From Arenicola marina (Eukaryota > Annelida > Polychaeta > Arenicolidae), in contig OZ025260.1 in the NCBI GenBank assembly GCA_964019135.1, forward strand, positions 12,642,254-12,706,253: a stretch of DNA of 64,000 nucleotides. The letters run 5' to 3'. This document shows positions 1 to 64,000 of this stretch, one piece after another. Position 1 is the stretch's first letter; every line of letters starts with the position of its first letter. The notes under the pieces were generated by a model, which saw only the letters and a list, made by a program, of their open reading frames with translations, was not told where the DNA came from and searched no databases. A program made the position numbers and the translations under genes.

Positions 1-28
1 TTTTTTTGAAAGATTATTTGTATTGCAG

Positions 29-156
29 ACCAGCCAGTGCCAGTGAGGATGTAACCATAGCAACGTGGGGAGGGTCCACGGCGGGCAACCTGGAGAGCAT
101 TGAGGAGGATAACGGGAGCGGCGGGGGTCGAGGCACTGAGGACGACAACGACGACG
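29..156 (+). CDS. PCM1: PCM1 exon (ATWGGST block)
   Basis: Acceptor ATTGCAG precedes base 29 and donor GTCAGT follows base 156. The exon starts with the third base of a codon and ends in phase 1. It encodes PASASEDVTIATWGGSTAG followed by an acidic Gly-rich stretch. ATWGGST followed by acidic residues matches the middle of vertebrate PCM1. This is the first exon visible; the upstream donor is outside the window. Confidence 0.85.
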
Positions 157-3100
157 GTCAGTGTCCTGCGGCGCCATCTGCCGGGAGGCTTTAACTATAG
201 GGATACTTGCACCCCCCGCGAAGGCATTTTGTGTTTTAGACCACTTGTGTGCAGATGAAGGCTAAATTAGACCTGGAAACCTGCCGTGACAGTTGGGTTG
301 AATGACCCCTGCCCCAGATGGTGGGGCCAGGGATTGAACCCATGACCTGTTGATCTGCATCCCAGCCTGCTGAGTTAGAGAGGCTCCGAGACCCAGGACA
401 AATCTTACTAGATTGATCAATGATACGTGGGCTTGAAGCAACACGTCATATGTATAAGATTGTTCTCACTTAAATGTCGTTGAAAGCATGTTACATGCAC
501 CTTGGGACTTACCTCGTGTGAACCATCTGTATTATGGGCCGACATATCCTGTCGCGAAAGGTTTTAACAGATGCGGCCAGAAATAGAAATTGTATGTATC
601 GGTAGTATTAAAAATACTTCCAAGACAAAATCGAAGTTATATGTATCGTTAGTATTAAAAATGCTTCCAAGACATGTTTTTGTAAGTCCCACAACTTTGG
701 CAACACTGAAGCAATGCATGGCTGTACGCTGCAGGCTACCCCAGTGATGGCATCGTGCAGGTGGAGGAAGAGGAGGAGGAGGAGGAGGAAGCTCAAGACT
801 CTGACGACAAAGACACATACACCATTGAAGAAGAGTATAACTCCACCGGACGCCACGCAGTGGAGCCACCGGACATCGATACCACCGCTGGGTCACGTGA
901 CACACGCAGACGCCGAGGTCGCGGCGCGCCATTTCAAGGTCAGCGGAAAATGGACAAATCTGCGTTTGAAATTATATCTCCTCCGAAACTGCTATTTGAC
1001 TATATTACTTTCCACATGCCTGTTATTTGCAAACTAATTTACCAATTTATGCAGGTGCAATTCTGAAATTAAGGTCGTATGCGTTGGAAATGAATACTCT
1101 GAATTAAGTTGAGCTGACAAAGTTATCAATTGACGAGTTGTATAACACAGAATATGAACTTTGGTGCACTTTGTTATGTTGTTCTGTTGTTCTGCCACTC
1201 GTTGATGTGAACTGCAGTCAGCTACAGCTCATTGCTCTGCAACAACCCGCCCAGTTATACTGTAATAGGCTCCATGGTGAATACGGTAAGTGATAGTGAC
1301 GCTATCACTGCAGGCGGTCAGTACGGCCAGCGGCCGGGCTACAACTACTGGGCGCCCGACCACAACCAGGTGCTCAACAACGTGCGAGGTTCGACCCCGC
1401 GTGGCAGGAGGACCGCCAAGGGCAGACGCAGAACCCGGGTGAGGCGATGTCCGGGCTAACAAATAAATTGTTGTAATTCGTGAGTAATACGTGAGCCATT
1501 CTTGGAAACAATGGTTAGATATACCGTAGACGAACGACCGATATCAGGCACCCACTTGCATGACTGTGCAGCCTATTGAAACTATATCTAAATATAATTT
1601 CTAATTTCCTGATACACGTTCCATAATACTGGTCGTTTGGATTGCTGGTAGTGGTTGTAACTTATACCTTATTCGATTTCATGGCAAAGTGTTGATTCAG
1701 GTTATTAGGAAATGCTTGGAGTAGCGTAAATTTGTAATTATTTGTCCCGAAAAAATGGATAATCATCATATTTAAAGATAACATGTTATTTATACACTTT
1801 AATGTTCATTTTTGCGTTTAATTGGGAAAATATGTCCTGAAAATTGGTCGCAATATTGAGAACCGGTTAAGAATTGTAATTTATTATCAGTTTCTGAAAG
1901 GGTAGCCGTTTTGTTGGACCTACCCTGTTGGTGTTAACATTGTTTGGTCGTATTATTAACGGTATTTATACAGATAATTCTCGCCAATTCAAAATCAAAT
2001 CCATAAAATGTTAGCTTTATATCTTCACATGCTTTGGGCTCGACCTAAGTGTTTGAATAGCTGTAGCTTGCAAACGACGGCTGACGATGTTGCCTTCTGT
2101 TCAGTTGGAGGAGCAGGTTGAGGGTCTCCAGAATGACATCTCGTCCCTGCGAGACTTGGTCCTGAGTCAGACCCACTCCCAGAAGGCGGCTGGCTACAGC
2201 GGTAACGCCAGGACACCGCAGGACGGTAGGCCACACGGACATCCCGCATAAAGTCACATATTGGAGATACAAACAGCGCCTGTATTTCCTTTAGTTAAGC
2301 GACTAAAGCTGCTGGAGGCTCGGCATTGTGTGTGTTTACGGATGTCACACTCGAAAAAAGGGTTGTTGCCACTACCCCGCTCAATGAAGTGGCCCTCAAT
2401 GTGCTGGTTGCCACTACTCCGCTCAATGAAGTGGCCCTCAATGTGCTGGTTGCCACTACCCCGCTCAATGAAGTGGCCCTCAATGTGCTGGTTGCCACTA
2501 CCCCGCTCAATGAAGTGGCCCTTAATGTGCTGGTTGCCACTACCCCGCTCAATGAAGTGGTCCTCAATGTGCTTGTTGCCACTACCCCGCTCAATGAAGT
2601 GGCCCTCAATGTGCTGGTTGCCACTACCCCGCTCAATGAAGTGGTCCTCAATGTGCTGGTTGCCACTACCCCGCTCAATGAAGTGGCCCTCAATGTGCTG
2701 GTTGCCACTACCCCGCTCAATGAAGTGGCCCTCAATGTGCTGGTTGCCACTACCCCGCTCAATGAAGTGGTCCTCAATGTGCTTGTTGCCACTACCCCGC
2801 TCAATGAAGTGGCCCTCAATGTGCTGGTTGCACTACCCCGCTCAATGAAGTGGTCCTCAATGTGCTGGTTGCCACTACCCCGCTCAATGAAGTGGTCCTC
2901 AATGTGCTGGTTGCCACTACCCCGCTCAATGAAGTGGCCCTCAATGTGCTGGTTGCCACTACCCCGCTCAGTGAAGTGGTCCTCAATGTGCTGGTTGCCA
3001 CTACCCCTCTCAATGAAGTGGTCCTCAATGTGCTTGTTGCCACTACCCCGCTCAGTGCAGTGGCCCTCAATGTGCTGGTTGCCACTACCCCGCTCAGTGC

Positions 3101-6100
3101 AGTGGCCCTCAATGTGCTGGTTGCCACTACCCCTCTCAATGAAGTGGTCCTCAATGTGCTTGTTGCCACTACCCCGCTCAATGAAGTGGTCCTCAATGTG
3201 CTTGTTGCCACTAACCCGCTCAATGAAGTGGTCCTCAATGTGCTTGTTGCCACTACCCCGCTCAATGAAGTGGTCCTCAATGTGCTTGTTGCCACTACCC
3301 CGCTCAATGAAGTGGCCCTCAATGTGCTGGTTGCCACTACCCCGCTCAATGAAGTGGTCCTCAATGTGCTGGTTGCCACTACCCCGCTCAATGAAGTGGT
3401 CCTCAATGTGCTGGTTGCCACTACCCCGCTCAATGAAGTGGTCCTCAATGTGCTGGTTGCCACTAACCCGCTCAATGAAGTGGCCCTCAATGTGCTGGTT
3501 GCCACTACCCCGCTCAATGAAGTGGCCCTCAATGTGCTGGTTGCCACTACCACGCTCAATGAAGTGGTCCTCAATGTGCTGGTTGCCCCTACCCCGCTCA
3601 ATGAAGTGGTCCTCAATGTGCTGGTTGCCACTACCCCGCTCAATGAAGTGGCCCTCAATGTGCTGGTTGCCACTACCCCGCTCAATGAAGTGGCCCTCAA
3701 TGTGCTGGTTGCCACTATCCCGCTCAATGAAGTGGTCCTCAATGTGCTGGTTGCCACTACCCCGCTCAATGAAGTGGTCCTCAATGTGCTGGTTGCCACT
3801 ACCCCGCTCAATGAAGTGGCCCTCAATGTGCTGGTTGCCACTACCCCGCTCAATGAAGTGGCCCTCAATGTGCTGGTTGCCACTACCCCGCTCAATGAAG
3901 TGGTCCTCAATGTGCTGGTTGCCACTAACCCGCTCAATGAAGTGGTCCTCAATGTGCTGGTTGCCACTACCCCGCTCAATGAAGTGGTCCTCAATGTGCT
4001 GGTTGCCACTAACCCGCTCAATGAAGTGGCCCTCAATGTGCTGGTTGCCACTACCCCGCTCAATGAAGTGGCCCTCAATGTGCTGGTTGCCACTACCCCG
4101 CTCAATGAAGTGGTCCTCAATGTGCTTGTTGCCACTACCCCGCTCAATGAAGTGGTCCTCAATGTGCTGGTTGCCACTACCCCGCTCAATGAAGTGGCCC
4201 TCAATGTGCTGGTTGCCACTACCCCGCTCAATAAAGTGGCCCTCAATGTGCTTGTTGCCACTGCCCCGCTCAGTGAAGTGGCCCTCAATGTGCTGGTTGC
4301 CACTACCCCGCTCAATGAAGTGGCCCTCAATGTGCTGGTTGCCACTACCCCGCTCAATGAAGTGGCCCTCAATGTGCTGGTTGCCACTACCCCGCTCAGT
4401 GAAGTGGCCCTCAATGTGCTGGTTGCCACTACCCCGCTCAATGAAGTGGTCCTCAATGTGCTGGTTGCCACTACCCCGCTCAATGAAGTGGCCCTAAATG
4501 TGCTGGTTGCCACTACCCCGCTCAGTGAAGTGGCCCTCAATGTGCTGGTTGCCACTACTCCGCTCAATGAAGTGGTCCTCAATGTGCTGGTTGCCACTAC
4601 CCCGCTCAATGAAGTGGCCCTCAATGTGCTGGTTGCCACAACCCCGCTCAATGAAGTGGCCCTCAATGTGCTGGTTGCCACTACCCCGCTCAATGAAGTG
4701 GTCCTCAATGTGCTGGTTGCCACTACCCCGCTCAATGAAGTGGTCCTCAATGTGCTGGTTGCCACTACCCCGCTCAATGAAGTGGTCCTCAATGTGCTGG
4801 TTGCCACTACCCCGCTCAGTGAAGTGGTCCTCAATGTGCTGGTTGCCACTACCCCGCTCAATGAAGTGGTCCTCAATGTGCTGGTTGCCACTACCCCGCT
4901 CAATGAAGTGGCCCTCAATGTGCTGGTAGCCACTACCCCTCTCAATGAAGTGGCCCTCAATGTGCTGGTTGCCACTACCCCGCTCAATGAAGTGGTCCTC
5001 AATGTGCTGGTTGCCACTACCCCGCTCAATGAAGTGGTCCTCAATGTGCTGGTTGCCACTACCCCGCTCAATGAAGTGGTCCTCAATGTGCTGGTTGCCA
5101 CTAACCCGCTCAATGAAGTGGTCCTCAATGTGCTGGTTGCCACTACCCCGCTCAATGAAGTGGACCTCAATGTGCTGGTTGCCACTACCCCGCTCAATGA
5201 AGTGGCCCTCAATGTGCTGGTTGCCACTACCCCGCTCAATGAAGTGGTCCTCAATGTGCTGGTTGCCACTACCCCGCTCAATGAAGTGGTCCTCAATGTG
5301 CTGGTTGCCACTACCCCGCTCAGTGAAGTGGTCCTCAATGTGCTGGTTGCCACTACCCCGCTCAATGAAGTGGTCCTCAATGTGCTGGTTGCCACTACCC
5401 CGCTCAATGAAGTGGCCCTCAATGTGCTGGTTGCCACTACCCCGCTCAATGAAGTGGCCCTCAATGTGCTGGTTGCCACTACCCCGCTCAATGAAGTGGC
5501 CCTCAATGTGCTGGTTGTCACTACCCCGCTAAATGAAGTGGCCCTCAATGTGCTGGTTGCCACTACCCCGCTCAATGAAGTGGCCCTCAATGTGCTGGTT
5601 GCCACTACCCCGCTCAGTGAAGTGGCCCTCAATGTGCTGGTTGCCACTACCCCGCTCAGTGAAGTGGCCCTCAATGTGCTTGTTGCCACTACCCCGCTCA
5701 ATGAAGTGGCCCTCAATGTGCTGGTTGCCACTACCCCGCTCAATGAAGTGGCCCTCAATGTGCTGGTTGCCACTACCCCGCTCAATGAAGTGGTCCTCAA
5801 TGTGCTGGTTGCCACTACCCCGCTCAATGAAGTGGTCCTCAATGTGCTGGTTGCCACTACCCCGCTCAGTGAAGTGGTCCTCAATGTGCTGGTTGCCACT
5901 ACCCCGCTCAATGAAGTGGTCCTCAATGTGCTGGTTGCCACTACCCCGCTCAATGAAGTGGCCCTCAATGTGCTGGTTGCCACTACCCCGCTCAGTGAAG
6001 TGGCCCTCAATGTGCTTGTTGCCACTACCCCGCTCAATGAAGTGGCCCTCAATGTGCTGGTTGCCACTACCCCGCTCAATGAAGTGGCCCTCAATGTGCT

Positions 6101-9100
6101 GGTTGCCACTACCCCGCTCAGTGAAGTGGCCCTCAATGTGCTGGTTGCCACTACCCCGCTCAATGAAGTGGTCCTCAATGTGCTGGTTGCCACTACCCCG
6201 CTCAATGAAGTGGTCCTCAATGTGCTGGTTGCCACTACCCCGCTCAGTGAAGTGGTCCTCAATGTGCTGGTTGCCACTACCCCGCTCAATGAAGTGGTCC
6301 TCAATGTGCTGGTTGCCACTACCCCGCTCAATGAAGTGGTCCTCAATGTGCTGGTTGCCACTACCCCTCTCAATAAAGTGGTCCTCAGTGTGCTAGTTGC
6401 CACTACCCCTCTCAATGAAATGGTCCTCAATGTGCTGGTTGCCACTACCCCGCTCAATGAAGTGGTCCTCAATGTGCTGGTTGCCACTACCCCGCTCAAT
6501 GAAGTGGTCCTCAATGTGCTGGTTGCCACTACCCCGCTCAGTGAAGTGGTCCTCAATGTGCTGGTTGCCACTACCCCGCTCAATGAAGTGGTCCTCAATG
6601 TGCTGGTTGCCACTACCCCGCTCAATGGAGTGGCCCTCAATGTGCTGGTTGCCACTACCCCGCTCAGTGAAGTGGCCCTCAATGTGCTTGTTGCCACTAC
6701 CCCGCTCAATGAAGTGGCCCTCAATGTGCTGGTTGCCACTACCCCGCTCAATGAAGTGGCCCTCAATGTGCTGGTTGCCACTACCCCGCTCAGTGAAGTG
6801 GCCCTCAATGTGCTGGTTGCCACTACCCCGCTCAATGAAGTGGTCCTCAATGTGCTGGTTGCCACTACCCCGCTCAGTGAAGTGGTCCTCAATGTGCTGG
6901 TTGCCACTACCCCGCTCAATGAAGTGGTCCTCAATGTGCTGGTTGCCACTACCCCGCTCAATGAAGTGGTCCTCAATGTGCTGGTTGCCACTACCCCTCT
7001 CAATAAAGTGGTCCTCAGTGTGCTAGTTGCCACTACCCCTCTCAATGAAATGGTCCTCAATGTGCTGGTTGCCACTACCCCGCTCAATGAAGTGGTCCTC
7101 AATGTGCTGGTTGCCACTACCCCGCTCAGTGCAGTGGCCCTCAATGTGCTGGTTGCCACTACCCCGCTCAATGAAGTGGTCCTCAATGTGCTGGTTGCCA
7201 CTACCCCGCTCAATGAAGTGGTCCTCAATGTGCTGGTTGCCACTACCCCTCTCAATAAAGTGGTCCTCAGTGTGCTAGTTGCCACTACCCCTCTCAATGA
7301 AATGGTCCTCAATGTGCTGGTTGCCACTACCCCGCTCAATGAAGTGGTCCTCAATGTGCTGGTTGCCACTACCCCGCTCAATGAAGTGGTCCTCAATGTG
7401 CTGGTTGCCACTACTCTGCTAGATGAAGTGGCCCTCAATAGCTGGTGATATTGATAACGACTTTGTTCAATGTTTTGGTTCAAAGGTAGTGCTGGCCTAC
7501 GACTTACTTGGCTTGCTGTGCGTATTTAATAGATGTGCCGTGTTGTGAGGTATATGCTGGTGATATTGTGCTGTTTTTGTTGTTGTTGTTGCAGGGGGGT
7601 TGGGGAGTCCCGCGGGGTACGTGCAGCTAATATGTTGTTGTTGTTGTTGTTGTTGTTGTTGTAGGGGGTCTGGGGAGTCCCGGGGGGTACGTGCAGCTAA
7701 TATGTTGTTGTTGTTGCAGGGGGTCTGGGGAGTCCCGCGGGGTACGTGCAGCTAATATGTTGTTGTTGTTGTTGCAGGGGGTCTGGGGAGTCCCGCGGGG
7801 TACGTGCAGCAGCTGCAGCAGCAGCAGCTCCAGCAGCAGCAGCTGTTGCTGACCCTCAACCAGTTCTACGGCCAACTGTTCGCCCAACACCAGGAGATGG
7901 TCGACCGCTTCGGCCGCCTCGAGCAGCGCCTGGCCCTGGCCAGTGACGTCAGCACCGAGAGCCACAACTACTCCTCCAGCACCCAGCAGCAGCAGCAGCA
8001 GCAGGGAGGGCTGCTGGATATCGCCGCGGGGGGCGCCACCCGCGGGATCTATTCTCAGTCGCTGCCGCCGCCCCCCTTGGGGCTGAGCGGCGCGGCCTCC
8101 CCGAGCGGCCGTCGCCCGGGGCGGGGCCCGCTGGGGTCCGACGCCCTGGCCTTCCCCAGGAGGGAAGGCCAGGGCGCCCCCGGCGGGGGGGCCGCCGGGG
8201 AGGTGACCGCCAGGGCCAGCGGAACCGGCTCCCATGGCGCCTTCTTCCGGGACGTCCGGGATGGCCCGTCAGCAGGGCAGGCTGGGTCCCCCGCCCGCCG
8301 CGCTCGGCAGGTGTCGCCCCTGTCCAGCCAGGTGCGACTGGGTCAGTCTTCGCTTGGGGGCGCCACCAGGAGGCCGCCCGCCAGCGGCACTCAGAGCTCC
8401 TCGGACCGCGTCTCCATAGAAACCATCCTGGCCTGCGACCAGGCAGCGGTGCCCAGGTTGGAGCTAGGGCAGGCGTTGCGCTCCCAGCAACAGGCCAGGT
8501 CAGTAGGAGTTAGGGGCGATATAACATGCTAGCACTCCTTGTGTATTGATACGTAGTAAGTGCAACTTGCTCGCATTACCCCGGCAACGTTAGGGCTAGA
8601 TTGATCCATAGTTTGGAGACTGCTGCAGTATAGAGCCAGAGCCGTCGGGTTATCTCTGTCTGGTAGATACACTGGCCGTGTAACGTACACCTAACCTTCC
8701 AATAGAGCCAGAGCCGTCGGGTTATCTCTGTCTGGTAGATACACTGGCCGTGTAACGTACACCTAACCTTCCAATAGAGCCCGAGCCGTCGGGTTATCTC
8801 TGTCTGGTAGATACACTGGCCGTGTAACGTACACCTAACCTTCCAATAGAGCCAGAGCCGTCGGGTTATCTCTGTCTGGTAGATACACTGGCCGTGTAAC
8901 GTACACCTAACCTTCCAATAGAGCCAGAGCCGTCGGGTTATCTCTGTCTGGTAGATACACTGGCCGTGTAACGTACACCTAACCTTCCAATAGAGCCAGA
9001 GCCGTCGGGTTATCTCTGTCTGGTAGATACACTGGCCGTGTAACGTACACCTAACCTTCCAATAGAGCCCGAGCCGTCGGGTTATCTCTGTCTGGTAGAT

Positions 9101-12100
9101 ACACTGGCCGTGTAACGTACACCTAACCTTCCAATAGAGCCAGAGCCGTCGGGTTATCTCTGTCTGGTAGATACACTGGCCGTGTAACGTACACCTAACC
9201 TTCCAATAGAGCCCGAGCCGTCGGGTTATCTCTGTCTGGTAGATACACTGGCCGTGTAACGTACACCTAACCTTCCAATAGAGCCAGAGCCGTCGGGTTA
9301 TCTCTGTCTGGTAGACACACTGGCCGTGTAACGTACACCTAACCTTCCAATAGAGCCAGAGCCGTCGGGTTATCTCTGTCTGGTAGATACACTGGCCGTG
9401 TAACGTACACCTAACCTTCCAATAGAGCCAGAGCCGTCGGGTTATCTCTGTCTGGTAGATACACTGGCCGTGTAACGTACACCTAACCTTCCAATAGAGC
9501 CAGAGCCGTCGGGTTATCTCTGTCTGGTAGATACACTGGCCGTGTAACGTACACCTAACCTTCCAATAGAGCCAGAGCCGTCGGGTTATCTCTGTCTGGT
9601 AGATACACTGGCCGTGTAACGTACACCTAACCTTCCAATAGAGCCAGAGCCGTCGGGTTATCTCTGTCTGGTAGATACACTGGCCGTGTAACGTACACCT
9701 AACCTTCCAATAGAGCCAGAGCCGTCGGGTTATCTCTGTCTGGTAGATACACTGGCCGTGTAACGTACACCTAACCTTCCAATAGAGCCAGAGCCGTCGG
9801 GTTATCTCTGTCTGGTAGATACACTGGCCGTGTAACGTACACCTAACCTTCCAATAGAGCCAGAGCCGTCGGGTTATCTCTGTCTGGTAGACACACTGGC
9901 CGTGTAACGTACACCTAACCTTCCAATAGAGCCAGAGCCGTCGGGTTATCTCTGTCTGGTAGATACACTGGCCGTGTAACGTACACCTAACCTTCCAATA
10001 GAGCCAGAGCCGTCGGGTTATCTCTGTCTGGTAGATACACTGGCCGTGTAACGTACACCTAACCTTCCAATAGAGCCAGAGCCGTCGGGTTATCTCTGTC
10101 TGGTAGATACACTGGCCGTGTAACGTAACCTAACCTTCCAATAGAGCCAGAGCCGTCGGGTTATCTCTGTCTGGTAGATACACTGGCCGTGTAACGTACA
10201 CCTAACCTTCCAATAGAGCCAGAGCCGTCGGGTTATCTCTGTCTGGTAGATACACTGGCCGTGTAACGTACACCTAACCTTCCAATAGAGCCAGAGCCGT
10301 CGGGTTATCTCTGTCTGGTAGATACACTGGCCGTGTAACGTACACCTAACCTTCCAATAGAGCCAGAGCCGTCGGGTTATCTCTGTCTGGTAGATACACT
10401 GGCCGTGTAACGTACACCTAACCTTCCAATAGAGCCAGAGCCGTCGGGTTATCTCTGTCTGGTAGATACACTGGCCGTGTAACGTACACCTAACCTTCCA
10501 ATAGAGCCAGAGCCGTCGGGTTATCTCTGCCTGGTAGATACACTGGCCGTGTAACGTACACCTAACCTTCCAATAGAGCCAGAGCCGTCGGGTTATCTCT
10601 GTCTGGTAGATACACTGGCCGTGTAACGTACACCTAACCTTCCAATAGAGCCAGAGCCGTCGGGTGATCTCTGTCTGGTAGATACACTGGCCGTGTACCG
10701 TACACCTAACCTTCCAATAGAGCCAGAGCCGTCGGGCTATCTCTGTCTGGTAGATACACTGGCCGTGTAACGTACACCTAACCTTCCAATAGAGCCAGAG
10801 CCGTCGGGTTATCTCTGTCTGGTAGATACACTGGCCGTGTAACGTACACCTAACCTTCCAATAGAGCCAGAGCCGTCGGGTTATCTCTGTCTGGTAGATA
10901 CACTGGCCGTGTAACGTACACCTAACCTTCCAATAGAGCCAGAGCCGTCGGGTTATCTCTGTCTGGTAGATACACTGGCCGTGTAACGTACACCTAACCT
11001 TCCAATAGAGCCAGAGCCGTCGGGTTATCTCTGTCTGGTAGATACACTGGCCGTGTAACGTACACCTAACCTTCCAATAGAGCCAGAGCCGTCGGGTTAT
11101 CTCTGTCTGGTAGACACACTGGCCGTGTAACGTACACCTAACCTTCCAATAGAGCCAGAGCCGTCGGGTTATCTCTGTCTGGTAGATACACTGGCCGTGT
11201 AACGTACACCTAACCTTCCAATAGAGCCCGAGCCGTCGAGTTATCTCTGTCTGGTAGATACACTGGCCGTGTAACGTACACCTAACCTTCCAATAGAGCC
11301 AGAGCCGTCGGGTTATCTCTGTCTGGTAGATACACTGGCCGTGTAACGTACACCTAACCTTCCAATAGAGCCCGAGCCGTCGAGTTATCTCTGTCTGGTA
11401 GATACACTGGCCGTGTAACGTACACCTAACCTTCCAATAGAGCCAGAGCCGTCGGGTTATCTCTGTCTGGTAGATACACTGGCCGTGTAACGTACACCTA
11501 ACCTTCCAATAGAGCCCGAGCCGTCGAGTTATCTCTGTCTGGTAGACACACTGGCCGTGTAACGTACACCTAACCTTCCAATAGAGCCAGAGCCGTCGGG
11601 TTATCTCTGTCTGGTAGATACACTGGCCGTGTAACGTACACCTAACCTTCCAATAGAGCCAGAGCCGTCGGGTTATCTCTGTCTGGTAGACACACTGGCC
11701 GTGTAACGTACACCTAACCTTCCAATAGAGCCAGAGCCGTCGGGTTATCTCTGTCTGGTAGATACACTGGCCGTGTACCGTACACCTAACCTTCCAATAG
11801 AGCCAGAGCCGTCGGGTTATCTCTGTCTGGTAGATACACTGGCCGTGTAACGTACACCTAACCTTCCAATAGAGCCAGAGCCGTCGGGTTATCTCTGTCT
11901 GGTAGATACACTGGCCGTGTAACGTACACCTAACCTTCCAATAGAGCCAGAGCCGTCGGGTTATCTCTGTCTGGTAGATACACTGGCCGTGTAACGTACA
12001 CCTAACCTTCCAATAGAGCCCGAGCCGTCGAGTTATCTCTGTCTGGTAGACACACTGGCCGTGTAACGTACACCTAACCTTCCAATAGAGCCAGAGCCGT

Positions 12101-15100
12101 CGGGTTATCTCTGTCTGGTAGATACACTGGCCGTGTAACGTACACCTAACCTTCCAATAGAGCCAGAGCCGTCGGGTTATCTCTGTCTGGTAGACACACT
12201 GGCCGTGTAACGTAACCTAACCTTCCAATAGAGCCAGAGCCGTCGGGTTATCTCTGTCTGGTAGATACACTGGCCGTGTAACGTACACCTAACCTTCCAA
12301 TAGAGCCAGAGCCGTCGGGTGATCTCTGTCTGGTAGATACACTGGCCGTGTACCGTACACCTAACCTTCCAATAGAGCCAGAGCCGTCGGGCTATCTCTG
12401 TCTGGTAGATACACTGGCCGTGTAACGTACACCTAACCTTCCAATAGAGCCAGAGCCGTCGGGTTATCTCTGTCTGGTAGATACACTGGCCGTGTAACGT
12501 ACACCTAACCTTCCAATAGAGCCAGAGCCGTCGGGTTATCTCTGTCTGGTAGATACACTGGCCGTGTAACGTACACCTAACCTTCCAATAGAGCCAGAGC
12601 CGTCGGGTTATCTCTGTCTGGTAGATACACTGGCCGTGTAACGTACACCTAACCTTCCAATAGAGCCAGAGCCGTCGGGTTATCTCTGTCTGGTAGATAC
12701 ACTGGCCGTGTAACGTACACCTAACCTTCCAATAGAGCCAGAGCCGTCGGGTTATCTCTGTCTGGTAGACACACTGGCCGTGTAACGTACACCTAACCTT
12801 CCAATAGAGCCAGAGCCGTCGGGTTATCTCTGTCGTGTAGATACACTGGCCGTGTAACGTACACCTAACCTTCCAATAGAGCCCGAGCCGTCGAGTTATC
12901 TCTGTCTGGTAGATACACTGGCCGTGTAACGTACACCTAACCTTCCAATAGAGCCAGAGCCGTCGGGTTATCTCTGTCTGGTAGATACACTGGCCGTGTA
13001 ACGTACACCTAACCTTCCAATAGAGCCCGAGCCGTCGAGTTATCTCTGTCTGGTAGATACACTGGCCGTGTAACGTACACCTAACCTTCCAATAGAGCCA
13101 GAGCCGTCGGGTTATCTCTGTCTGGTAGATACACTGGCCGTGTAACGTACACCTAACCTTCCAATAGAGCCCGAGCCGTCGAGTTATCTCTGTCTGGTAG
13201 ACACACTGGCCGTGTAACGTACACCTAACCTTCCAATAGAGCCAGAGCCGTCGGGTTATCTCTGTCTGGTAGATACACTGGCCGTGTAACGTACACCTAA
13301 CCTTCCAATAGAGCCAGAGCCGTCGGGTTATCTCTGTCTGGTAGACACACTGGCCGTGTAACGTACACCTAACCTTCCAATAGAGCCAGAGCCGTCGGGT
13401 TATCTCTGTCTGGTAGATACACTGGCCGTGTACCGTACACCTAACCTTCCAATAGAGCCAGAGCCGTCGGGTTATCTCTGTCTGGTAGATACACTGGCCG
13501 TGTAACGTACACCTAACCTTCCAATAGAGCCAGAGCCGTCGGGTTATCTCTGTCTGGTAGATACACTGGCCGTGTAACGTACACCTAACCTTCCAATAGA
13601 GCCAGAGCCGTCGGGTTATCTCTGTCTGGTAGATACACTGGCCGTGTAACGTACACCTAACCTTCCAATAGAGCCCGAGCCGTCGAGTTATCTCTGTCTG
13701 GTAGACACACTGGCCGTGTAACGTACACCTAACCTTCCAATAGAGCCAGAGCCGTCGGGTTATCTCTGTCTGGTAGATACACTGGCCGTGTAACGTACAC
13801 CTAACCTTCCAATAGAGCCAGAGCCGTCGGGTTATCTCTGTCTGGTAGACACACTGGCCGTGTAACGTAACCTAACCTTCCAATAGAGCCAGAGCCGTCG
13901 GGTTATCTCTGTCTGGTAGATACACTGGCCGTGTAACGTACACCTAACCTTCCAATAGAGCCAGAGCCGTCGGGTTATCTCTGTCTGGTAGACACACTGG
14001 CCGTGTAACGTACACCTAACCTTCCAATAGAGCCAGAGCCGTCGGGTTATCTCTGTCTGGTAGATACATTGGCCGTGTAACGTACACCTAACCTTCCAAT
14101 AGAGCCAGAGCCGTCGGGTTATCTCTGTCTGGTAGATACACTGGCCGTGTAACGTACACCTAACCTTCCAATAGAGCCAGAGCCGTCGGGTTATCTCTGT
14201 CTGGTAGATACACTGGCCGTGTAACGTACACCTAACCTTCCAATAGAGCCAGAGCCGTCGGGTTATCTCTGTCTGGTAGATACACTGGCCGTGTAACGTA
14301 CACCTAACCTTCCAATAGAGCCAGAGCCGTCGGGTTATCTCTGTCTGGTAGATACACTGGCCGTGTAACGTACACCTAACCTTCCAATAGAGCCAGAGCC
14401 GTCGGGTTATCTCTGTCTGGTAGATACACTGGCCGTGTAACGTACACCTAACCTTCCAATAGAGCCAGAGCCGTCGGGTTATCTCTGTCTGGTAGATACA
14501 CTGGCCGTGTAACGTACACCTAACCTTCCAATAGAGCCAGAGCCGTCGGGTTATCTCTGTCTGGTAGATACACTGGCCGTGTAACGTACACCTAACCTTC
14601 CAATAGAGCCAGAGCCGTCGGGTTATCTCTGCCTGGTAGATACACTGGCCGTGTAACGTAACCTAACCTTCCAATAGAGCCAGAGCCGTCGGGTTATCTC
14701 TGTCTGGTAGATACACTGGCCGTGTAACGTACACCTAACCTTCCAATAGAGCCAGAGCCGTCGGGTTATCTCTGTCTGGTAGACACACTGGCCGTGTAAC
14801 GTACACCTAACCTTCCAATAGAGCCAGAGCCGTCGGGTTATCTCTGTCTGGTAGATACACTGGCCGTGTAACGTACACCTAACCTTCCAATAGAGCCAGA
14901 GCCGTCGGGTTATCTCTGTCTGGTAGATACACTGGCCGTGTAACGTACACCTAACCTTCCAATAGAGCCAGAGCCGTCGGGTTATCTCTGTCTGGTAGAC
15001 ACACTGGCCGTGTAACGTAACCTAACCTTCCAATAGAGCCAGAGCCGTCGGGTTATCTCTGTCTGGTAGATACACTGGCCGTGTAACGTACACCTAACCT

Positions 15101-18100
15101 TCCAATAGAGCCAGAGCCGTCGGGTTATCTCTGTCTGGTAGATACACTGGCCGTGTAACGTACACCTAACCTTCCAATAGAGCCAGAGCCGTCGGGTTAT
15201 CTCTGTCTGGTAGATACACTGGCCGTGTAACGTACACCTAACCTTCCAATAGAGCCAGAGCCGTCGGGTTATCTCTGTCTGGTAGATACACTGGCCGTGT
15301 AACGTACACCTAACCTTCCAATAGAGCCAGAGCCGTCGGGTTATCTCTGTCTGGTAGATACACTGGCCGTGTAACGTACACCTAACCTTCCAATAGAGCC
15401 AGAGCCGTCGGGTTATCTCTGTCTGGTAGATACACTGGCCGTGTAACGTACACCTAACCTTCCAATAGAGCCAGAGCCGTCGGGTTATCTCTGTCTGGTA
15501 GATACACTGGCCGTGTAACGTACACCTAACCTTCCAATAGAGCCAGAGCCGTCGGGTTATCTCTGTCTGGTAGACACACTGGCCGTGTAACGTACACCTA
15601 ACCTTCCAATAGAGCCAGAGCCGTCGGGTTATCTCTGTCTGGTAGACACACTGGCCGTGTAACGTACACCTAACCTTCCAATAGAGCCAGAGCCGTCGGG
15701 TTATCTCTGTCTGGTAGATACACTGGCCGTGTAACGTAACCTAACCTTCCAATAGAGCCAGAGCCGTCGGGTTATCTCTGTCTGGTAGATACACTGGCCG
15801 TGTAACGTACACCTAACCTTCCAATAGAGCCAGAGCCGTCGGGTTATCTCTGTCTGGTAGATACACTGGCCGTGTAACGTACACCTAACCTTCCAATAGA
15901 GCCAGAGCCGTCGGGTTATCTCTGTCTGGTAGATACACTGGTCGTGTAACGTACACCTAACCTTGCAGTCCTATTCCAGAGGCGCCGGGAGAAGCAGAGA
16001 CGGCCCGTCGTCCAGAGATAACGACGAAGGTACTTACTTCTCACTGACTTCAGGGTACTGATATATCCCATAAACCTGGAGTATCTCCTCTTCTAACGGA
16101 TGAAGCATGAGCGGGAACTACCTAAGTTTGTGTTTGGTTTGTATATGTGTTACTGCGGGTTGACATTGTGTGATTTGAGGTCGTAATAATACCAAAGTAG
16201 GTAATACGTGATAACTGATCGTGTGATCAAAATTATTTATCTTTTACATCAACATTTCATTTTATTTTTTTACCATGTGTCCATTAGGGTGACCAAAGAC
16301 ATGACATGTATACGGCCATTCCGTGTTTTAGTGCTGATTACCCAGTTCACGCCGGGCCTCCGCGCCGAGGCCGCCGCCAGTCTCGCCAGCCAGCGCGTCC
16401 CCGCCGACCCCATGCCCCCCAGAGCCACCTACCGGGAGAGCTTGAGCGCCGGCATCAGTGGCGCCGGATACGGCGATGCGGCCAGCGTCTCAAGCGCCGT
16501 CTCCAGCGTCCAGGCCCGTGACGTCACCGGCTTCAGGGGTCATGACCCCCGCGGCGTCGGCCGCTACCAGACCTCTACCAGTCAAATGTAGGTCATCGTA
16601 CGTCAACGTCAACATTAAGTGTCGCAAACTTTTGCAGCGGATATTTGGTCAATAATTGCTATATGGCAATTGTTTACAGTTGGGGGTGTAAATATTTTCA
16701 AAGCATCCTATCACAAGAGTAAGTACGTATGTGCACAGAGGTGGCTTATAATGCCATTCTCCCCCTCTCGCCCCGCCCTATCCCAGGGGTGAGTCGGACG
16801 CCACGAGTTAACCCATTTGTGCACAAAGATGGCTTAGAATGCCATTCTCCCCCTCTCGCCCCGCCCTATCCCAGGAGTGAGTCGGACGCCAGGAGTTATT
16901 AACCCATTTGTGCACAAAGGTGGTCTAAGACACCAGTCTCTGCCTCTCTCACCCCCCCCCCCCCCGCCCTATCCTAGGAGTGAGTCGGACGGCCGGAGCG
17001 GCGATCTGGACCTGTTCGAGGCGCTCCGGGAGACGATATACGCCGAGGTAGCCACGCTGATCTCGCAGAACGAGAGCCGACCCCACTTCCTGATCGAGCT
17101 CTTCCGCGAGCTCCAGCTCCTCAACAACGACTACCTCCGCCAGAGGGGGCTGTACGCCCTGCAGGACCTCGTGGCCAAGTACCTCCGGGAGGACGAGACA
17201 GGGAACCAGGCGGCCGCACAGGCAGCGGTACGCAGTCCGCTGTCCTTGTTGAAAATGTGGTATACGTAGTGTTAGACGTTAATATTATGCGAAGTGTTAG
17301 ACGTTAATATTAGACGTAGTGTTAGACGTTAATATTAGACGTAGTGTTAGACGTTAATATTATACGTAGTGTTAGAGGTTAATATTAGACGTAGTGTTAG
17401 AGGTTAATATTAGACGTAGTGTTAGACGTTAATATTAGACGTAGTGTTAGACGTTAATATTATGCGTAGTGGTGGCGTTAATATTATGCGTAGTGGTGGC
17501 GTTAATATTAGACGTAGTGTTAGACGTTAATATTATGCGTAGTGGTGGCGTTAATATTAGACGTAGTGTTAGACGTTAATATTATGCGTAGTGGTGGCGT
17601 TAATATTAGACGTAGTGTTAGACGTTAATATTAGACGTAGTGTTAGACGTTAATATTATACGTAGTGTTAGACGTTAATATTAGATGTAGCGTTAGACGT
17701 TCATATTAGACGTAGTGTTAGACGTTAATATTATTCGTAGTGTGACATTAATATTAGACGTAGTGTTAGACGTTAATATTAGACGTAGTGTTAGACGTTA
17801 ATATTATTCGTAGTGTGAGACGTTAATATTAGACGTAGTGTTCAACGTTAATATTAGACGTAGTGTTAGACGTTAATATTAGACGTAGTGTTAGACGTTA
17901 ATATGATACGTAGTGTTAGAGGTTAATATTAGACGTAGTGTTAGAGGTTAATATTAGACGTAGTGTTAGACGTTAATATTAGACGTAGTGTTAGACGTTA
18001 ATATTATGCGTAGTGGTGGCGTTAATATTAGACGTAGTGTTAGACGTTAATATTATTCGTAGTGTGACATTAATATTAGACGTAGTGTTAGAGGTTAATA

Positions 18101-21100
18101 TTATACGAAGTTTTAGACGTTAATATTAGACGTAGTGTTAGACGTTAATATTATACCTAGTGTTAGACGTTCATATTAGATGTAGTGTTAGACGTTAATA
18201 TTATTCGTAGTGTGACATTAATATTAGACGTAGTGTTAGACGTTAATATTAGACGTAGTGTTAAACGTTAGTATTAGACGTAGTGTTAGACGTTAATATT
18301 ATTCGTAGTGTGAGTCGTTAATGTTATTCGTATTGTGACATTAATATTAGACGTAGTGTTAGAGGTTAATATTAGATGTAGTGTTAGACGTTAATATTAG
18401 ACGTAGTGTTAGACATTAATATTATACTTAGTGTTAGACCTTAATATTATACGTCTAAACACTGAAGCAGCAAGATAAGATAAGATAAAGCTGTATTTAA
18501 CGTCGGTAACTATAAGTCAATCCTAAACATTGGCACTAGTGGTAATATTCGGCGCAGCGCATTATTGCCGAGTCGTTACACATGGCCACATAGATGGTTA
18601 CACACGTGGCCACATGGATGGTTACACACGTGGCCACATAGATGGCTACACACGTGGCCACATAGATGGTTACACACGTGGCCACATAGATGGTTACACA
18701 CGTGGCCACTTAGATGGTTACACACGTGGCCACATAGATGGTTACACACGTGGCCACATAGATGGTTACACACGTGGCCACATAGATGGTTACACACGTG
18801 GCCACTTAGATGGTTACACACGTGGCCACATAGATGGTTACACACGTGGCCACATAGATGGTTACACACGTGGCCACATAGATGGTTACACACGTGGCCA
18901 CATAGATGGTTACACACGTGGCCACATAGATGGTTACACACGTGGCCACATAGATGGTTACACACGTGGCCACATAGATGGTTACACACGTGGCCACATA
19001 GATGGTTACACACGTGGCCACATAGATGGTTACACACGTGGCCACATACGATTACACACGCACATGTTCACACACGTGGTCACACACATGATGGTGACCG
19101 AGTACCTCCTCCTCTCTCCCCACCTCAGACCCGCGCCCGCTGGCTGTCAGCAGAACCGACGGCGGATATCGGAGCCACCGGCGGCGGCGAGGAACTCACG
19201 CCCAGCGAGAGTAACGTCTCCACGGACGACGAGAGCGAGACTAGGAGACCTCAGCGACAATCGGCTTTCACAGCGGTAAGAAGAAAGCCCTCGCTTTCTT
19301 TCGCTCATGCTTGGCAATGAAATACTTACAATATTATCTATCCGTAAGTTTCATGTATATCCTAATGCATGCCTTGTGTGCCCGCTTTAACGACGATTAA
19401 AGTACCATTAGGGGCATAATGCTATGCAGTTCTTAATTAATCCTTCTTCCTTAACGGCAGCCCCTAGTTTAGTACGCTTTAGTGAGTAGTATCAATCAAT
19501 AATCCAACAGAGTGAATGCTTGTATTGATGACGTCTGATAGATATGTATATAAAATTTAACGAAAACAATACAAAACACATTCATAGTCATAGATTACGA
19601 CACGCTGCACATATATTCAAATTTAATTTCAAGCTGCGAGAAGGTTTTTTCGCGTACAGTGGAGGCTAAATATATAGATGGGGCTAATTTCTTTGTGATC
19701 TTCAAGTCGGCGATAGCGACAATGAATGGTTTCTGGTTCCAGTAGTACGTGTCTCCTCCTTTTGATTTGTTTACTGTTCCTCCCAAAACACCTTGGTCAT
19801 GTATTATATTGTGGGCGCTAATAGTACAGTGTGGAAACTCCCGTCATTCCAAGGTATTAAAGGCACATTATATGGTTCGCCAGTGTTCCGGTTTGCTTCC
19901 TAACATATCCAACTGTTGCTATTTCGTTGGCCATTTCCCTGTATTCGAGATACATACATTGGATGGGTGTTTGGTCTTGCTGCCACTTTGTGCAGTCCGG
20001 CTAGTCTTGTGCCGAGCAAACCCTGCGTTTATCATAATCTCTAACTGGACAGTTGTGGAGTGAGGCTTTTCCGCACAAGTTGTACCCAAGGGGGCTGTTA
20101 CTCTGTGCGCTGATTGGGATGGCAAAGCGAAGAATGCATCTTTAATGTGTCTGGTTGGGGCTTTAGCTTATCCTACCCGACTTATATACGGACTGTATGT
20201 GTTCACGGGTAGATGATCCATCTTTAGTCTATTTTGATCCATTGGTCTAAGAAAAGTGTTCCAATCCGAGGGGATGCTGTTTGAATATACTGCGAATATT
20301 ACGTGAAGCCGCCGTGGAGCCTTCACATCCGCCCACAAACCATAGAAACCAGTGCATGTGCTTTGGTCGGACTATGGGCATGACGGGAACAGATGTCACA
20401 CGAAATGGCCAAATCTCTTGCCGAAGATGCCATCAGACATCAGGTCCACATGCATCGATGCGTTCCATGATATCGGTGAAGTTTTCCAGATTCGTTTCCG
20501 ATCGTATCGACAGCACTGGTGTTCGACCGGGGCGGGGGTGGAGGGGGGGGGGGTGGTGTAGGTGTTCGACCTAAGTTAGTAAATAACAGAGGCAGTCTCC
20601 ATTGTGGATTCAGTAACCACTCTCCGTACCATTCACGTGGTAGATGTCGCCACCTGACTTGTGTGCAATACCCCCGGCCATGCGTGTATCCCATACTCAC
20701 CAACGGTGTCTGTCTGTCCTCTCGCGGCAGGGTGTCCACCTAGCGGGACGTGCCCCCCCGGCGGCCCGTGGCCCCCGCCCGGCCCCGGTCCCGGCCCCGG
20801 CCGACGACGGTTCCGTCCACTCCTTTGACTATGCGGAGAACGTGGACGCGACGAGCTCCCTGTCGACACCCTCCTCCCCCGGCAGCCACGTGGAGAACCC
20901 GTTCGCTCAGGACTCTCTGGGCGACACGGTCATCCACCTCGACAAGGTACTCATTGCTTCTAGCGTCAACAGGGGGACCGTGTGGTGGGTGTGGGTGTAG
21001 GGGGGGGGGGGGTGGTGAGTGGTAGAATAAACAAGTGAGAGAAAGATGAAAGAGGGAAGCAATGGAAAAATATTATCGGGACGCGACCATAAGATTTGCT

Positions 21101-24100
21101 AAGGATCCGGTATCTAGATAGTTTGTTGTGTCGATCGGCGTGGCTTGTGGCTGCTTGCATGATGACTATCAGATATAATATAATATTCAAGCACTGTCAT
21201 TGGTTGTAAGCATCTTGACGTCGTTGCATGACTCGAAGTGCATGCAATGTACGTTGAACTGCTCCAAGTACATGGTAATCATGCTCATAGCGTGTTCGTA
21301 AGGTTTTTAGTTATTGTTACGTAAGAGCTTCTAATTTAGATCGCAGCTTGTTAATCAGTTCGGCTTCTTATCGCTCCTGATTTCGAAATGATGACTTATG
21401 ATGATTAGATACCATGTCCCGTAAAATTAAATGTAATTTTTTTTTGTTTTATTGACAATTGGCAGTTAGCAAAGGTAGAGTATGGTATAAGTGCTTCTGA
21501 CGTAATCTTCCTTACCTTTAGTGAATGTACTAGCGTTTGCAAAATACTTTGCTCCAAGCTACCTTCTCCTTTGGTAAATGTCATGCTCATGGTCTATTAC
21601 ATCTGTGTGTACCTCTATGTCTTTATAGTGAATACTTTCTTTTCATATACTCGATATTTTGATATCCTACCTTTTCGGGGTCCAGTATGTCGTTGAGTTA
21701 ACATATGAGGCGGCCTTGCCACTAATACCTGCCTTCTGGATGACCGACTCCTACTAATCCACTCCTATAGGTGTGATAACGGAAACAGTCACCAGGCGCA
21801 GTGACAGGGATTCCCTATTATAGGAGTATAGAAGGATGACCGACTCCTACTAACCCACTGTATAGCTGTGATAACGAAAACGGTCCCCAGGCGCAGTGAC
21901 AGGGATTCCCTATTATACGAGTATAGAAGGATGACCGACTCCTACTAACCCACTGTATAGCGGTGATAACGGAAACAGTCCCCAGGCGCAGTGACAGGGA
22001 TTCCCTATTATAGGAGTATAGAAGGATGACCGACTCCTACTAACCCACTGTATAGCTGTGATAACGGAAACAGTCACCAGGCGCAGTGACAGGGATTCCC
22101 TATTATACGAGTATAGAAGGATGACCGACTCCTACTAACCCACTGTATAGCTGTGATAACGGAAACAGTCCCCAGGCGCAGTGACAGGGATTCCCTATTA
22201 TAGGAGTATAGAAGGATGACCGACTCCTACTAACTAACCCACTGTATAGCTGTGATAACGGAAACAGTCCCCAGGCGCAGTGACAGGGATTCCCTATTAT
22301 AAGAGTATAGAATAAAAGTCCGGTACAGGTTGTCTAATGACAAGATCAGCAATCTAGCCCAAGTACTTGGAGCGTCATTGCTGCTTGGGATGTTATTTAA
22401 TCATCGGCTCTCAATCAAAAGAGCAGATGTAATACTTCTGTAATATATATAGATATGTCATACTTTCATATGACTAATCAGATGTTACACATATATATAA
22501 TGTAATAGTCAGATGTTATATGACATTCAGATGCTGTCTATATATAGAAATATGATACAACATTCAGATGTTGTTCATATATGATATAATATTCAGATGT
22601 TGTTCACATATGATACAATATTCAGATGTTCATATATATGATATATTCAGATTGTATGCATATATATCATATAAGATTCATACTCATATTGATATCCTAC
22701 ATGCAGTAAACACATTCTGTCGATCCGAGGCATGCGTTTATGACGTCACTGACGCGCTCTCCGTAACCAAGACGACGTATTTTCTCCTGTTAGGCGCTGC
22801 GTCGCATGCGGGAATACGAGTTGAAGCTGACGGAGGCGGACGGGGAGGACGGGGTGGGGGCCAGCCCACCCTCAACCCGCTACAAGTCGGCCCCCCAGGC
22901 GGCGGCCCGGGACGATGAGGATGACGGGGCTGGGGCGCCCTCCGTGCCGACTGGGGCGGCGGCCGAGGGGGGTCTCCGCCAGCAGGCGGCCCAGGACAGT
23001 GAGGCCTCGGCCAGCGACGTGCCGGTCAGTCTCCGCACGATCACTGGCGCTCTTCTGTTGTTTGTGTTCCTGTTTGTTGACAATGATGTTCGCCTGTGGG
23101 TGGTATTGGAGATATAATTTGGTTGTTGTATATTATATATATTATTGTATATATATTTTATCATATAATATTGTATATATATTTTATCATATATTATTGT
23201 ATATATATTTTATCATATATTATTGTATATATATTATTATAGATTTGTTAATATATATTATATATATAAGAATAACATATATCACTCAAAATTAAATTAC
23301 ATACATTATTAATGGAAGACGTCCAGCCAGATAGTCACGTAATGTACTAATCCCAACATTCGCTGGCTGCTTTCAGCGTTATATTGATGCTCAAGCGGCC
23401 ATTGTTAGAGGGGAAGTACTGATGTCAGTCGTTATACTAATTACAATATTCGGTGGTTGCATTCAGCGTTATGTTGATGCTCAAGCGGCCATTGTTAGAG
23501 GGGAAGTACTGATGTCAGTCGTTATACTAATTACAATATTCGCTGGCTACATTTAGCGTTATGTTGATGCTCAAGCGGCCATTGTTAGAGGGGAAGTACT
23601 GATGTTAGTCGTTATACTAATTACAATATTCGCTGGGTGCATTTAGCGTTATGTTGATGCTCAAGCGGCCATTGTTAGAGGGGAAGTACTGATGTCAGTC
23701 GTTATACTAATTACAATATTCGCTGGCTGCATTTAGCGTTATGTTGATGCTCAAGCGGCCATTGTTAGAGGGGAAGTACTGATGTCAGTCGTTATACTAA
23801 TTACAATATTCGGTGGCTGTATTCAGCGTTATGTTGATGCTCAAGCGGCCATTGTTAGAGGGGAAGTACTGATGTCAGTCGTTATACTAATTACAATATT
23901 CGGTGGCTGTATTCAGCGTTATGTTGATGCTCAAGCGGCCATTGTTAGAGAGGAAGTACTGATGTCAGTCGTTATACTAATTACAATATTCGGTGGCTGC
24001 ATTCAGCGTTATGTTGATGCTTAAGCGGCCATTGTTAGAGGGGAAGTACTGATGTCAGTCGTTATACTAATTACAATATTCGGTGGTTGCATTCAGCGTT

Positions 24101-27100
24101 ATGTTGATGCTCAAGCGGCCATTGTTAGAGGGGAAGTACTGATGTCAGTCGTTATACTAATTACAATATTCGCTGGCTGCATTCAGCGTTATGTTGATGC
24201 TCAAGCGGCCATTGTTAGAGGGGAAGTACTGATGTCAGTCGTTATACTAATTACAATATTCGGTGGTTGCATTCAGCGTTATGTTGATGCTCAAGCGGCC
24301 ATTGTTAGAGGGGAAGTACTGATGTCAGTCGTTATACTAATTACAATATTCGGTGGCTGTATTCAGCGTTATGTTGATGCTCAAGCGGCCATTGTTAGAG
24401 AGGAAGTACTGATGTCAGTCGTTATACTAATTACAATATTCGCTGGTTGCATTCAGCGTTATGTTGATGCTTAAGCGGCCATTGTTAGAGGGGAAGTACT
24501 GATGTCAGTCGTACTAATTACAATATTCGGTGGTTGCATTCAGCGTTATGTTGATGCTCAAGCGGCCATTGTTAGAGGGGAAGTACTGATGTCAGTCGTT
24601 ATACTAATTACAATATTCGCTGGCTGTATTCAGCGTTATGTTGATGCTCAAGCGGCCATTGTTAGAGAGGAAGTACTGATGTCAGTCGTTATACTAATTA
24701 CAATATTCGCTGGCTGCATTCAGCGTTATGTTGATGCTTAAGCGGCCATTGTTAGAGGGGAAGTACTGATGTCAGTCGTTATACTAATTACAATATTCGG
24801 TGGTTGCATGCAGCGTTATGTTGATGCTCAAGCGGCCATTGTTAGAGTGGAAGTACTGATGTCAGTCGTTATACTAATTACAATATTCGCTGGCTGCATT
24901 CAGCGTTATGTTGATGCTCAAGCGGCCATTGTTAGAGGGGAAGTACTGATGTCAGTCGTTATACTAATTACAATATTCGCTGGTTGCATTCAGCGTTATG
25001 TTGATGCTCAAGCGGCCGTTGTTAGAGGGGAAGTACTGATGTCAGTCGTTATACTAATTACAATATTCGGTGGCTGTATTCAGCGTTATGTTGATGCTCA
25101 AGCGGCCATTGTTAGAGAGGAAGTACTGATGTCAGTCGTTATACTAATTACAATATTCGCTGGCTGCATTCAGCGTTATGTTGATGCTTAAGCGGCCATT
25201 GTTAGAGGGGAAGTACTGATGTCAGTCGTTATACTAATTACAATATTCGGTGGTTGCATTCAGCGTTATGTTGATGCTCAAGCGGCCATTGTTAGAGGGG
25301 AAGTACTGATGTCAGTCGTTATACTAATTACAATATTCGGTGGCTGTATTCAGCGTTATGTTGATGCTCAAGCGGTCATTGTTAGAGAGGAAGTACTGAT
25401 GTCAGTCGTTATACTAATTACAATATTTGCTGGCTGCATTCAGCGTTATGTTGATGCTTAAGCGGCCATTGTTAGAGGGGAAGTACTGATGTCAGTCGTT
25501 ATACTAATTACAATATTCGGTGGTTGCATTCAGCGTTATGTTGATGCTCAAGCGGCCATTGTTAGAGGGGAAGTACTGATGTCAGTCGTTATACTAATTA
25601 CAATATTCGCTGGCTGCATTCAGCGTTATGTTGATGCTCAAGCGGCCATTGTTAGAGGAGAAGTACTGATGTCAGTCGTTATACTAATTACAATATTCGC
25701 TGGTTGCATTCAGCGTTATGTTGATGCTCAAGCGGCCATTGTTAGAGGGGAAGTACTGATGTCAGTCGTTATACTAATTACAATATTCGGTGGTTGCATT
25801 CAGCGTTACGTTGACGCTCAAACGGCCATTGTTAGAGGGGAAGTACTGATGTCAGTCGTTATACTAATTACAATATTCGGTGGTTGCATTCAGCGTTATG
25901 TTGATGCTCAAGCGGCCATTGTTAGAGGGGAAGTACTGATGTCAGTCGTTATACTAATTACAATATTTGCTGGCTGCATTCAGCGTTATGTTGATGCTTA
26001 AGCGGCCATTGTTAGAGGGGAAGTACTGATGTCAGTCGTTATACTAATTACAATATTCGGTGGTTGCATTCAGCGTTATGTTGATGCTCAAGCGGCCATT
26101 GTTAGAGGGGAAGTACTGATGTCAGTCGTTATACTAATTACAATATTCGCTGGCTGCATTCAGCGTTATGTTGATGCTCAAGCGGCCATTGTTAGAGGAG
26201 AAGTACTGATGTCAGTCGTTATACTAATTACAATATTCGCTGGTTGCATTCAGCGTTATGTTGATGCTCAAGCGGCCATTGTTAGAGGGGAAGTACTGAT
26301 GTCAGTCGTTATACTAATTACAATATTCGGTGGTTGCATTCAGCGTTACGTTGACGCTCAAACGGCCATTGTTAGAGGGGAAGTACTGATGTCAGTCGTT
26401 ATACTAATTACAATATTCGGTGGTTGCATTCAGCGTTATGTTGATGCTCAAGCGGCCATTGTTAGAGGGGAAGTACTGATGTCAGTCGTTATACTAATTA
26501 CAATATTCGGTGGTTGCATTCAGCGTTATGTTGATGCTCAAGCGGCCATTGTTAGAGGGAAAGTACGGATGTCAGTCGTTATACTAATTACAATATTCGG
26601 TGGCTGCATTCAGCGTTATGTTGACGCTCAAGCGGCCATTGTTAGAGGCGAATTACTGATGTCAGTCGTTATAGTAATTACAATATTCGGTAGTTGCCCT
26701 GTGGCGTCTTGCGTGTGTTTTTTTGGTGCTCCGGCGGCTATGTTAGAGAGGGATACTAATGTCACTTAGGTGTATGTTAGAGAGGGGGTACTAATGTCAC
26801 TCAGGTGTATGTTAGAGAGGGGGTACTAATGTCACTCAGGTGTATGTTAGAGAGGGGGTACTAATGTCACTCAGGTGTATGTTAGAGAGGGGGTACTAAT
26901 GTCACTTAGGTGTATGTTAGAGAGGGGGTACTAATGTCACTCAGGTGTATGTTAGAGAGGGGGTACTAATGTCACTCAGGTGTATGTTAGAGAGGAAGTA
27001 CTAATGTCACTCATGTATGTTAGAGAGGGGGTACTAATGTCACTCAGGTGTATGCTAGAGAGGAAGTACTAATGTCACTCATGTATGTTAGAGAGGGGGT

Positions 27101-30100
27101 ACTAATGTCACTCAGGTGTATGTTAGAGAGGGGGTACTAATGTCACTCAGGTGTATGTTAGAGAGGGGGTTCTAATGTCACTCAGGTGTATGTTAGAGAG
27201 GGGTACTAATGTCACTCAGGTGTATGTTAGAGAGGGGGTACTGATGTCACTCAGGTGTATGCTAGAGAGGAAGTACTAATGTCACTCATGTATGTTAGAG
27301 AGGGGGTACTAATGTCACTCAGGTGTATGCTAGAGAGGAAGTACTAATGTCACTCATGTATGTTAGAGAGGGGGTACTAATGTCACTCAGGTGTATGTTA
27401 GAGAGGGGGTACTAATGTCACTCAGGTGTATGCTAGAGAGGAAGTACTAATGTCACTCATGTATGTTAGAGAGGGGGTACTAATGTCACTCAGGTGTATG
27501 TTAGAGAGGGGGTACTAATGTCACTCAGGTGTATGTTAGAGAGGGGGTTCTAATGTCACTCAGGTGTATGTTAGAGAGGGGTACTAATGTCACTCAGGTG
27601 TATGTTAGAGAGGGGGTACTGATGTCACTCAGGTGTATGTTAGAGAGGGGGTACTAATGTCACTCAGGTGTATGTTAGAGAGGGGTACTAATGTCACTCA
27701 GGTGTATGTTAGAGAGGGGGTACTGATGTCACTCAGGTGTATGTTAGAGACGGGGTACTAATGTCACTCAGGTGTATGTTAGAGAGGGGTACTAATGTCA
27801 CTCAGGTGTATGTTAGAGAGGGGGTACTAATGTCACTCAGGTGTATGTTAGAGAGGGGGTACTAATGTCACTCAGGTGTATGTTAGAGAGGGGTACTAAT
27901 GTCACTCAGGTGTATGTTAGAGAGGGGGTACTGATGTCACTCAGGTGTATGTTAGAGACGGGGTACTAATGTCACTCAGGTGTATGTTAGAGAGGGGGTA
28001 CTAATGTCACTCAGGTGTATGTTAGAGAGGGGGTACTAATGTCACTCAGGTGTATGTTAGAGAGGGGGTACTAATGTCACTCAGGTGTATGTTAGAGAGG
28101 GGGTACTAATGTCACTCATGTGTATGTTAGAGAGGGGGTACTAATGTCACTCAGGTGTATGTTAGAGAGGGGGTACTAATGTCACTCAGGTGTATGTTAG
28201 AGAGGGGGTACTAATGTCACTCAGGTGTATGTTAGAGAGGGGGTACTAATGTCACTCAGGTGTATGTTAGAGAGGGGGTACGAATGTCACTCAGGTGTAT
28301 GTTAGAGAGGGGGTTCTAATGTCACTCAGGTGTATGTTAGAGAGGGGGTACTAATGTCACTCAGGTGTATGTTAGAGAGGGGGTACTAATGTCACTCAGG
28401 TGTATGTTAGAGAGGGGGTACTAATGTCACTCAGGTGTATGTTAGAGAGGGGGTACTAATGTCACTCAGGTGTATGTTAGAGACGGGGTACTAATGTCAC
28501 TCAGGTGTATGTTAGAGAGGGGGTACTAATGTCACTCAGGTGTACAGAGAGTCCTGTTGGCTGCCCTTTGGCAGGTACCTTGGGAAGCGCGAGAAGCGTG
28601 TTCCCTTTTTGGCCGTGGTCGGGCGGTGGTGTGTTGTGGATATGGAATGCTGTGGAAGGCATTTATCGTTAGAAATAAACATATGGATTGTCCCTCAAAC
28701 CTGTCCGAATATTTTGGACTGGATTTTGCTTGATTATGGTAGCTATGTTACAATTTGACTGGTAGGAGCATGGCTGCATCTATTTCTACTCCTCAGCATG
28801 ACTCTTTGTACTAAATCCGTCGTATGATATGATATTTATTGGCATATTTAAGGCCATGGCCTGGCATGTGTACGTGAGGTGTGGCGAGTGGTTGGTTGCA
28901 GTTGTCTTTCGTGATGTGCCTTTCAGGGAAGTCCATCCAGCTGTGAGGTGCAGTTTACAGTGAGTAGCACACTCACTGGCGATGTCAGGCTGCCAACTGC
29001 TCGAGTAACTGTCACTTGATTTAGAATTAATGCAGATACGGCTTTCCATCCGAATCTTTCATTGATTATTGACAATATTTTTCATAACAAAAAGTTGACA
29101 ATAACGAACCTATACTTCGAGACTTGGAATAGATCATTTATGTTTCCGTTGCTACGTTAAATGCACATTATGCTAATATATGATCAAATGTGTTCACCGC
29201 GATGCCGACAAATAACTTGCAGTGCCACAAAAATCGTAATTGTTTTGTAAATTGGACATATATAGAGCCGTATGGGTGGATGTCCCTCTCACCGTGACTC
29301 CCAAACGCTGACCTCGGTGGCGTCACGTCTGGGGGGGGGGCGTGGTCTTTGCTTTGAGTGTCCTAGTAACGAGCATCGTGTGCGTATTGTGCGTAACTGG
29401 GGTCTCCTGGATTGGGGGGACGCGGGGTGCGGTTAGAGGTTTGGGGCGCCCAGGCCTTCCCATCCCTGACCCTGACTGAGCAAGCCACAGTTTTCCTTCT
29501 TGTCTAAACCATTGGCTAACCCTTCTCCATCCTGGACAGTGAGGCAGGATGTTTGCAATCGACACTTAAGATATAGATATGAATCCAACTCAAACTGCTT
29601 CTGCGTGCATCATTATGAGTTGTATCTGTGATTCAGCATGGCTTCCCATATAGTAAATATGTGTTACGTGGTTGATTCACTCTATTCACCATCCTGATCA
29701 ATGGCATGGGTGCATTATTGCACAATCACATGTTCCAGTTGATCAGTGGTTTACGTTCACTGGAATCGAGAGTAAATAATCGCTTATCCACAACCCTAGA
29801 TAAAGATCAGGTTAGAGCATTCACTATGACAGTCATTGATTGCCTGTTGATTGCTGTCAATAATGACCGTCCTTTCGTATGTCTTACAGCTGCTCGCTAG
29901 AAGTGAGGTAATCACATTGGTTTAGTTTCTTTCTCTCCTGTTTTGTTGTCAGCTTTAAAACTAGTTCCCATGATCTGTGGAGTCATAGATTGTAGGTCCA
30001 TCTCTTGCCTTTCAATAGAAAAACTGTGAACGTCTCTTCCCCAAACCCTGTACAACCTGTTACAGCTATGACGTTTATTATTAGTCAATAATCTGTCGAC

Positions 30101-33100
30101 CGATCGCAGCGAGAACATTGTAAGTTGTTCTCTGATCAGACCTGTTGTGTGTTATGACTGTCTGTGTGTCACCCCTAGCACTATTTATTTGGCATGGTAC
30201 ATACATACATACATCTGATACAGCTGTATAATCAGGCTTGAAGCCTATCAGCTGGTCGTGGCTCTAAACCAACGCTTTTACATTTATAATCAGTGCAAAA
30301 CATACCGCAGGACTAAAGGTAGGCGGTAGGCAGATACCAAGGAATCATTTCACAAGCCCTTCTCGCACTCAGTAACTGCGGCCCATTATGACACCAGGTC
30401 TGGGGTAAACCCATGTCTCACCCAATGTCATATACATAGCATTATGACACCAGGTCTGGGGTAAACCCATGTTGCACCCAATGCCATATACATAGCATTA
30501 TGACACCAGGTCTGGGGTAAACCCATGTCGCACCCAATGCCATATACATAGCATTATGACACCAGGTCTGGGGTAAACCCATGTCGCACCCAATGCCATA
30601 TACATAGCATTATGACACCAGGTCTGGGGTAAACCCATGTCGCACCCAATGCCATATACATAGCATTATGACACCAGGTCTGGGGTAAACCCATGTCGCA
30701 CCCAATGCCACATACATAGCATTATGACACCAGGTCTGGGGTAAACCCATGTCGCACCCAATGCCATATACATAGCATTATGACACCAGGTCTGGGGTAA
30801 ACCCATGTCGCACCCAATGCCATATACATAGCATTATGACACCAGGTCTGGGGTAAACCCATGTCGCACCCAATGCCATATACATAGCATTATGACACCA
30901 GGTCTGGGGTAAACCCATGTCGCACCCAATGCCATATACATAGCATTATGACACCAGGTCTGGGGTAAACCCATGTCGCACCCAATGCCATATACATAGC
31001 ATTATGACACCAGGTCTGGGGTAAACCCATGTCGCACCCAATGCCATATACATAGCATTATGACACCAGGTCTGGGGTAAACCCATGTCGCACCCAATGC
31101 CATATACATAGCATTATGACACCAGGTCTGGGGTAAACCCATGTCGCACCCAATGCCATATACATAGCATTATGACACCAGGTCTAGGGGTAAACCCATG
31201 TCGCACCCAATGCCATATACATAGCATTATGACACCAGGTCTGGGGTAAACCCATGTCGCACCCAATGCCATATACATAGCATTATGACACCAGGTCTGG
31301 GGTAAACCCATGTCGCACCCAATGCCATATACATAGCATTATGACACCAGGTCTGGGGTAAACCCATGTCGCACCCAATGCCATATACAGCGATTACTGC
31401 GGTGCAGCCATCTTAGTGAAATTAATGTTTCATTGTCAGTATTTATTTATTTGTTACAAAATATGCCCTCTATTTATGATAAGTGAACATTTTTAATTTT
31501 TTGCCCGAAAATGCAAATTTCCAATTTCAATTTCAAATGGCCAAAAGTTGGTAGGTTCGAGTGAGATGGTTCCCAGCTTACTCCTGTACACTGTTGTATT
31601 GTGTGTTGTTGTAGTACCCTAATAGCTTGATGGAGGGTGTGGGGTGGGGGTTGTCTTCCCATGGTAGACCCTTGGATTACCCATTAGATTATAACGATTA
31701 GACGTTGTAACTGCCACTGGTTGCCAGTGGCCATAAACCAACCACACGACTGGACAGGATTCTGTATGTTCGTGTTAAGCCACTTTTGAACATGAGGGGT
31801 AAACTGGGTCAACACCTTCCTGATCCTGCACAGACAGACATTGCACAGCAAGATTCGAACCACGCACCAGCCACTCAGGCTTTTATCTGATTATTTGTGT
31901 TTCTCCTGCACACAATTGTCGCTTTCTGTAGACATTGTTCACCTGCAAGAGAATGTTTTTCATGACTTGGATCTGTTGGTATAATATCTGTGTGTTATGG
32001 ACTCGTCCTTGTTGTTTTGGTAACTTAAAGTATCTGGTTTCAACACGGTGTTCCTGGATGCGGAGGTTTCCGATAGAACTATGGTTACTATGGTTACTAT
32101 TGTCGTACAGACCTGAATGTGTGTCAACAATGGCGCCTTCGCCCCCCCCCTCCCCCCGCCCCCGATGACCCCTGGTTGAACCCTCCCTCTCTCATCGTCG
32201 CCCTCGGTCCATCTTACCTCCCCCAGTAACCCCGGAATGACCTCTCACCCTCTGCCATCTCCCCCATCTTACCTCCCCCAGTAACCCCGGAATGAACTCT
32301 CACCCTCTGCCATCTCCCCCATCTTACCTCCCCCAGTAACCCCGGAATGACCTCTCACCCTCTACCATCATCGGCTTATCTGCTCCAGACCCCTCCCACA
32401 TCCCCGGACCAAGTCTCCCCCACCTCTTATCACCCCCTCTTATCTCTCCACACCTCTTTACCTTCCACCTTGTATTGCCCCACTCCCCCATACCCCCGGA
32501 CCAACTCCCAAGTCTCCCCCACCTCTTATCACCCTCTTTATATCTTCCAGTACCACCTCTTATCTGTCCTCATACCTTCCACCCCTTATCTACCCTCAGT
32601 CTCCTGGACAACGCTCACCCCCTCTTACCTCCCCGCCCCCCCAGTACGCTCTCTGAGCACCCCTCTTATCTCCCTACCCCAGGACGCCCTCTTATATCTC
32701 CTCTTATCTCCCTTCCCACACTACGCCCTGTAATCTCCCCTCTTATCGCTCTCCCCGCATTACGCCCTCTTATCTCCCCTCATTATCTCCCCTCCTATCT
32801 CCTTCCCCACACTACGCCCTCTTATCTCCCCTCATTATCTCCCCTCCTATCTCCTTCCCCACACTACGCCCTCTTATCTCCTCTCATTATCTCCCGTCCT
32901 ATCTCCTTCCCCACACTACGCCCTTTTATCTCCTCATTATCTCCCCTCCTATCTCCTTCCCCACACTACGCCCTCTTATTTCCCCTCCTATCTCCTTCCC
33001 CACACTAGGCCCTCTTATTTCCCCTCCTATCTCCTTCCCCACACTACGCCCTCTTATCTCCCCTCCTATATCCTTCCCCACACTACGCCCTCTTATCTCC

Positions 33101-36100
33101 CCTCCTATCTCCCTCCCCACACTACGCCCTTTTATCTCCCCTCATTATCTCCCCTCCTATCTCCTTCCCCCCACTACGCCCTCTTATCTCCCCTCCTATC
33201 TCCTTCCCCACACTACGCCCTCTTATCTCCCCTCCTATCTCCTTCCCCACACTACGCCCTCTTATCTCCCCTCATTATCTCCCCTCCTATCTCCTTCCCC
33301 CCACTACGCCCTCTTATCTCCCCTCCTATCTCCCTCCCCACACTACGCCCTTTTATCTCCCCTCATTATCTCCCCTCTTATCTCCCCTTTTATCTCCCCT
33401 CATTATCTCCCCTCATTATCTCCCCCAGTACCCGCGCATCAACACCCAGCAGCTGGACCAGCAGATTAAGAGCATAATGAAGGAGGTGATCCCCGTGCTG
33501 AAGGAGCACATGGACGACGTGTGCTCCCACAAGCTGCTCACCTACATCAACCGCCTCGTGCTCTCCCTCACCCGCCAGGCCGACGACCGCCACGAGTTCG
33601 TCCGCTTCTTCCACAACCAGCTCGGCTCCATCCTCCTCGACTCGCTCGTCAAGTTCGAGGGCAGGAAGTGAGTAGACAGGTCTTCCACTTCGTAATCTTT
33701 CCATGCAATCGGGATACCACGAGATGACGTCAGTGACTCCCACAATGTATTGCGTCGGGACATATTACACACAAAAAACAGAAACCTATATCATGACCTT
33801 AATTGATATAGATTTTCTATCTCGTGTATCATACTATTGTTAATTTATACGACGAAACATGTTCGCAATACGTCAACAGCGAGGTTTGTTCTCATAAATT
33901 TAACAAGCGAGGTTTGTTCTCATAAATTTAACAAGCGAGGTTTGTTCTCATGAATTTATCGGCGAGGTTTGTTGGCATGCCAGAACTAGTGACGCTTGAG
34001 CTACTGGCCCGACTAATGAACAGCTTACCGCTTGCAGGATGCGAGAGTGTTGCGAGGACTTGTTGGTCGACCTCTCCGAGATCCTCTTCAACGAACTTGC
34101 CTTCTTCCGCCTCATGAAGGACCTGGACAACCCCAAGTCGAAGGTCAAGGACAGGCTGAGGCAGTGGAGAAAGGTTAGTCCCCCCTCCCTCTTCCGGCGC
34201 CCAAAATTTGTTTCACACTAATTAGATGTGCGTCTCGGAGGTATCATTTCAGTTTATTGTTTATACTTTGTATGCACCAAAGCGTCCTAACATTTCCTGT
34301 TTGTAATCTATTTATGTAACAACGTTGTCATGGTTGCTTGTCGGTGTCTTCGCCAGGACTCCCAGACGTCGACGGACACGGCCGTGACCCAGGAGGAGGC
34401 GGAGGCCGGGGAGGAGGGGGGGTGATGGGGGGCAGGGGGGCCGCGCGGGGTCGGACAGCAGCTCGTCCGGCGACGACACGTCGGCCGGCGACAGCGACGA
34501 TGAGGCTGAGGACGAAGGGGAGGAGGGGGGTGATGGGGGCGGGAGGGGGGGACACTGAGGCCGAGGAGGAAGGTGACCTGCAGCAGGCCTCATACACCGA
34601 CGACGAAGATTTCATGGAATCTGACGCGGAAGAGGAGGGGGGCCGAGGAGAGGAGGAGGGGGAGGCTGGGGGGGTGAGCCAGGAGGAGGAGGAGGCTGGG
34701 GGGGTGAGCCAGGAGGAAGAGGAGGAGGAGCTGGGCAAGGCCCGGGACGATGACTTCGCGGCGCGGGTTGAGATCCGGGAGGAGGATGTGGACAGCGAGC
34801 CGGCCGCCCACTCGCCTGTCAAGATCCAGCTCGCACCGAGCGAGACCAAGCCCTACGCCAGGTGGGTGAGGGGGGGTGGGGGGGGGGGGCACCGAGCGAG
34901 ACTGGGCCCTACGCCAGGTGGGTAAGGGGGGGGGGGGGCACCGGGCGAGGCCAAGCCCTACACCAGGTGGGTGAGGGGGGGGGGGGGCACCGGGCGAGGC
35001 CAAACCCTACGCCAGGTGGGTGAGGAGGGGGGGGTGGGAGGCACCGAGCGAGACCAAGCCCTACGCCAGGTGGGTAAGGGGGTGGGGGGGGAGGCACCGA
35101 GCGAGACCAAGCCCTACACCAGGTGGGTGAGGGGGGGGGGCACCGAGCGAGACCAAGCCCTACACCAGGTGGGTGAGGGGGGGGGGGGGCACCGAGCGAG
35201 ACCAAGCCCTACGCCAGGTGGGTGAGGGGGGGGGGGGGAGGGCACCGAGCGAGACCAAGCCCAACGCCAGGTGGGTGAGGGGGGGGGTGGGGGGGGGGGG
35301 GCACCGAGCGAGACCAAGCCCTACGCCAGGTGGGTGAGGGTGGGGGGGCACCGAGCGAGACCAAGCCCTACGCCAGGTGGGTGAGGAGGGGGGGGGGCAC
35401 CGAGCGAGACCAAGCCCTACGCCAGGTGGGTGAGGGTAGGGGGGGGGGGCACCGAGCGAGACCAAGCCCTACGCCAGGTGGGTGAGGGGGGGGGGGGCAC
35501 CGAGCGAGACCAAGCCCTACGCCAGGTGGGTAAGGGTGGGGGGGGGGGGGGGCACCGAGCGAGACCAAGCCCTACGCCAGGTGGGTGAGGGGGGGGGGGG
35601 AGGCACCGAGCGAGACCAAGCCCTACGCCAGGTGGGTGAGGGGGGGGGACACCGAGCGAGACCAAGCCCTACGCCAGGTGGGTAAGGGTGGGGGGGGGGC
35701 ACCGAGCGAGACCAAGCCCTACGCCAGGTGGGTGAGGTGGGGGGGAGGCACCGAGCGAGACCAAGCCCTACACCAGGTGGGTGAGGAGGGGGGGGGGGAG
35801 GCACCGAGCGAGACCAAGCCCTACGCCAGGTGGGTGAGGGGGGGGGGGGAGGCACCGAGCGAGACCAAGCCCTACGCCAGGTGGGTGAGGGGGGGTGGGG
35901 GGGGGGGGGCACCGAGCGAGACCAAGCCCTACGCCAGGTGGGGTGAGGAGGGGGGGGGGCACCGAGCGAGACCAAGCCCTACGCCAGGTGGGTGAGGGTG
36001 GGGGGGGGGCACCGAGCGAGACCAAGCCCTACGCCAGGTGGGTGAGGGGGGGGGGCACCGAGCGAGACCAAGCCCTACGCCAGGTGGGTGAGGGGGGGGG

Positions 36101-39100
36101 GGGGGAGGCACCGAGCGAGACCAAGCCCTACGCCAGGTGGGTGAGGGGGGGGGGGGACACCGAGCGAGACCAAGCCCTACGCCAGGTGGGTAAGGGTGGG
36201 GGGGGGCACCGAGCGAGACCAAGCCCTACGCCAGGTGGGTGAGGGGGGGGGGGAGGCACCGAGCGAGACCAAGCCCTACACCAGGTGGGTGAGGAGGGGG
36301 GGGGGGGAGGCACCGAGCGANNNNNNNNNNNNNNNNNNNNNNNNNNNNNNNNNNNNNNNNNNNNNNNNNNNNNNNNNNNNNNNNNNNNNNNNNNNNNNNN
36401 NNNNNNNNNNNNNNNNNNNNNNNNNNNNNNNNNNNNNNNNNNNNNNNNNNNNNNNNNNNNNNNNNNNNNNNNNNNNNNNNNNNNNNNNNNNNNNNNNNNN
36501 NNNNNNNNNNNNNNNNNNNNCTACGCCAGGTGGGTAAGGGGGGGGGGCACCGAGCGAGACCAAGCCCTACGCCAGGTGGGTGAGGGTGGGGGGGGGCACC
36601 GAGCGAGACCAAGCCCTACGCCAGGTGGGTGAGGAGGGGGGGGGGGAGGCACCGAGCGAGACCAAGCCCTACACCAGGTGGGTAAGGGGGGGGGAGGCAC
36701 CGAGCGAGACCAAGCCCTACGCCAGGTGGGTGAGGAGGGGGGGGGGGGCAGGCACCGAGCGAGACCAAGCCCTACGCCAGGTGGGTGAGGAGGGAGAGGC
36801 ACCGAGCGAGACCAAGCCCACCGCCAGGTGGGTGAGGGTGGGGGCACCAGCCAGACCAAGCCCTACGCCAGGTGGGTGAGGGTGGGGTGGGGTAGGGGGG
36901 TGGGTGGCAGCGAGACCAAGCCCTCCGCCAGGTGGGTGAGGGTGGGGTGGTTTGGGGGGGGGGCAGCGAGACCAAGCCCTCCGCCAGGTGGATGAGGGTG
37001 GGGTGAGTGAGGGTGGGGCACCCAGCCAGACCAACCCCTCCGCCAGGTGGGTGAGGGTGGGGTGGGTTTGTGGGGGGGGCAGCGAGACCAAGCCCTCCGC
37101 CAGGTGGATGAGGGTGGGGTGACTGAGGGTGGGGCACCCAGCCAGACCAAGCCCTCCGCCAGGTGGGTGAGGGTGGGGCACCCAGCCAGACCAAGCCCTA
37201 CGCCAGGTGGGTGAGGGTGGGGTGGGGTGTGGGGGTGGGGGGCAGCGAGACCAAGCCCTCCGCCAGGTGGGTGAGGGTGGGGTGGTTTGGGGGAGGGGCA
37301 GCGAGACCAAGCCCTCGGCCAGGTGGATGAGGGTGGGGTGAGTGAGGGTGGGGCACCCAGCCAGACGAACCCCTCCGCCAGGTGGGTGAGGGTGGGGCAC
37401 CCAGCCAGACCAAGCCCTACGCCAGGTGGGTGAGGGTGGGGTGGGTTGGGGGGGTGGGGGGCAGCGAGACCAAACCCTCCCCCAGGTGGATGAGGGTGGG
37501 TTGGGTTGGGGGGGGGGGGCAGCGAGACCAAGCCCTCCGCCAGGTGGGTGAGGGTGGGGGTGTCCGTTCGCCGGGGTTTCATGGTAGCGGTACATCTCGT
37601 TGGCCACTCACACTCTGTAGGAGGTGCTTCGCTCGGCACGGCATGTCAACCGATGGTGTATTGTTGGGTAGTCCTACATGTGCAATCGTTTATTGAGGTT
37701 AAGTACCCCGCAACATGTGCCAGGTGTGTTTCAGGGGTCGCTGCCGACATCCCGTATGTTGCGTCGATGTAGCTGACCTCTGGTGGACTTATTTAACGTT
37801 ATATTTATATATTATACTTTCGTTTGTTGGTCGTTAAGCCCCTATACAATTAAAAACCTAGATTAATTCTATGCTAAAGAAGGGATTTGTTATGGGATAT
37901 TTATTTAATCCTAGTAAAACGCTATTGCGATGAAGTTTTGTATTTGTCGCATATTGCTCTTAACGCAATGTTTATCCTGAAGTCGCTTATCGTAATCCTG
38001 ATTCTCGGCGTTCAGGATCGGCAGTGACGAGGATGAGGACGACGAAGATGAGGCGGCCAGCGCCGGGGACCCCTCCGAGACCGCCGTATCCATGGACGCC
38101 GAGAAGGAACGCTCTGACGTCACGGCGCCAGGGGCTGGGCCCGCAGTGAATGGGACGCGAGGTGAGAGTGGCGCGCACTAATGTCGGGGACGCTGTGACG
38201 TCACGGCGCCAGGGGCTGGCCCGCAGTGACGTCACGGCGCCAGGGGCTGGGCCCGCAGTGACGTCATGGTGCATGGGGCTGGGCCCGCAGTGACGTCATG
38301 GCGCCAGGGGCTGGGCCCGCAGTGATGTCATGGCGCCAGGGGCTGGGCCCGCAGTGACGTCATGGCGCCAGGGGCTGGGCCGGCAGTGACGTCATGGCGC
38401 CAGGGGCTGGGCCCGCAGTGACGTCATGGCGCCAGGGGCTGGGCCCGCAGTGACGTCATGGCGCCAGGGGCTGGGCCCGCAGTGTTGTTATGGCGCCAGG
38501 GGCTGGGCCCGCAATGATGTCATGGCGCCAGGGGCTGGGCCCGCAGTGACGTCATGGCGCCAGGGGCTGGGCCCGCAGTGACGACACGGCGCCAGGGGCT
38601 GGGCCCGCAGTGACGACACGGCGCCAGGGGCTGGGCCCGCAGTGACGGGGACGCTGTTTTTTTGCCAACTGCAACACCGCCATTCATTTCACTTAGTTCC
38701 CCAAACAGTTTGACATGCGACCAAATATTTGAAGTGTTTTAAATGTAATTTCAATGCTTTCAAAATGCAAAGAAGATGATCATGAATAAACATAAAGTGC
38801 GAGAGCTTCTACATAGGACGACTAATTTTAGTCGTCGTCGCGGAAAAGCCAGATTTTATAATTGTTCCGCTTTGTACAGTGCGCCGGTTACTGCACGTGA
38901 ATCTCAACCGTGATGTGTTGTCATAATCTGCTGAATGGACATTATCAAATAAATACGTAGCACTGTTATTATGGGACTGATTATATTTGCCATTTAGTAT
39001 ATTGATGCCGCGATATCCTATATATGTACATTGTAGGATCTATGCTATGTATGTACATTATAGGATCTATGCTATATATGTACATTGTAGGATCTATGCT

Positions 39101-42100
39101 ATATATGTACATTGTAGGATCTATGCTATATATGTACATTGTAGGATCTATGCTATGTATGTACATTGTAGGATCTATGCTATGTATGTACATTGTAGGA
39201 TCTATGATATATATGTACATTGTAGGATCCATGCTATATATGTACATTGTAGGATCTATGCTATGTATGTACATTGTAGGATCTATGCTATGTATGTACA
39301 TTGTAGGATCTATGCTATGTATGTACATTGTAGGATCTATGCTATATATGTACATTGTAGGATCTATGCTATGTATGTACATTGTAGGATCCATGCTATA
39401 TATGTACATTGTAGGATCTATGCTATGTATGTACATTGTAGGATCTATGCTATATATGTACATTGTAGGATCCATGCTATATATGTACATTATAGGATCT
39501 ATGCTATATATGTACATTGTAGGATCTATGCTATATATGTACATTGTAGGATCCATGCTATATATGTACATTGTAGGATCTATGCTATATATGTACATTG
39601 TAGGATCTATGATATATGTGTACATTGTAGGATCTATGATATATATGTACATTGTAGGATCTATGCTATGTATGTACATTGTAGGATCCATGCTATATAT
39701 GTACATTGTAGGATCTATGCTATATATGTACATTGTAGGATCTATGATATATATGTACATTGTCGGATCTATGCTATATATGTACATTGTAGGATCTATG
39801 CTATATATGTACATTGTAGGATCCATGCTATATATGTACATTGTAGGATCTATGCTATGTATGTACATTGTAGGATCCATGCTATATATGTACATTGTAG
39901 GATCTATGCTTTATATGTACATTGTAGGATCTATGCTATATATGTACATTGTAGGATCTATGATATATATGTACATTGTAGGATCTATGCTATGTATGTA
40001 CATTGTAGGATCTATGCTATGTATGTACATTGTAGGATCTATGCTATGTATGTACATTGTAGGATCTATGCTATGTATGTACATTGTAGGATCTATGCTA
40101 TGTATGTACATTGTAGGATCTATGCTATGTATGTACATTGTAGGATCTATGCTATGTATGTACATTGTAGGATCTATGATATATATGTACATTGTAGGAT
40201 CTATGCTATGTATGTACATGGTAGGATCTATGCTATGTATGTACATGGTAGGATCTATGCTATGTATGTACATTGTAGGATCTATGCTATGTATGTACAT
40301 TGTAGGATCTATGCTATGTATGTACATTGTAGGATCTATGCTATATATGGCGCTCATTTGGATTTCTCTCTAGATGAGGCTGCAACAAGTCCGATAGATG
40401 TCGCTGCGGGAGGCGACAATACTCAGACAGAAGCGGGAGCGGACACCCTGGCGGCCAAACGAGGCTCCGTCAATGGCTTCCACGCACCAGTCGTCAACGG
40501 CACGGTACGTAAGGACGCGGTACGTAAGGGCACGGTGCGTAAGCCCACGGTGCGTAAGGGCACGGTACGTAAGGGCACGGTGCGTGAGTGCACGGTGCGT
40601 AAGGGCACGGTACGTAAGGGCACGGTACGTAAGAGCACATTAACTTTTGCAAAGCAACTGTACAAGTTACAGGGAAAACTCCAGTGCGCACGCTTCTGAC
40701 ATTTTTAAAGTGTCATTTGTTTTTTTACTTCAGTCTTTAATTATGTTAAGTGTGACAGTTATATTATCGTACTATCGTACTGTTATTACAATAAAACTTC
40801 AATAACAAAATGGTGCCTATATTTCCATGAGTAGATATTTTTAGTCCAATTATACATTCTCGTCTATTTTCTTTGCTCAACTATACCTTCTCGTCTCGGG
40901 GCCGCCCTGATAGCTTAGTGGGCTAGAGCGCTCGCATTGAGTGCTCAGGTCACCTGAAAGCCTAACGGCACGTGGGTCGGTGGTTCGAGCCCCGCTGTGG
41001 CCATGTCTGTGTGGTCGCATGATAAACCTCCCATGTCTTTCTTCGAAAAGAGTAGGGGGTTACCCCCGGAGACATGGCTCCACTCTCCCTTCCTTCTCCC
41101 ATTGACGCTATATGACCAAAAGTGATTAAAGCGTCCTGAATAACCAACCAACCAACCTTATCGTCTCAACTATTGTCTTTGCACCACTATGCCTTCTTTT
41201 CTCGACTGTATCTTCGTAGACCATTTACTATGAGAGAAGAGGTATATTAACATTGATATGTTGATGTGAATGTTACTAATATGGAAAGTCACGGAGCTGC
41301 ACAAACATTTGTTTTGAACATCTGAAAAAGCTTTTGTTCAAGTTGCCCAAAAGTAAGATTGCCAGCAGTAAGCAAAATGTGAATTGCCTCGAGCCATCTT
41401 GACTAAGGCGTGTCCAGTCACCTCCAAGGCACCTCATGAGTGACACTGTTTGGTCATTGGAGCTAATCCTGTAGCCAGTGGTCCCAGCGACCTGCCGACG
41501 TTAAGCGTTAGTGTTAACGTTTGGTTTTGTTAACAGGTGGAAGAGGACGAGGAAATTCCTGAAGAAATAATCACGGTCAATGACTTACCAGCCAATTTCA
41601 GTTCCATCTCCAAGGTACGCGGCAAAGCCATAACGACATTTTTTTCTTTAGATGGTGTCTCGACTAGGATAAGTTTTTACTGTTATTGGAAGCAAACGTA
41701 CTTACGAAGTGTCAGCTCATGATGGCCACTTAACCATAACGACCTCCCGCCCATAACAGCCACCCGCCCATAACAGCCCCTCGTCCATAACGACCACCCG
41801 TCCATAACGATCACCCGCCCATAACGACCACCCGTCCATAACAGCCACCCGCCCATAACAGCCACCCGCCCATAACAGCCCCCCGCCCGTAACAGCCCCC
41901 CGTCCATAACGACCATCCGCCCATAACGACCACCCGTCCATAACAGCCACCCGCCCATAACGAACACCCGTCCATAACGACCATCCGCCCATAACAGCCA
42001 CCCGCCCGTAACAGCCACCCGCCCATAACAGCCCCCCACCCATAACAGCCCCCCACCTATAACAGCCCCCCGCCTATAACAGCCCCCCGTCCATAACGAC

Positions 42101-45100
42101 CACCCGTCCATAACTACCACCGTCCATAACGACCACCCATCCTTAACAAACATTTACACATAATAACTAATAATCCATAGCTGCCACCCGCCAATAACGA
42201 CCATTTATCTATAACGACTACCCGTCCATAAAAGCCACCCGCCTATAGCGACCTCCCATCCATAACGACCATCCGCCAATCACAGCCACCCGCCCATAAC
42301 GACCACCAGCCCATAACTACCCGCCCATATCGACCATTCGTCCATAACAAGTAATAATCCATAGCTGCCACCCGTCCATAACAACCATGACGACCACCCG
42401 TCCCTAACGACCATCCGCCCATAACAGCCACCAGCCCATGACGACCACCTGTCCCTAACGACCATCCGCCCACAACAGCCACCAGCCCATAACGACCACC
42501 CGCCTATAACGACCACCCCCCTATAACGATCACCTTCCATAACGACCACCCGCCCAGTGACCACCCGCCCATAACTCACACCTGTCCGTAATGACCACCC
42601 GCCCATAGCAACCCGCCCATGACGACTACCTGTCCGTAACGACCACCCGCCCATAACGACCACCCGTCCATAACGACCAACCGTCCATAACGACCACCCG
42701 CCCATAGCGACCACCCGCCCATAACGACCATCCGCCCATAACAGCCACCCGCCCATAACGACCACCCGTCCATAACAACTAATAATTCATAGCTGCCACC
42801 CGTCCATAACGACCAGCCGTCCATAACAACTAATAAACCATAGCTGCCACCCGCCCATAACGATCATCCGCCTATAACGACCACCCGCCCATAGCGACCA
42901 CCCATCCAAAACGACCGCCCGTCCATAACGACCACCCGCCCATAACGACCATTTAGCCATGGCAGCTAATAATCCATAACGACCACCCGCCCATGACCAC
43001 CTGCCCATAGTGACCACCGTCCATAACGACCGCCCGTCCATGACCACCCGCCCATAGCGACCACCCGTCCAGAACGACCACCCGTCCATAGCGACCACCC
43101 GCCCATAACGACCATCCGCCCAGAACGACCACCCGTCCATAACAGCCACCCGTCCATTCCAACCACCCACCAATAACGACATCCGCCCGTAACGACCAGT
43201 CCATAACGGCCCGTAACGACTACCCGCCCGTAACGACCACCGTCCATAACGACTACCCGCCCGTAACGACCACCCGCCCGTAACGACCACCCGCCCGTAA
43301 CGACCACCCGCCCGTAACGACCACCCACCCGTAACGACCACCCACCCGTTTCGACAACCCGCCCGTAACGACCACCCGCCCATAACGACCTCTCGCCCAC
43401 CCGCCCGTAACGACCACCCACCCGTAACGACCACCCACCCGTTTCGACAACCCGCCCGTAACGACCACCCGCCCATAACGACCTCTCGCCCATAACGACC
43501 ATTTACCCATGACAGCTAATAATCCATAACGACCACCCGCCCATGACCACCTGCCCATAGCGACCACCGTCCATAACGACCAACCGCCCATGACCACCCG
43601 CCCATAGCGACCACCCGTCCAGAACGACCACCCATTCATAGCGACCACCCGTCCATAACAGCCACCCGTCCATAACGACCACCCACCCGTAATGACACCC
43701 GCCCGTAACGACCACCCGCCCGTAACGACCACCGTCCATAACGACCACCCGCCCGTAACGACCACCCATCCATAGCCACCACCCGTCCATAACGACCACC
43801 CACCCGTAACGACCACTCGTCCATAAGAACATAATGGCTATCTTCCCCACAGGAGGAGTTGGACCAGAAGAGACAGGACGAGGAGGAGGACATTGCTAGC
43901 GGTCTGCTGGCTCTGGCGCCCGCCTGTCACCAGGAACTGGCCGGGGATCCTCTGGCCATCAAACAACCAGGTAACTGTGGCCCTTTCACGTTACTTTTTG
44001 GTTCTACTTGTGTCTGTATAGATCCAGTTGTGAAGTTTTATTTTACATTATAAGCTTCGGCTTCTGCTGTTGTCTATGTAATATATGTTTGTTCACTTGC
44101 GATGCATACCTTTCGACTATATACATTATTATTATAACTTTACCATTCTAGCCCATTATAGTGCATGAACCATGGCGCCTTGAGCATTGCGCCTTGAGCA
44201 TTGCGCCTTGACCATTGCGCCTTGACCATTGCGCCTTGACCATTGCGCCTTGAGCATTGCGCCTTGAGCATTGCGCCTTGACCATTGCGCCTTGACCATT
44301 GCGCCTTGACCATTGCGCCTTGAGCATTGCGCCTTGAGCATTGCGCCTTGAGCATTGCGCCTTGACCATTGCGCCTTGAGCATTGCGCCTTGACCATTGC
44401 GCCTTGACCATTGCGCCTTGACCATTGCGCCTTGACCATTGCGCCTTGACCATTGCGCCTTGAGCACTGCGCCTTGACCATTGCGCCTTGACCATTGCGC
44501 CTTGACCATTGCGCCTTGAGCACTGCGCCTTGACCATTGCGCCTTGAGCATTGCGCCTTGACCATTGCGCCTTGACCATTGCGCCTTGACCATTGTGCCT
44601 TGAGCATCGCGCCTTGAGCATTTCACCTGATGAATGTACGCTGACACAAAGATGGGTGTGGTGGCTGTACGCTGACACAATGATGGATGTGGTGACTGTA
44701 CGCTGACACAAAGATGGATGTGGTGACTGTATGCTGACACAATGATGGATGTGGTGACACAATGATGGATGTGGTGGCTGTACGCTGACACAATGATGGA
44801 TGTGGTGACTACGTTGACACAAAGATGGATGTGGTGACTGTACGCTGACACAAAGATGGTTGTGGTGACTGTACGCTGACACAATGATGGATGTGGTGGC
44901 TGTACGCTGACACAATGATGGATGTGGTGGCTGTACGCTGACACAATGATGGATGTGGTGACTACGTTGACACAATGATGGATGTGGTGACTGTACGCTG
45001 ACACAATGATGGATGTGGTGAATGTACGCTGACACAATGATGGATGTGGTGGCTGTACGCTGACACAATGATGGATGTGGTGACTGTACGCTGACACAAA

Positions 45101-46888
45101 GATGGATGTGGTGACTGTACGCTGACACAATGATGGATGTGGTGGCTGTACGCTGACACAATGATGGATGTGGTGACTACGCTGACACAAAGATGGATGT
45201 GGTGACTACGCTGACACAATGATGGATGTGGTGACACAATGATGGATGTGGTGGCTGTACGCTGACACAATGATGGATGTGGTGACTACGCTGACACAAA
45301 GATGGATGTGGTGACTGTACGCTGACACAATGATGGATGTGGTGGCTGTACGCTGACACAATGATGGATGTGGTGACTGTACGCTGACACAATGATGGAT
45401 GTGGTGACTGTACGCTGACACAAAGATGGATGTGGGGACTACGCTGACACAATGATGGATGTGGTGAATGTACGCTGACACAATGATGGATGTGGTGACA
45501 CAAAGATGGATGTGGTGACTACGCTGACACAATAATGGATGTGGTGACTGTACGCTGACACAATGATGGATGTGGTGAATGTATGCTTACACAAAAGATG
45601 GATGTGGTGAATGTACGCTGACACAATGATGGATGTGGTGACTGTATGCTGACACAATGATGGATGTGGTGAATGTACGCTGACACAATGATGGATGTGG
45701 TGACTGTACGCTGACACAATGATGGGTGTGGTGACTGTACGCTGACACAATGATGGATGTGGTGACTGTACGCTGACACAATGATGGATGTGGTGGCTGT
45801 ACGCTGACACAATGATGGATGTGGTGACTGTACGCTGACACAATGATGGATGTGGTGACTACGCTGACACAATGATGGATGTGGTGAATGTACGCTGACA
45901 CAATGATGGATGTGGTGACTGTACGCTGACACAATGATGGATGTGGTGACTACGCTTACACAATGATGGATGTGGTGACTGTACGCTGACACAATGATGG
46001 ATGTGGTGACTGTACGCTGACACAATGATGGATGTGGTGGCTGTACGCTGACACAATGATGGATGTGGTGGCTGTACGCTGACACAATGATGGATGTGGT
46101 GACTACGCTTACACAATGATGGATGTGGTGACTGTACGCTGACACAATGATGGATGTGGTGACTGTATGCTGACACAATGATGGATGTGGTGACTGTACG
46201 CTGACACAATGATGGATGTGGTGACACAAAGATGGATGTGGTGACTGTACGCTGACACAATGATGGATGTGGTGACTGTACGCTGACACAATGATGGATG
46301 TGGTGACTGTACGCTGACACAATGATGGATGTGGTGACTGTACGCTGACACAATGATGGATGTGGTGACACAATGATGGGTGTGGTGACGAGCTTGATGT
46401 GATTACTTACAGAGAAGCTTGGTGTGGATGCGTCCGGACGCGAGGTATGAAGACCGCAGCCTGGAGGTCTCCTCACTGTACACGTCAAGGTATGTGTCAT
46501 CACCCTGTATCTGTGGCCCCCTCTGAGCCAAGCAACCCATGGGGGTCAGGGTCTGTCAATAGTGGGAATTCTTTGTCGGGGCTCTCTGGGGTTCCAGTGT
46601 TCTTGAGCTGTCGGTTTTTGCATTAGTGATAGTATTTCCTCACTATATCCGATTTTGTTGTCATACATAGCCACAGACAATAACAGTTATGTATCAAACT
46701 TGGTCTCCCATCATCAGGAAGTTCAGTGTTAAAATGCGTTGATGGTTCGCCCCTTGATCACCGAAGTGTTGATGAGTAATTTATGTGTATATAATGCTCA
46801 AGGTGTCTAGGTGTAACTATCAAACATACCAGTACCTACATCCATCTTGCTTCGTCTCTTACAGGAAACAAGCCACCCCCGCAAATGA
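29..46888 (+). CDS. PCM1: PCM1 gene (pericentriolar material 1), 5'-incomplete, about 20 exons
   Basis: PCM1 is a large coiled-coil scaffold of centriolar satellites that recruits proteins to the centrosome and basal body and supports ciliogenesis (family knowledge). The joined exons show, in order, blocks I recognise from vertebrate PCM1: ATWGGST, a glutamic-acid tract, a Gln-rich coiled coil, ASLASQ, the highly conserved block LFEALRETIYAEVATLISQN, ELTPSES, DTVIHLDK joined to ALRRMREYE, INTQQLDQQIKSIMKEVIP, GRK joined to MRECCEDLLVDLSE, FNELAFFRLM and an acidic tail. Splice phases agree at every junction listed. The N-terminal exons lie left of the window. Introns reach 10.4 kb and consist largely of minisatellites. 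The last two exons are the least certain part. Confidence 0.93.
157..734. other. Intron with one SINE, otherwise unique
   Basis: Intron between the first two visible PCM1 exons. It holds a minus-strand tRNA-derived SINE (about 240-395, listed separately). A short direct repeat of about 50 bp containing TGTATCGGTAGTATTAAAAA lies at about 590-680. I see nothing else. Confidence 0.6.
240..395 (-). mobile_element. tRNA-derived SINE fragment, minus strand
   Basis: Read on the minus strand, this has a box-A-like segment TAACTCAGCAGGCTGG and, about 35 bp later, a box B GGGTTCAATCCC. These are the internal RNA polymerase III promoter elements of tRNA genes and tRNA-derived SINEs. The sequence does not fold as a full tRNA, and non-tRNA sequence follows box B, so a SINE copy is more likely. 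I could not fix exact ends or target-site duplications. Confidence 0.5.
735..938 (+). CDS. PCM1: PCM1 exon (glutamate tract)
   Basis: Acceptor GCTGCAG ends at 734; donor AAG/GTCAGC follows 938; phase 1 in and phase 1 out. It begins GYPSDGIVQV, then nine glutamates, then an acidic stretch EAQDSDDKDTYTIEEEYNST and a basic end RRRRGRG. Vertebrate PCM1 has a similar GYLSEGIV plus poly-Glu segment just after ATWGGST, which supports the join. The GAG/GAA run makes this exon itself a potential length-variable microsatellite. Confidence 0.85.
939..1313. other. Intron, unique sequence
   Basis: Short AT-rich intron. Just before its acceptor it contains GTGATAGTGACGCTATCAC, a near-perfect inverted repeat (1290-1308). 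No repeat array or other feature is visible. Confidence 0.5.
1314..1438 (+). CDS. PCM1: PCM1 exon
   Basis: Acceptor ATCACTGCAG ends at 1313; donor GTGAGG starts at 1439. Phase 1 in, phase 0 out, 41 complete codons. It encodes GQYGQRPGYNYWAPDHNQVL and a basic tail ending RRRTR. It has no strong similarity that I can name, but its position between the glutamate tract and a coiled coil fits PCM1 and the phases agree. The other frames lack plausible composition. Confidence 0.65.
1439..2104. other. Intron, unique AT-rich sequence
   Basis: No repeats, ORFs or RNA genes recognised. It ends in the acceptor tract TTGCCTTCTGTTCAG. Confidence 0.5.
2105..2225 (+). CDS. PCM1: PCM1 exon (coiled coil)
   Basis: The acceptor ends at 2104. 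It reads LEEQVEGLQNDISSLRDLVL, a good heptad coiled coil, then SQTHSQKAAGYS. Two donors are possible: GTAGGC after 2225 (chosen for the better +5 G) or GTAACG after 2201. Both leave phase 1, so both fit the next exon. The longer form adds eight residues. Confidence 0.7.
2365..7446. repeat. Minisatellite, 42-bp unit, about 121 copies
   Basis: Intronic tandem array with unit GTTGCCACTACCCCGCTCAA plus 22 more bases, ending near GTGCTG. Units differ by a few recurring substitutions (GGCC/GGTC, AATG/AGTG, CTGG/CTTG). The period is a multiple of three and several frames on both strands lack stops, which creates spurious ORFs of up to 1555 codons. A single-base deletion near 2830 shifts frame. A variant pair (CAATAAAGTG with CTAGTT) recurs at 6371, 7001 and 7253, spaced 630 and 252 bp, so blocks of 15 and 6 units were copied. 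I see no link to the neighbouring exons. Confidence 0.95.
7578..7803 (+). repeat. Acceptor-containing tandem repeat, four copies
   Basis: Each copy has a (TTG)n tract, GCAG or GTAG, then GGGGTCTGGGGAGTCCCGCG and GGTACGTGCAG. Acceptor AGs end at 7594, 7664, 7719 and 7777. Only the last, at 7777, joins the exon in the frame that continues into the Gln-rich coiled coil. In the first three copies GTGCAG is followed by CTAATATG instead of exon sequence. The unit thus duplicates the 3' splice site plus about the first 29 exon bases. Confidence 0.9.
7778..8498 (+). CDS. PCM1: PCM1 exon (Gln-rich coiled coil and long linker)
   Basis: The largest exon, 721 bp; phase 1 in, phase 2 out, donor CCAG/GTCAGT. 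It starts GLGSPAGYVQQLQQQQ and continues LLTLNQFYGQLFAQHQEM, which matches in pattern the vertebrate PCM1 segment with HQLNQCYTQL. A (CAG)n poly-Gln tract follows at about 7984-8004. The remainder is a low-complexity Gly/Ser/Arg-rich linker ending LGQALRSQQQA. It is GC-rich compared with its introns. Confidence 0.88.
8627..15966 (+). repeat. Minisatellite, 72-bp unit, about 102 copies
   Basis: Intronic array running directly into the next exon's acceptor. The unit includes GCCAGAGCCGTCGGGTTATC, GGTAGATACACTGGCCGTGT and AACGTACACCTAACCTTCCA. The last unit is altered at its end to CACCTAACCTTGCAG, which is the functional acceptor. Each unit therefore carries a copy of the branch-point-like CTAAC and pyrimidine stretch. 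Variants such as CGAG for CGGG, TAGACAC for TAGATAC and a 70-bp unit with CGTAACCTAACC mark internal block duplications. Confidence 0.95.
15969..16029 (+). CDS. PCM1: PCM1 exon (short)
   Basis: Acceptor CCTTGCAG ends at 15968; donor GTACTT starts at 16030. 61 bp, phase 2 in, phase 0 out. It reads (S)PIPEAPGEAETARRPEITTK. An alternative acceptor 11 bases downstream (ATTCCAG) would leave phase 1 and hit a stop in the next exon. The first acceptor gives TTK joined to FTPGLRAEAAASLASQ, parallel to a vertebrate PCM1 stretch ending ASLASK, so I chose it. Confidence 0.75.
16346..16587 (+). CDS. PCM1: PCM1 exon (ASLASQ region)
   Basis: Acceptor TTACCCAG ends at 16345; donor AAAT/GTAGGT. 242 bp, phase 0 in, phase 2 out. 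It begins FTPGLRAEAAASLASQRVPA and continues with a Ser/Ala/Gly-rich stretch containing YRESLSAGISG and ARDVTGFRGHD. The terminal AT is completed by the G of the next exon to ATG (Met), giving QM-SESDG. Read without splicing, this frame meets a stop straight after the donor. Confidence 0.78.
16727..16977 (+). repeat. Triplicated 3' splice site before a conserved exon
   Basis: Three copies of a segment with GTGCACA(G/A)AG(G/A)TGG, a C-rich tract, CCCTATCCCAG and then (G)GGTGAGTCGGACG. The AGs end at 16786, 16874 and 16977, spaced 88 and 103 bp. The third is the real acceptor. The first two are followed by exon-like bases and then an in-frame stop within 8-9 codons. Confidence 0.88.
16978..17227 (+). 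CDS. PCM1: PCM1 exon (most conserved block)
   Basis: 250 bp, phase 2 in and phase 0 out; donor GCG/GTACGC. It reads SESDGRSGDLDLFEALRETI, then YAEVATLISQNESRPHFLIE and LFRELQLLNNDYLRQRGLYA. It is nearly identical to the vertebrate PCM1 block of the same order, and is the strongest evidence for the gene's identity. It is helical and without known catalytic residues. GC content is high and codons are C/G-ending, unlike the flanking AT-rich array. Confidence 0.97.
17262..18460. repeat. Minisatellite, about 25-bp unit, about 47 copies
   Basis: AT-rich tandem array starting some 35 bp after the donor of exon 16978-17227. The typical unit is TTAGACGTTAATATTAGACG plus TAGTG. Variants include GTGGTGGCGTTAATATT and TATTCGTAGTGTGA. 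AATATT and TTAATATTA palindromic cores recur in each unit. No coding potential. Confidence 0.92.
18590..19050. repeat. Minisatellite, 24-bp unit, about 19 copies, one E-box each
   Basis: The unit GTTACACACGTGGCCACATA plus GATG is repeated almost perfectly. Each unit has CACGTG, the core E-box recognised by bHLH-ZIP factors such as USF and MYC. The period is divisible by three, so open frames exist on both strands, but they are repeats only (HIDGYTRG-type peptides). Confidence 0.94.
19129..19275 (+). CDS. PCM1: PCM1 exon (ELTPSES motif)
   Basis: Acceptor CCCCACCTCAG ends at 19128; donor GCG/GTAAGA. 49 codons, phase 0 at both ends. It reads TRARWLSAEPTADIGATGGG, then EELTPSESNVSTDDESE and RRPQRQSAFTA. 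ELTPSES followed by a TDDE motif is a vertebrate PCM1 landmark just after the conserved block. Confidence 0.92.
19276..20730. other. Intron, unique sequence
   Basis: AT-rich 1.45-kb intron. Short G-homopolymers occur at about 20530-20560. No array, SINE boxes or conserved peptide recognised; the short ORFs here have no recognisable content. Confidence 0.5.
20731..20946 (+). CDS. PCM1: PCM1 exon (DTVIHLDK)
   Basis: Acceptor CTCTCGCGGCAG ends at 20730; donor AAG/GTACTC. 72 codons, phase 0 at both ends. It has a Pro/Ala-rich start (PAPVPAPADDGSVHSFDYAE), then SSLSTPSSPGSHVENPFAQD and SLGDTVIHLDK. The last motif matches the vertebrate PCM1 sequence DLGNTVIHLDQ, which continues into ALARMREYE, here encoded by the next exon. 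Confidence 0.93.
20947..21734. other. Intron part, unique sequence
   Basis: Begins with a 12-G homopolymer near 21001 and continues as ordinary AT-rich intron. No feature recognised. Confidence 0.45.
21735..22315. repeat. Tandem repeat, about 95-bp unit, six copies
   Basis: Units begin GGATGACCGACTCCTACTAA and include GATAACGGAAACAGTC, CAGGCGCAGTGACAGGGA and TTCCCTATTATAGGAGTATA. CGACTCC starts at 21745, 21841, 21936, 22031, 22126 and 22221. One unit has a four-base insertion (ACTAACTAACC). It lies mid-intron, away from splice sites. Confidence 0.92.
22440..22710. repeat. Degenerate AT-rich repeat (ATTCAGATGTT)
   Basis: Imperfect repeats of ATTCAGATGTT with ATATATGATA, about every 30-40 bp, lie between the 95-bp array and the next exon. 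They look like an old, decayed minisatellite. Confidence 0.7.
22794..23024 (+). CDS. PCM1: PCM1 exon (ALRRMREYE)
   Basis: Acceptor CTCCTGTTAG ends at 22793; donor CCG/GTCAGT. 77 codons, phase 0 both ends. It starts ALRRMREYELKLTEADGE and continues with a Gly/Ala/Asp-rich stretch ending EASASDVP. The start continues DTVIHLDK of the previous exon exactly as in vertebrate PCM1; the end joins to YPRINTQQLD across a 10.4-kb intron, again as in vertebrates. Confidence 0.93.
23115..23280. repeat. AT-rich tandem repeat
   Basis: Repeats of TATTGTATATATATTTTATC and ATA, about 27-28 bp, four copies, then TATATATTA-type sequence. Confidence 0.8.
23372..26690. repeat. Minisatellite, 90-bp unit, about 37 copies
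   Basis: The unit contains GCCATTGTTAGAGGGGAAGT, ACTGATGTCAGTCGTTATAC, TAATTACAATATTCGGTGGT and GCATTCAGCGTTATGTTGAT. Its 30-codon frame gives peptides such as MSVVILITIF, which are broken by a recurrent stop variant (GCTTAAGCGG for GCTCAAGCGG) at 24021, 24471, 24738, 25188, 25458 and 25998. This is not a gene. The array has a higher-order structure and feeds into the 35-bp array that follows. Confidence 0.95.
26735..28545. repeat. Minisatellite, 35-bp unit, about 52 copies
   Basis: The unit is ATGTTAGAGAGGGGGTACTA plus ATGTCACTCAGGTGT, with shorter variants (one G missing; GGTG missing). It aligns with the segment TTGTTAGAGGGGAAGTACTG ATGTCAGTC of the 90-bp unit next to it, so it appears to be a secondary amplification of part of that unit. 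Confidence 0.93.
28546..30383. other. Intron part, unique sequence
   Basis: About 1.8 kb of unique intronic DNA within the 10.4-kb PCM1 intron. Short ORFs on both strands have no recognisable content. The direct phase-0 join of the flanking exons leaves no need for an extra exon here. Confidence 0.5.
30384..31389. repeat. Minisatellite, 56-bp unit, 18 copies
   Basis: Very homogeneous units: GCATTATGACACCAGGTCTG, GGGTAAACCCATGTCGCACC, CAATGCCATATACATA. One unit has an extra base (TCTAGGGG). The near-identity suggests recent expansion. Mid-intron. Confidence 0.95.
31690..31890 (-). mobile_element. Possible 5'-truncated tRNA-SINE, minus strand
   Basis: Read on the minus strand, a box-B-like GTGGTTCGAATCTTGC is followed by about 170 bp of non-tRNA sequence. 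Only a weak box-A-like GAGTGGCTGG precedes it. The evidence is one promoter box, so this is tentative. Confidence 0.3.
32130..33428 (+). repeat. 1.3-kb pyrimidine-rich repeat leading into an acceptor
   Basis: Almost purely C/T sense-strand tract. Its first part has three units of ATCTTACCTCCCCCAG followed by TAACCCCGGAATGA. The main part is repeats of CTCCCCTCCTATCTCCTTCC plus CCACACTACGCCCTCTTAT, with the shorter module CTCCCCTCATTAT. It ends in TTATCTCCCCCAG, the true acceptor. The array looks like a hugely expanded polypyrimidine tract. Confidence 0.88.
33429..33667 (+). CDS. PCM1: PCM1 exon (INTQQLDQQIK...)
   Basis: 239 bp, phase 0 in and phase 2 out; donor AGGAA/GTGAGT. It reads YPRINTQQLDQQIKSIMKEV, then LKEHMDDVCSHKLLTYINRL and VRFFHNQLGSILLDSLVKFE. 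Vertebrate PCM1 has the same order with close identity (PRIDTQQLDRQIKAIMKEVI). Helical; no catalytic motif. Confidence 0.97.
33876..33985. repeat. 28-bp tandem repeat, four copies
   Basis: Units AACAAGCGAGGTTTGTTCTC ATAAATTT; the outer copies are diverged. It sits in the short intron between exons 33429-33667 and 34038-34173. Confidence 0.85.
34038..34173 (+). CDS. PCM1: PCM1 exon (MRECCEDLLVDLSE)
   Basis: Acceptor CGCTTGCAG ends at 34037; donor AAAG/GTTAGT. 136 bp, phase 2 in, phase 0 out. The first G completes Lys. It reads MRECCEDLLVDLSEILFNEL then AFFRLMKDLDNPKSKVKDRL. Vertebrate PCM1 has GRKLKDCGEDLLVEISEVLF and NELAFFKLMQDLDN at this point. Confidence 0.96.
34357..34861 (+). CDS. PCM1: PCM1 exon, acidic, with two apparent +1 frameshifts
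   Basis: Acceptor TCTTCGCCAG ends at 34356; donor GCCAG/GTGGGT. It begins DSQTSTDTAVTQEEAEAGEE, then meets a TGA at 34423 after a seven-G run. Shifting by one base gives an acidic Ser/Asp stretch (GSDSSSSGDDTSAGDSDDEA), which meets a TGA at 34556 after a second seven-G run. A further shift gives DTEAEEEGDLQQASYTDDED, SEPAAHSPVKIQLAPSE and TKPYAR. With one G fewer in each run the exon is open and its length gives exactly the phase 2 required by the next exon. Homopolymer errors are the simplest explanation; real frameshifts cannot be excluded. Confidence 0.8.
34833..37560 (+). repeat. Donor-spanning minisatellite, about 45-55-bp unit, about 55-60 copies
   Basis: Each unit repeats the exon end GCACCGAGCGAGACCAAGCC CTACGCCAG, then the donor GTGGGTGAGG and a variable run of G. 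The first copy is the real exon end. After about 36840 the units diverge to CACCCAGCCAGACCAAGCCC TCCGCCAG with TGGGGT linkers. The non-template strand is extremely G-rich. A 200-base N gap interrupts the array. Confidence 0.93.
36321..36520. other. Assembly gap (200 N)
   Basis: A run of exactly 200 N inside the donor-spanning minisatellite. It is probably a placeholder gap, so the true array length is unknown. Confidence 0.99.
37561..38015. other. Intron part, unique sequence
   Basis: Unique intronic sequence between the G-rich array and the next acceptor (CGGCGTTCAG). No further feature seen. Confidence 0.5.
38016..38161 (+). CDS. PCM1: PCM1 exon (acidic IGSDEDEDD)
   Basis: Phase 2 in (the first G completes Arg), phase 1 out; donor GCGAG/GTGAGA. 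It reads IGSDEDEDDEDEAASAGDPS, ETAVSMDAEKERSDVTAPGA and GPAVNGTR. Vertebrate PCM1 has an acidic YGSGEDENEDEE segment at this position. Bases 38115-38146 of this exon are the template of the 32-bp array in the intron that follows. Confidence 0.88.
38193..38650 (+). repeat. Exon-derived 32-bp minisatellite, about 14 copies
   Basis: The unit GACGTCATGGCGCCAGGGGC TGGGCCCGCAGT equals the exon segment 38115-38146 (with C for T in GTCACGG). The first intronic copies still carry the exonic GTCACGG form. Most units carry TGACGTCA. The array is flanked on both sides by CGGGGACGCTGT. Confidence 0.93.
38651..39014. other. Intron part, unique sequence
   Basis: About 360 bp of unique AT-rich intron with a small inverted motif GACTAATTTTAGTC at 38819-38832. 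Nothing else seen. Confidence 0.45.
39015..40345. repeat. Minisatellite, 27-bp unit, about 49 copies
   Basis: The unit is TAGGATCTATGCTATATATG TACATTG, with TATATATG/TATGTATG and GGATCT/GGATCC variants. The period is a multiple of three, so long open frames exist on both strands (MYIVGSML and MYIYSIDPT types); they are not genes. The array ends about 30 bp before the acceptor of exon 40374-40504. Confidence 0.95.
40374..40504 (+). CDS. PCM1: PCM1 exon followed by tandem donors
   Basis: Acceptor TTTCTCTCTAG ends at 40373; first donor AACGGCACG/GTACGTAAG. 131 bp, phase 1 in, phase 0 out. It reads (D)EAATSPIDVAAGGDNTQTE, then AGADTLAAKRGSVNGFHAPV and VNGT. The first donor is chosen arbitrarily. 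Eight further donors of similar strength follow at 15-bp steps, each extending the protein in frame by five residues. Confidence 0.85.
40505..40640 (+). repeat. Nine tandem in-frame 5' splice sites, 15-bp unit
   Basis: GT dinucleotides at 40505, 40520, 40535, 40550, 40565, 40580, 40595, 40610 and 40625. The contexts are GTACGTAAG (five), GTGCGTAAG (three... at 40535, 40550, 40595) and GTGCGTGAG (40580), each preceded by CG. The unit GTACGTAAGGGCACG encodes VRKGT in the PCM1 frame, without stops through all units. Confidence 0.95.
40898..41157 (+). mobile_element. tRNA-derived SINE, full-length looking
   Basis: It begins GGGGCCGCCCTGATAGCTTA. Box A is TAGCTTAGTGGGC and box B is GGTTCGAGCCC; about 150 bp of unrelated body follows, ending in an (AACC)n tail. 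The flanks ACCTTCTCGTCTC (40885-40897) and ACCTTATCGTCTC (41155-41167) differ by one base and look like a 13-bp target-site duplication. Inserted in the + orientation inside a PCM1 intron. Confidence 0.85.
41168..41536. other. Intron part, unique sequence
   Basis: Ordinary unique sequence ending in the acceptor TTTGGTTTTGTTAACAG. Confidence 0.45.
41537..41614 (+). CDS. PCM1: PCM1 exon (VNDLPANF)
   Basis: 26 codons, phase 0 both ends; donor AAG/GTACGC. It reads VEEDEEIPEEIITVNDLPAN FSSISK. Vertebrate PCM1 has an acidic stretch then KVEDLPLKL near its C-terminus, which is similar in pattern. Confidence 0.82.
41735..43830. repeat. Minisatellite, 17-bp unit, about 120 copies
   Basis: C-rich sense strand with unit CCCATAACGACCACCCG. 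Common variants are ATAACAGCC, CGTAACGACC and CGTCCATAAC. Block-level copies recur (for example AATAATCCATA stretches near 42170, 42355, 42970 and 43525). Several frames lack stops. It ends about 20 bp before the acceptor ATCTTCCCCACAG. Confidence 0.94.
43853..43970 (+). CDS. PCM1: PCM1 exon (C-terminal acidic)
   Basis: Acceptor CTTCCCCACAG ends at 43852; donor CCAG/GTAACT. 118 bp, phase 0 in, phase 1 out. It reads EELDQKRQDEEEDIASGLLA and LAPACHQELAGDPLAIKQP. It is short and acidic like the vertebrate C-terminus, but without a diagnostic motif. Confidence 0.75.
44172..44630. repeat. Minisatellite, 14-bp unit, about 32 copies
   Basis: The unit CATTGCGCCTTGAC alternates with CATTGCGCCTTGAG. 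Nearly perfect; adjacent to the 31-bp array that follows. Confidence 0.95.
44640..46390. repeat. Minisatellite, 31-bp unit, about 57 copies
   Basis: The unit is GACACAATGATGGATGTGGT GACTGTACGCT. Variants are AAAGATGG, GGCTGTACG, GACTACG (28 bp) and units lacking the second part. It ends 20-odd bases before the acceptor of exon 46413-46444. Minus-strand ORFs (CQRTVTTSIIVSAY type) are repeat artefacts. Confidence 0.95.
46413..46444 (+). CDS. PCM1: Predicted small PCM1 exon
   Basis: Acceptor GATTACTTACAG ends at 46412; donor CGAG/GTATGA. Phase 1 in, phase 0 out, encoding (E)KLGVDASGRE. The frame meets a TGA straight after this donor, so a later GTATGT donor at 46490 cannot be used in this frame. 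Predicted from phase and splice consensus only. Confidence 0.45.
46445..46864. other. Last predicted PCM1 intron, unique sequence
   Basis: No array. Its acceptor is TTCGTCTCTTACAG at 46864. Confidence 0.4.
46865..46888 (+). CDS. PCM1: Predicted terminal PCM1 exon with stop
   Basis: After acceptor CTCTTACAG the phase-0 frame reads ETSHPRK and then TGA at 46886-46888. This is the only simple continuation I found. It lacks a conserved motif, and no AATAAA is visible nearby, so the true 3' end may differ. Confidence 0.38.
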   Translation, partial: ETSHPRK

Positions 46889-46959
46889 AGAACGCTTGTG
46901 TGACGTCACTAGTCCAGTGTGACATTCCATACCTCAATATGCTAGAGTTCCTTGTTTGC

Positions 46960-47248
46960 TAGAACCACCGCTTCGTGTGAGAGACCACGCCCTTGTGCCG
47001 TAGTAACCACCGCTTCGTGTGAGAGACCACGCCCTTGTGCCGTAGTAACCACCGCTTCGTGTGAGAGACCACGCCCCTGTGCCGTAGTAACCACCGCTTC
47101 GTGTGAGAGACCACGCCCCTGTGCCGTAGTAACCACCGCTTCGTGTGAGACCACCCCCCTGTGCCGTAGTAACCACCCCTTCGTGTGAGATACCACCCCC
47201 CTGTGCCGTAGTAACTACCGCTTCCTGTGAGAGACCGCGCCCTTGTGC
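46960..47248. repeat. Minisatellite, 42-bp unit, about 6-7 copies
   Basis: The unit is GTAACCACCGCTTCGTGTGA GAGACCACGCCCTTGTGCCG TA. It lies in the probable PCM1 3' UTR or just beyond. Confidence 0.9.
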
Positions 47249-47405
47249 CCGTAGTAACCACGTGTTACAGTAGTGTCACCACGTGCTTCGGTGGTGTCAC
47301 CATATGCTATGGTATTGTCACCACGTGCTACGGTATTGTCACCACGTGTTACAATAGTGTAACCACGTTTTACGCACCTGTCACCACGCGTTGCGCGCCG
47401 ACTGA
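47249..47405. repeat. Degenerate repeat, about 21-bp unit, with E-boxes
   Basis: Imperfect units of TGTCACCACGTGCTACGGTAT, about seven copies; CACGTG is present in several. It directly follows the 42-bp array. Confidence 0.8.
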
Positions 47406-49870
47406 TCACGTTCTCGCTGCACTCTCGTTTACATAGCTGCCATCACGAGACACATTGTTGATGTATTCGTGAAAAATAGGTGATATTTTTGTTGTTAATG
47501 GCCGTCCTAGAGCCAAGTCCTATAACGCAGTGGCATATTGAAGCGAGTAGCGTGTGTATCTCGCACGTTACTGTAGGTTCATTCCCAGTTGTTTGGTCGG
47601 AAGATCTTGCAGACCAAGCGTCACTTAGCGTCGACTTCCATAAGGCAAGAGGCATTTGTTCCTTGATAATTGCGTGTTTGTGTGTTGAAGATTATAATAT
47701 TCCTACGTAACAACTGGCTGAAGCGTAATGAACATTGTTATATATAGTCCTCTTCTTTTGACGATCGCTTGTTAATTGTCAGAGCAATGGTTATGCATGG
47801 AACTATCCTACTGTGTTACTTTGCCAGTGCGATGAACGAATGATTATGTAAGTTGAGAATATTTGCCGTTATTTTCTTTATTCATCCCATAACAAATAAG
47901 TACGTTAAATGGAAGAGAATTGAAAGCAAGTGAGTACACGCTCCCGAGAGAATCGGGTTTGACTACCGGAGTGTGAACCGGTCCACTATGCTGTGTGGTG
48001 TCCTGGTGTCGCCACGCGTCACACTCGTCTGTCACATATCAAAGCTCTCTGCTGCAATTGTGTTTAAAGGAAATATGCAAGGGAAGGAAATGCGCAGTGC
48101 TAAAGCGTACTCCCGTCTGTTCTTGCGAAATAGTGTGCACCTTGTTTGTATAGCGGCTGTGATGTTCCGGAGCTGCATCTCCCTACGTTTTCGGAAATCT
48201 GATATAACATAGTTCATGTTTCTCGTGCCATTTATATTGCGGGTGTGCTAAATGAGGATAGATTGATGTCAGCAAACATTACAACAAGTCTCGTTTTACT
48301 GCCGTCCATTTTTTTGTTCGCGAAAGTATTGAAATCTGTGTTTGTTTTCAGCAGAGGAAGACTTTGTATGCCAAACAAAGTGTTTATTTCCCAGGGCCGT
48401 TATTGAACGTTAGTAGCAGTTGTACGAAAATTGTATTTGCTTGCTTATCTACTTCGGCGTCAAGTCCGATTTTACCTTCGCGGCGTTTAATTCTTTGTGA
48501 TCCAGAACGTGGAATCCGGATGTCGTGATTGATATTCCGTATTATAGTTATATATGTCGTCTCTTGTTTGGCGGCTGCGGTTGTCTGCATGGGAAGTATG
48601 TTATCCTAGAGGCATAGTTTCTTTATTGAGTAACAGCCGCCGGTGAGATGTCAGTCATAATCCCCCACGAAGAGGCCAGAGCTGCTGTGCTGCTTCACTT
48701 AAAAGTTCTCTTTGTTATCCATAAATTGCTGCCTTTTTCTATGATAACCCAAATTATTTAATTTTCCTTGAAGAATTGAATTTCTGGATTATATCAAATC
48801 GGGCTTTTTTGTATTCAAAATTATATTTCACTTACCTCTGAGATGCAGTGTTATCAGTGTTGTGGGTTTAGTAATCAAGGCTGTTTCAAAAGAGCCTAGG
48901 GGCTATATTTTTCCAACACCAAGGTGATCATGTTGAATATCTAGTTATTACTATCGCGCTACTGTTGCTCTGCATGAGATAGGAGAAGGTAGAACTTTCT
49001 TGTTCGTCACATATAATCAGATTGAGTTGCTGTGTGTAATGTAGGTGGGTGATTGACATTTTGTGTTCATCCGCACTTGATCAACATTCGGGGAGAGAGC
49101 GGATAAACAACACTGGTTTGTTGCTCGAGTTACTTGGGTCCACGGAATTGAATATTGCCAGGCGCGAGTAGTATGTGAGCTATGCTAGAATAGAGCCGGG
49201 GCTCACATAGAAAAGGGACCATTCGGGGGAATGGGAAAGCTAGTGCGGTGACTGGTGAAACCCGGATACTTTGGACTATTCCACGGATGCAAATATCGGA
49301 AAACGATTGTTCTGTATTAGTTTGCAGGATTCAAGATATGCTTGGAGGTATGTCTTAGAAAGAGTCGTCGCTTCATATTCCCTTGGACGGGGACAGAGTT
49401 GTAACTACTATTGGTAGATCAACTAATTATCGGGAACTATTGTTTATCTGTACTGCACCGTTTCGTGAGCTAATAAAAAGAAATAATAAAAATATACTGG
49501 TCGCCTGCTTCTGATAGTTGGTTAGTATTGTGTTGTTACGTAAGCTGTACCAGTAGCGTGTTGAGAGTTTCTTACAGAATAAATTTGTTTGAAATACAGG
49601 TAAATATATGTGTTGTGTTGAAGGTTTCATTCCACTCTCTGCTCCGCTAACTTCGTGAAACAGTGTTCTAAAACGTTGTTCATCAAAATAAACATTGTTT
49701 ATTTCCCAGACGATATCATCAAATATCAAAATGTGGTTTTGGACAGAAAAATATGATCTCATTTTAGATACTGAAGTGCCGCTATCGAAGGCACAATTTA
49801 TCAGAAAAATTTAATTATCTGGATTAATCTAAATATTCATCCCAGTTGATAAATATGGGAAAGATCTCTT
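47406..49870. other. Intergenic, unique sequence
   Basis: About 2.5 kb with no recognised gene, RNA or array. AATAAA occurs near 49473, 49485 and 49577 on the + strand; any could serve as a poly(A) signal for PCM1, but none is close to the predicted stop. Confidence 0.4.
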
Positions 49871-49871
49871 C

Positions 49872-50015
49872 TCGTGCAAGTCGTCTGGCCGCCATCTTTG
49901 GTGACAAACGGTTGGCATTTCGTGCAAGTCGTCTGGTCGCCATCTTTGGTGTGAAACGGTTGCCATTTGGAGCAAGTCGTCTGGCCGCCATCTTTGGTGT
50001 CAACCTGGAGACATC
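49872..50015. repeat. 48-bp tandem repeat, three copies, YY1-like motifs
   Basis: Each unit contains GCAAGTCGTCTGGCCGCCAT CTTTGGTG. GCCGCCATCTT on the + strand (AAGATGGCGGC on the -) matches the classical YY1 site. Further CATGGC/GCCATCTT motifs occur near 50060, 50145 and 50465. Short ORFs on both strands through this region are unrecognised. Confidence 0.75.
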
Positions 50016-51000
50016 ACCTTCCATTTGGGGTTCTGCGGGACGAGGTGGTTCATTGAGACAACATGGCGTCTGCTCACGGGGACACGATAGAAGTTTGTGC
50101 CACATCTCAATCATAGCTTGTCTCCACGACTTCTGCGTCCCAACATGGCATCGGTTTTCCTTGGCAAACGTTAACCACATGTTCCAACACGCGGAGAGCC
50201 ACTTCTTCCGCTACTCTTGTTTCTGTCTGGATGAATTTATCGTTGCCGGCCTCTCACATCCTTTCTCTGCCTTCTGATTCAGCTTTGTTTCAGGGTCCAA
50301 TGTCATCTCAGTCACTGTAGTTTCTTGGCCTCTTCCGTTCGCCACTTTTTTCCTTGATCCATTGCGTCGCCAAAGTCGCTTTCCTTCGTGCCAACACAAC
50401 AAAGCAAACTGCTTCCATTTTAGGTAATCTTGGTTCCCTTCTTTAAAGCAATATGCTGACATGCGCCATCTTAGATTTTTTACGTGTTAGAATCATGACT
50501 AGAAGTATCTAAAAATTTATGATGCATATGTTTTTATATCTCTTTGAGTCTGTAAAACAAACGTTTCAACATAAAGCTGCGCGGTCTATTTATATCGCGC
50601 GCGGACGTGATAGCGAGCCGCGGTCGACATCACACACAAAATAGCTAACAGCGAACAGGCGCGTAGGGATATAAAGCCGGCCACCAACTTCTGCTCCGTT
50701 GACCAAAATTCTTCTCTCCGTATGGCCCGCAGGCTTTCAGGATTTAACTTCAAGACATAATGTACTTATTTGACATGGAGAAGAGGTTGGTAATACAAAA
50801 AATTACGGAATATATTGCTTTAAAGGGAACCGCTAGCCTGGCCTCTAACGCTGATTTACAGATTCATATAATACTCAATTGTCTTTCCTCCAAATTACAG
50901 AATTTGTCGTCCTATCTATAGCTCACAATAAAATTTAGAAGTGACCGCCGGGCACGATTTCGCCGCCTATCCAGGCGGCAGCCCTTTTTGGAGGTGTGTC
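50016..51000. other. Intergenic, weak promoter-like elements
   Basis: Minus-strand ORF 50211-50462 (83 codons, basic and Lys-rich) is unrecognised. A TATAAAG lies at about 50671 in GC-rich surroundings (GCGCGCGG, GAGCCGCGG). I could not attach either to a gene. Confidence 0.3.
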
Positions 51001-51007
51001 CGCGATT

Positions 51008-51130
51008 GACCAATCAGGAGGCGATACTCTAATTTATTCACACCGGAAATTACGCCTATTGTGTGAGCAAAACAAGAGCGCGTGATCATCGCTAATATAA
51101 AGAGCTGCGATTCTAACTCCAATCATGGCA
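51008..51130 (+). promoter_or_regulatory. Promoter-like segment: CCAAT box and TATA box
   Basis: ATTGACCAATCAG contains CCAAT at 51010-51014; TATAAAG follows at 51096-51102. The spacing of about 85 bp and the orientation suit a + strand core promoter with a start near 51125-51130. Its possible product is the short THAP-like reading frame at 51205. Confidence 0.35.
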
Positions 51131-51204
51131 TTGTTGCGAAATCAATTGTCGCAAGACGTATATCAATTTGTTTGGATGGTACTTTTCCATGAAATACTAA
51201 GATC

Positions 51205-51273
51205 ATGGTCTACTGCGCGGCTTGGAACTGCCGCTGTTCATCTGTAAATCGCGGCCCTGATCTCTCTGTCCGC
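51205..51273 (+). pseudogene. Possible THAP-zinc-finger start, truncated
   Basis: ATG at 51205 opens MVYCAAWNCRCSSVNRGPDL SVRE, then a stop. The start MV-Y-C-x4-C resembles the beginning of THAP DNA-binding domains, but the expected later Cys-His pair and the aromatic FP motif are missing. A weak donor GTGATA just before the stop could make this a first exon. Decayed fragment, first exon or chance are all possible. Confidence 0.2.
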
Positions 51274-51825
51274 GAGTGATAACATAAGGCGGTGCCACAT
51301 GAATAGTCACAATACGCGTCACTGCTCCCGGCAAAATGGCGCTCTGCTTGACATTGCTGGGGGCGGGTTGCCTTAATTTTGTTCTCCTTACCAGTCGGCC
51401 GAAACGAAGCGTAAACACTCGCCAATTTAATTTCAAGATGTGAACTTTCGGTGCAGATCGCGATTAAATTAGGTTGGACACCCGCTTTAAGCACGAGTTG
51501 TCCATTCTGATGCTCTGGCATTAGTTCTTGCCATCGACACCACGACAGATGTAACCAGAGCTGCCGTGATTGGGGTACAGACTGTTTCTTCTTGCCAAGG
51601 CTCTTCACATGCAATGTTTCTGGTGATACCATCATCGAAGTAGATACCTTGCAGCAGCGTATTCACCGGGTATCACTTTGTTAGCAATGCCAGCCTCATC
51701 GGTTTTCCGAGTGCTTTGTTCGCGTACCGGGGTCGTCTTCCTTGTGGTCCGTCCGTGTGAGCTGCTCTTGCGCCCCTCCTCTCGGGCAGCTCGGGGAGTA
51801 TTCTTTCCTTGTAATGACTTGAAAG
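51274..51825. other. Unrecognised sequence with minus-strand ORFs
   Basis: Two overlapping minus-strand frames (51210-51635 and 51632-51862; 141 and 76 codons) have complex, partly basic composition, for example GKNTPRAAREEGRKSSSHGR. I do not recognise them. The second begins inside the 90-bp array and has an acceptor-like TCATTACAAG, so a minus-strand exon abutting the array is conceivable but unproven. Confidence 0.25.
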
Positions 51826-51827
51826 CT

Positions 51828-54800
51828 TGTATTAATGACGAGACCGCGGGCAGCCAACCCAAGGTCTCCGAGGTTGCGGTCTATCCCAGCTGTCATAGGC
51901 TGGGGTTACCCGGAGATTGTATTAATGTCGAGACCGCGGGCAGCCAACCCAAGGTCTCCGAGGTTGCGGTCTATCCCAGCTGTCATAGGCTGTGGTTACC
52001 CGGAGCTTGTATTAATGACGAGACCGCGGGCAGCCAACACAAGGTTTCCGAGGTTGCCGTCTATCCCAGCTGTCATAGGCTGTGGTTACCCGGGGCTTGT
52101 ATTAATGACGAGACCGCGGGCAGCCAACCCAAGGTCTCCGAGGTTGCGGTCTATCCCAGCTGTCATGGGCTGTGGTTACCCGGAGCTTGTATTAATGACG
52201 AGACCGCGGGCAGCCCACCCAAGGTCTCCGAGGTTGCGGTCTATCCCAGCTGTCATAGGCTGTGGTTACCCGGAGCTTGTATTAATGACGAGACCGCGGG
52301 CAGCCAACCCAAGGTCTCCGAGGTTGCGGTCTATCCCAGCTGTCATAGGCTGTGGTTACCCGGAGCTTGTATTAATGACGAGACCGCGGGCAGCCAACAC
52401 AAGGTCTTTGAGGTTGCGGTCTATCCCAGCTGTCATAGGCTGTGGTTACCCGGAGCTTGTATTGATGACGAGACCGCGGGCAGCCAACCCAAGGTCTCCG
52501 AGGTTGCGGTCTATCCCAGCTGTCATAGGCTGTGGTTACCCGGAGCTTGTATTAATGACGAGACCGCGGGCAGCCAACCCAAGGTCTCCGAAGTTGCGGT
52601 CTATCCCAGCTGTCATAGGCTGTGGTTACCCAGAGCTTGTATTAATGACGAGACCGCGGGCAGCCAACACAAGGTCTTTGAGGTTGCGGTCTATCCCAGC
52701 TGTCATAGGCTGTGGTTACTCGGAGCTGGTATTAATGACGAGACCGCGGGCAGCCAACCCAAGGTCTCCGAGGTTGCGGTCTATCCCAGCTGTCATAGGC
52801 TGTGGTTACCCGGAGCTTGTATTAATGACGAGACCGCGGGCAGCCAACCCAAGGTCTCCGAGGTTGCGGTCTATCCCAGCTGTCATAGGCTGTGGTTACC
52901 CGGAGCTTGTATTAATGACGAGACCGCGGGCAGCCAACCCAAGGTCTCCGAGGTTGCGGTCTATCCCAGCTGTCATAGGCTGTGGTTACCCGGAGCTTGT
53001 ATTAATGACGAGACCGCGGGCAGCCAACCCAAGGTCTCCGAGGTTGCGGTCTATCCCAGCTGTCATAGGCTGTGGTTACCCGGAGCTTGTATTAATGACG
53101 AGACCGCGGGCAGCCAACCCAAAGTCTCCGAGGTTGCGGTCTATCCCAGCTGTCATAGGCTGTGGTTACCCGGAGCTTGTATTAATGACGAGACCGCGGG
53201 CAGCCAACCCAAGGTCTCCGAGGTTGCGGTCTATCCCAGCTGTCATAGGCTGTGGTTACCCGGAGCTTGTATTAATGTCGAGACCGCGGGCAGCCAACCC
53301 AAGGTCTCCGAGGTTGCGGTCTATCCCAGCTGTCATAGGCTGTGGTTACCCTGAGCTTGTATTAATGTCGAGACCGCGGGCAGCCAACCCAAGGTCTCCG
53401 AGGTTGCGGTCTATCCCAGCTGTCATGGGCTGTGGTTACCCGGAGCTTGTATTAATGACGAGACCGCGGGCAGCCCACCCAAGGTCTCCGAGGTTGCGGT
53501 CTATCCCAGCTGTCATAGGCTGTGGTTACCCGGAGCTTGTATTAATGACGAGACCGCGGGCAGCCAACCCAAGGTCTCCGAGGTTGCGGTCTATCCCAGC
53601 TGTCATAGGCTGTGGTTACCCGGAGCTTGTATTAATGACGAGACCGCGGGCAGCCAACACAAGGTCTTTGAGGTTGCGGTCTATCCCAGCTGTCATAGGC
53701 TGTGGTTACCCGGAGCTTGTATTGATGACGAGACCGCGGGCAGCCAACCCAAGGTCTCCGAGGTTGCGGTCTATCCCAGCTGTCATAGGCTGTGGTTACC
53801 CGGAGCTTGTATTAATGACGAGACCGCGGGCAGCCAACCCAAGGTCTCCGAGGTTGCGGTCTATCCCAGCTGTCATTGGCTGTGGTTACCCTGAGCTTGT
53901 ATTAATGACGAGACCGCGGGCAGCCAACACAAGGTCTCCGAGGTTGCGGTCTATCCCAACTGTCATAGGCTGTGGTTACCCGGAGCTTGTATTAATGACG
54001 AGACCGCGGGCAGCCAACCCAAGGTCTCCGAGGTTGCGGTCTATCCCAGCTGTCATAGGCTGTGGTTACCCGGAGCTTGTATTAATGACGAGACCGCGGG
54101 CAGCCAACCCAAGGTCTCCGAGGTTGCGGTCTATCCCAGCTGTCATAGGCTGTGGTTACCCGGAGCTTGTATTAATGACGAGACCGCGGGCAGCCAACCC
54201 AAGGTCTCCGAGGTTGCGATCTATCCCAGCTGTCATAGGCTGTGGTTACCCGGAGCTTGTATTAATGACGAGACCGCGGGCAGCCAACCCAAGGTCTCCG
54301 AGGTTGCGGTCTATCCCAACTGTCATAGGCTGTGGTTACCCGGAGCTTGTATTAATGACGAGACCGCGGGCAGCCAACCCAAGGTCTCCGAGGTTGCGGT
54401 CTATCCCAGCTGTCATAGGCTGTGGTTACCCGGAGCTTGTATTAATGACGAGACCGCGGGCAGCCAACCCAAGGTCTCCGAGGTTGCGGTCTATCCCAGC
54501 TGTCATAGGCTGTGGTTACCCGGAGCTTGTATTAATGACGAGACCGCGGGCAGCCAACCCAAGGTCTCCGAGGTTGCGGTCTATCCCAGCTTTCATAGGC
54601 TGTGGTTACCCGGAGCTTGTATTGATGACGAGACCGCGGGCAGCCAACCCAAGGTCTCCGAGGTTGCGGTCTATCCCAGCTGTCATAGGCTGTGGTTACC
54701 CGGAGCTTGTATTGATGACGAGACCGCGGGCAGCCAACCCAAGGTCTCCAAGGTTGCGGTCTATCCCAGCTGTCATAGCTAGGCTGTGGTTACCCGGAGC

Positions 54801-55345
54801 TTGTATTAATGACGAGACCGCGGGCAGCCAACCCAAGGTCTCCGAGGTTGCGGTCTATCCCAGCTTTCATAGGCTGTGGTTACCCGGAGCTTGTATTAAT
54901 GACGAGACCGCGGGCAGCCAACCCAAGGTCTCCGAGGTTGCGGTCTATCCCAGCTGTCATAGCTAGGCTGTGGTTACCCGGAGCTTGTATTAATGACGAG
55001 ACCGCGGGCAGCCAACCCAAGGTCTCCGAGGTTGCGGTCTATCCCAGCTGTCATAGGCTGTGGTTACCCGGAGCTTGTATTAATGACGAGACCGCGGGCA
55101 GCCAACCCAAGGTCTCCGAGGTTGCGGTCTATCCCAGCTGTCATAGGCTGTGGTTACCCGAAGCTTGTATTGATGACGAGACCGCGGGCAGCCAACCCAA
55201 GGTCTCCGAGGTTGCGGTCTATCCCAGCTGTCATAGGCTGTGGTTACCCGGAGCTTGTATTAATGACGAGACCGCGGGCAGCCAACCCAAGGTCTCCGAG
55301 GTTGCGGTCTATCCCAGCTGTCATAGCTAGGCTGTGGTTACCCGG
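51828..55345. repeat. Minisatellite, 90-bp unit, about 39 copies
   Basis: The unit contains TGTATTAATGACGAGACCGC, GGGCAGCCAACCCAAGGTCT, CCGAGGTTGCGGTCTATCCC and AGCTGTCATAGGCTGTGGTT. The period divisible by three gives long ORFs (558 and 1043 codons) that are repeats only. Marker variants (GTCATGGGC, CAGCCCACC, GGTCTTTG, ATTGATG) recur exactly 1260 bp apart, indicating a 14-unit block duplication. A few late units carry an extra GCTAG near 54775, 54960 and 55325. Confidence 0.95.
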
Positions 55346-56400
55346 ATGTGGCAGTCGTGTCTCCAGCCATAAGCCGAGGACTGTTCCTTTCCTGCGAGGG
55401 TCAGTCTGAAGATGACATATGTCAGCTTACAGACATAGAGGCCGTTCCCGGGTTAACATTGTAGGCACAGGCCACATAGTATGGTCGCGTTTATCTGATT
55501 CAGAAATAGAACAACGAATTGTTTATATTATGCGTACTTGTCGTAAAAGAGTGGTTGAAGTTTGGGGCAGGGCTGACCAAAAAAATAAAAGCCCTGACAG
55601 TAGTATATTACAAGCAAGGATTTTGAACAGTCGTGGCACTGTGGTGGAACCAGTTTCAACAACGTAGCATATTCTTTATATGCAATTTAATTTACATGCG
55701 ACTTGCGGATAAACAGGTGGAAGACTTGTGGATGAAAACTCGCATATAGTGATACTTTGATTGTAATTAATTTCAGGTCTTATATATATATATATATATA
55801 TGGGTACACAAGGAGGCAATTGCTCGCCTTCTGAATGAGCAGTTAATCACTAACATCCCAGTAAACACATAACGGTTTTAAAATGGTTCTACACAGGCTT
55901 TTTTCAAAAACCTTAAGGTCACGACATGAAAACATTTCGTATAACCCATATCCCAAAGGTTGAAAAGTATCGTTGTCTTAACATGTAAGAAACGTTTTTC
56001 AAACGAATCAAACTAAAATGTTATGATAACCTTCGAATTATTTCGTCTTTTTACTTTAAAATGTCCGGGACCCATATTGTCTTCCCCCGCTCACTGAAGT
56101 TTTTCACGTAGTTTTGTGCCTTTATAGAATTTTAATAAGGACTATTTAGTTTACTTTGCATCTATCTCTCCTTGATTAACTCATTCGGTCGTGATATTTG
56201 CAAACGCAGGCCCCATCCTGCCACTATACCCTATTCCTGTCGCACAAAGCTTTAGAACCCTCAGGCATTTGGGACAACACCCCTGGTCTCAACGCCACCC
56301 ATCCCCTATCAGCTTCCACAGTTATTTCATATTCATCTTCAGTCTACACATTATAGCCCACTAGGCTAATTAAGTCCCAGCATAACAAAATAGGCTTCAA
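55346..56400. other. Intergenic, unique, with one (TA)n
   Basis: A (TA)n microsatellite lies at about 55780-55801. ORF 55419-55667 on + (82 codons) is unrecognised. No other feature. Confidence 0.4.
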
Positions 56401-56583
56401 ACTTTGCAAAATTGGGTGCGTCCAATTTGTTCTCCCGGGAATAGGAAGTATATGATTCCGTATCATTGCACTAAACATCAAATTATAATTATAAGATATA
56501 TATCACTCATGGCCAAGACGCGCTGGACAGAACCTATCAATTATGTGATGGATTTTTCTGCGAGCCAACCAACCGCAACACTC

Positions 56584-56960
56584 TACGCATGCGCCGCACG
56601 TCGCCATGGTCACCCACATCATGTGTTTCCGGTAACCAGTTTGAAGGCTATTTCCCGGCGTCTCTTCATGTATGAAGTCGTCGTCCATATCTCCCATCAG
56701 CTCTCCCGCTTCCCGTCTCCGTGTTGGTCCCCTGCTGCTGTCCCGGGCCCGACCTGACTTCTGTTGACACCCGACGGCCCCTTATATAGCGCGTCGCGCC
56801 GTCAACACCGACACACGACTCTGACTCACCCTTCACGCTTCAGTATGAATCACCATAAGCCTGTGCCAGGGTGACTGGGCCGCAGCGACACGAGACACTG
56901 CTGACTCATCATCCCAGGGGGTTATATACAGAGATTACGTTTTCTCTATGTCTGCTGCTG
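56584..56960 (-). promoter_or_regulatory. Minus-strand promoter: TATATAAG with AP-1/MARE-like sites
   Basis: On the minus strand TATATAAG lies at 56788-56781, followed about 85 bp later by ATG at 56697. Upstream of the TATA box are TGACTCA cores at about 56822 and 56909 (the latter as TGCTGACTCAT) and TGCTGACGCA near 56953, all resembling AP-1/Maf recognition elements. A GCATGCGC (NRF-1-like) and CCATGG lie near 56587-56608. The reading frame MGDMDDDFIHEETPGNSLQ may be a first coding exon with a GTTACC donor. Confidence 0.4.
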
Positions 56961-58700
56961 ACGCACGACATACGACGATCGAACGGCGTTCGCGACACTC
57001 GAATGTTCGCTGAACATTTAAAAGTTGCGTAGCGAAGCTAACAATATAGATATACCGTCGTAGTTTGTAACTAGCCGATCAGTACGCCAAACCATTCATC
57101 GATTGTTATGTGAACTTCGCCACAATCGCTGTAATGTTAATCAATATTCAGTGATGTCAATATCTAAGCAATTGTGAGTCACGCCGTAGGTCTATCGAGA
57201 AGGTTCGCTCCCCATATACAGGTACAATGTAGGGACTAGTGACGGTCGATTGGTTACCGACTATCTGATCTTACGCACACATATTATGGAACAGTCATAA
57301 AAAATGCACCAAAACGGGAGCAGAAATGAGAGTAGAAAAGAACAAAGGTATTTGGAACGTAATATTGAAGGAATGCACAGTTTTTTAAAGATTAAGGAAG
57401 ACTTTCGCCCAAGCGTGATGCGTGCTACCCAAGCAAGTCTTTCCACGAGGGTATAAACCCCCAAGGTAACTAGAACCAAAATAGTCCGCTTACGACAACA
57501 ACATTTACATAGAGGATTAACAGAAATTGTCAGTGTGAACGGAGTTTCAAATGATAATTATAGTTACTGATGTATGCGGTAATAACGTATTGTTATGGAT
57601 TATGTAACACAGGACTCTTGAGTCCTATCATTATATTCCTTGCGAAATTACGGTGTTTAAAATTAATACATTAAATGATAACCGAATGAGCTTTACAGAA
57701 CCATACAAGTCACCGCCTGGTCATTACATTAATTCGGATTTACGTGAAGCTATGCTACACGAAAGGACGTACTAACGCACATCAATCCGCAAAATAATTA
57801 GAGTTAAATTGATACATTAAAACATGTGCTCATAATAGACGAAGGGAAGAGAACATCCGTCTTGAAGTTATTTTATTTCATGTTCAATCAACACTATTCA
57901 AAACGAATAGGTCAAAGCAGTGACGGACACATAAACAACTTATAACACTGACCTACACTCGATCCAAGATCGACTGAACAATATTGGATATATGTATAAA
58001 ATGGAAAAAAAGTATTTTGACTTTAAAGACGGCTTCTAATACAAAATATTGTCGAAAGTTGTGTTTTCATGCTTGACCGATATTTAATACAAACCTCTGG
58101 AACTGGTACATTATAGGGCGGAAATTAGAATAAATGATGGACTCAACTTTAAAAAATAACTGTTAAAGATACCTCTTCGTTATCTTCGCAATCAAGCTGT
58201 GCAAGAATAAATGGTCGTGCGTGAACCAGAGAAGAGATATTGAATGTTGTTTTCGCCATTTGTGATAAAAAACAAACCACAGATATTTTTTATCCTAATG
58301 ATAATTCGACCAATTAAACAGAAAACTGTTTAAAAGAAAACGTGCTCGTATTTCATTCACAGTTCGGGAAACCGCGTAACGACCGTGCTGGGAGCGCGAG
58401 GTGGTGTTGGAATGCAAAAACAAATACATAAAATGATCAAATCGATACTGACCAAGGTGCTCTAACAAATGGTCCACGGATGGTAGAAGCCATACCGATA
58501 GGCGCCACCAAGTCGATACCACCTTGATATTGTTCTCAAAAACATGAAAATGGACGGATCGTTATCACTCAAAGTGGAATGGTTCATAACTCAATCTACT
58601 TGTAGACGGCCATAGAGGTCCAGAAGCACAGTAACAACCTTAGATTATACAGACAGGAGTCCTTTACATGCTACGCGACAGAATGTATGTTGCTTCAGCC
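56961..58700. other. Intergenic, unique AT-rich sequence
   Basis: No conserved peptide, array or RNA gene recognised. Short ORFs on both strands are unremarkable. TTTATT near 57872 could be a minus-strand AATAAA, but it is 1.2 kb from the WDR19 stop. Confidence 0.4.
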
Positions 58701-58709
58701 TCTCTTCGT

Positions 58710-58845
58710 CTGTTTTACTCAGGGCATCATAACACTTCTCACTTCGTCTATTATCGCCAATGGTAAAGTGGAATCTTTTACTGAGGGCATCATGTCACTT
58801 CTCATTTCGTCTATTATCGCCAGTGGTAAAGTGACAGAATCGTTT
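58710..58845. repeat. Two-copy direct repeat, about 64 bp
   Basis: Two imperfect copies of TTTTACT(C/G)AGGGCATCAT, CACTTCTCA(C/T)TTCGTCTAT and TATCGCCA(A/G)TGGTAAAGTG. Confidence 0.8.
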
Positions 58846-58869
58846 GCTTAGGCCATTGCAATACACATA

Positions 58870-58980
58870 ATACACATGGGAATCGAACCCTTCACCCCGG
58901 CCTTGTGGCTAGGAGTGCTGCGACATTATAAACCAACAAATCGGCACTTTACCCATTTGGTCATCGAGACGGACACCACA
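58870..58980 (-). mobile_element. tRNA-like SINE fragment, minus strand
   Basis: Minus-strand reading contains box B GGGTTCGATTCCC and a poor box A (TAGCCACAAGGCC) too close upstream for an intact tRNA. Probably a SINE remnant. Confidence 0.35.
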
Positions 58981-59131
58981 ATACCAAGTACAAAAATGTG
59001 GATATAATCCAGCCTTTTCACTCAATGTGGCATGATCTACAAATAACTCCCCAGAATAAACGTTCACAGGCTAAATTAACAACACATACATCGTCTTACA
59101 ATAACTTAAGTAGACAGGGCCATCGAAGTCG

Positions 59132-59323
59132 TCACTCCTCGCCCTCATCTGGACTGAGGATCTTGGAGAGGTCCTTGGCCTTCTGAAGGTTCTGTGAGAG
59201 GACCTTCTCGGAGCACATGGGGCACGTGTCTTCCACCTCCAGCAAGGCCACGAACTCAGGCAAGATGGCGGGGAACTCGCACTTGGGGCATTGCGTCACC
59301 TCTTCCTTCATCACGTGCCGGCC
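59132..59323 (-). CDS. WDR19: WDR19 (IFT144) terminal exon
   Basis: WDR19/IFT144 is a WD40-TPR subunit of intraflagellar transport complex A, which acts in retrograde transport and membrane-protein entry in cilia (family knowledge). Minus-strand acceptor TATCATTGCAG is followed by GRHVMKEEVTQCPKCEFPAI, EFVALLEVEDTCPMCSEKVL and a tail ending SPDEGEE, then TGA (59134-59132). Vertebrate WDR19 ends with GRHMLKDDW, a CPHCDFPAL segment and TCPMCSE, so identity and position agree. CPKC and CPMC form one pair of a zinc-ribbon-like module. The exon enters in phase 0. Confidence 0.92.
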   Translation of the reverse strand, partial: GRHVMKEEVTQCPKCEFPAILPEFVALLEVEDTCPMCSEKVLSQNLQKAKDLSKILSPDEGEE

Positions 59324-60525
59324 CTGCAATGATACAGACAGACAGGGTGTAAGGGGCCCTGCAATGATACAGACAGACAGTGTGTGAGGGGCCCTGCAAT
59401 GATACAGACAGACAGTGTGTGAGGGGCCCTGCAATGATACAGACAGACAGGGTGTGAGGGGCACTGCAATGATACAGACAGACAGGGTGTGAGGGGCACT
59501 GCAATGATACAGACAGACAGGGTGTGAGGGGCCCTGCAATGATACAGACAGACAGTGTGTGAGGGGCCCTGCAATGATACAGACAGAGTGTGAGGGGCCC
59601 TGCAATGATACAGACAGACAGAGTGTGAGGGGCCCTGCAATGATACAGACAGACAGGGTGTGAGGGGCACTGCAATGATACAGACAGACAGGGTGTGAGG
59701 GGCCCTGCAATGATACAGACAGACAGTGTGTGAGGGGCCCTGCAATGATACAGACAGAGTGTGAGGGGCCCTGCAATGATACAGACAGACAGAGTGTGAG
59801 GGGCCCTGCAATGATACAGACAGACAGGGTGTGAGGGGCACTGCAATGATACAGACAGACAGGGTGTGAGGGGCCCTGCAATGATACAGACAGACAGGGT
59901 GTGAGGGGCCCTGCAATGATACAGACAGACAGGGTGTGAGGGGCCCTGCAATGATACAGACAGACAGGGTGTGAGGGGCACTGCAATGATACAGACAGAC
60001 AGGGTGTGAGGGGCCCTGCAATGATACAGACAGAGTGTGAGGGGCCCTGCAATGATACAGACAGACAGGGTGTGAGGGGCCCTGCAATGATACAGACAGA
60101 CAGGGTGTGAGGGGCACTGCAATGATACAGACAGACAGGGTGTGAGGGGCCCTGCAATGATACAGACAGACAGGGTGTGAGGGGCACTGCAATGATACAG
60201 ACAGACAGAGTGTGAGGGGCCCTGCAATGATACAGACAGACAGGGTGTGAGGGGCACTGCAATGATACAGACAGACAGGGTGTGAGGGGCCCTGCAATGA
60301 TACAGACAGACAGGGTGTGAGGGGCACTGCAATGATACAGACAGACAGAGTGTGAGGGGCCCTGCAATGATACAGACAGACAGGGTGTGAGGGGCCCTTC
60401 AATGATACAGACAGACAGAGTGTGAGGGGCCCTGCAATGATACAGACAGAGTGTGAGGGACCCTGCAATGATACAGACAGGGTGTGAGGGGCCCTGCAAT
60501 GATACAGACAGACAGAATGTGGTGG
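59324..60525 (-). repeat. Acceptor-containing minisatellite, 35-bp unit, about 34 copies
   Basis: On the minus strand each unit reads CTGTCTGTCTGTATCATTGC AG followed by GGCC or TGCC and CCTCACACC. The last unit supplies the real acceptor and first bases of the terminal WDR19 exon. Units of 31 bp lack one CTGT. All three minus-strand frames are free of stops through the array. Confidence 0.94.
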
Positions 60526-60948
60526 GCAGAACACAGACATTAGGACTCGATGTACACGGAAGTGTGGAGGCAAGTATTGAAATGATGTCAACGAAAATTG
60601 TACCAGAGCAAATATTTACATCGTTCACCGGGAAATGTTGGCATTATAAAAAAGCAGAGTCAGATAACAGGCGTTGTATCACGCGGTGTTGGCATGATTT
60701 AAAGGCAGATTAATTGCTCAGGTTTATAAGCACATAGTGACCTGACAGTAAACAGGGGTTCGCGTACGTTTGTGTATGTTTTTCTTGTGCACAGCCAGAT
60801 GTAGGTGTTCAATGCGCCTGTATTTTAAGCAACTCAACTACGTGTGTTGTTCTTGGGTGAAGATCATTTATGATAATAACTGAGTTGTAATTGTACACGC
60901 AAAACGTGACCATGATGTTGGCCTCGGGGACTACCCCCCCGCGCTCAC
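60526..60948. other. WDR19 intron part, unique
   Basis: Unique intron between the 35-bp array and the donor of the preceding exon. No other feature. Confidence 0.5.
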
Positions 60949-61072
60949 CGTCACAATGCAGTAGGGGATGTTGTTTTTACACTCCGGACAGACCAGTTCT
61001 GTCTCCGCCAGCTGGAAGCCGCAGTACGGACACGGCGTGGCTGGCTCCTCCTCCTCACTCTTGTCAGGCTTC
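60949..61072 (-). CDS. WDR19: WDR19 (IFT144) penultimate exon, zinc-binding motif
   Basis: Minus-strand acceptor GTTACCAG precedes 61072; donor ACG/GTGAGC after 60949. 124 bp, phase 2 in, phase 0 out. It reads KPDKSEEEEPATPCPYCGFQ, LAETELVCPECKNNIPYCIV and T. Vertebrate WDR19 has RPDISE, TPCPFCKF and CPGCKNSIPYCIATGRH, the last spanning the same junction to the terminal exon. CPYC and CPEC are the first CxxC pair of the C-terminal zinc module. The preceding exon is off the right edge, but its end is visible as copies in the adjoining array. Confidence 0.93.
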
Positions 61073-61384
61073 CTGGTAACGGAGAGCAAGTATTACACAG
61101 ATAAACTCAAAACTCAAGCGCGTCTTTTTTTTTTGGTGCAACATTAAAGTAATTTAGCCGCAACTGTGATTATAAGTCGAGTAAGGTATCTCTAGACGAC
61201 GATGTCCAGCATAACGGTGATAAGTTGGACACGAATGAAAGCATTTCTGTTTATTCAAGAGACACGGTATGATTTCTTTTCTTTTCACCAGATATGGGTC
61301 CTGATTCCACTTACACTAACCGCCATATTGAAGAAGAAAACAAAACACTGGACTGGTTATTATCGTTACACTCCAGCGGGACGA
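61073..61384. other. WDR19 intron part, unique
   Basis: About 310 bp between the penultimate exon and the 51/52-bp array, with a T(9) run near 61126. Nothing else recognised. Confidence 0.5.
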
Positions 61385-64000
61385 TGACGTCACACACCTG
61401 ACTATGCCCTCTAGCCTTACACTCCAGAGGGACGATGACGTCACACACCTGACTATGCCCTCTAGCCTTACACTCCAGAGGGACGATGACGTCACACACC
61501 TGACTATGCCCTCTTGCTTTACACTCCAGAGGGACGATGATGTCACACACCTGACTATGCCCCTCTAGCTTTACACTCCAGAGGGACGATGACGTCACAC
61601 ACCTGACTATGCCCTCTAGCTTTACACTCCAGAAGGACGATGATGTCACACACCTGACTATGCCCCTCTAGCTTTACACTCCAGCGGGACGATGACGTCA
61701 CACACCTGACTATGCCCCTCTAGCTTTACACTCCAGAGGGACGATGATGTCACACACCTGACTATGCCCCTCTAGCTTTACACTCCAGAGGGACGATGAT
61801 GTCACACACCTGACTATGCCCCTCTAGCTTTACACTCCAGAGGGACGATGACGTCACACACCTGACTATGCCCTCTAGCTTTACACTCCAGAGGGACGAT
61901 GATGTCACACACCTGACTATGCCCCTCTAGCTTTACACTCCAGCGGGACGATGACGTCACACACCTGACTATGCCCCTCTAGCTTTACACTCCAGAGGGA
62001 CGATGATGTCACACACCTGACTATGCCCCTCTAGCTTTACACTCCAGAGGGACGATGATGTCACACACCTGACTATGCCCCTCTAGCTTTACACTCCAGC
62101 GGGACGATGACGTCACACACCTGACTATGCCCCTCTAGCTTTACACTCCAGCGGGACGATGACGTCACACACCTGACTATGCCCCTCTAGCTTTACACTC
62201 CAGAGGGACGATGACGTCACACACTTGACTATGCCCCTCTAGCTTTACACTCCAGCGGGACGATGACGTCACACACCTGACTATGCCCCTCTAGCTTTAC
62301 ACTCCAGAGGGACGATGATGTCACACACCTGACTATGCCCCTCTAGCTTTACAATCCAGAGGGACGATGATGTCACACACCTGACTATGCCCCTCTAGCT
62401 TTACACTCCAGAGGGACGATGACGTCACACACCTGACTATGCCCTCTAGTTTTACACTCCAGAGGGACGATGATGTCACACACCTGACTATGCCCCTCTA
62501 GCTTTACACTCCAGCGGGACGATGACGTCACACACCTGACTATGCCCCTCTAGCTTTACACTCCAGCGGGACGATGACGTCACACACTTGACTATGCCCC
62601 TCTAGCCTTACACTCCAGAGGGACGATGATGTCACACACCTGACTATGCCCCTCTAGCTTTACACTCCAGAGGGACGATGATGTCACACACCTGACTATG
62701 CCCCTCTAGCTTTACACTCCAGAGGGACGATGACGTCACACACCTGACTATGCCCTCTAGCTTTACACTCCAGAGGGACGATGATGTCACACACCTGACT
62801 ATGCCCCTCTAGCTTTACACTCCAGCGGGACGATGACGTCACACACCTGACTATGCCCCTCTAGCTTTACACTCCAGAGGGACGATGATGTCACACACCT
62901 GACTATGCCCCTCTAGCTTTACACTCCAGAGGGACGATGATGTCACACACCTGACTATGCCCCTCTAGCTTTACACTCCAGCGGGACGATGACGTCACAC
63001 ACCTGACTATGCCCCTCTAGCTTTACACTCCAGCGGGACGATGACGTCACACACCTGACTATGCCCCTCTAGCTTTACACTCCAGAGGGACGATGACGTC
63101 ACACACTTGACTATGCCCCTCTAGCTTTACACTCCAGCGGGACGATGACGTCACACACCTGACTATGCCCCTCTAGCTTTACACTCCAGAGGGACGATGA
63201 CGTCACACACCTGACTATGCCCTCTTGCTTTACACTCCAGAGGGACGATGATGTCACACACCTGACTATGCCCCTCTAGCTTTACACTCCAGCGGGACGA
63301 TGACGTCACACACCTGACTATGCCCCTCTAGCTTTACACTCCAGAGGGACGATGATGTCACACACCTGACTATGCCCCTCTAGCTTTACACTCCAGAGGG
63401 ACGATGACGTCACACACCTGACTATGCCCTCTAGCTTTACACTCCAGAGGGACGATGATGTCACACACCTGACTATGCCCCTCTAGCTTTACACTCCAGC
63501 GGGACGATGACGTCACACACCTGACTATGCCCCTCGAGCTTTACACTCCAGAGGGACGATGATGTCACACACCTGACTATGCCCCTCTAGCTTTACACTC
63601 CAGCGGGACGATGACGTCACACCCCTGACTATGCCCCTCTAGCTTTGCACTCCAGCGGGACGATGACGTCACACACCTGACTATGCCCCTCTAGCTTTAC
63701 ACTCCAGAGGGACGATGACGTCACACACTTGACTATGCCCCTCTAGCTTTACACTCCAGCGGGACCATGACGTCACACACCTGACTATGCCCTCTAGCTT
63801 TACACTCCAGAGGGACGATGACGTCACACACCTGACTATGCCCCTCTAGCTTTACACTCCAGCGTGACGATGACGTCACACACCTGACTATGCCTCTCTA
63901 GCTTTACACTCAAGAGGGACGATGATGTCACACACCTGACTATGCCCCTCTAGCTTTACACTCCAGCGGGACGATGACGTCACACACCTGACTATGCCTC
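61385..64000 (-). repeat. Donor-spanning minisatellite of WDR19, 51-52-bp unit, at least 50 copies
   Basis: On the minus strand the unit reads TGGAGTGTAAAGCTAGAG, G(G)GCATAGTCAG, then GTGTGTGACGTCATCGTCCC. The 51-bp form translates as WSVKLEGIVR ending in AG before GT. AG plus the first G of exon 60949-61072 gives Arg, making KLEGIVR-KPD, as in vertebrate KIEGMVR-RPD. The unit therefore appears to repeat the end of the preceding exon with its donor. Most units have an extra G (52 bp), which breaks that frame. The array runs off the window. Confidence 0.93.

Follow-up and report, generated by a model that had tools for sequence, protein, structure and literature searches.

Why do so many of the minisatellites at this locus sit on splice sites? 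The window, by which we mean the whole analysed stretch of 64,000 nucleotides, holds PCM1 in part on the + strand and the final two exons of WDR19/IFT144 on the - strand. An initial annotation of this DNA proposed that repeat units carry a splice junction in seven places, and offered as explanation either a mechanism focused at exon-intron junctions or selection that tolerates only arrays with a working splice site.

Arrays across splice junctions in PCM1 and WDR19

TRF, direct reading and the gene models agree that six of the seven units hold a splice junction, while the unit at 38193 copies exon sequence without its donor (Table 1). The two further arrays described as merging into acceptors do so, each ending short of an acceptor; the acceptor AG of the exon from 15969 lies outside the 72-bp unit. 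The WDR19 exon anticipated to the right of position 64000 is likewise modelled there, with an array across its donor.

Table 1. Repeat arrays and exons in and beside the window.
Feature	Position	Strand	Basis and details
Acceptor-spanning array, PCM1	7578..7811	+	TRF; unit ~55-58 bp, ~30 bp exon in unit
72-bp array, 102 copies	8630..15964	+	TRF; ends 4 bp before acceptor (exon from 15969)
Acceptor-spanning array, PCM1	16730..16995	+	TRF; 88-bp unit, ~18 bp exon
PCM1 exon, EVATLISQNESRPHFLIELF block	16978..17227	+	tblastn vs human PCM1, 78% identity, E 1.5e-23
Pyrimidine array	32619..33425	+	TRF; merges into acceptor tract, ends 3 bp before acceptor (exon from 33429)
PCM1 exon	33429..33667	+	tblastn E 1.5e-29; single genome match
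PCM1 exon	34038..34173	+	tblastn E 1.2e-9
Donor-spanning array, PCM1	34833..37559	+	TRF; unit ~49 bp plus longer variants, 29 bp exon
PCM1 exon	38016..38161	+	tblastn and direct reading; source of copied piece 38116-38150
32-bp array	38191..38647	+	TRF; copies exon sequence 38116-38150, donor outside unit
PCM1 exon	40374..40504	+	Reading frame and splice signals
Donor-spanning array, PCM1	40499..40638	+	TRF; unit of 15 bp (6 bp exonic, 9 bp from the donor); used donor 40504|40505
PCM1 exon	41537..41614	+	tblastn and direct reading
PCM1 exon	43853..43970	+	tblastn
WDR19 last coding exon (model exon 37, without stop codon)	59144..59323	-	Gene model
Acceptor-spanning array, WDR19 last exon	59320..60515	-	TRF; 35-bp unit, 34 full copies, 4 bp exon
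WDR19 exon 36	60949..61072	-	Gene model
52-bp array	61366-66022 (window part 61366..64000)	-	Spans WDR19 exon 35 donor with 12 bp exon
WDR19 exon 35, right of window	66161-66011	-	Gene model

The junctions themselves have been copied to very different extents. Acceptor 7777|7778 has three more junction copies within 1.5 kb, with the AG intact in 4/4 aligned copies, and acceptor 16977|16978 has two more within the same distance; PCM1 has one more acceptor array, to the left of the window at -6581 to -3368. Donor 34861|34862 is accompanied by 27 more copies within 1.5 kb, and its GT is intact in 48/52 other aligned copies, as is that of the WDR19 exon 35 donor in 87/89. The array at 38191..38647 yielded 14 matches including the exon itself. 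Donor 40504|40505 yielded nine including the original and, with just 6 bp of exon, fails the 24-mer test used below. The exon start at 7778 is without strong homology, and the exon from 15969 is without homology support. A full spliced alignment of PCM1 was rejected for its many spurious exons in unconserved parts, and just 22 curated junctions were kept. An Rfam scan of 134 kb (the window and some further sequence) gave no matches.

Donors and acceptors over sampled genes

Junctions were counted in WDR19 together with CLTC, POLR2B and VCP, the latter three picked before their DNA was seen, giving 91 donors and 91 acceptors with PCM1 kept apart. For WDR19, model exons 1 and 5-8, the exon 9 acceptor and the gene ends were left out as unreliable; also left out were the first acceptors of CLTC, POLR2B and VCP, the last ends of POLR2B and VCP, and the CLTC junctions past the exon 27 acceptor. 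When an array had to include 12 bp of exon or more, 16/91 donors were spanned compared to 2.84 expected under uniform origin, while acceptors (3/91) matched the same expectation of 2.84. Weighting the null by GC raised the expected numbers to 4.17 and 3.41, respectively. Across rules 3-6/91 acceptors were spanned, with 2.7-3.4 expected across nulls; since acceptors do not fall below expectation, the view that acceptor duplications are purged is unsupported. The 24-mer test found copies at 17/91 donors and 4/91 acceptors (p 0.0044, range 0.0007-0.011 over six settings) and, for CLTC, POLR2B and VCP, at 11/60 donors and 2/60 acceptors (p 0.016, range 0.004-0.043). Under a 4-bp rule the donor share reached only p 0.065 against the GC-weighted null, and PCM1 alone showed no donor preference in the 24-mer test (1/11 donors, 2/11 acceptors). 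Thus, the proposal that junction arrays exceed chance is borne out for donors pooled over four genes, but neither for acceptors nor for PCM1 by itself.

Junction-spanning arrays occur in four of the five genes (PCM1, WDR19, CLTC and POLR2B), on three contigs; none of 26 junctions was spanned in the 10 kb of VCP that were sampled. The density that had seemed unusual for one locus recurs on another contig, where 9/42 POLR2B junctions are spanned (4-bp rule).

Tandem repeat makes up half of 264 kb, with junction pieces copied tens of times in places. At such a density some arrays must straddle junctions by chance, and selection may simply permit those, a reading that also accommodates acceptors at their uniform expectation. 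The donor excess counts against it (P 1e-3 to 4e-8 by rule and weighting, values possibly inflated by a null that ignores decayed arrays and later insertions). We consider chance plus tolerance alone a rather unlikely explanation.

Coverage by repeat copies showed no peak at junctions. Introns are filled, arrays extend past donors by up to ~60 bp of exon, and coverage fades from ~50 bp upstream of acceptors, a profile that rules out the reading that arrays concentrate at junctions. Ten arrays began within the first 30 bp of an intron compared to 5.4 expected, and seven ended within the last 30 bp compared to 4.7, if anything many. Interior arrays are GC-rich (0.53 vs 0.42). With no peak at junctions and acceptors as expected, a junction-focused mechanism as initially worded is not supported; what survives of it is the excess at donors and in the first 30 bp, the donor-spanning part of which withstands GC weighting and may for that reason reflect a donor-side bias. 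Such a bias could be mutational, with transcription-linked breaks or slippage at 5' splice sites founding duplications independently of selection. A hot spot of this kind would fit both the array starts and the donor-spanning arrays, which reach 2.4-5.8 times their expected number, according to the null chosen. It is nevertheless unlikely, given the lack of a coverage peak at the junction itself, the part of the donor excess that GC preference explains, and mean strengths of spanned and unspanned donors (8.2 and 8.0 bits) that we take as equal.

Inner copies and their toleration

At 21 junctions with copies (17 donors and 4 acceptors), 252/252 copies found sit intron-side of the protein-fitting junction. 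That junction is, by homology, the outermost copy; "outermost" is here a statement about homology rather than RNA, because the gene models choose the copy that fits the protein. With PCM1 included, 411/439 inner donor copies are intact and 363/439 match or exceed the used donor in strength, as do 71/177 inner acceptors relative to theirs; in the splice-strength alignment the 16978 array was mis-anchored, such that its copies were read without the AG that direct reading finds.

The many intact inner donors could be read as landing pads for U1, shielding long introns or setting splicing, and a naive count, in which the splice core was less variable than the rest in 23/25 arrays, agreed with such a function. 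That conservation was lost once CpG columns and gaps were excluded and the core was ranked among all windows of its unit (14/23, p 0.40; Wilcoxon p 0.19), leaving functional arrays very improbable. Units vary alike in their exonic and intronic portions (0.039 and 0.037, 16 arrays), and no constraint was detectable in the inner copies. Variability at first, second and third codon positions was 0.022, 0.044 and 0.042, the third not above the second; first positions vary less than the other two, a point against the explanation favoured below. Misassembly of heterozygous or repeat sequence is the least credible source of the arrays: PCM1 exon 33429..33667, the sole exon tested, has one genome match and hence offers no second haplotype for comparison, but units differ between genes, copies differ among themselves, spacing is regular, and in a lancelet analogue, PGBD5, the repeats were confirmed by resequencing according to the authors (excerpts of PMC3087553 and PMC3902484).

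Taken together, these findings are probably best explained by neutral, GC-favoured minisatellites of the "mirage" type, tolerated through an intact outermost site, plus a donor-side excess that calls for a second cause, since tolerance alone predicts no donor surplus over uniform origin. A segment, mostly of 35-120 bp, that happened to straddle a splice junction would be duplicated in tandem and then expand into the intron; the outermost copy would remain the working splice site, while inner copies would turn intronic and drift. With the outermost copy still at work, mRNA and protein would be unchanged, and the arrays would be tolerated because that site keeps the mRNA intact. Of the two explanations first offered, selection for a working site is accordingly the better fit to copies that all lie intron-side and lack detectable constraint. 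The spliceosome presumably uses the outermost copy and may choose donors by position, taking the first one transcribed, rather than by strength; under such a rule a duplicated donor would be more readily tolerated than a duplicated acceptor. Founding events may have been favoured in GC-rich DNA and at intron 5' ends.

Relation to known repeats and the host lineage

Mirage minisatellites have been described in amphioxus at Adh3, the globins BflGb6 and BflGb9, PGBD5 and TnC (excerpts of PMC3087553 and PMC3902484), which include the Adh description mentioned in the initial annotation. Their defining unit across an exon-intron boundary is found here (16/91 donors, 3-6/91 acceptors and six listed arrays), likewise at several unrelated loci, PCM1, WDR19, CLTC and POLR2B, albeit not VCP. 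Mirages leave a regular mRNA, for which the counterpart here is just an outermost junction predicted to restore the conserved protein. Junction copies number up to ~90 here compared to 3-6 units in the lancelet globin case, as given in those excerpts. Donor excess and absent constraint were measured here. Mirages may also change in length between haplotypes or in soma; here the one exon tested offered no second haplotype. The known hosts are lancelets and the present one is most likely a protostome, a difference that does not define the structure.

Ordinary intronic minisatellites are also tandem arrays rich in GC, their units tens of bp long, and, unlike the junction arrays, lack a splice junction, as do 47/69 arrays in the sampled introns (4-bp rule). 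Introners are dispersed copies, one intron sequence at many unlinked sites, whereas the arrays here, whose units were compared within their loci, are local tandem copies of a gene's own junction. Introner-like elements nevertheless share with them repeated DNA with splice signals (excerpt of PMC4457414), and intron gain by tandem duplication shares tandem duplication with splice signals (excerpts of PMC4974935 and PMC2891723), but the arrays here lie at existing introns. No such repeats outside lancelets were found among the matches listed in one open-access library.

We are thus probably dealing with a known kind of repeat in a new lineage, now quantified: a lancelet phenomenon already in print is extended to a likely protostome, with numbers and a donor-acceptor asymmetry. 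Some arrays hold tens of intact donors beside the protein-fitting one, so that RNA sequencing could directly test both the rule of donor choice and the suggestion, already published, that intron gain draws on repeats of this type. More speculatively, 5' splice sites in this likely protostome could be a genome-wide birthplace of minisatellites, as separately in lancelets, with ~1 donor in 6 of conserved genes heading a series of donors, all intact and equally strong, of which the spliceosome bypasses up to ~90 by position alone. If true, animal genomes rich in minisatellites would share this trait by convergence, and it would serve as a natural experiment on how donors are chosen.

The host is most likely a protostome, since mir-2 and bantam found matches in the genome and GFP did not. 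GFP and mollusc haemocyanin were without a genome match, in both cases with an uninformative control. Both mir-2 and bantam are marked P in a table of PMC8016320, as excerpted. The mir-2 pair had one match above and one below the cut-off, the control also giving one match below it; bantam matched at 62.3 bits (E 5.7e-10) with a silent control.

Repeat arrays at PCM1 and WDR19 splice junctions

The window corresponds to C13:12642254-12706253 (C13 is our handle for its contig) in an assembly of 867 Mb. Its plus strand carries part of PCM1, with conserved blocks that match the human protein and a tested exon with a single match genome-wide. WDR19/IFT144 is present on the minus strand with its 3' end; the joined exon pieces of this gene scored ~1000 bits against PDB chains that bear the name WD repeat-containing protein 19. 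Adding 200 kb of flanking sequence gave a total of 264 kb, half of which is tandem repeat (121 non-redundant arrays). Spliced alignment of human WDR19 yielded a 37-exon model in which exons 1 and 5-8 are not reliable. Elsewhere in the assembly, at C762:7161-8501, a COX1 match contains 13 in-frame TGA codons, in keeping with a metazoan mitochondrial code.

The initial annotation named seven arrays with a splice junction inside the repeat unit. We found this arrangement in six, including that of a WDR19 exon then unseen to the right of the window and now modelled, but not at 38193. A 72-bp array and a pyrimidine array end 4 bp and 3 bp, respectively, before an acceptor. As summarized in the table, a further acceptor-side case lies to the left of the window, beyond the view of the initial annotation, at a weakly supported PCM1 exon model.

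Arrays and other features of the locus (window frame; negative values lie left of the window, values above 64000 right of it)
Feature	Position	Strand	Description
Acceptors within unit	7777, 16977 (PCM1)		
Acceptor within unit	59324 (WDR19)		34 full copies
Donors within unit	34861, 40504		
WDR19 exon, donor within unit	66161-66011		
Array of copied exon piece	38193		unit ends short of donor
88-bp array	-6581 to -3368		~36 copies; spans modelled acceptor of PCM1 exon at -3394
WDR19 exon 31 and second copy	75805-75659 and about 75127-74978 (fetched stretch L012:978-1805)	minus	second copy diverged, ~0.5 kb downstream; same protein block (ALKHF.../ALQHF...); tandem exon duplication, perhaps mutually exclusive
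12-kb array, WDR19 intron 4	116186-128067		56-bp units, 213 copies; near region where exons for human residues 97-201 lack reliable placement
150-bp dispersed repeat	19544-19694		probable SINE; at least 39 further copies genome-wide at 88-95% identity, from scoring 40 of 151 candidates
tRNA-like sequence	40905-41010		B-box-like end, by eye only; possibly a tRNA-derived SINE

Donor and acceptor junctions in four genes

We counted junctions in WDR19 and in conserved genes picked before their DNA was seen, namely CLTC, POLR2B and VCP (contigs C11, C17 and C2, the last for 10 kb only); PRPF8 and UBA1 were located in the genome and left out of the counts. The sample comprised 91 donors and 91 acceptors at homology-supported positions. 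With at least 12 bp of both exon and intron required, arrays spanned 16/91 donors (WDR19 6, CLTC 3, POLR2B 7, VCP 0) and 3/91 acceptors (WDR19 2, CLTC 1, POLR2B 0, VCP 0; Fisher p 0.0027); under a 4-bp rule the counts were 16/91 and 6/91 (p 0.039). A test independent of TRF, which asked for recurrence of the 24 bases around a junction within 1.5 kb, gave 17/91 donors versus 4/91 acceptors (p 0.0044; 0.0007 to 0.011 over six settings), and 11/60 versus 2/60 in the three genes off this locus (p 0.016). PCM1 had 1/11 donors and 2/11 acceptors, and its inclusion gave 18/102 versus 6/102 (p 0.015).

We compared these counts with chance by collapsing each array to one unit and dropping the founders uniformly over introns and junctions, which predicted 2.8 donors and 2.8 acceptors at 12 bp. 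Since arrays are richer in GC than unique intron (0.53 versus 0.42, p 1e-6) and introns start GC-richer than they end (0.53 in the first 60 bp versus 0.44 in the last 60 bp), the null was rerun with GC weighting. The 16 donors observed then compared with 4.2 expected at 12 bp (P 8e-6) and 6.4 at 4 bp (P 0.001), these Poisson values assuming independent arrays, while acceptors numbered 3 versus 3.4 and 6 versus 5.4, respectively. Confining each of 69 arrays to its own intron with uniform placement gave 15 donor-spanning arrays versus 6.2 expected and 6 acceptor-spanning arrays versus 6.2. Intron starts held 10 versus 5.4 (first 30 bp) and 3 versus 7.6 (next 70 bp), and intron ends 8 versus 7.6 (100-30 bp before the acceptor) and 7 versus 4.7 (last 30 bp); the interior held 20 versus 31.4, an expectation that decayed arrays or later intron insertions could inflate. 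The null comparisons therefore place donors in excess and acceptors at expectation. The donor-acceptor contrast, tested against the GC-weighted share (p 0.008 at 12 bp, 0.065 at 4 bp), is free of the interior bias and is of moderate strength.

The proposal that arrays are focused at junctions was not borne out, as copy coverage has no peak there. On the donor side, about 0.30 is seen in the intron 50-120 bp from the junction, the junction itself has 0.19, and the value has dropped to 0.01 once the exon is entered by 60 bp; on the acceptor side it is 0.21 at -60, declines from about -50 and reaches 0.04 at the junction. Just one array falls entirely inside a modelled coding exon of the four genes; it consists of 12-bp units and belongs to CLTC.

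State of the inner copies and array persistence

Copies turned up at 21 junctions, 252 in total, and every one sits to the intron side of the junction consistent with the conserved protein, which leaves that junction outermost. Inner donors scored at least as well as the used donor in 363/439 copies (15/18 arrays by median), and inner acceptors in 71/177 copies (5/9 arrays). Unit lengths are not a multiple of three in 21 of 27 cases, and use of inner sites would therefore usually shift the frame. Substitutions between copies were as frequent in the exon-derived portion of the unit as in the intron-derived one (0.039 and 0.037; 16 arrays). By codon position they were 0.022, 0.044 and 0.042, with no third-position excess; we have no explanation for the low first-position value. 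Splice cores were not more conserved than other unit windows (14/23 arrays below the middle, p 0.40), and core conservation from an earlier count was rejected once it was lost under this window-ranking control.

The arrays are most likely neutral minisatellites. Each would be founded by tandem duplication of a segment straddling a junction and would be kept where the outermost copy still functions. At donors, the outermost copy is also the first transcribed, which may be why donor duplications persist despite equally strong inner donors. Such tolerance does not explain the donor excess over GC-weighted random origin, leaving room for a donor-side mutational bias.

Mirages and the identity of the host

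PMC3087553 describes tandem repeats over exon-intron boundaries as 'mirages' in amphioxus globins and Adh3, reports Adh3 data and globin RT-PCR suggesting that regular splicing is undisturbed, and proposes that they contribute to intron gain. PMC3902484 extends the list to PGBD5, citing Adh and TnC. The passages of PMC2206037 on amphioxus huntingtin place tandem repeats in the scaffolds of the gene with no mention of mirages. Among the matches listed, none reported mirages outside lancelets.

GFP is a multigene family in lancelets. A genome search for GFP gave no match, a weak result as the control gave no signal anywhere. To our knowledge, mir-2 and bantam are both confined to protostomes. 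Two mir-2 family hairpins lie 394 bp apart on contig C10, one above (47.2 bits) and one below (42.6 bits) the Rfam cut-off of 45.5 bits, with 60 of 157,657 candidates scored and 1 of 14 control genomes also matching, below the cut-off. Both families are marked P in a table of PMC8016320, which we read as protostome origin. Bantam gave one match above its cut-off (62.3 bits, E 5.7e-10), with controls silent. The initial annotation had brought up amphioxus, with its Adh locus as a similar case; on the basis of the mir-2 and bantam matches, the P marks and this confinement, the host is most likely a protostome.
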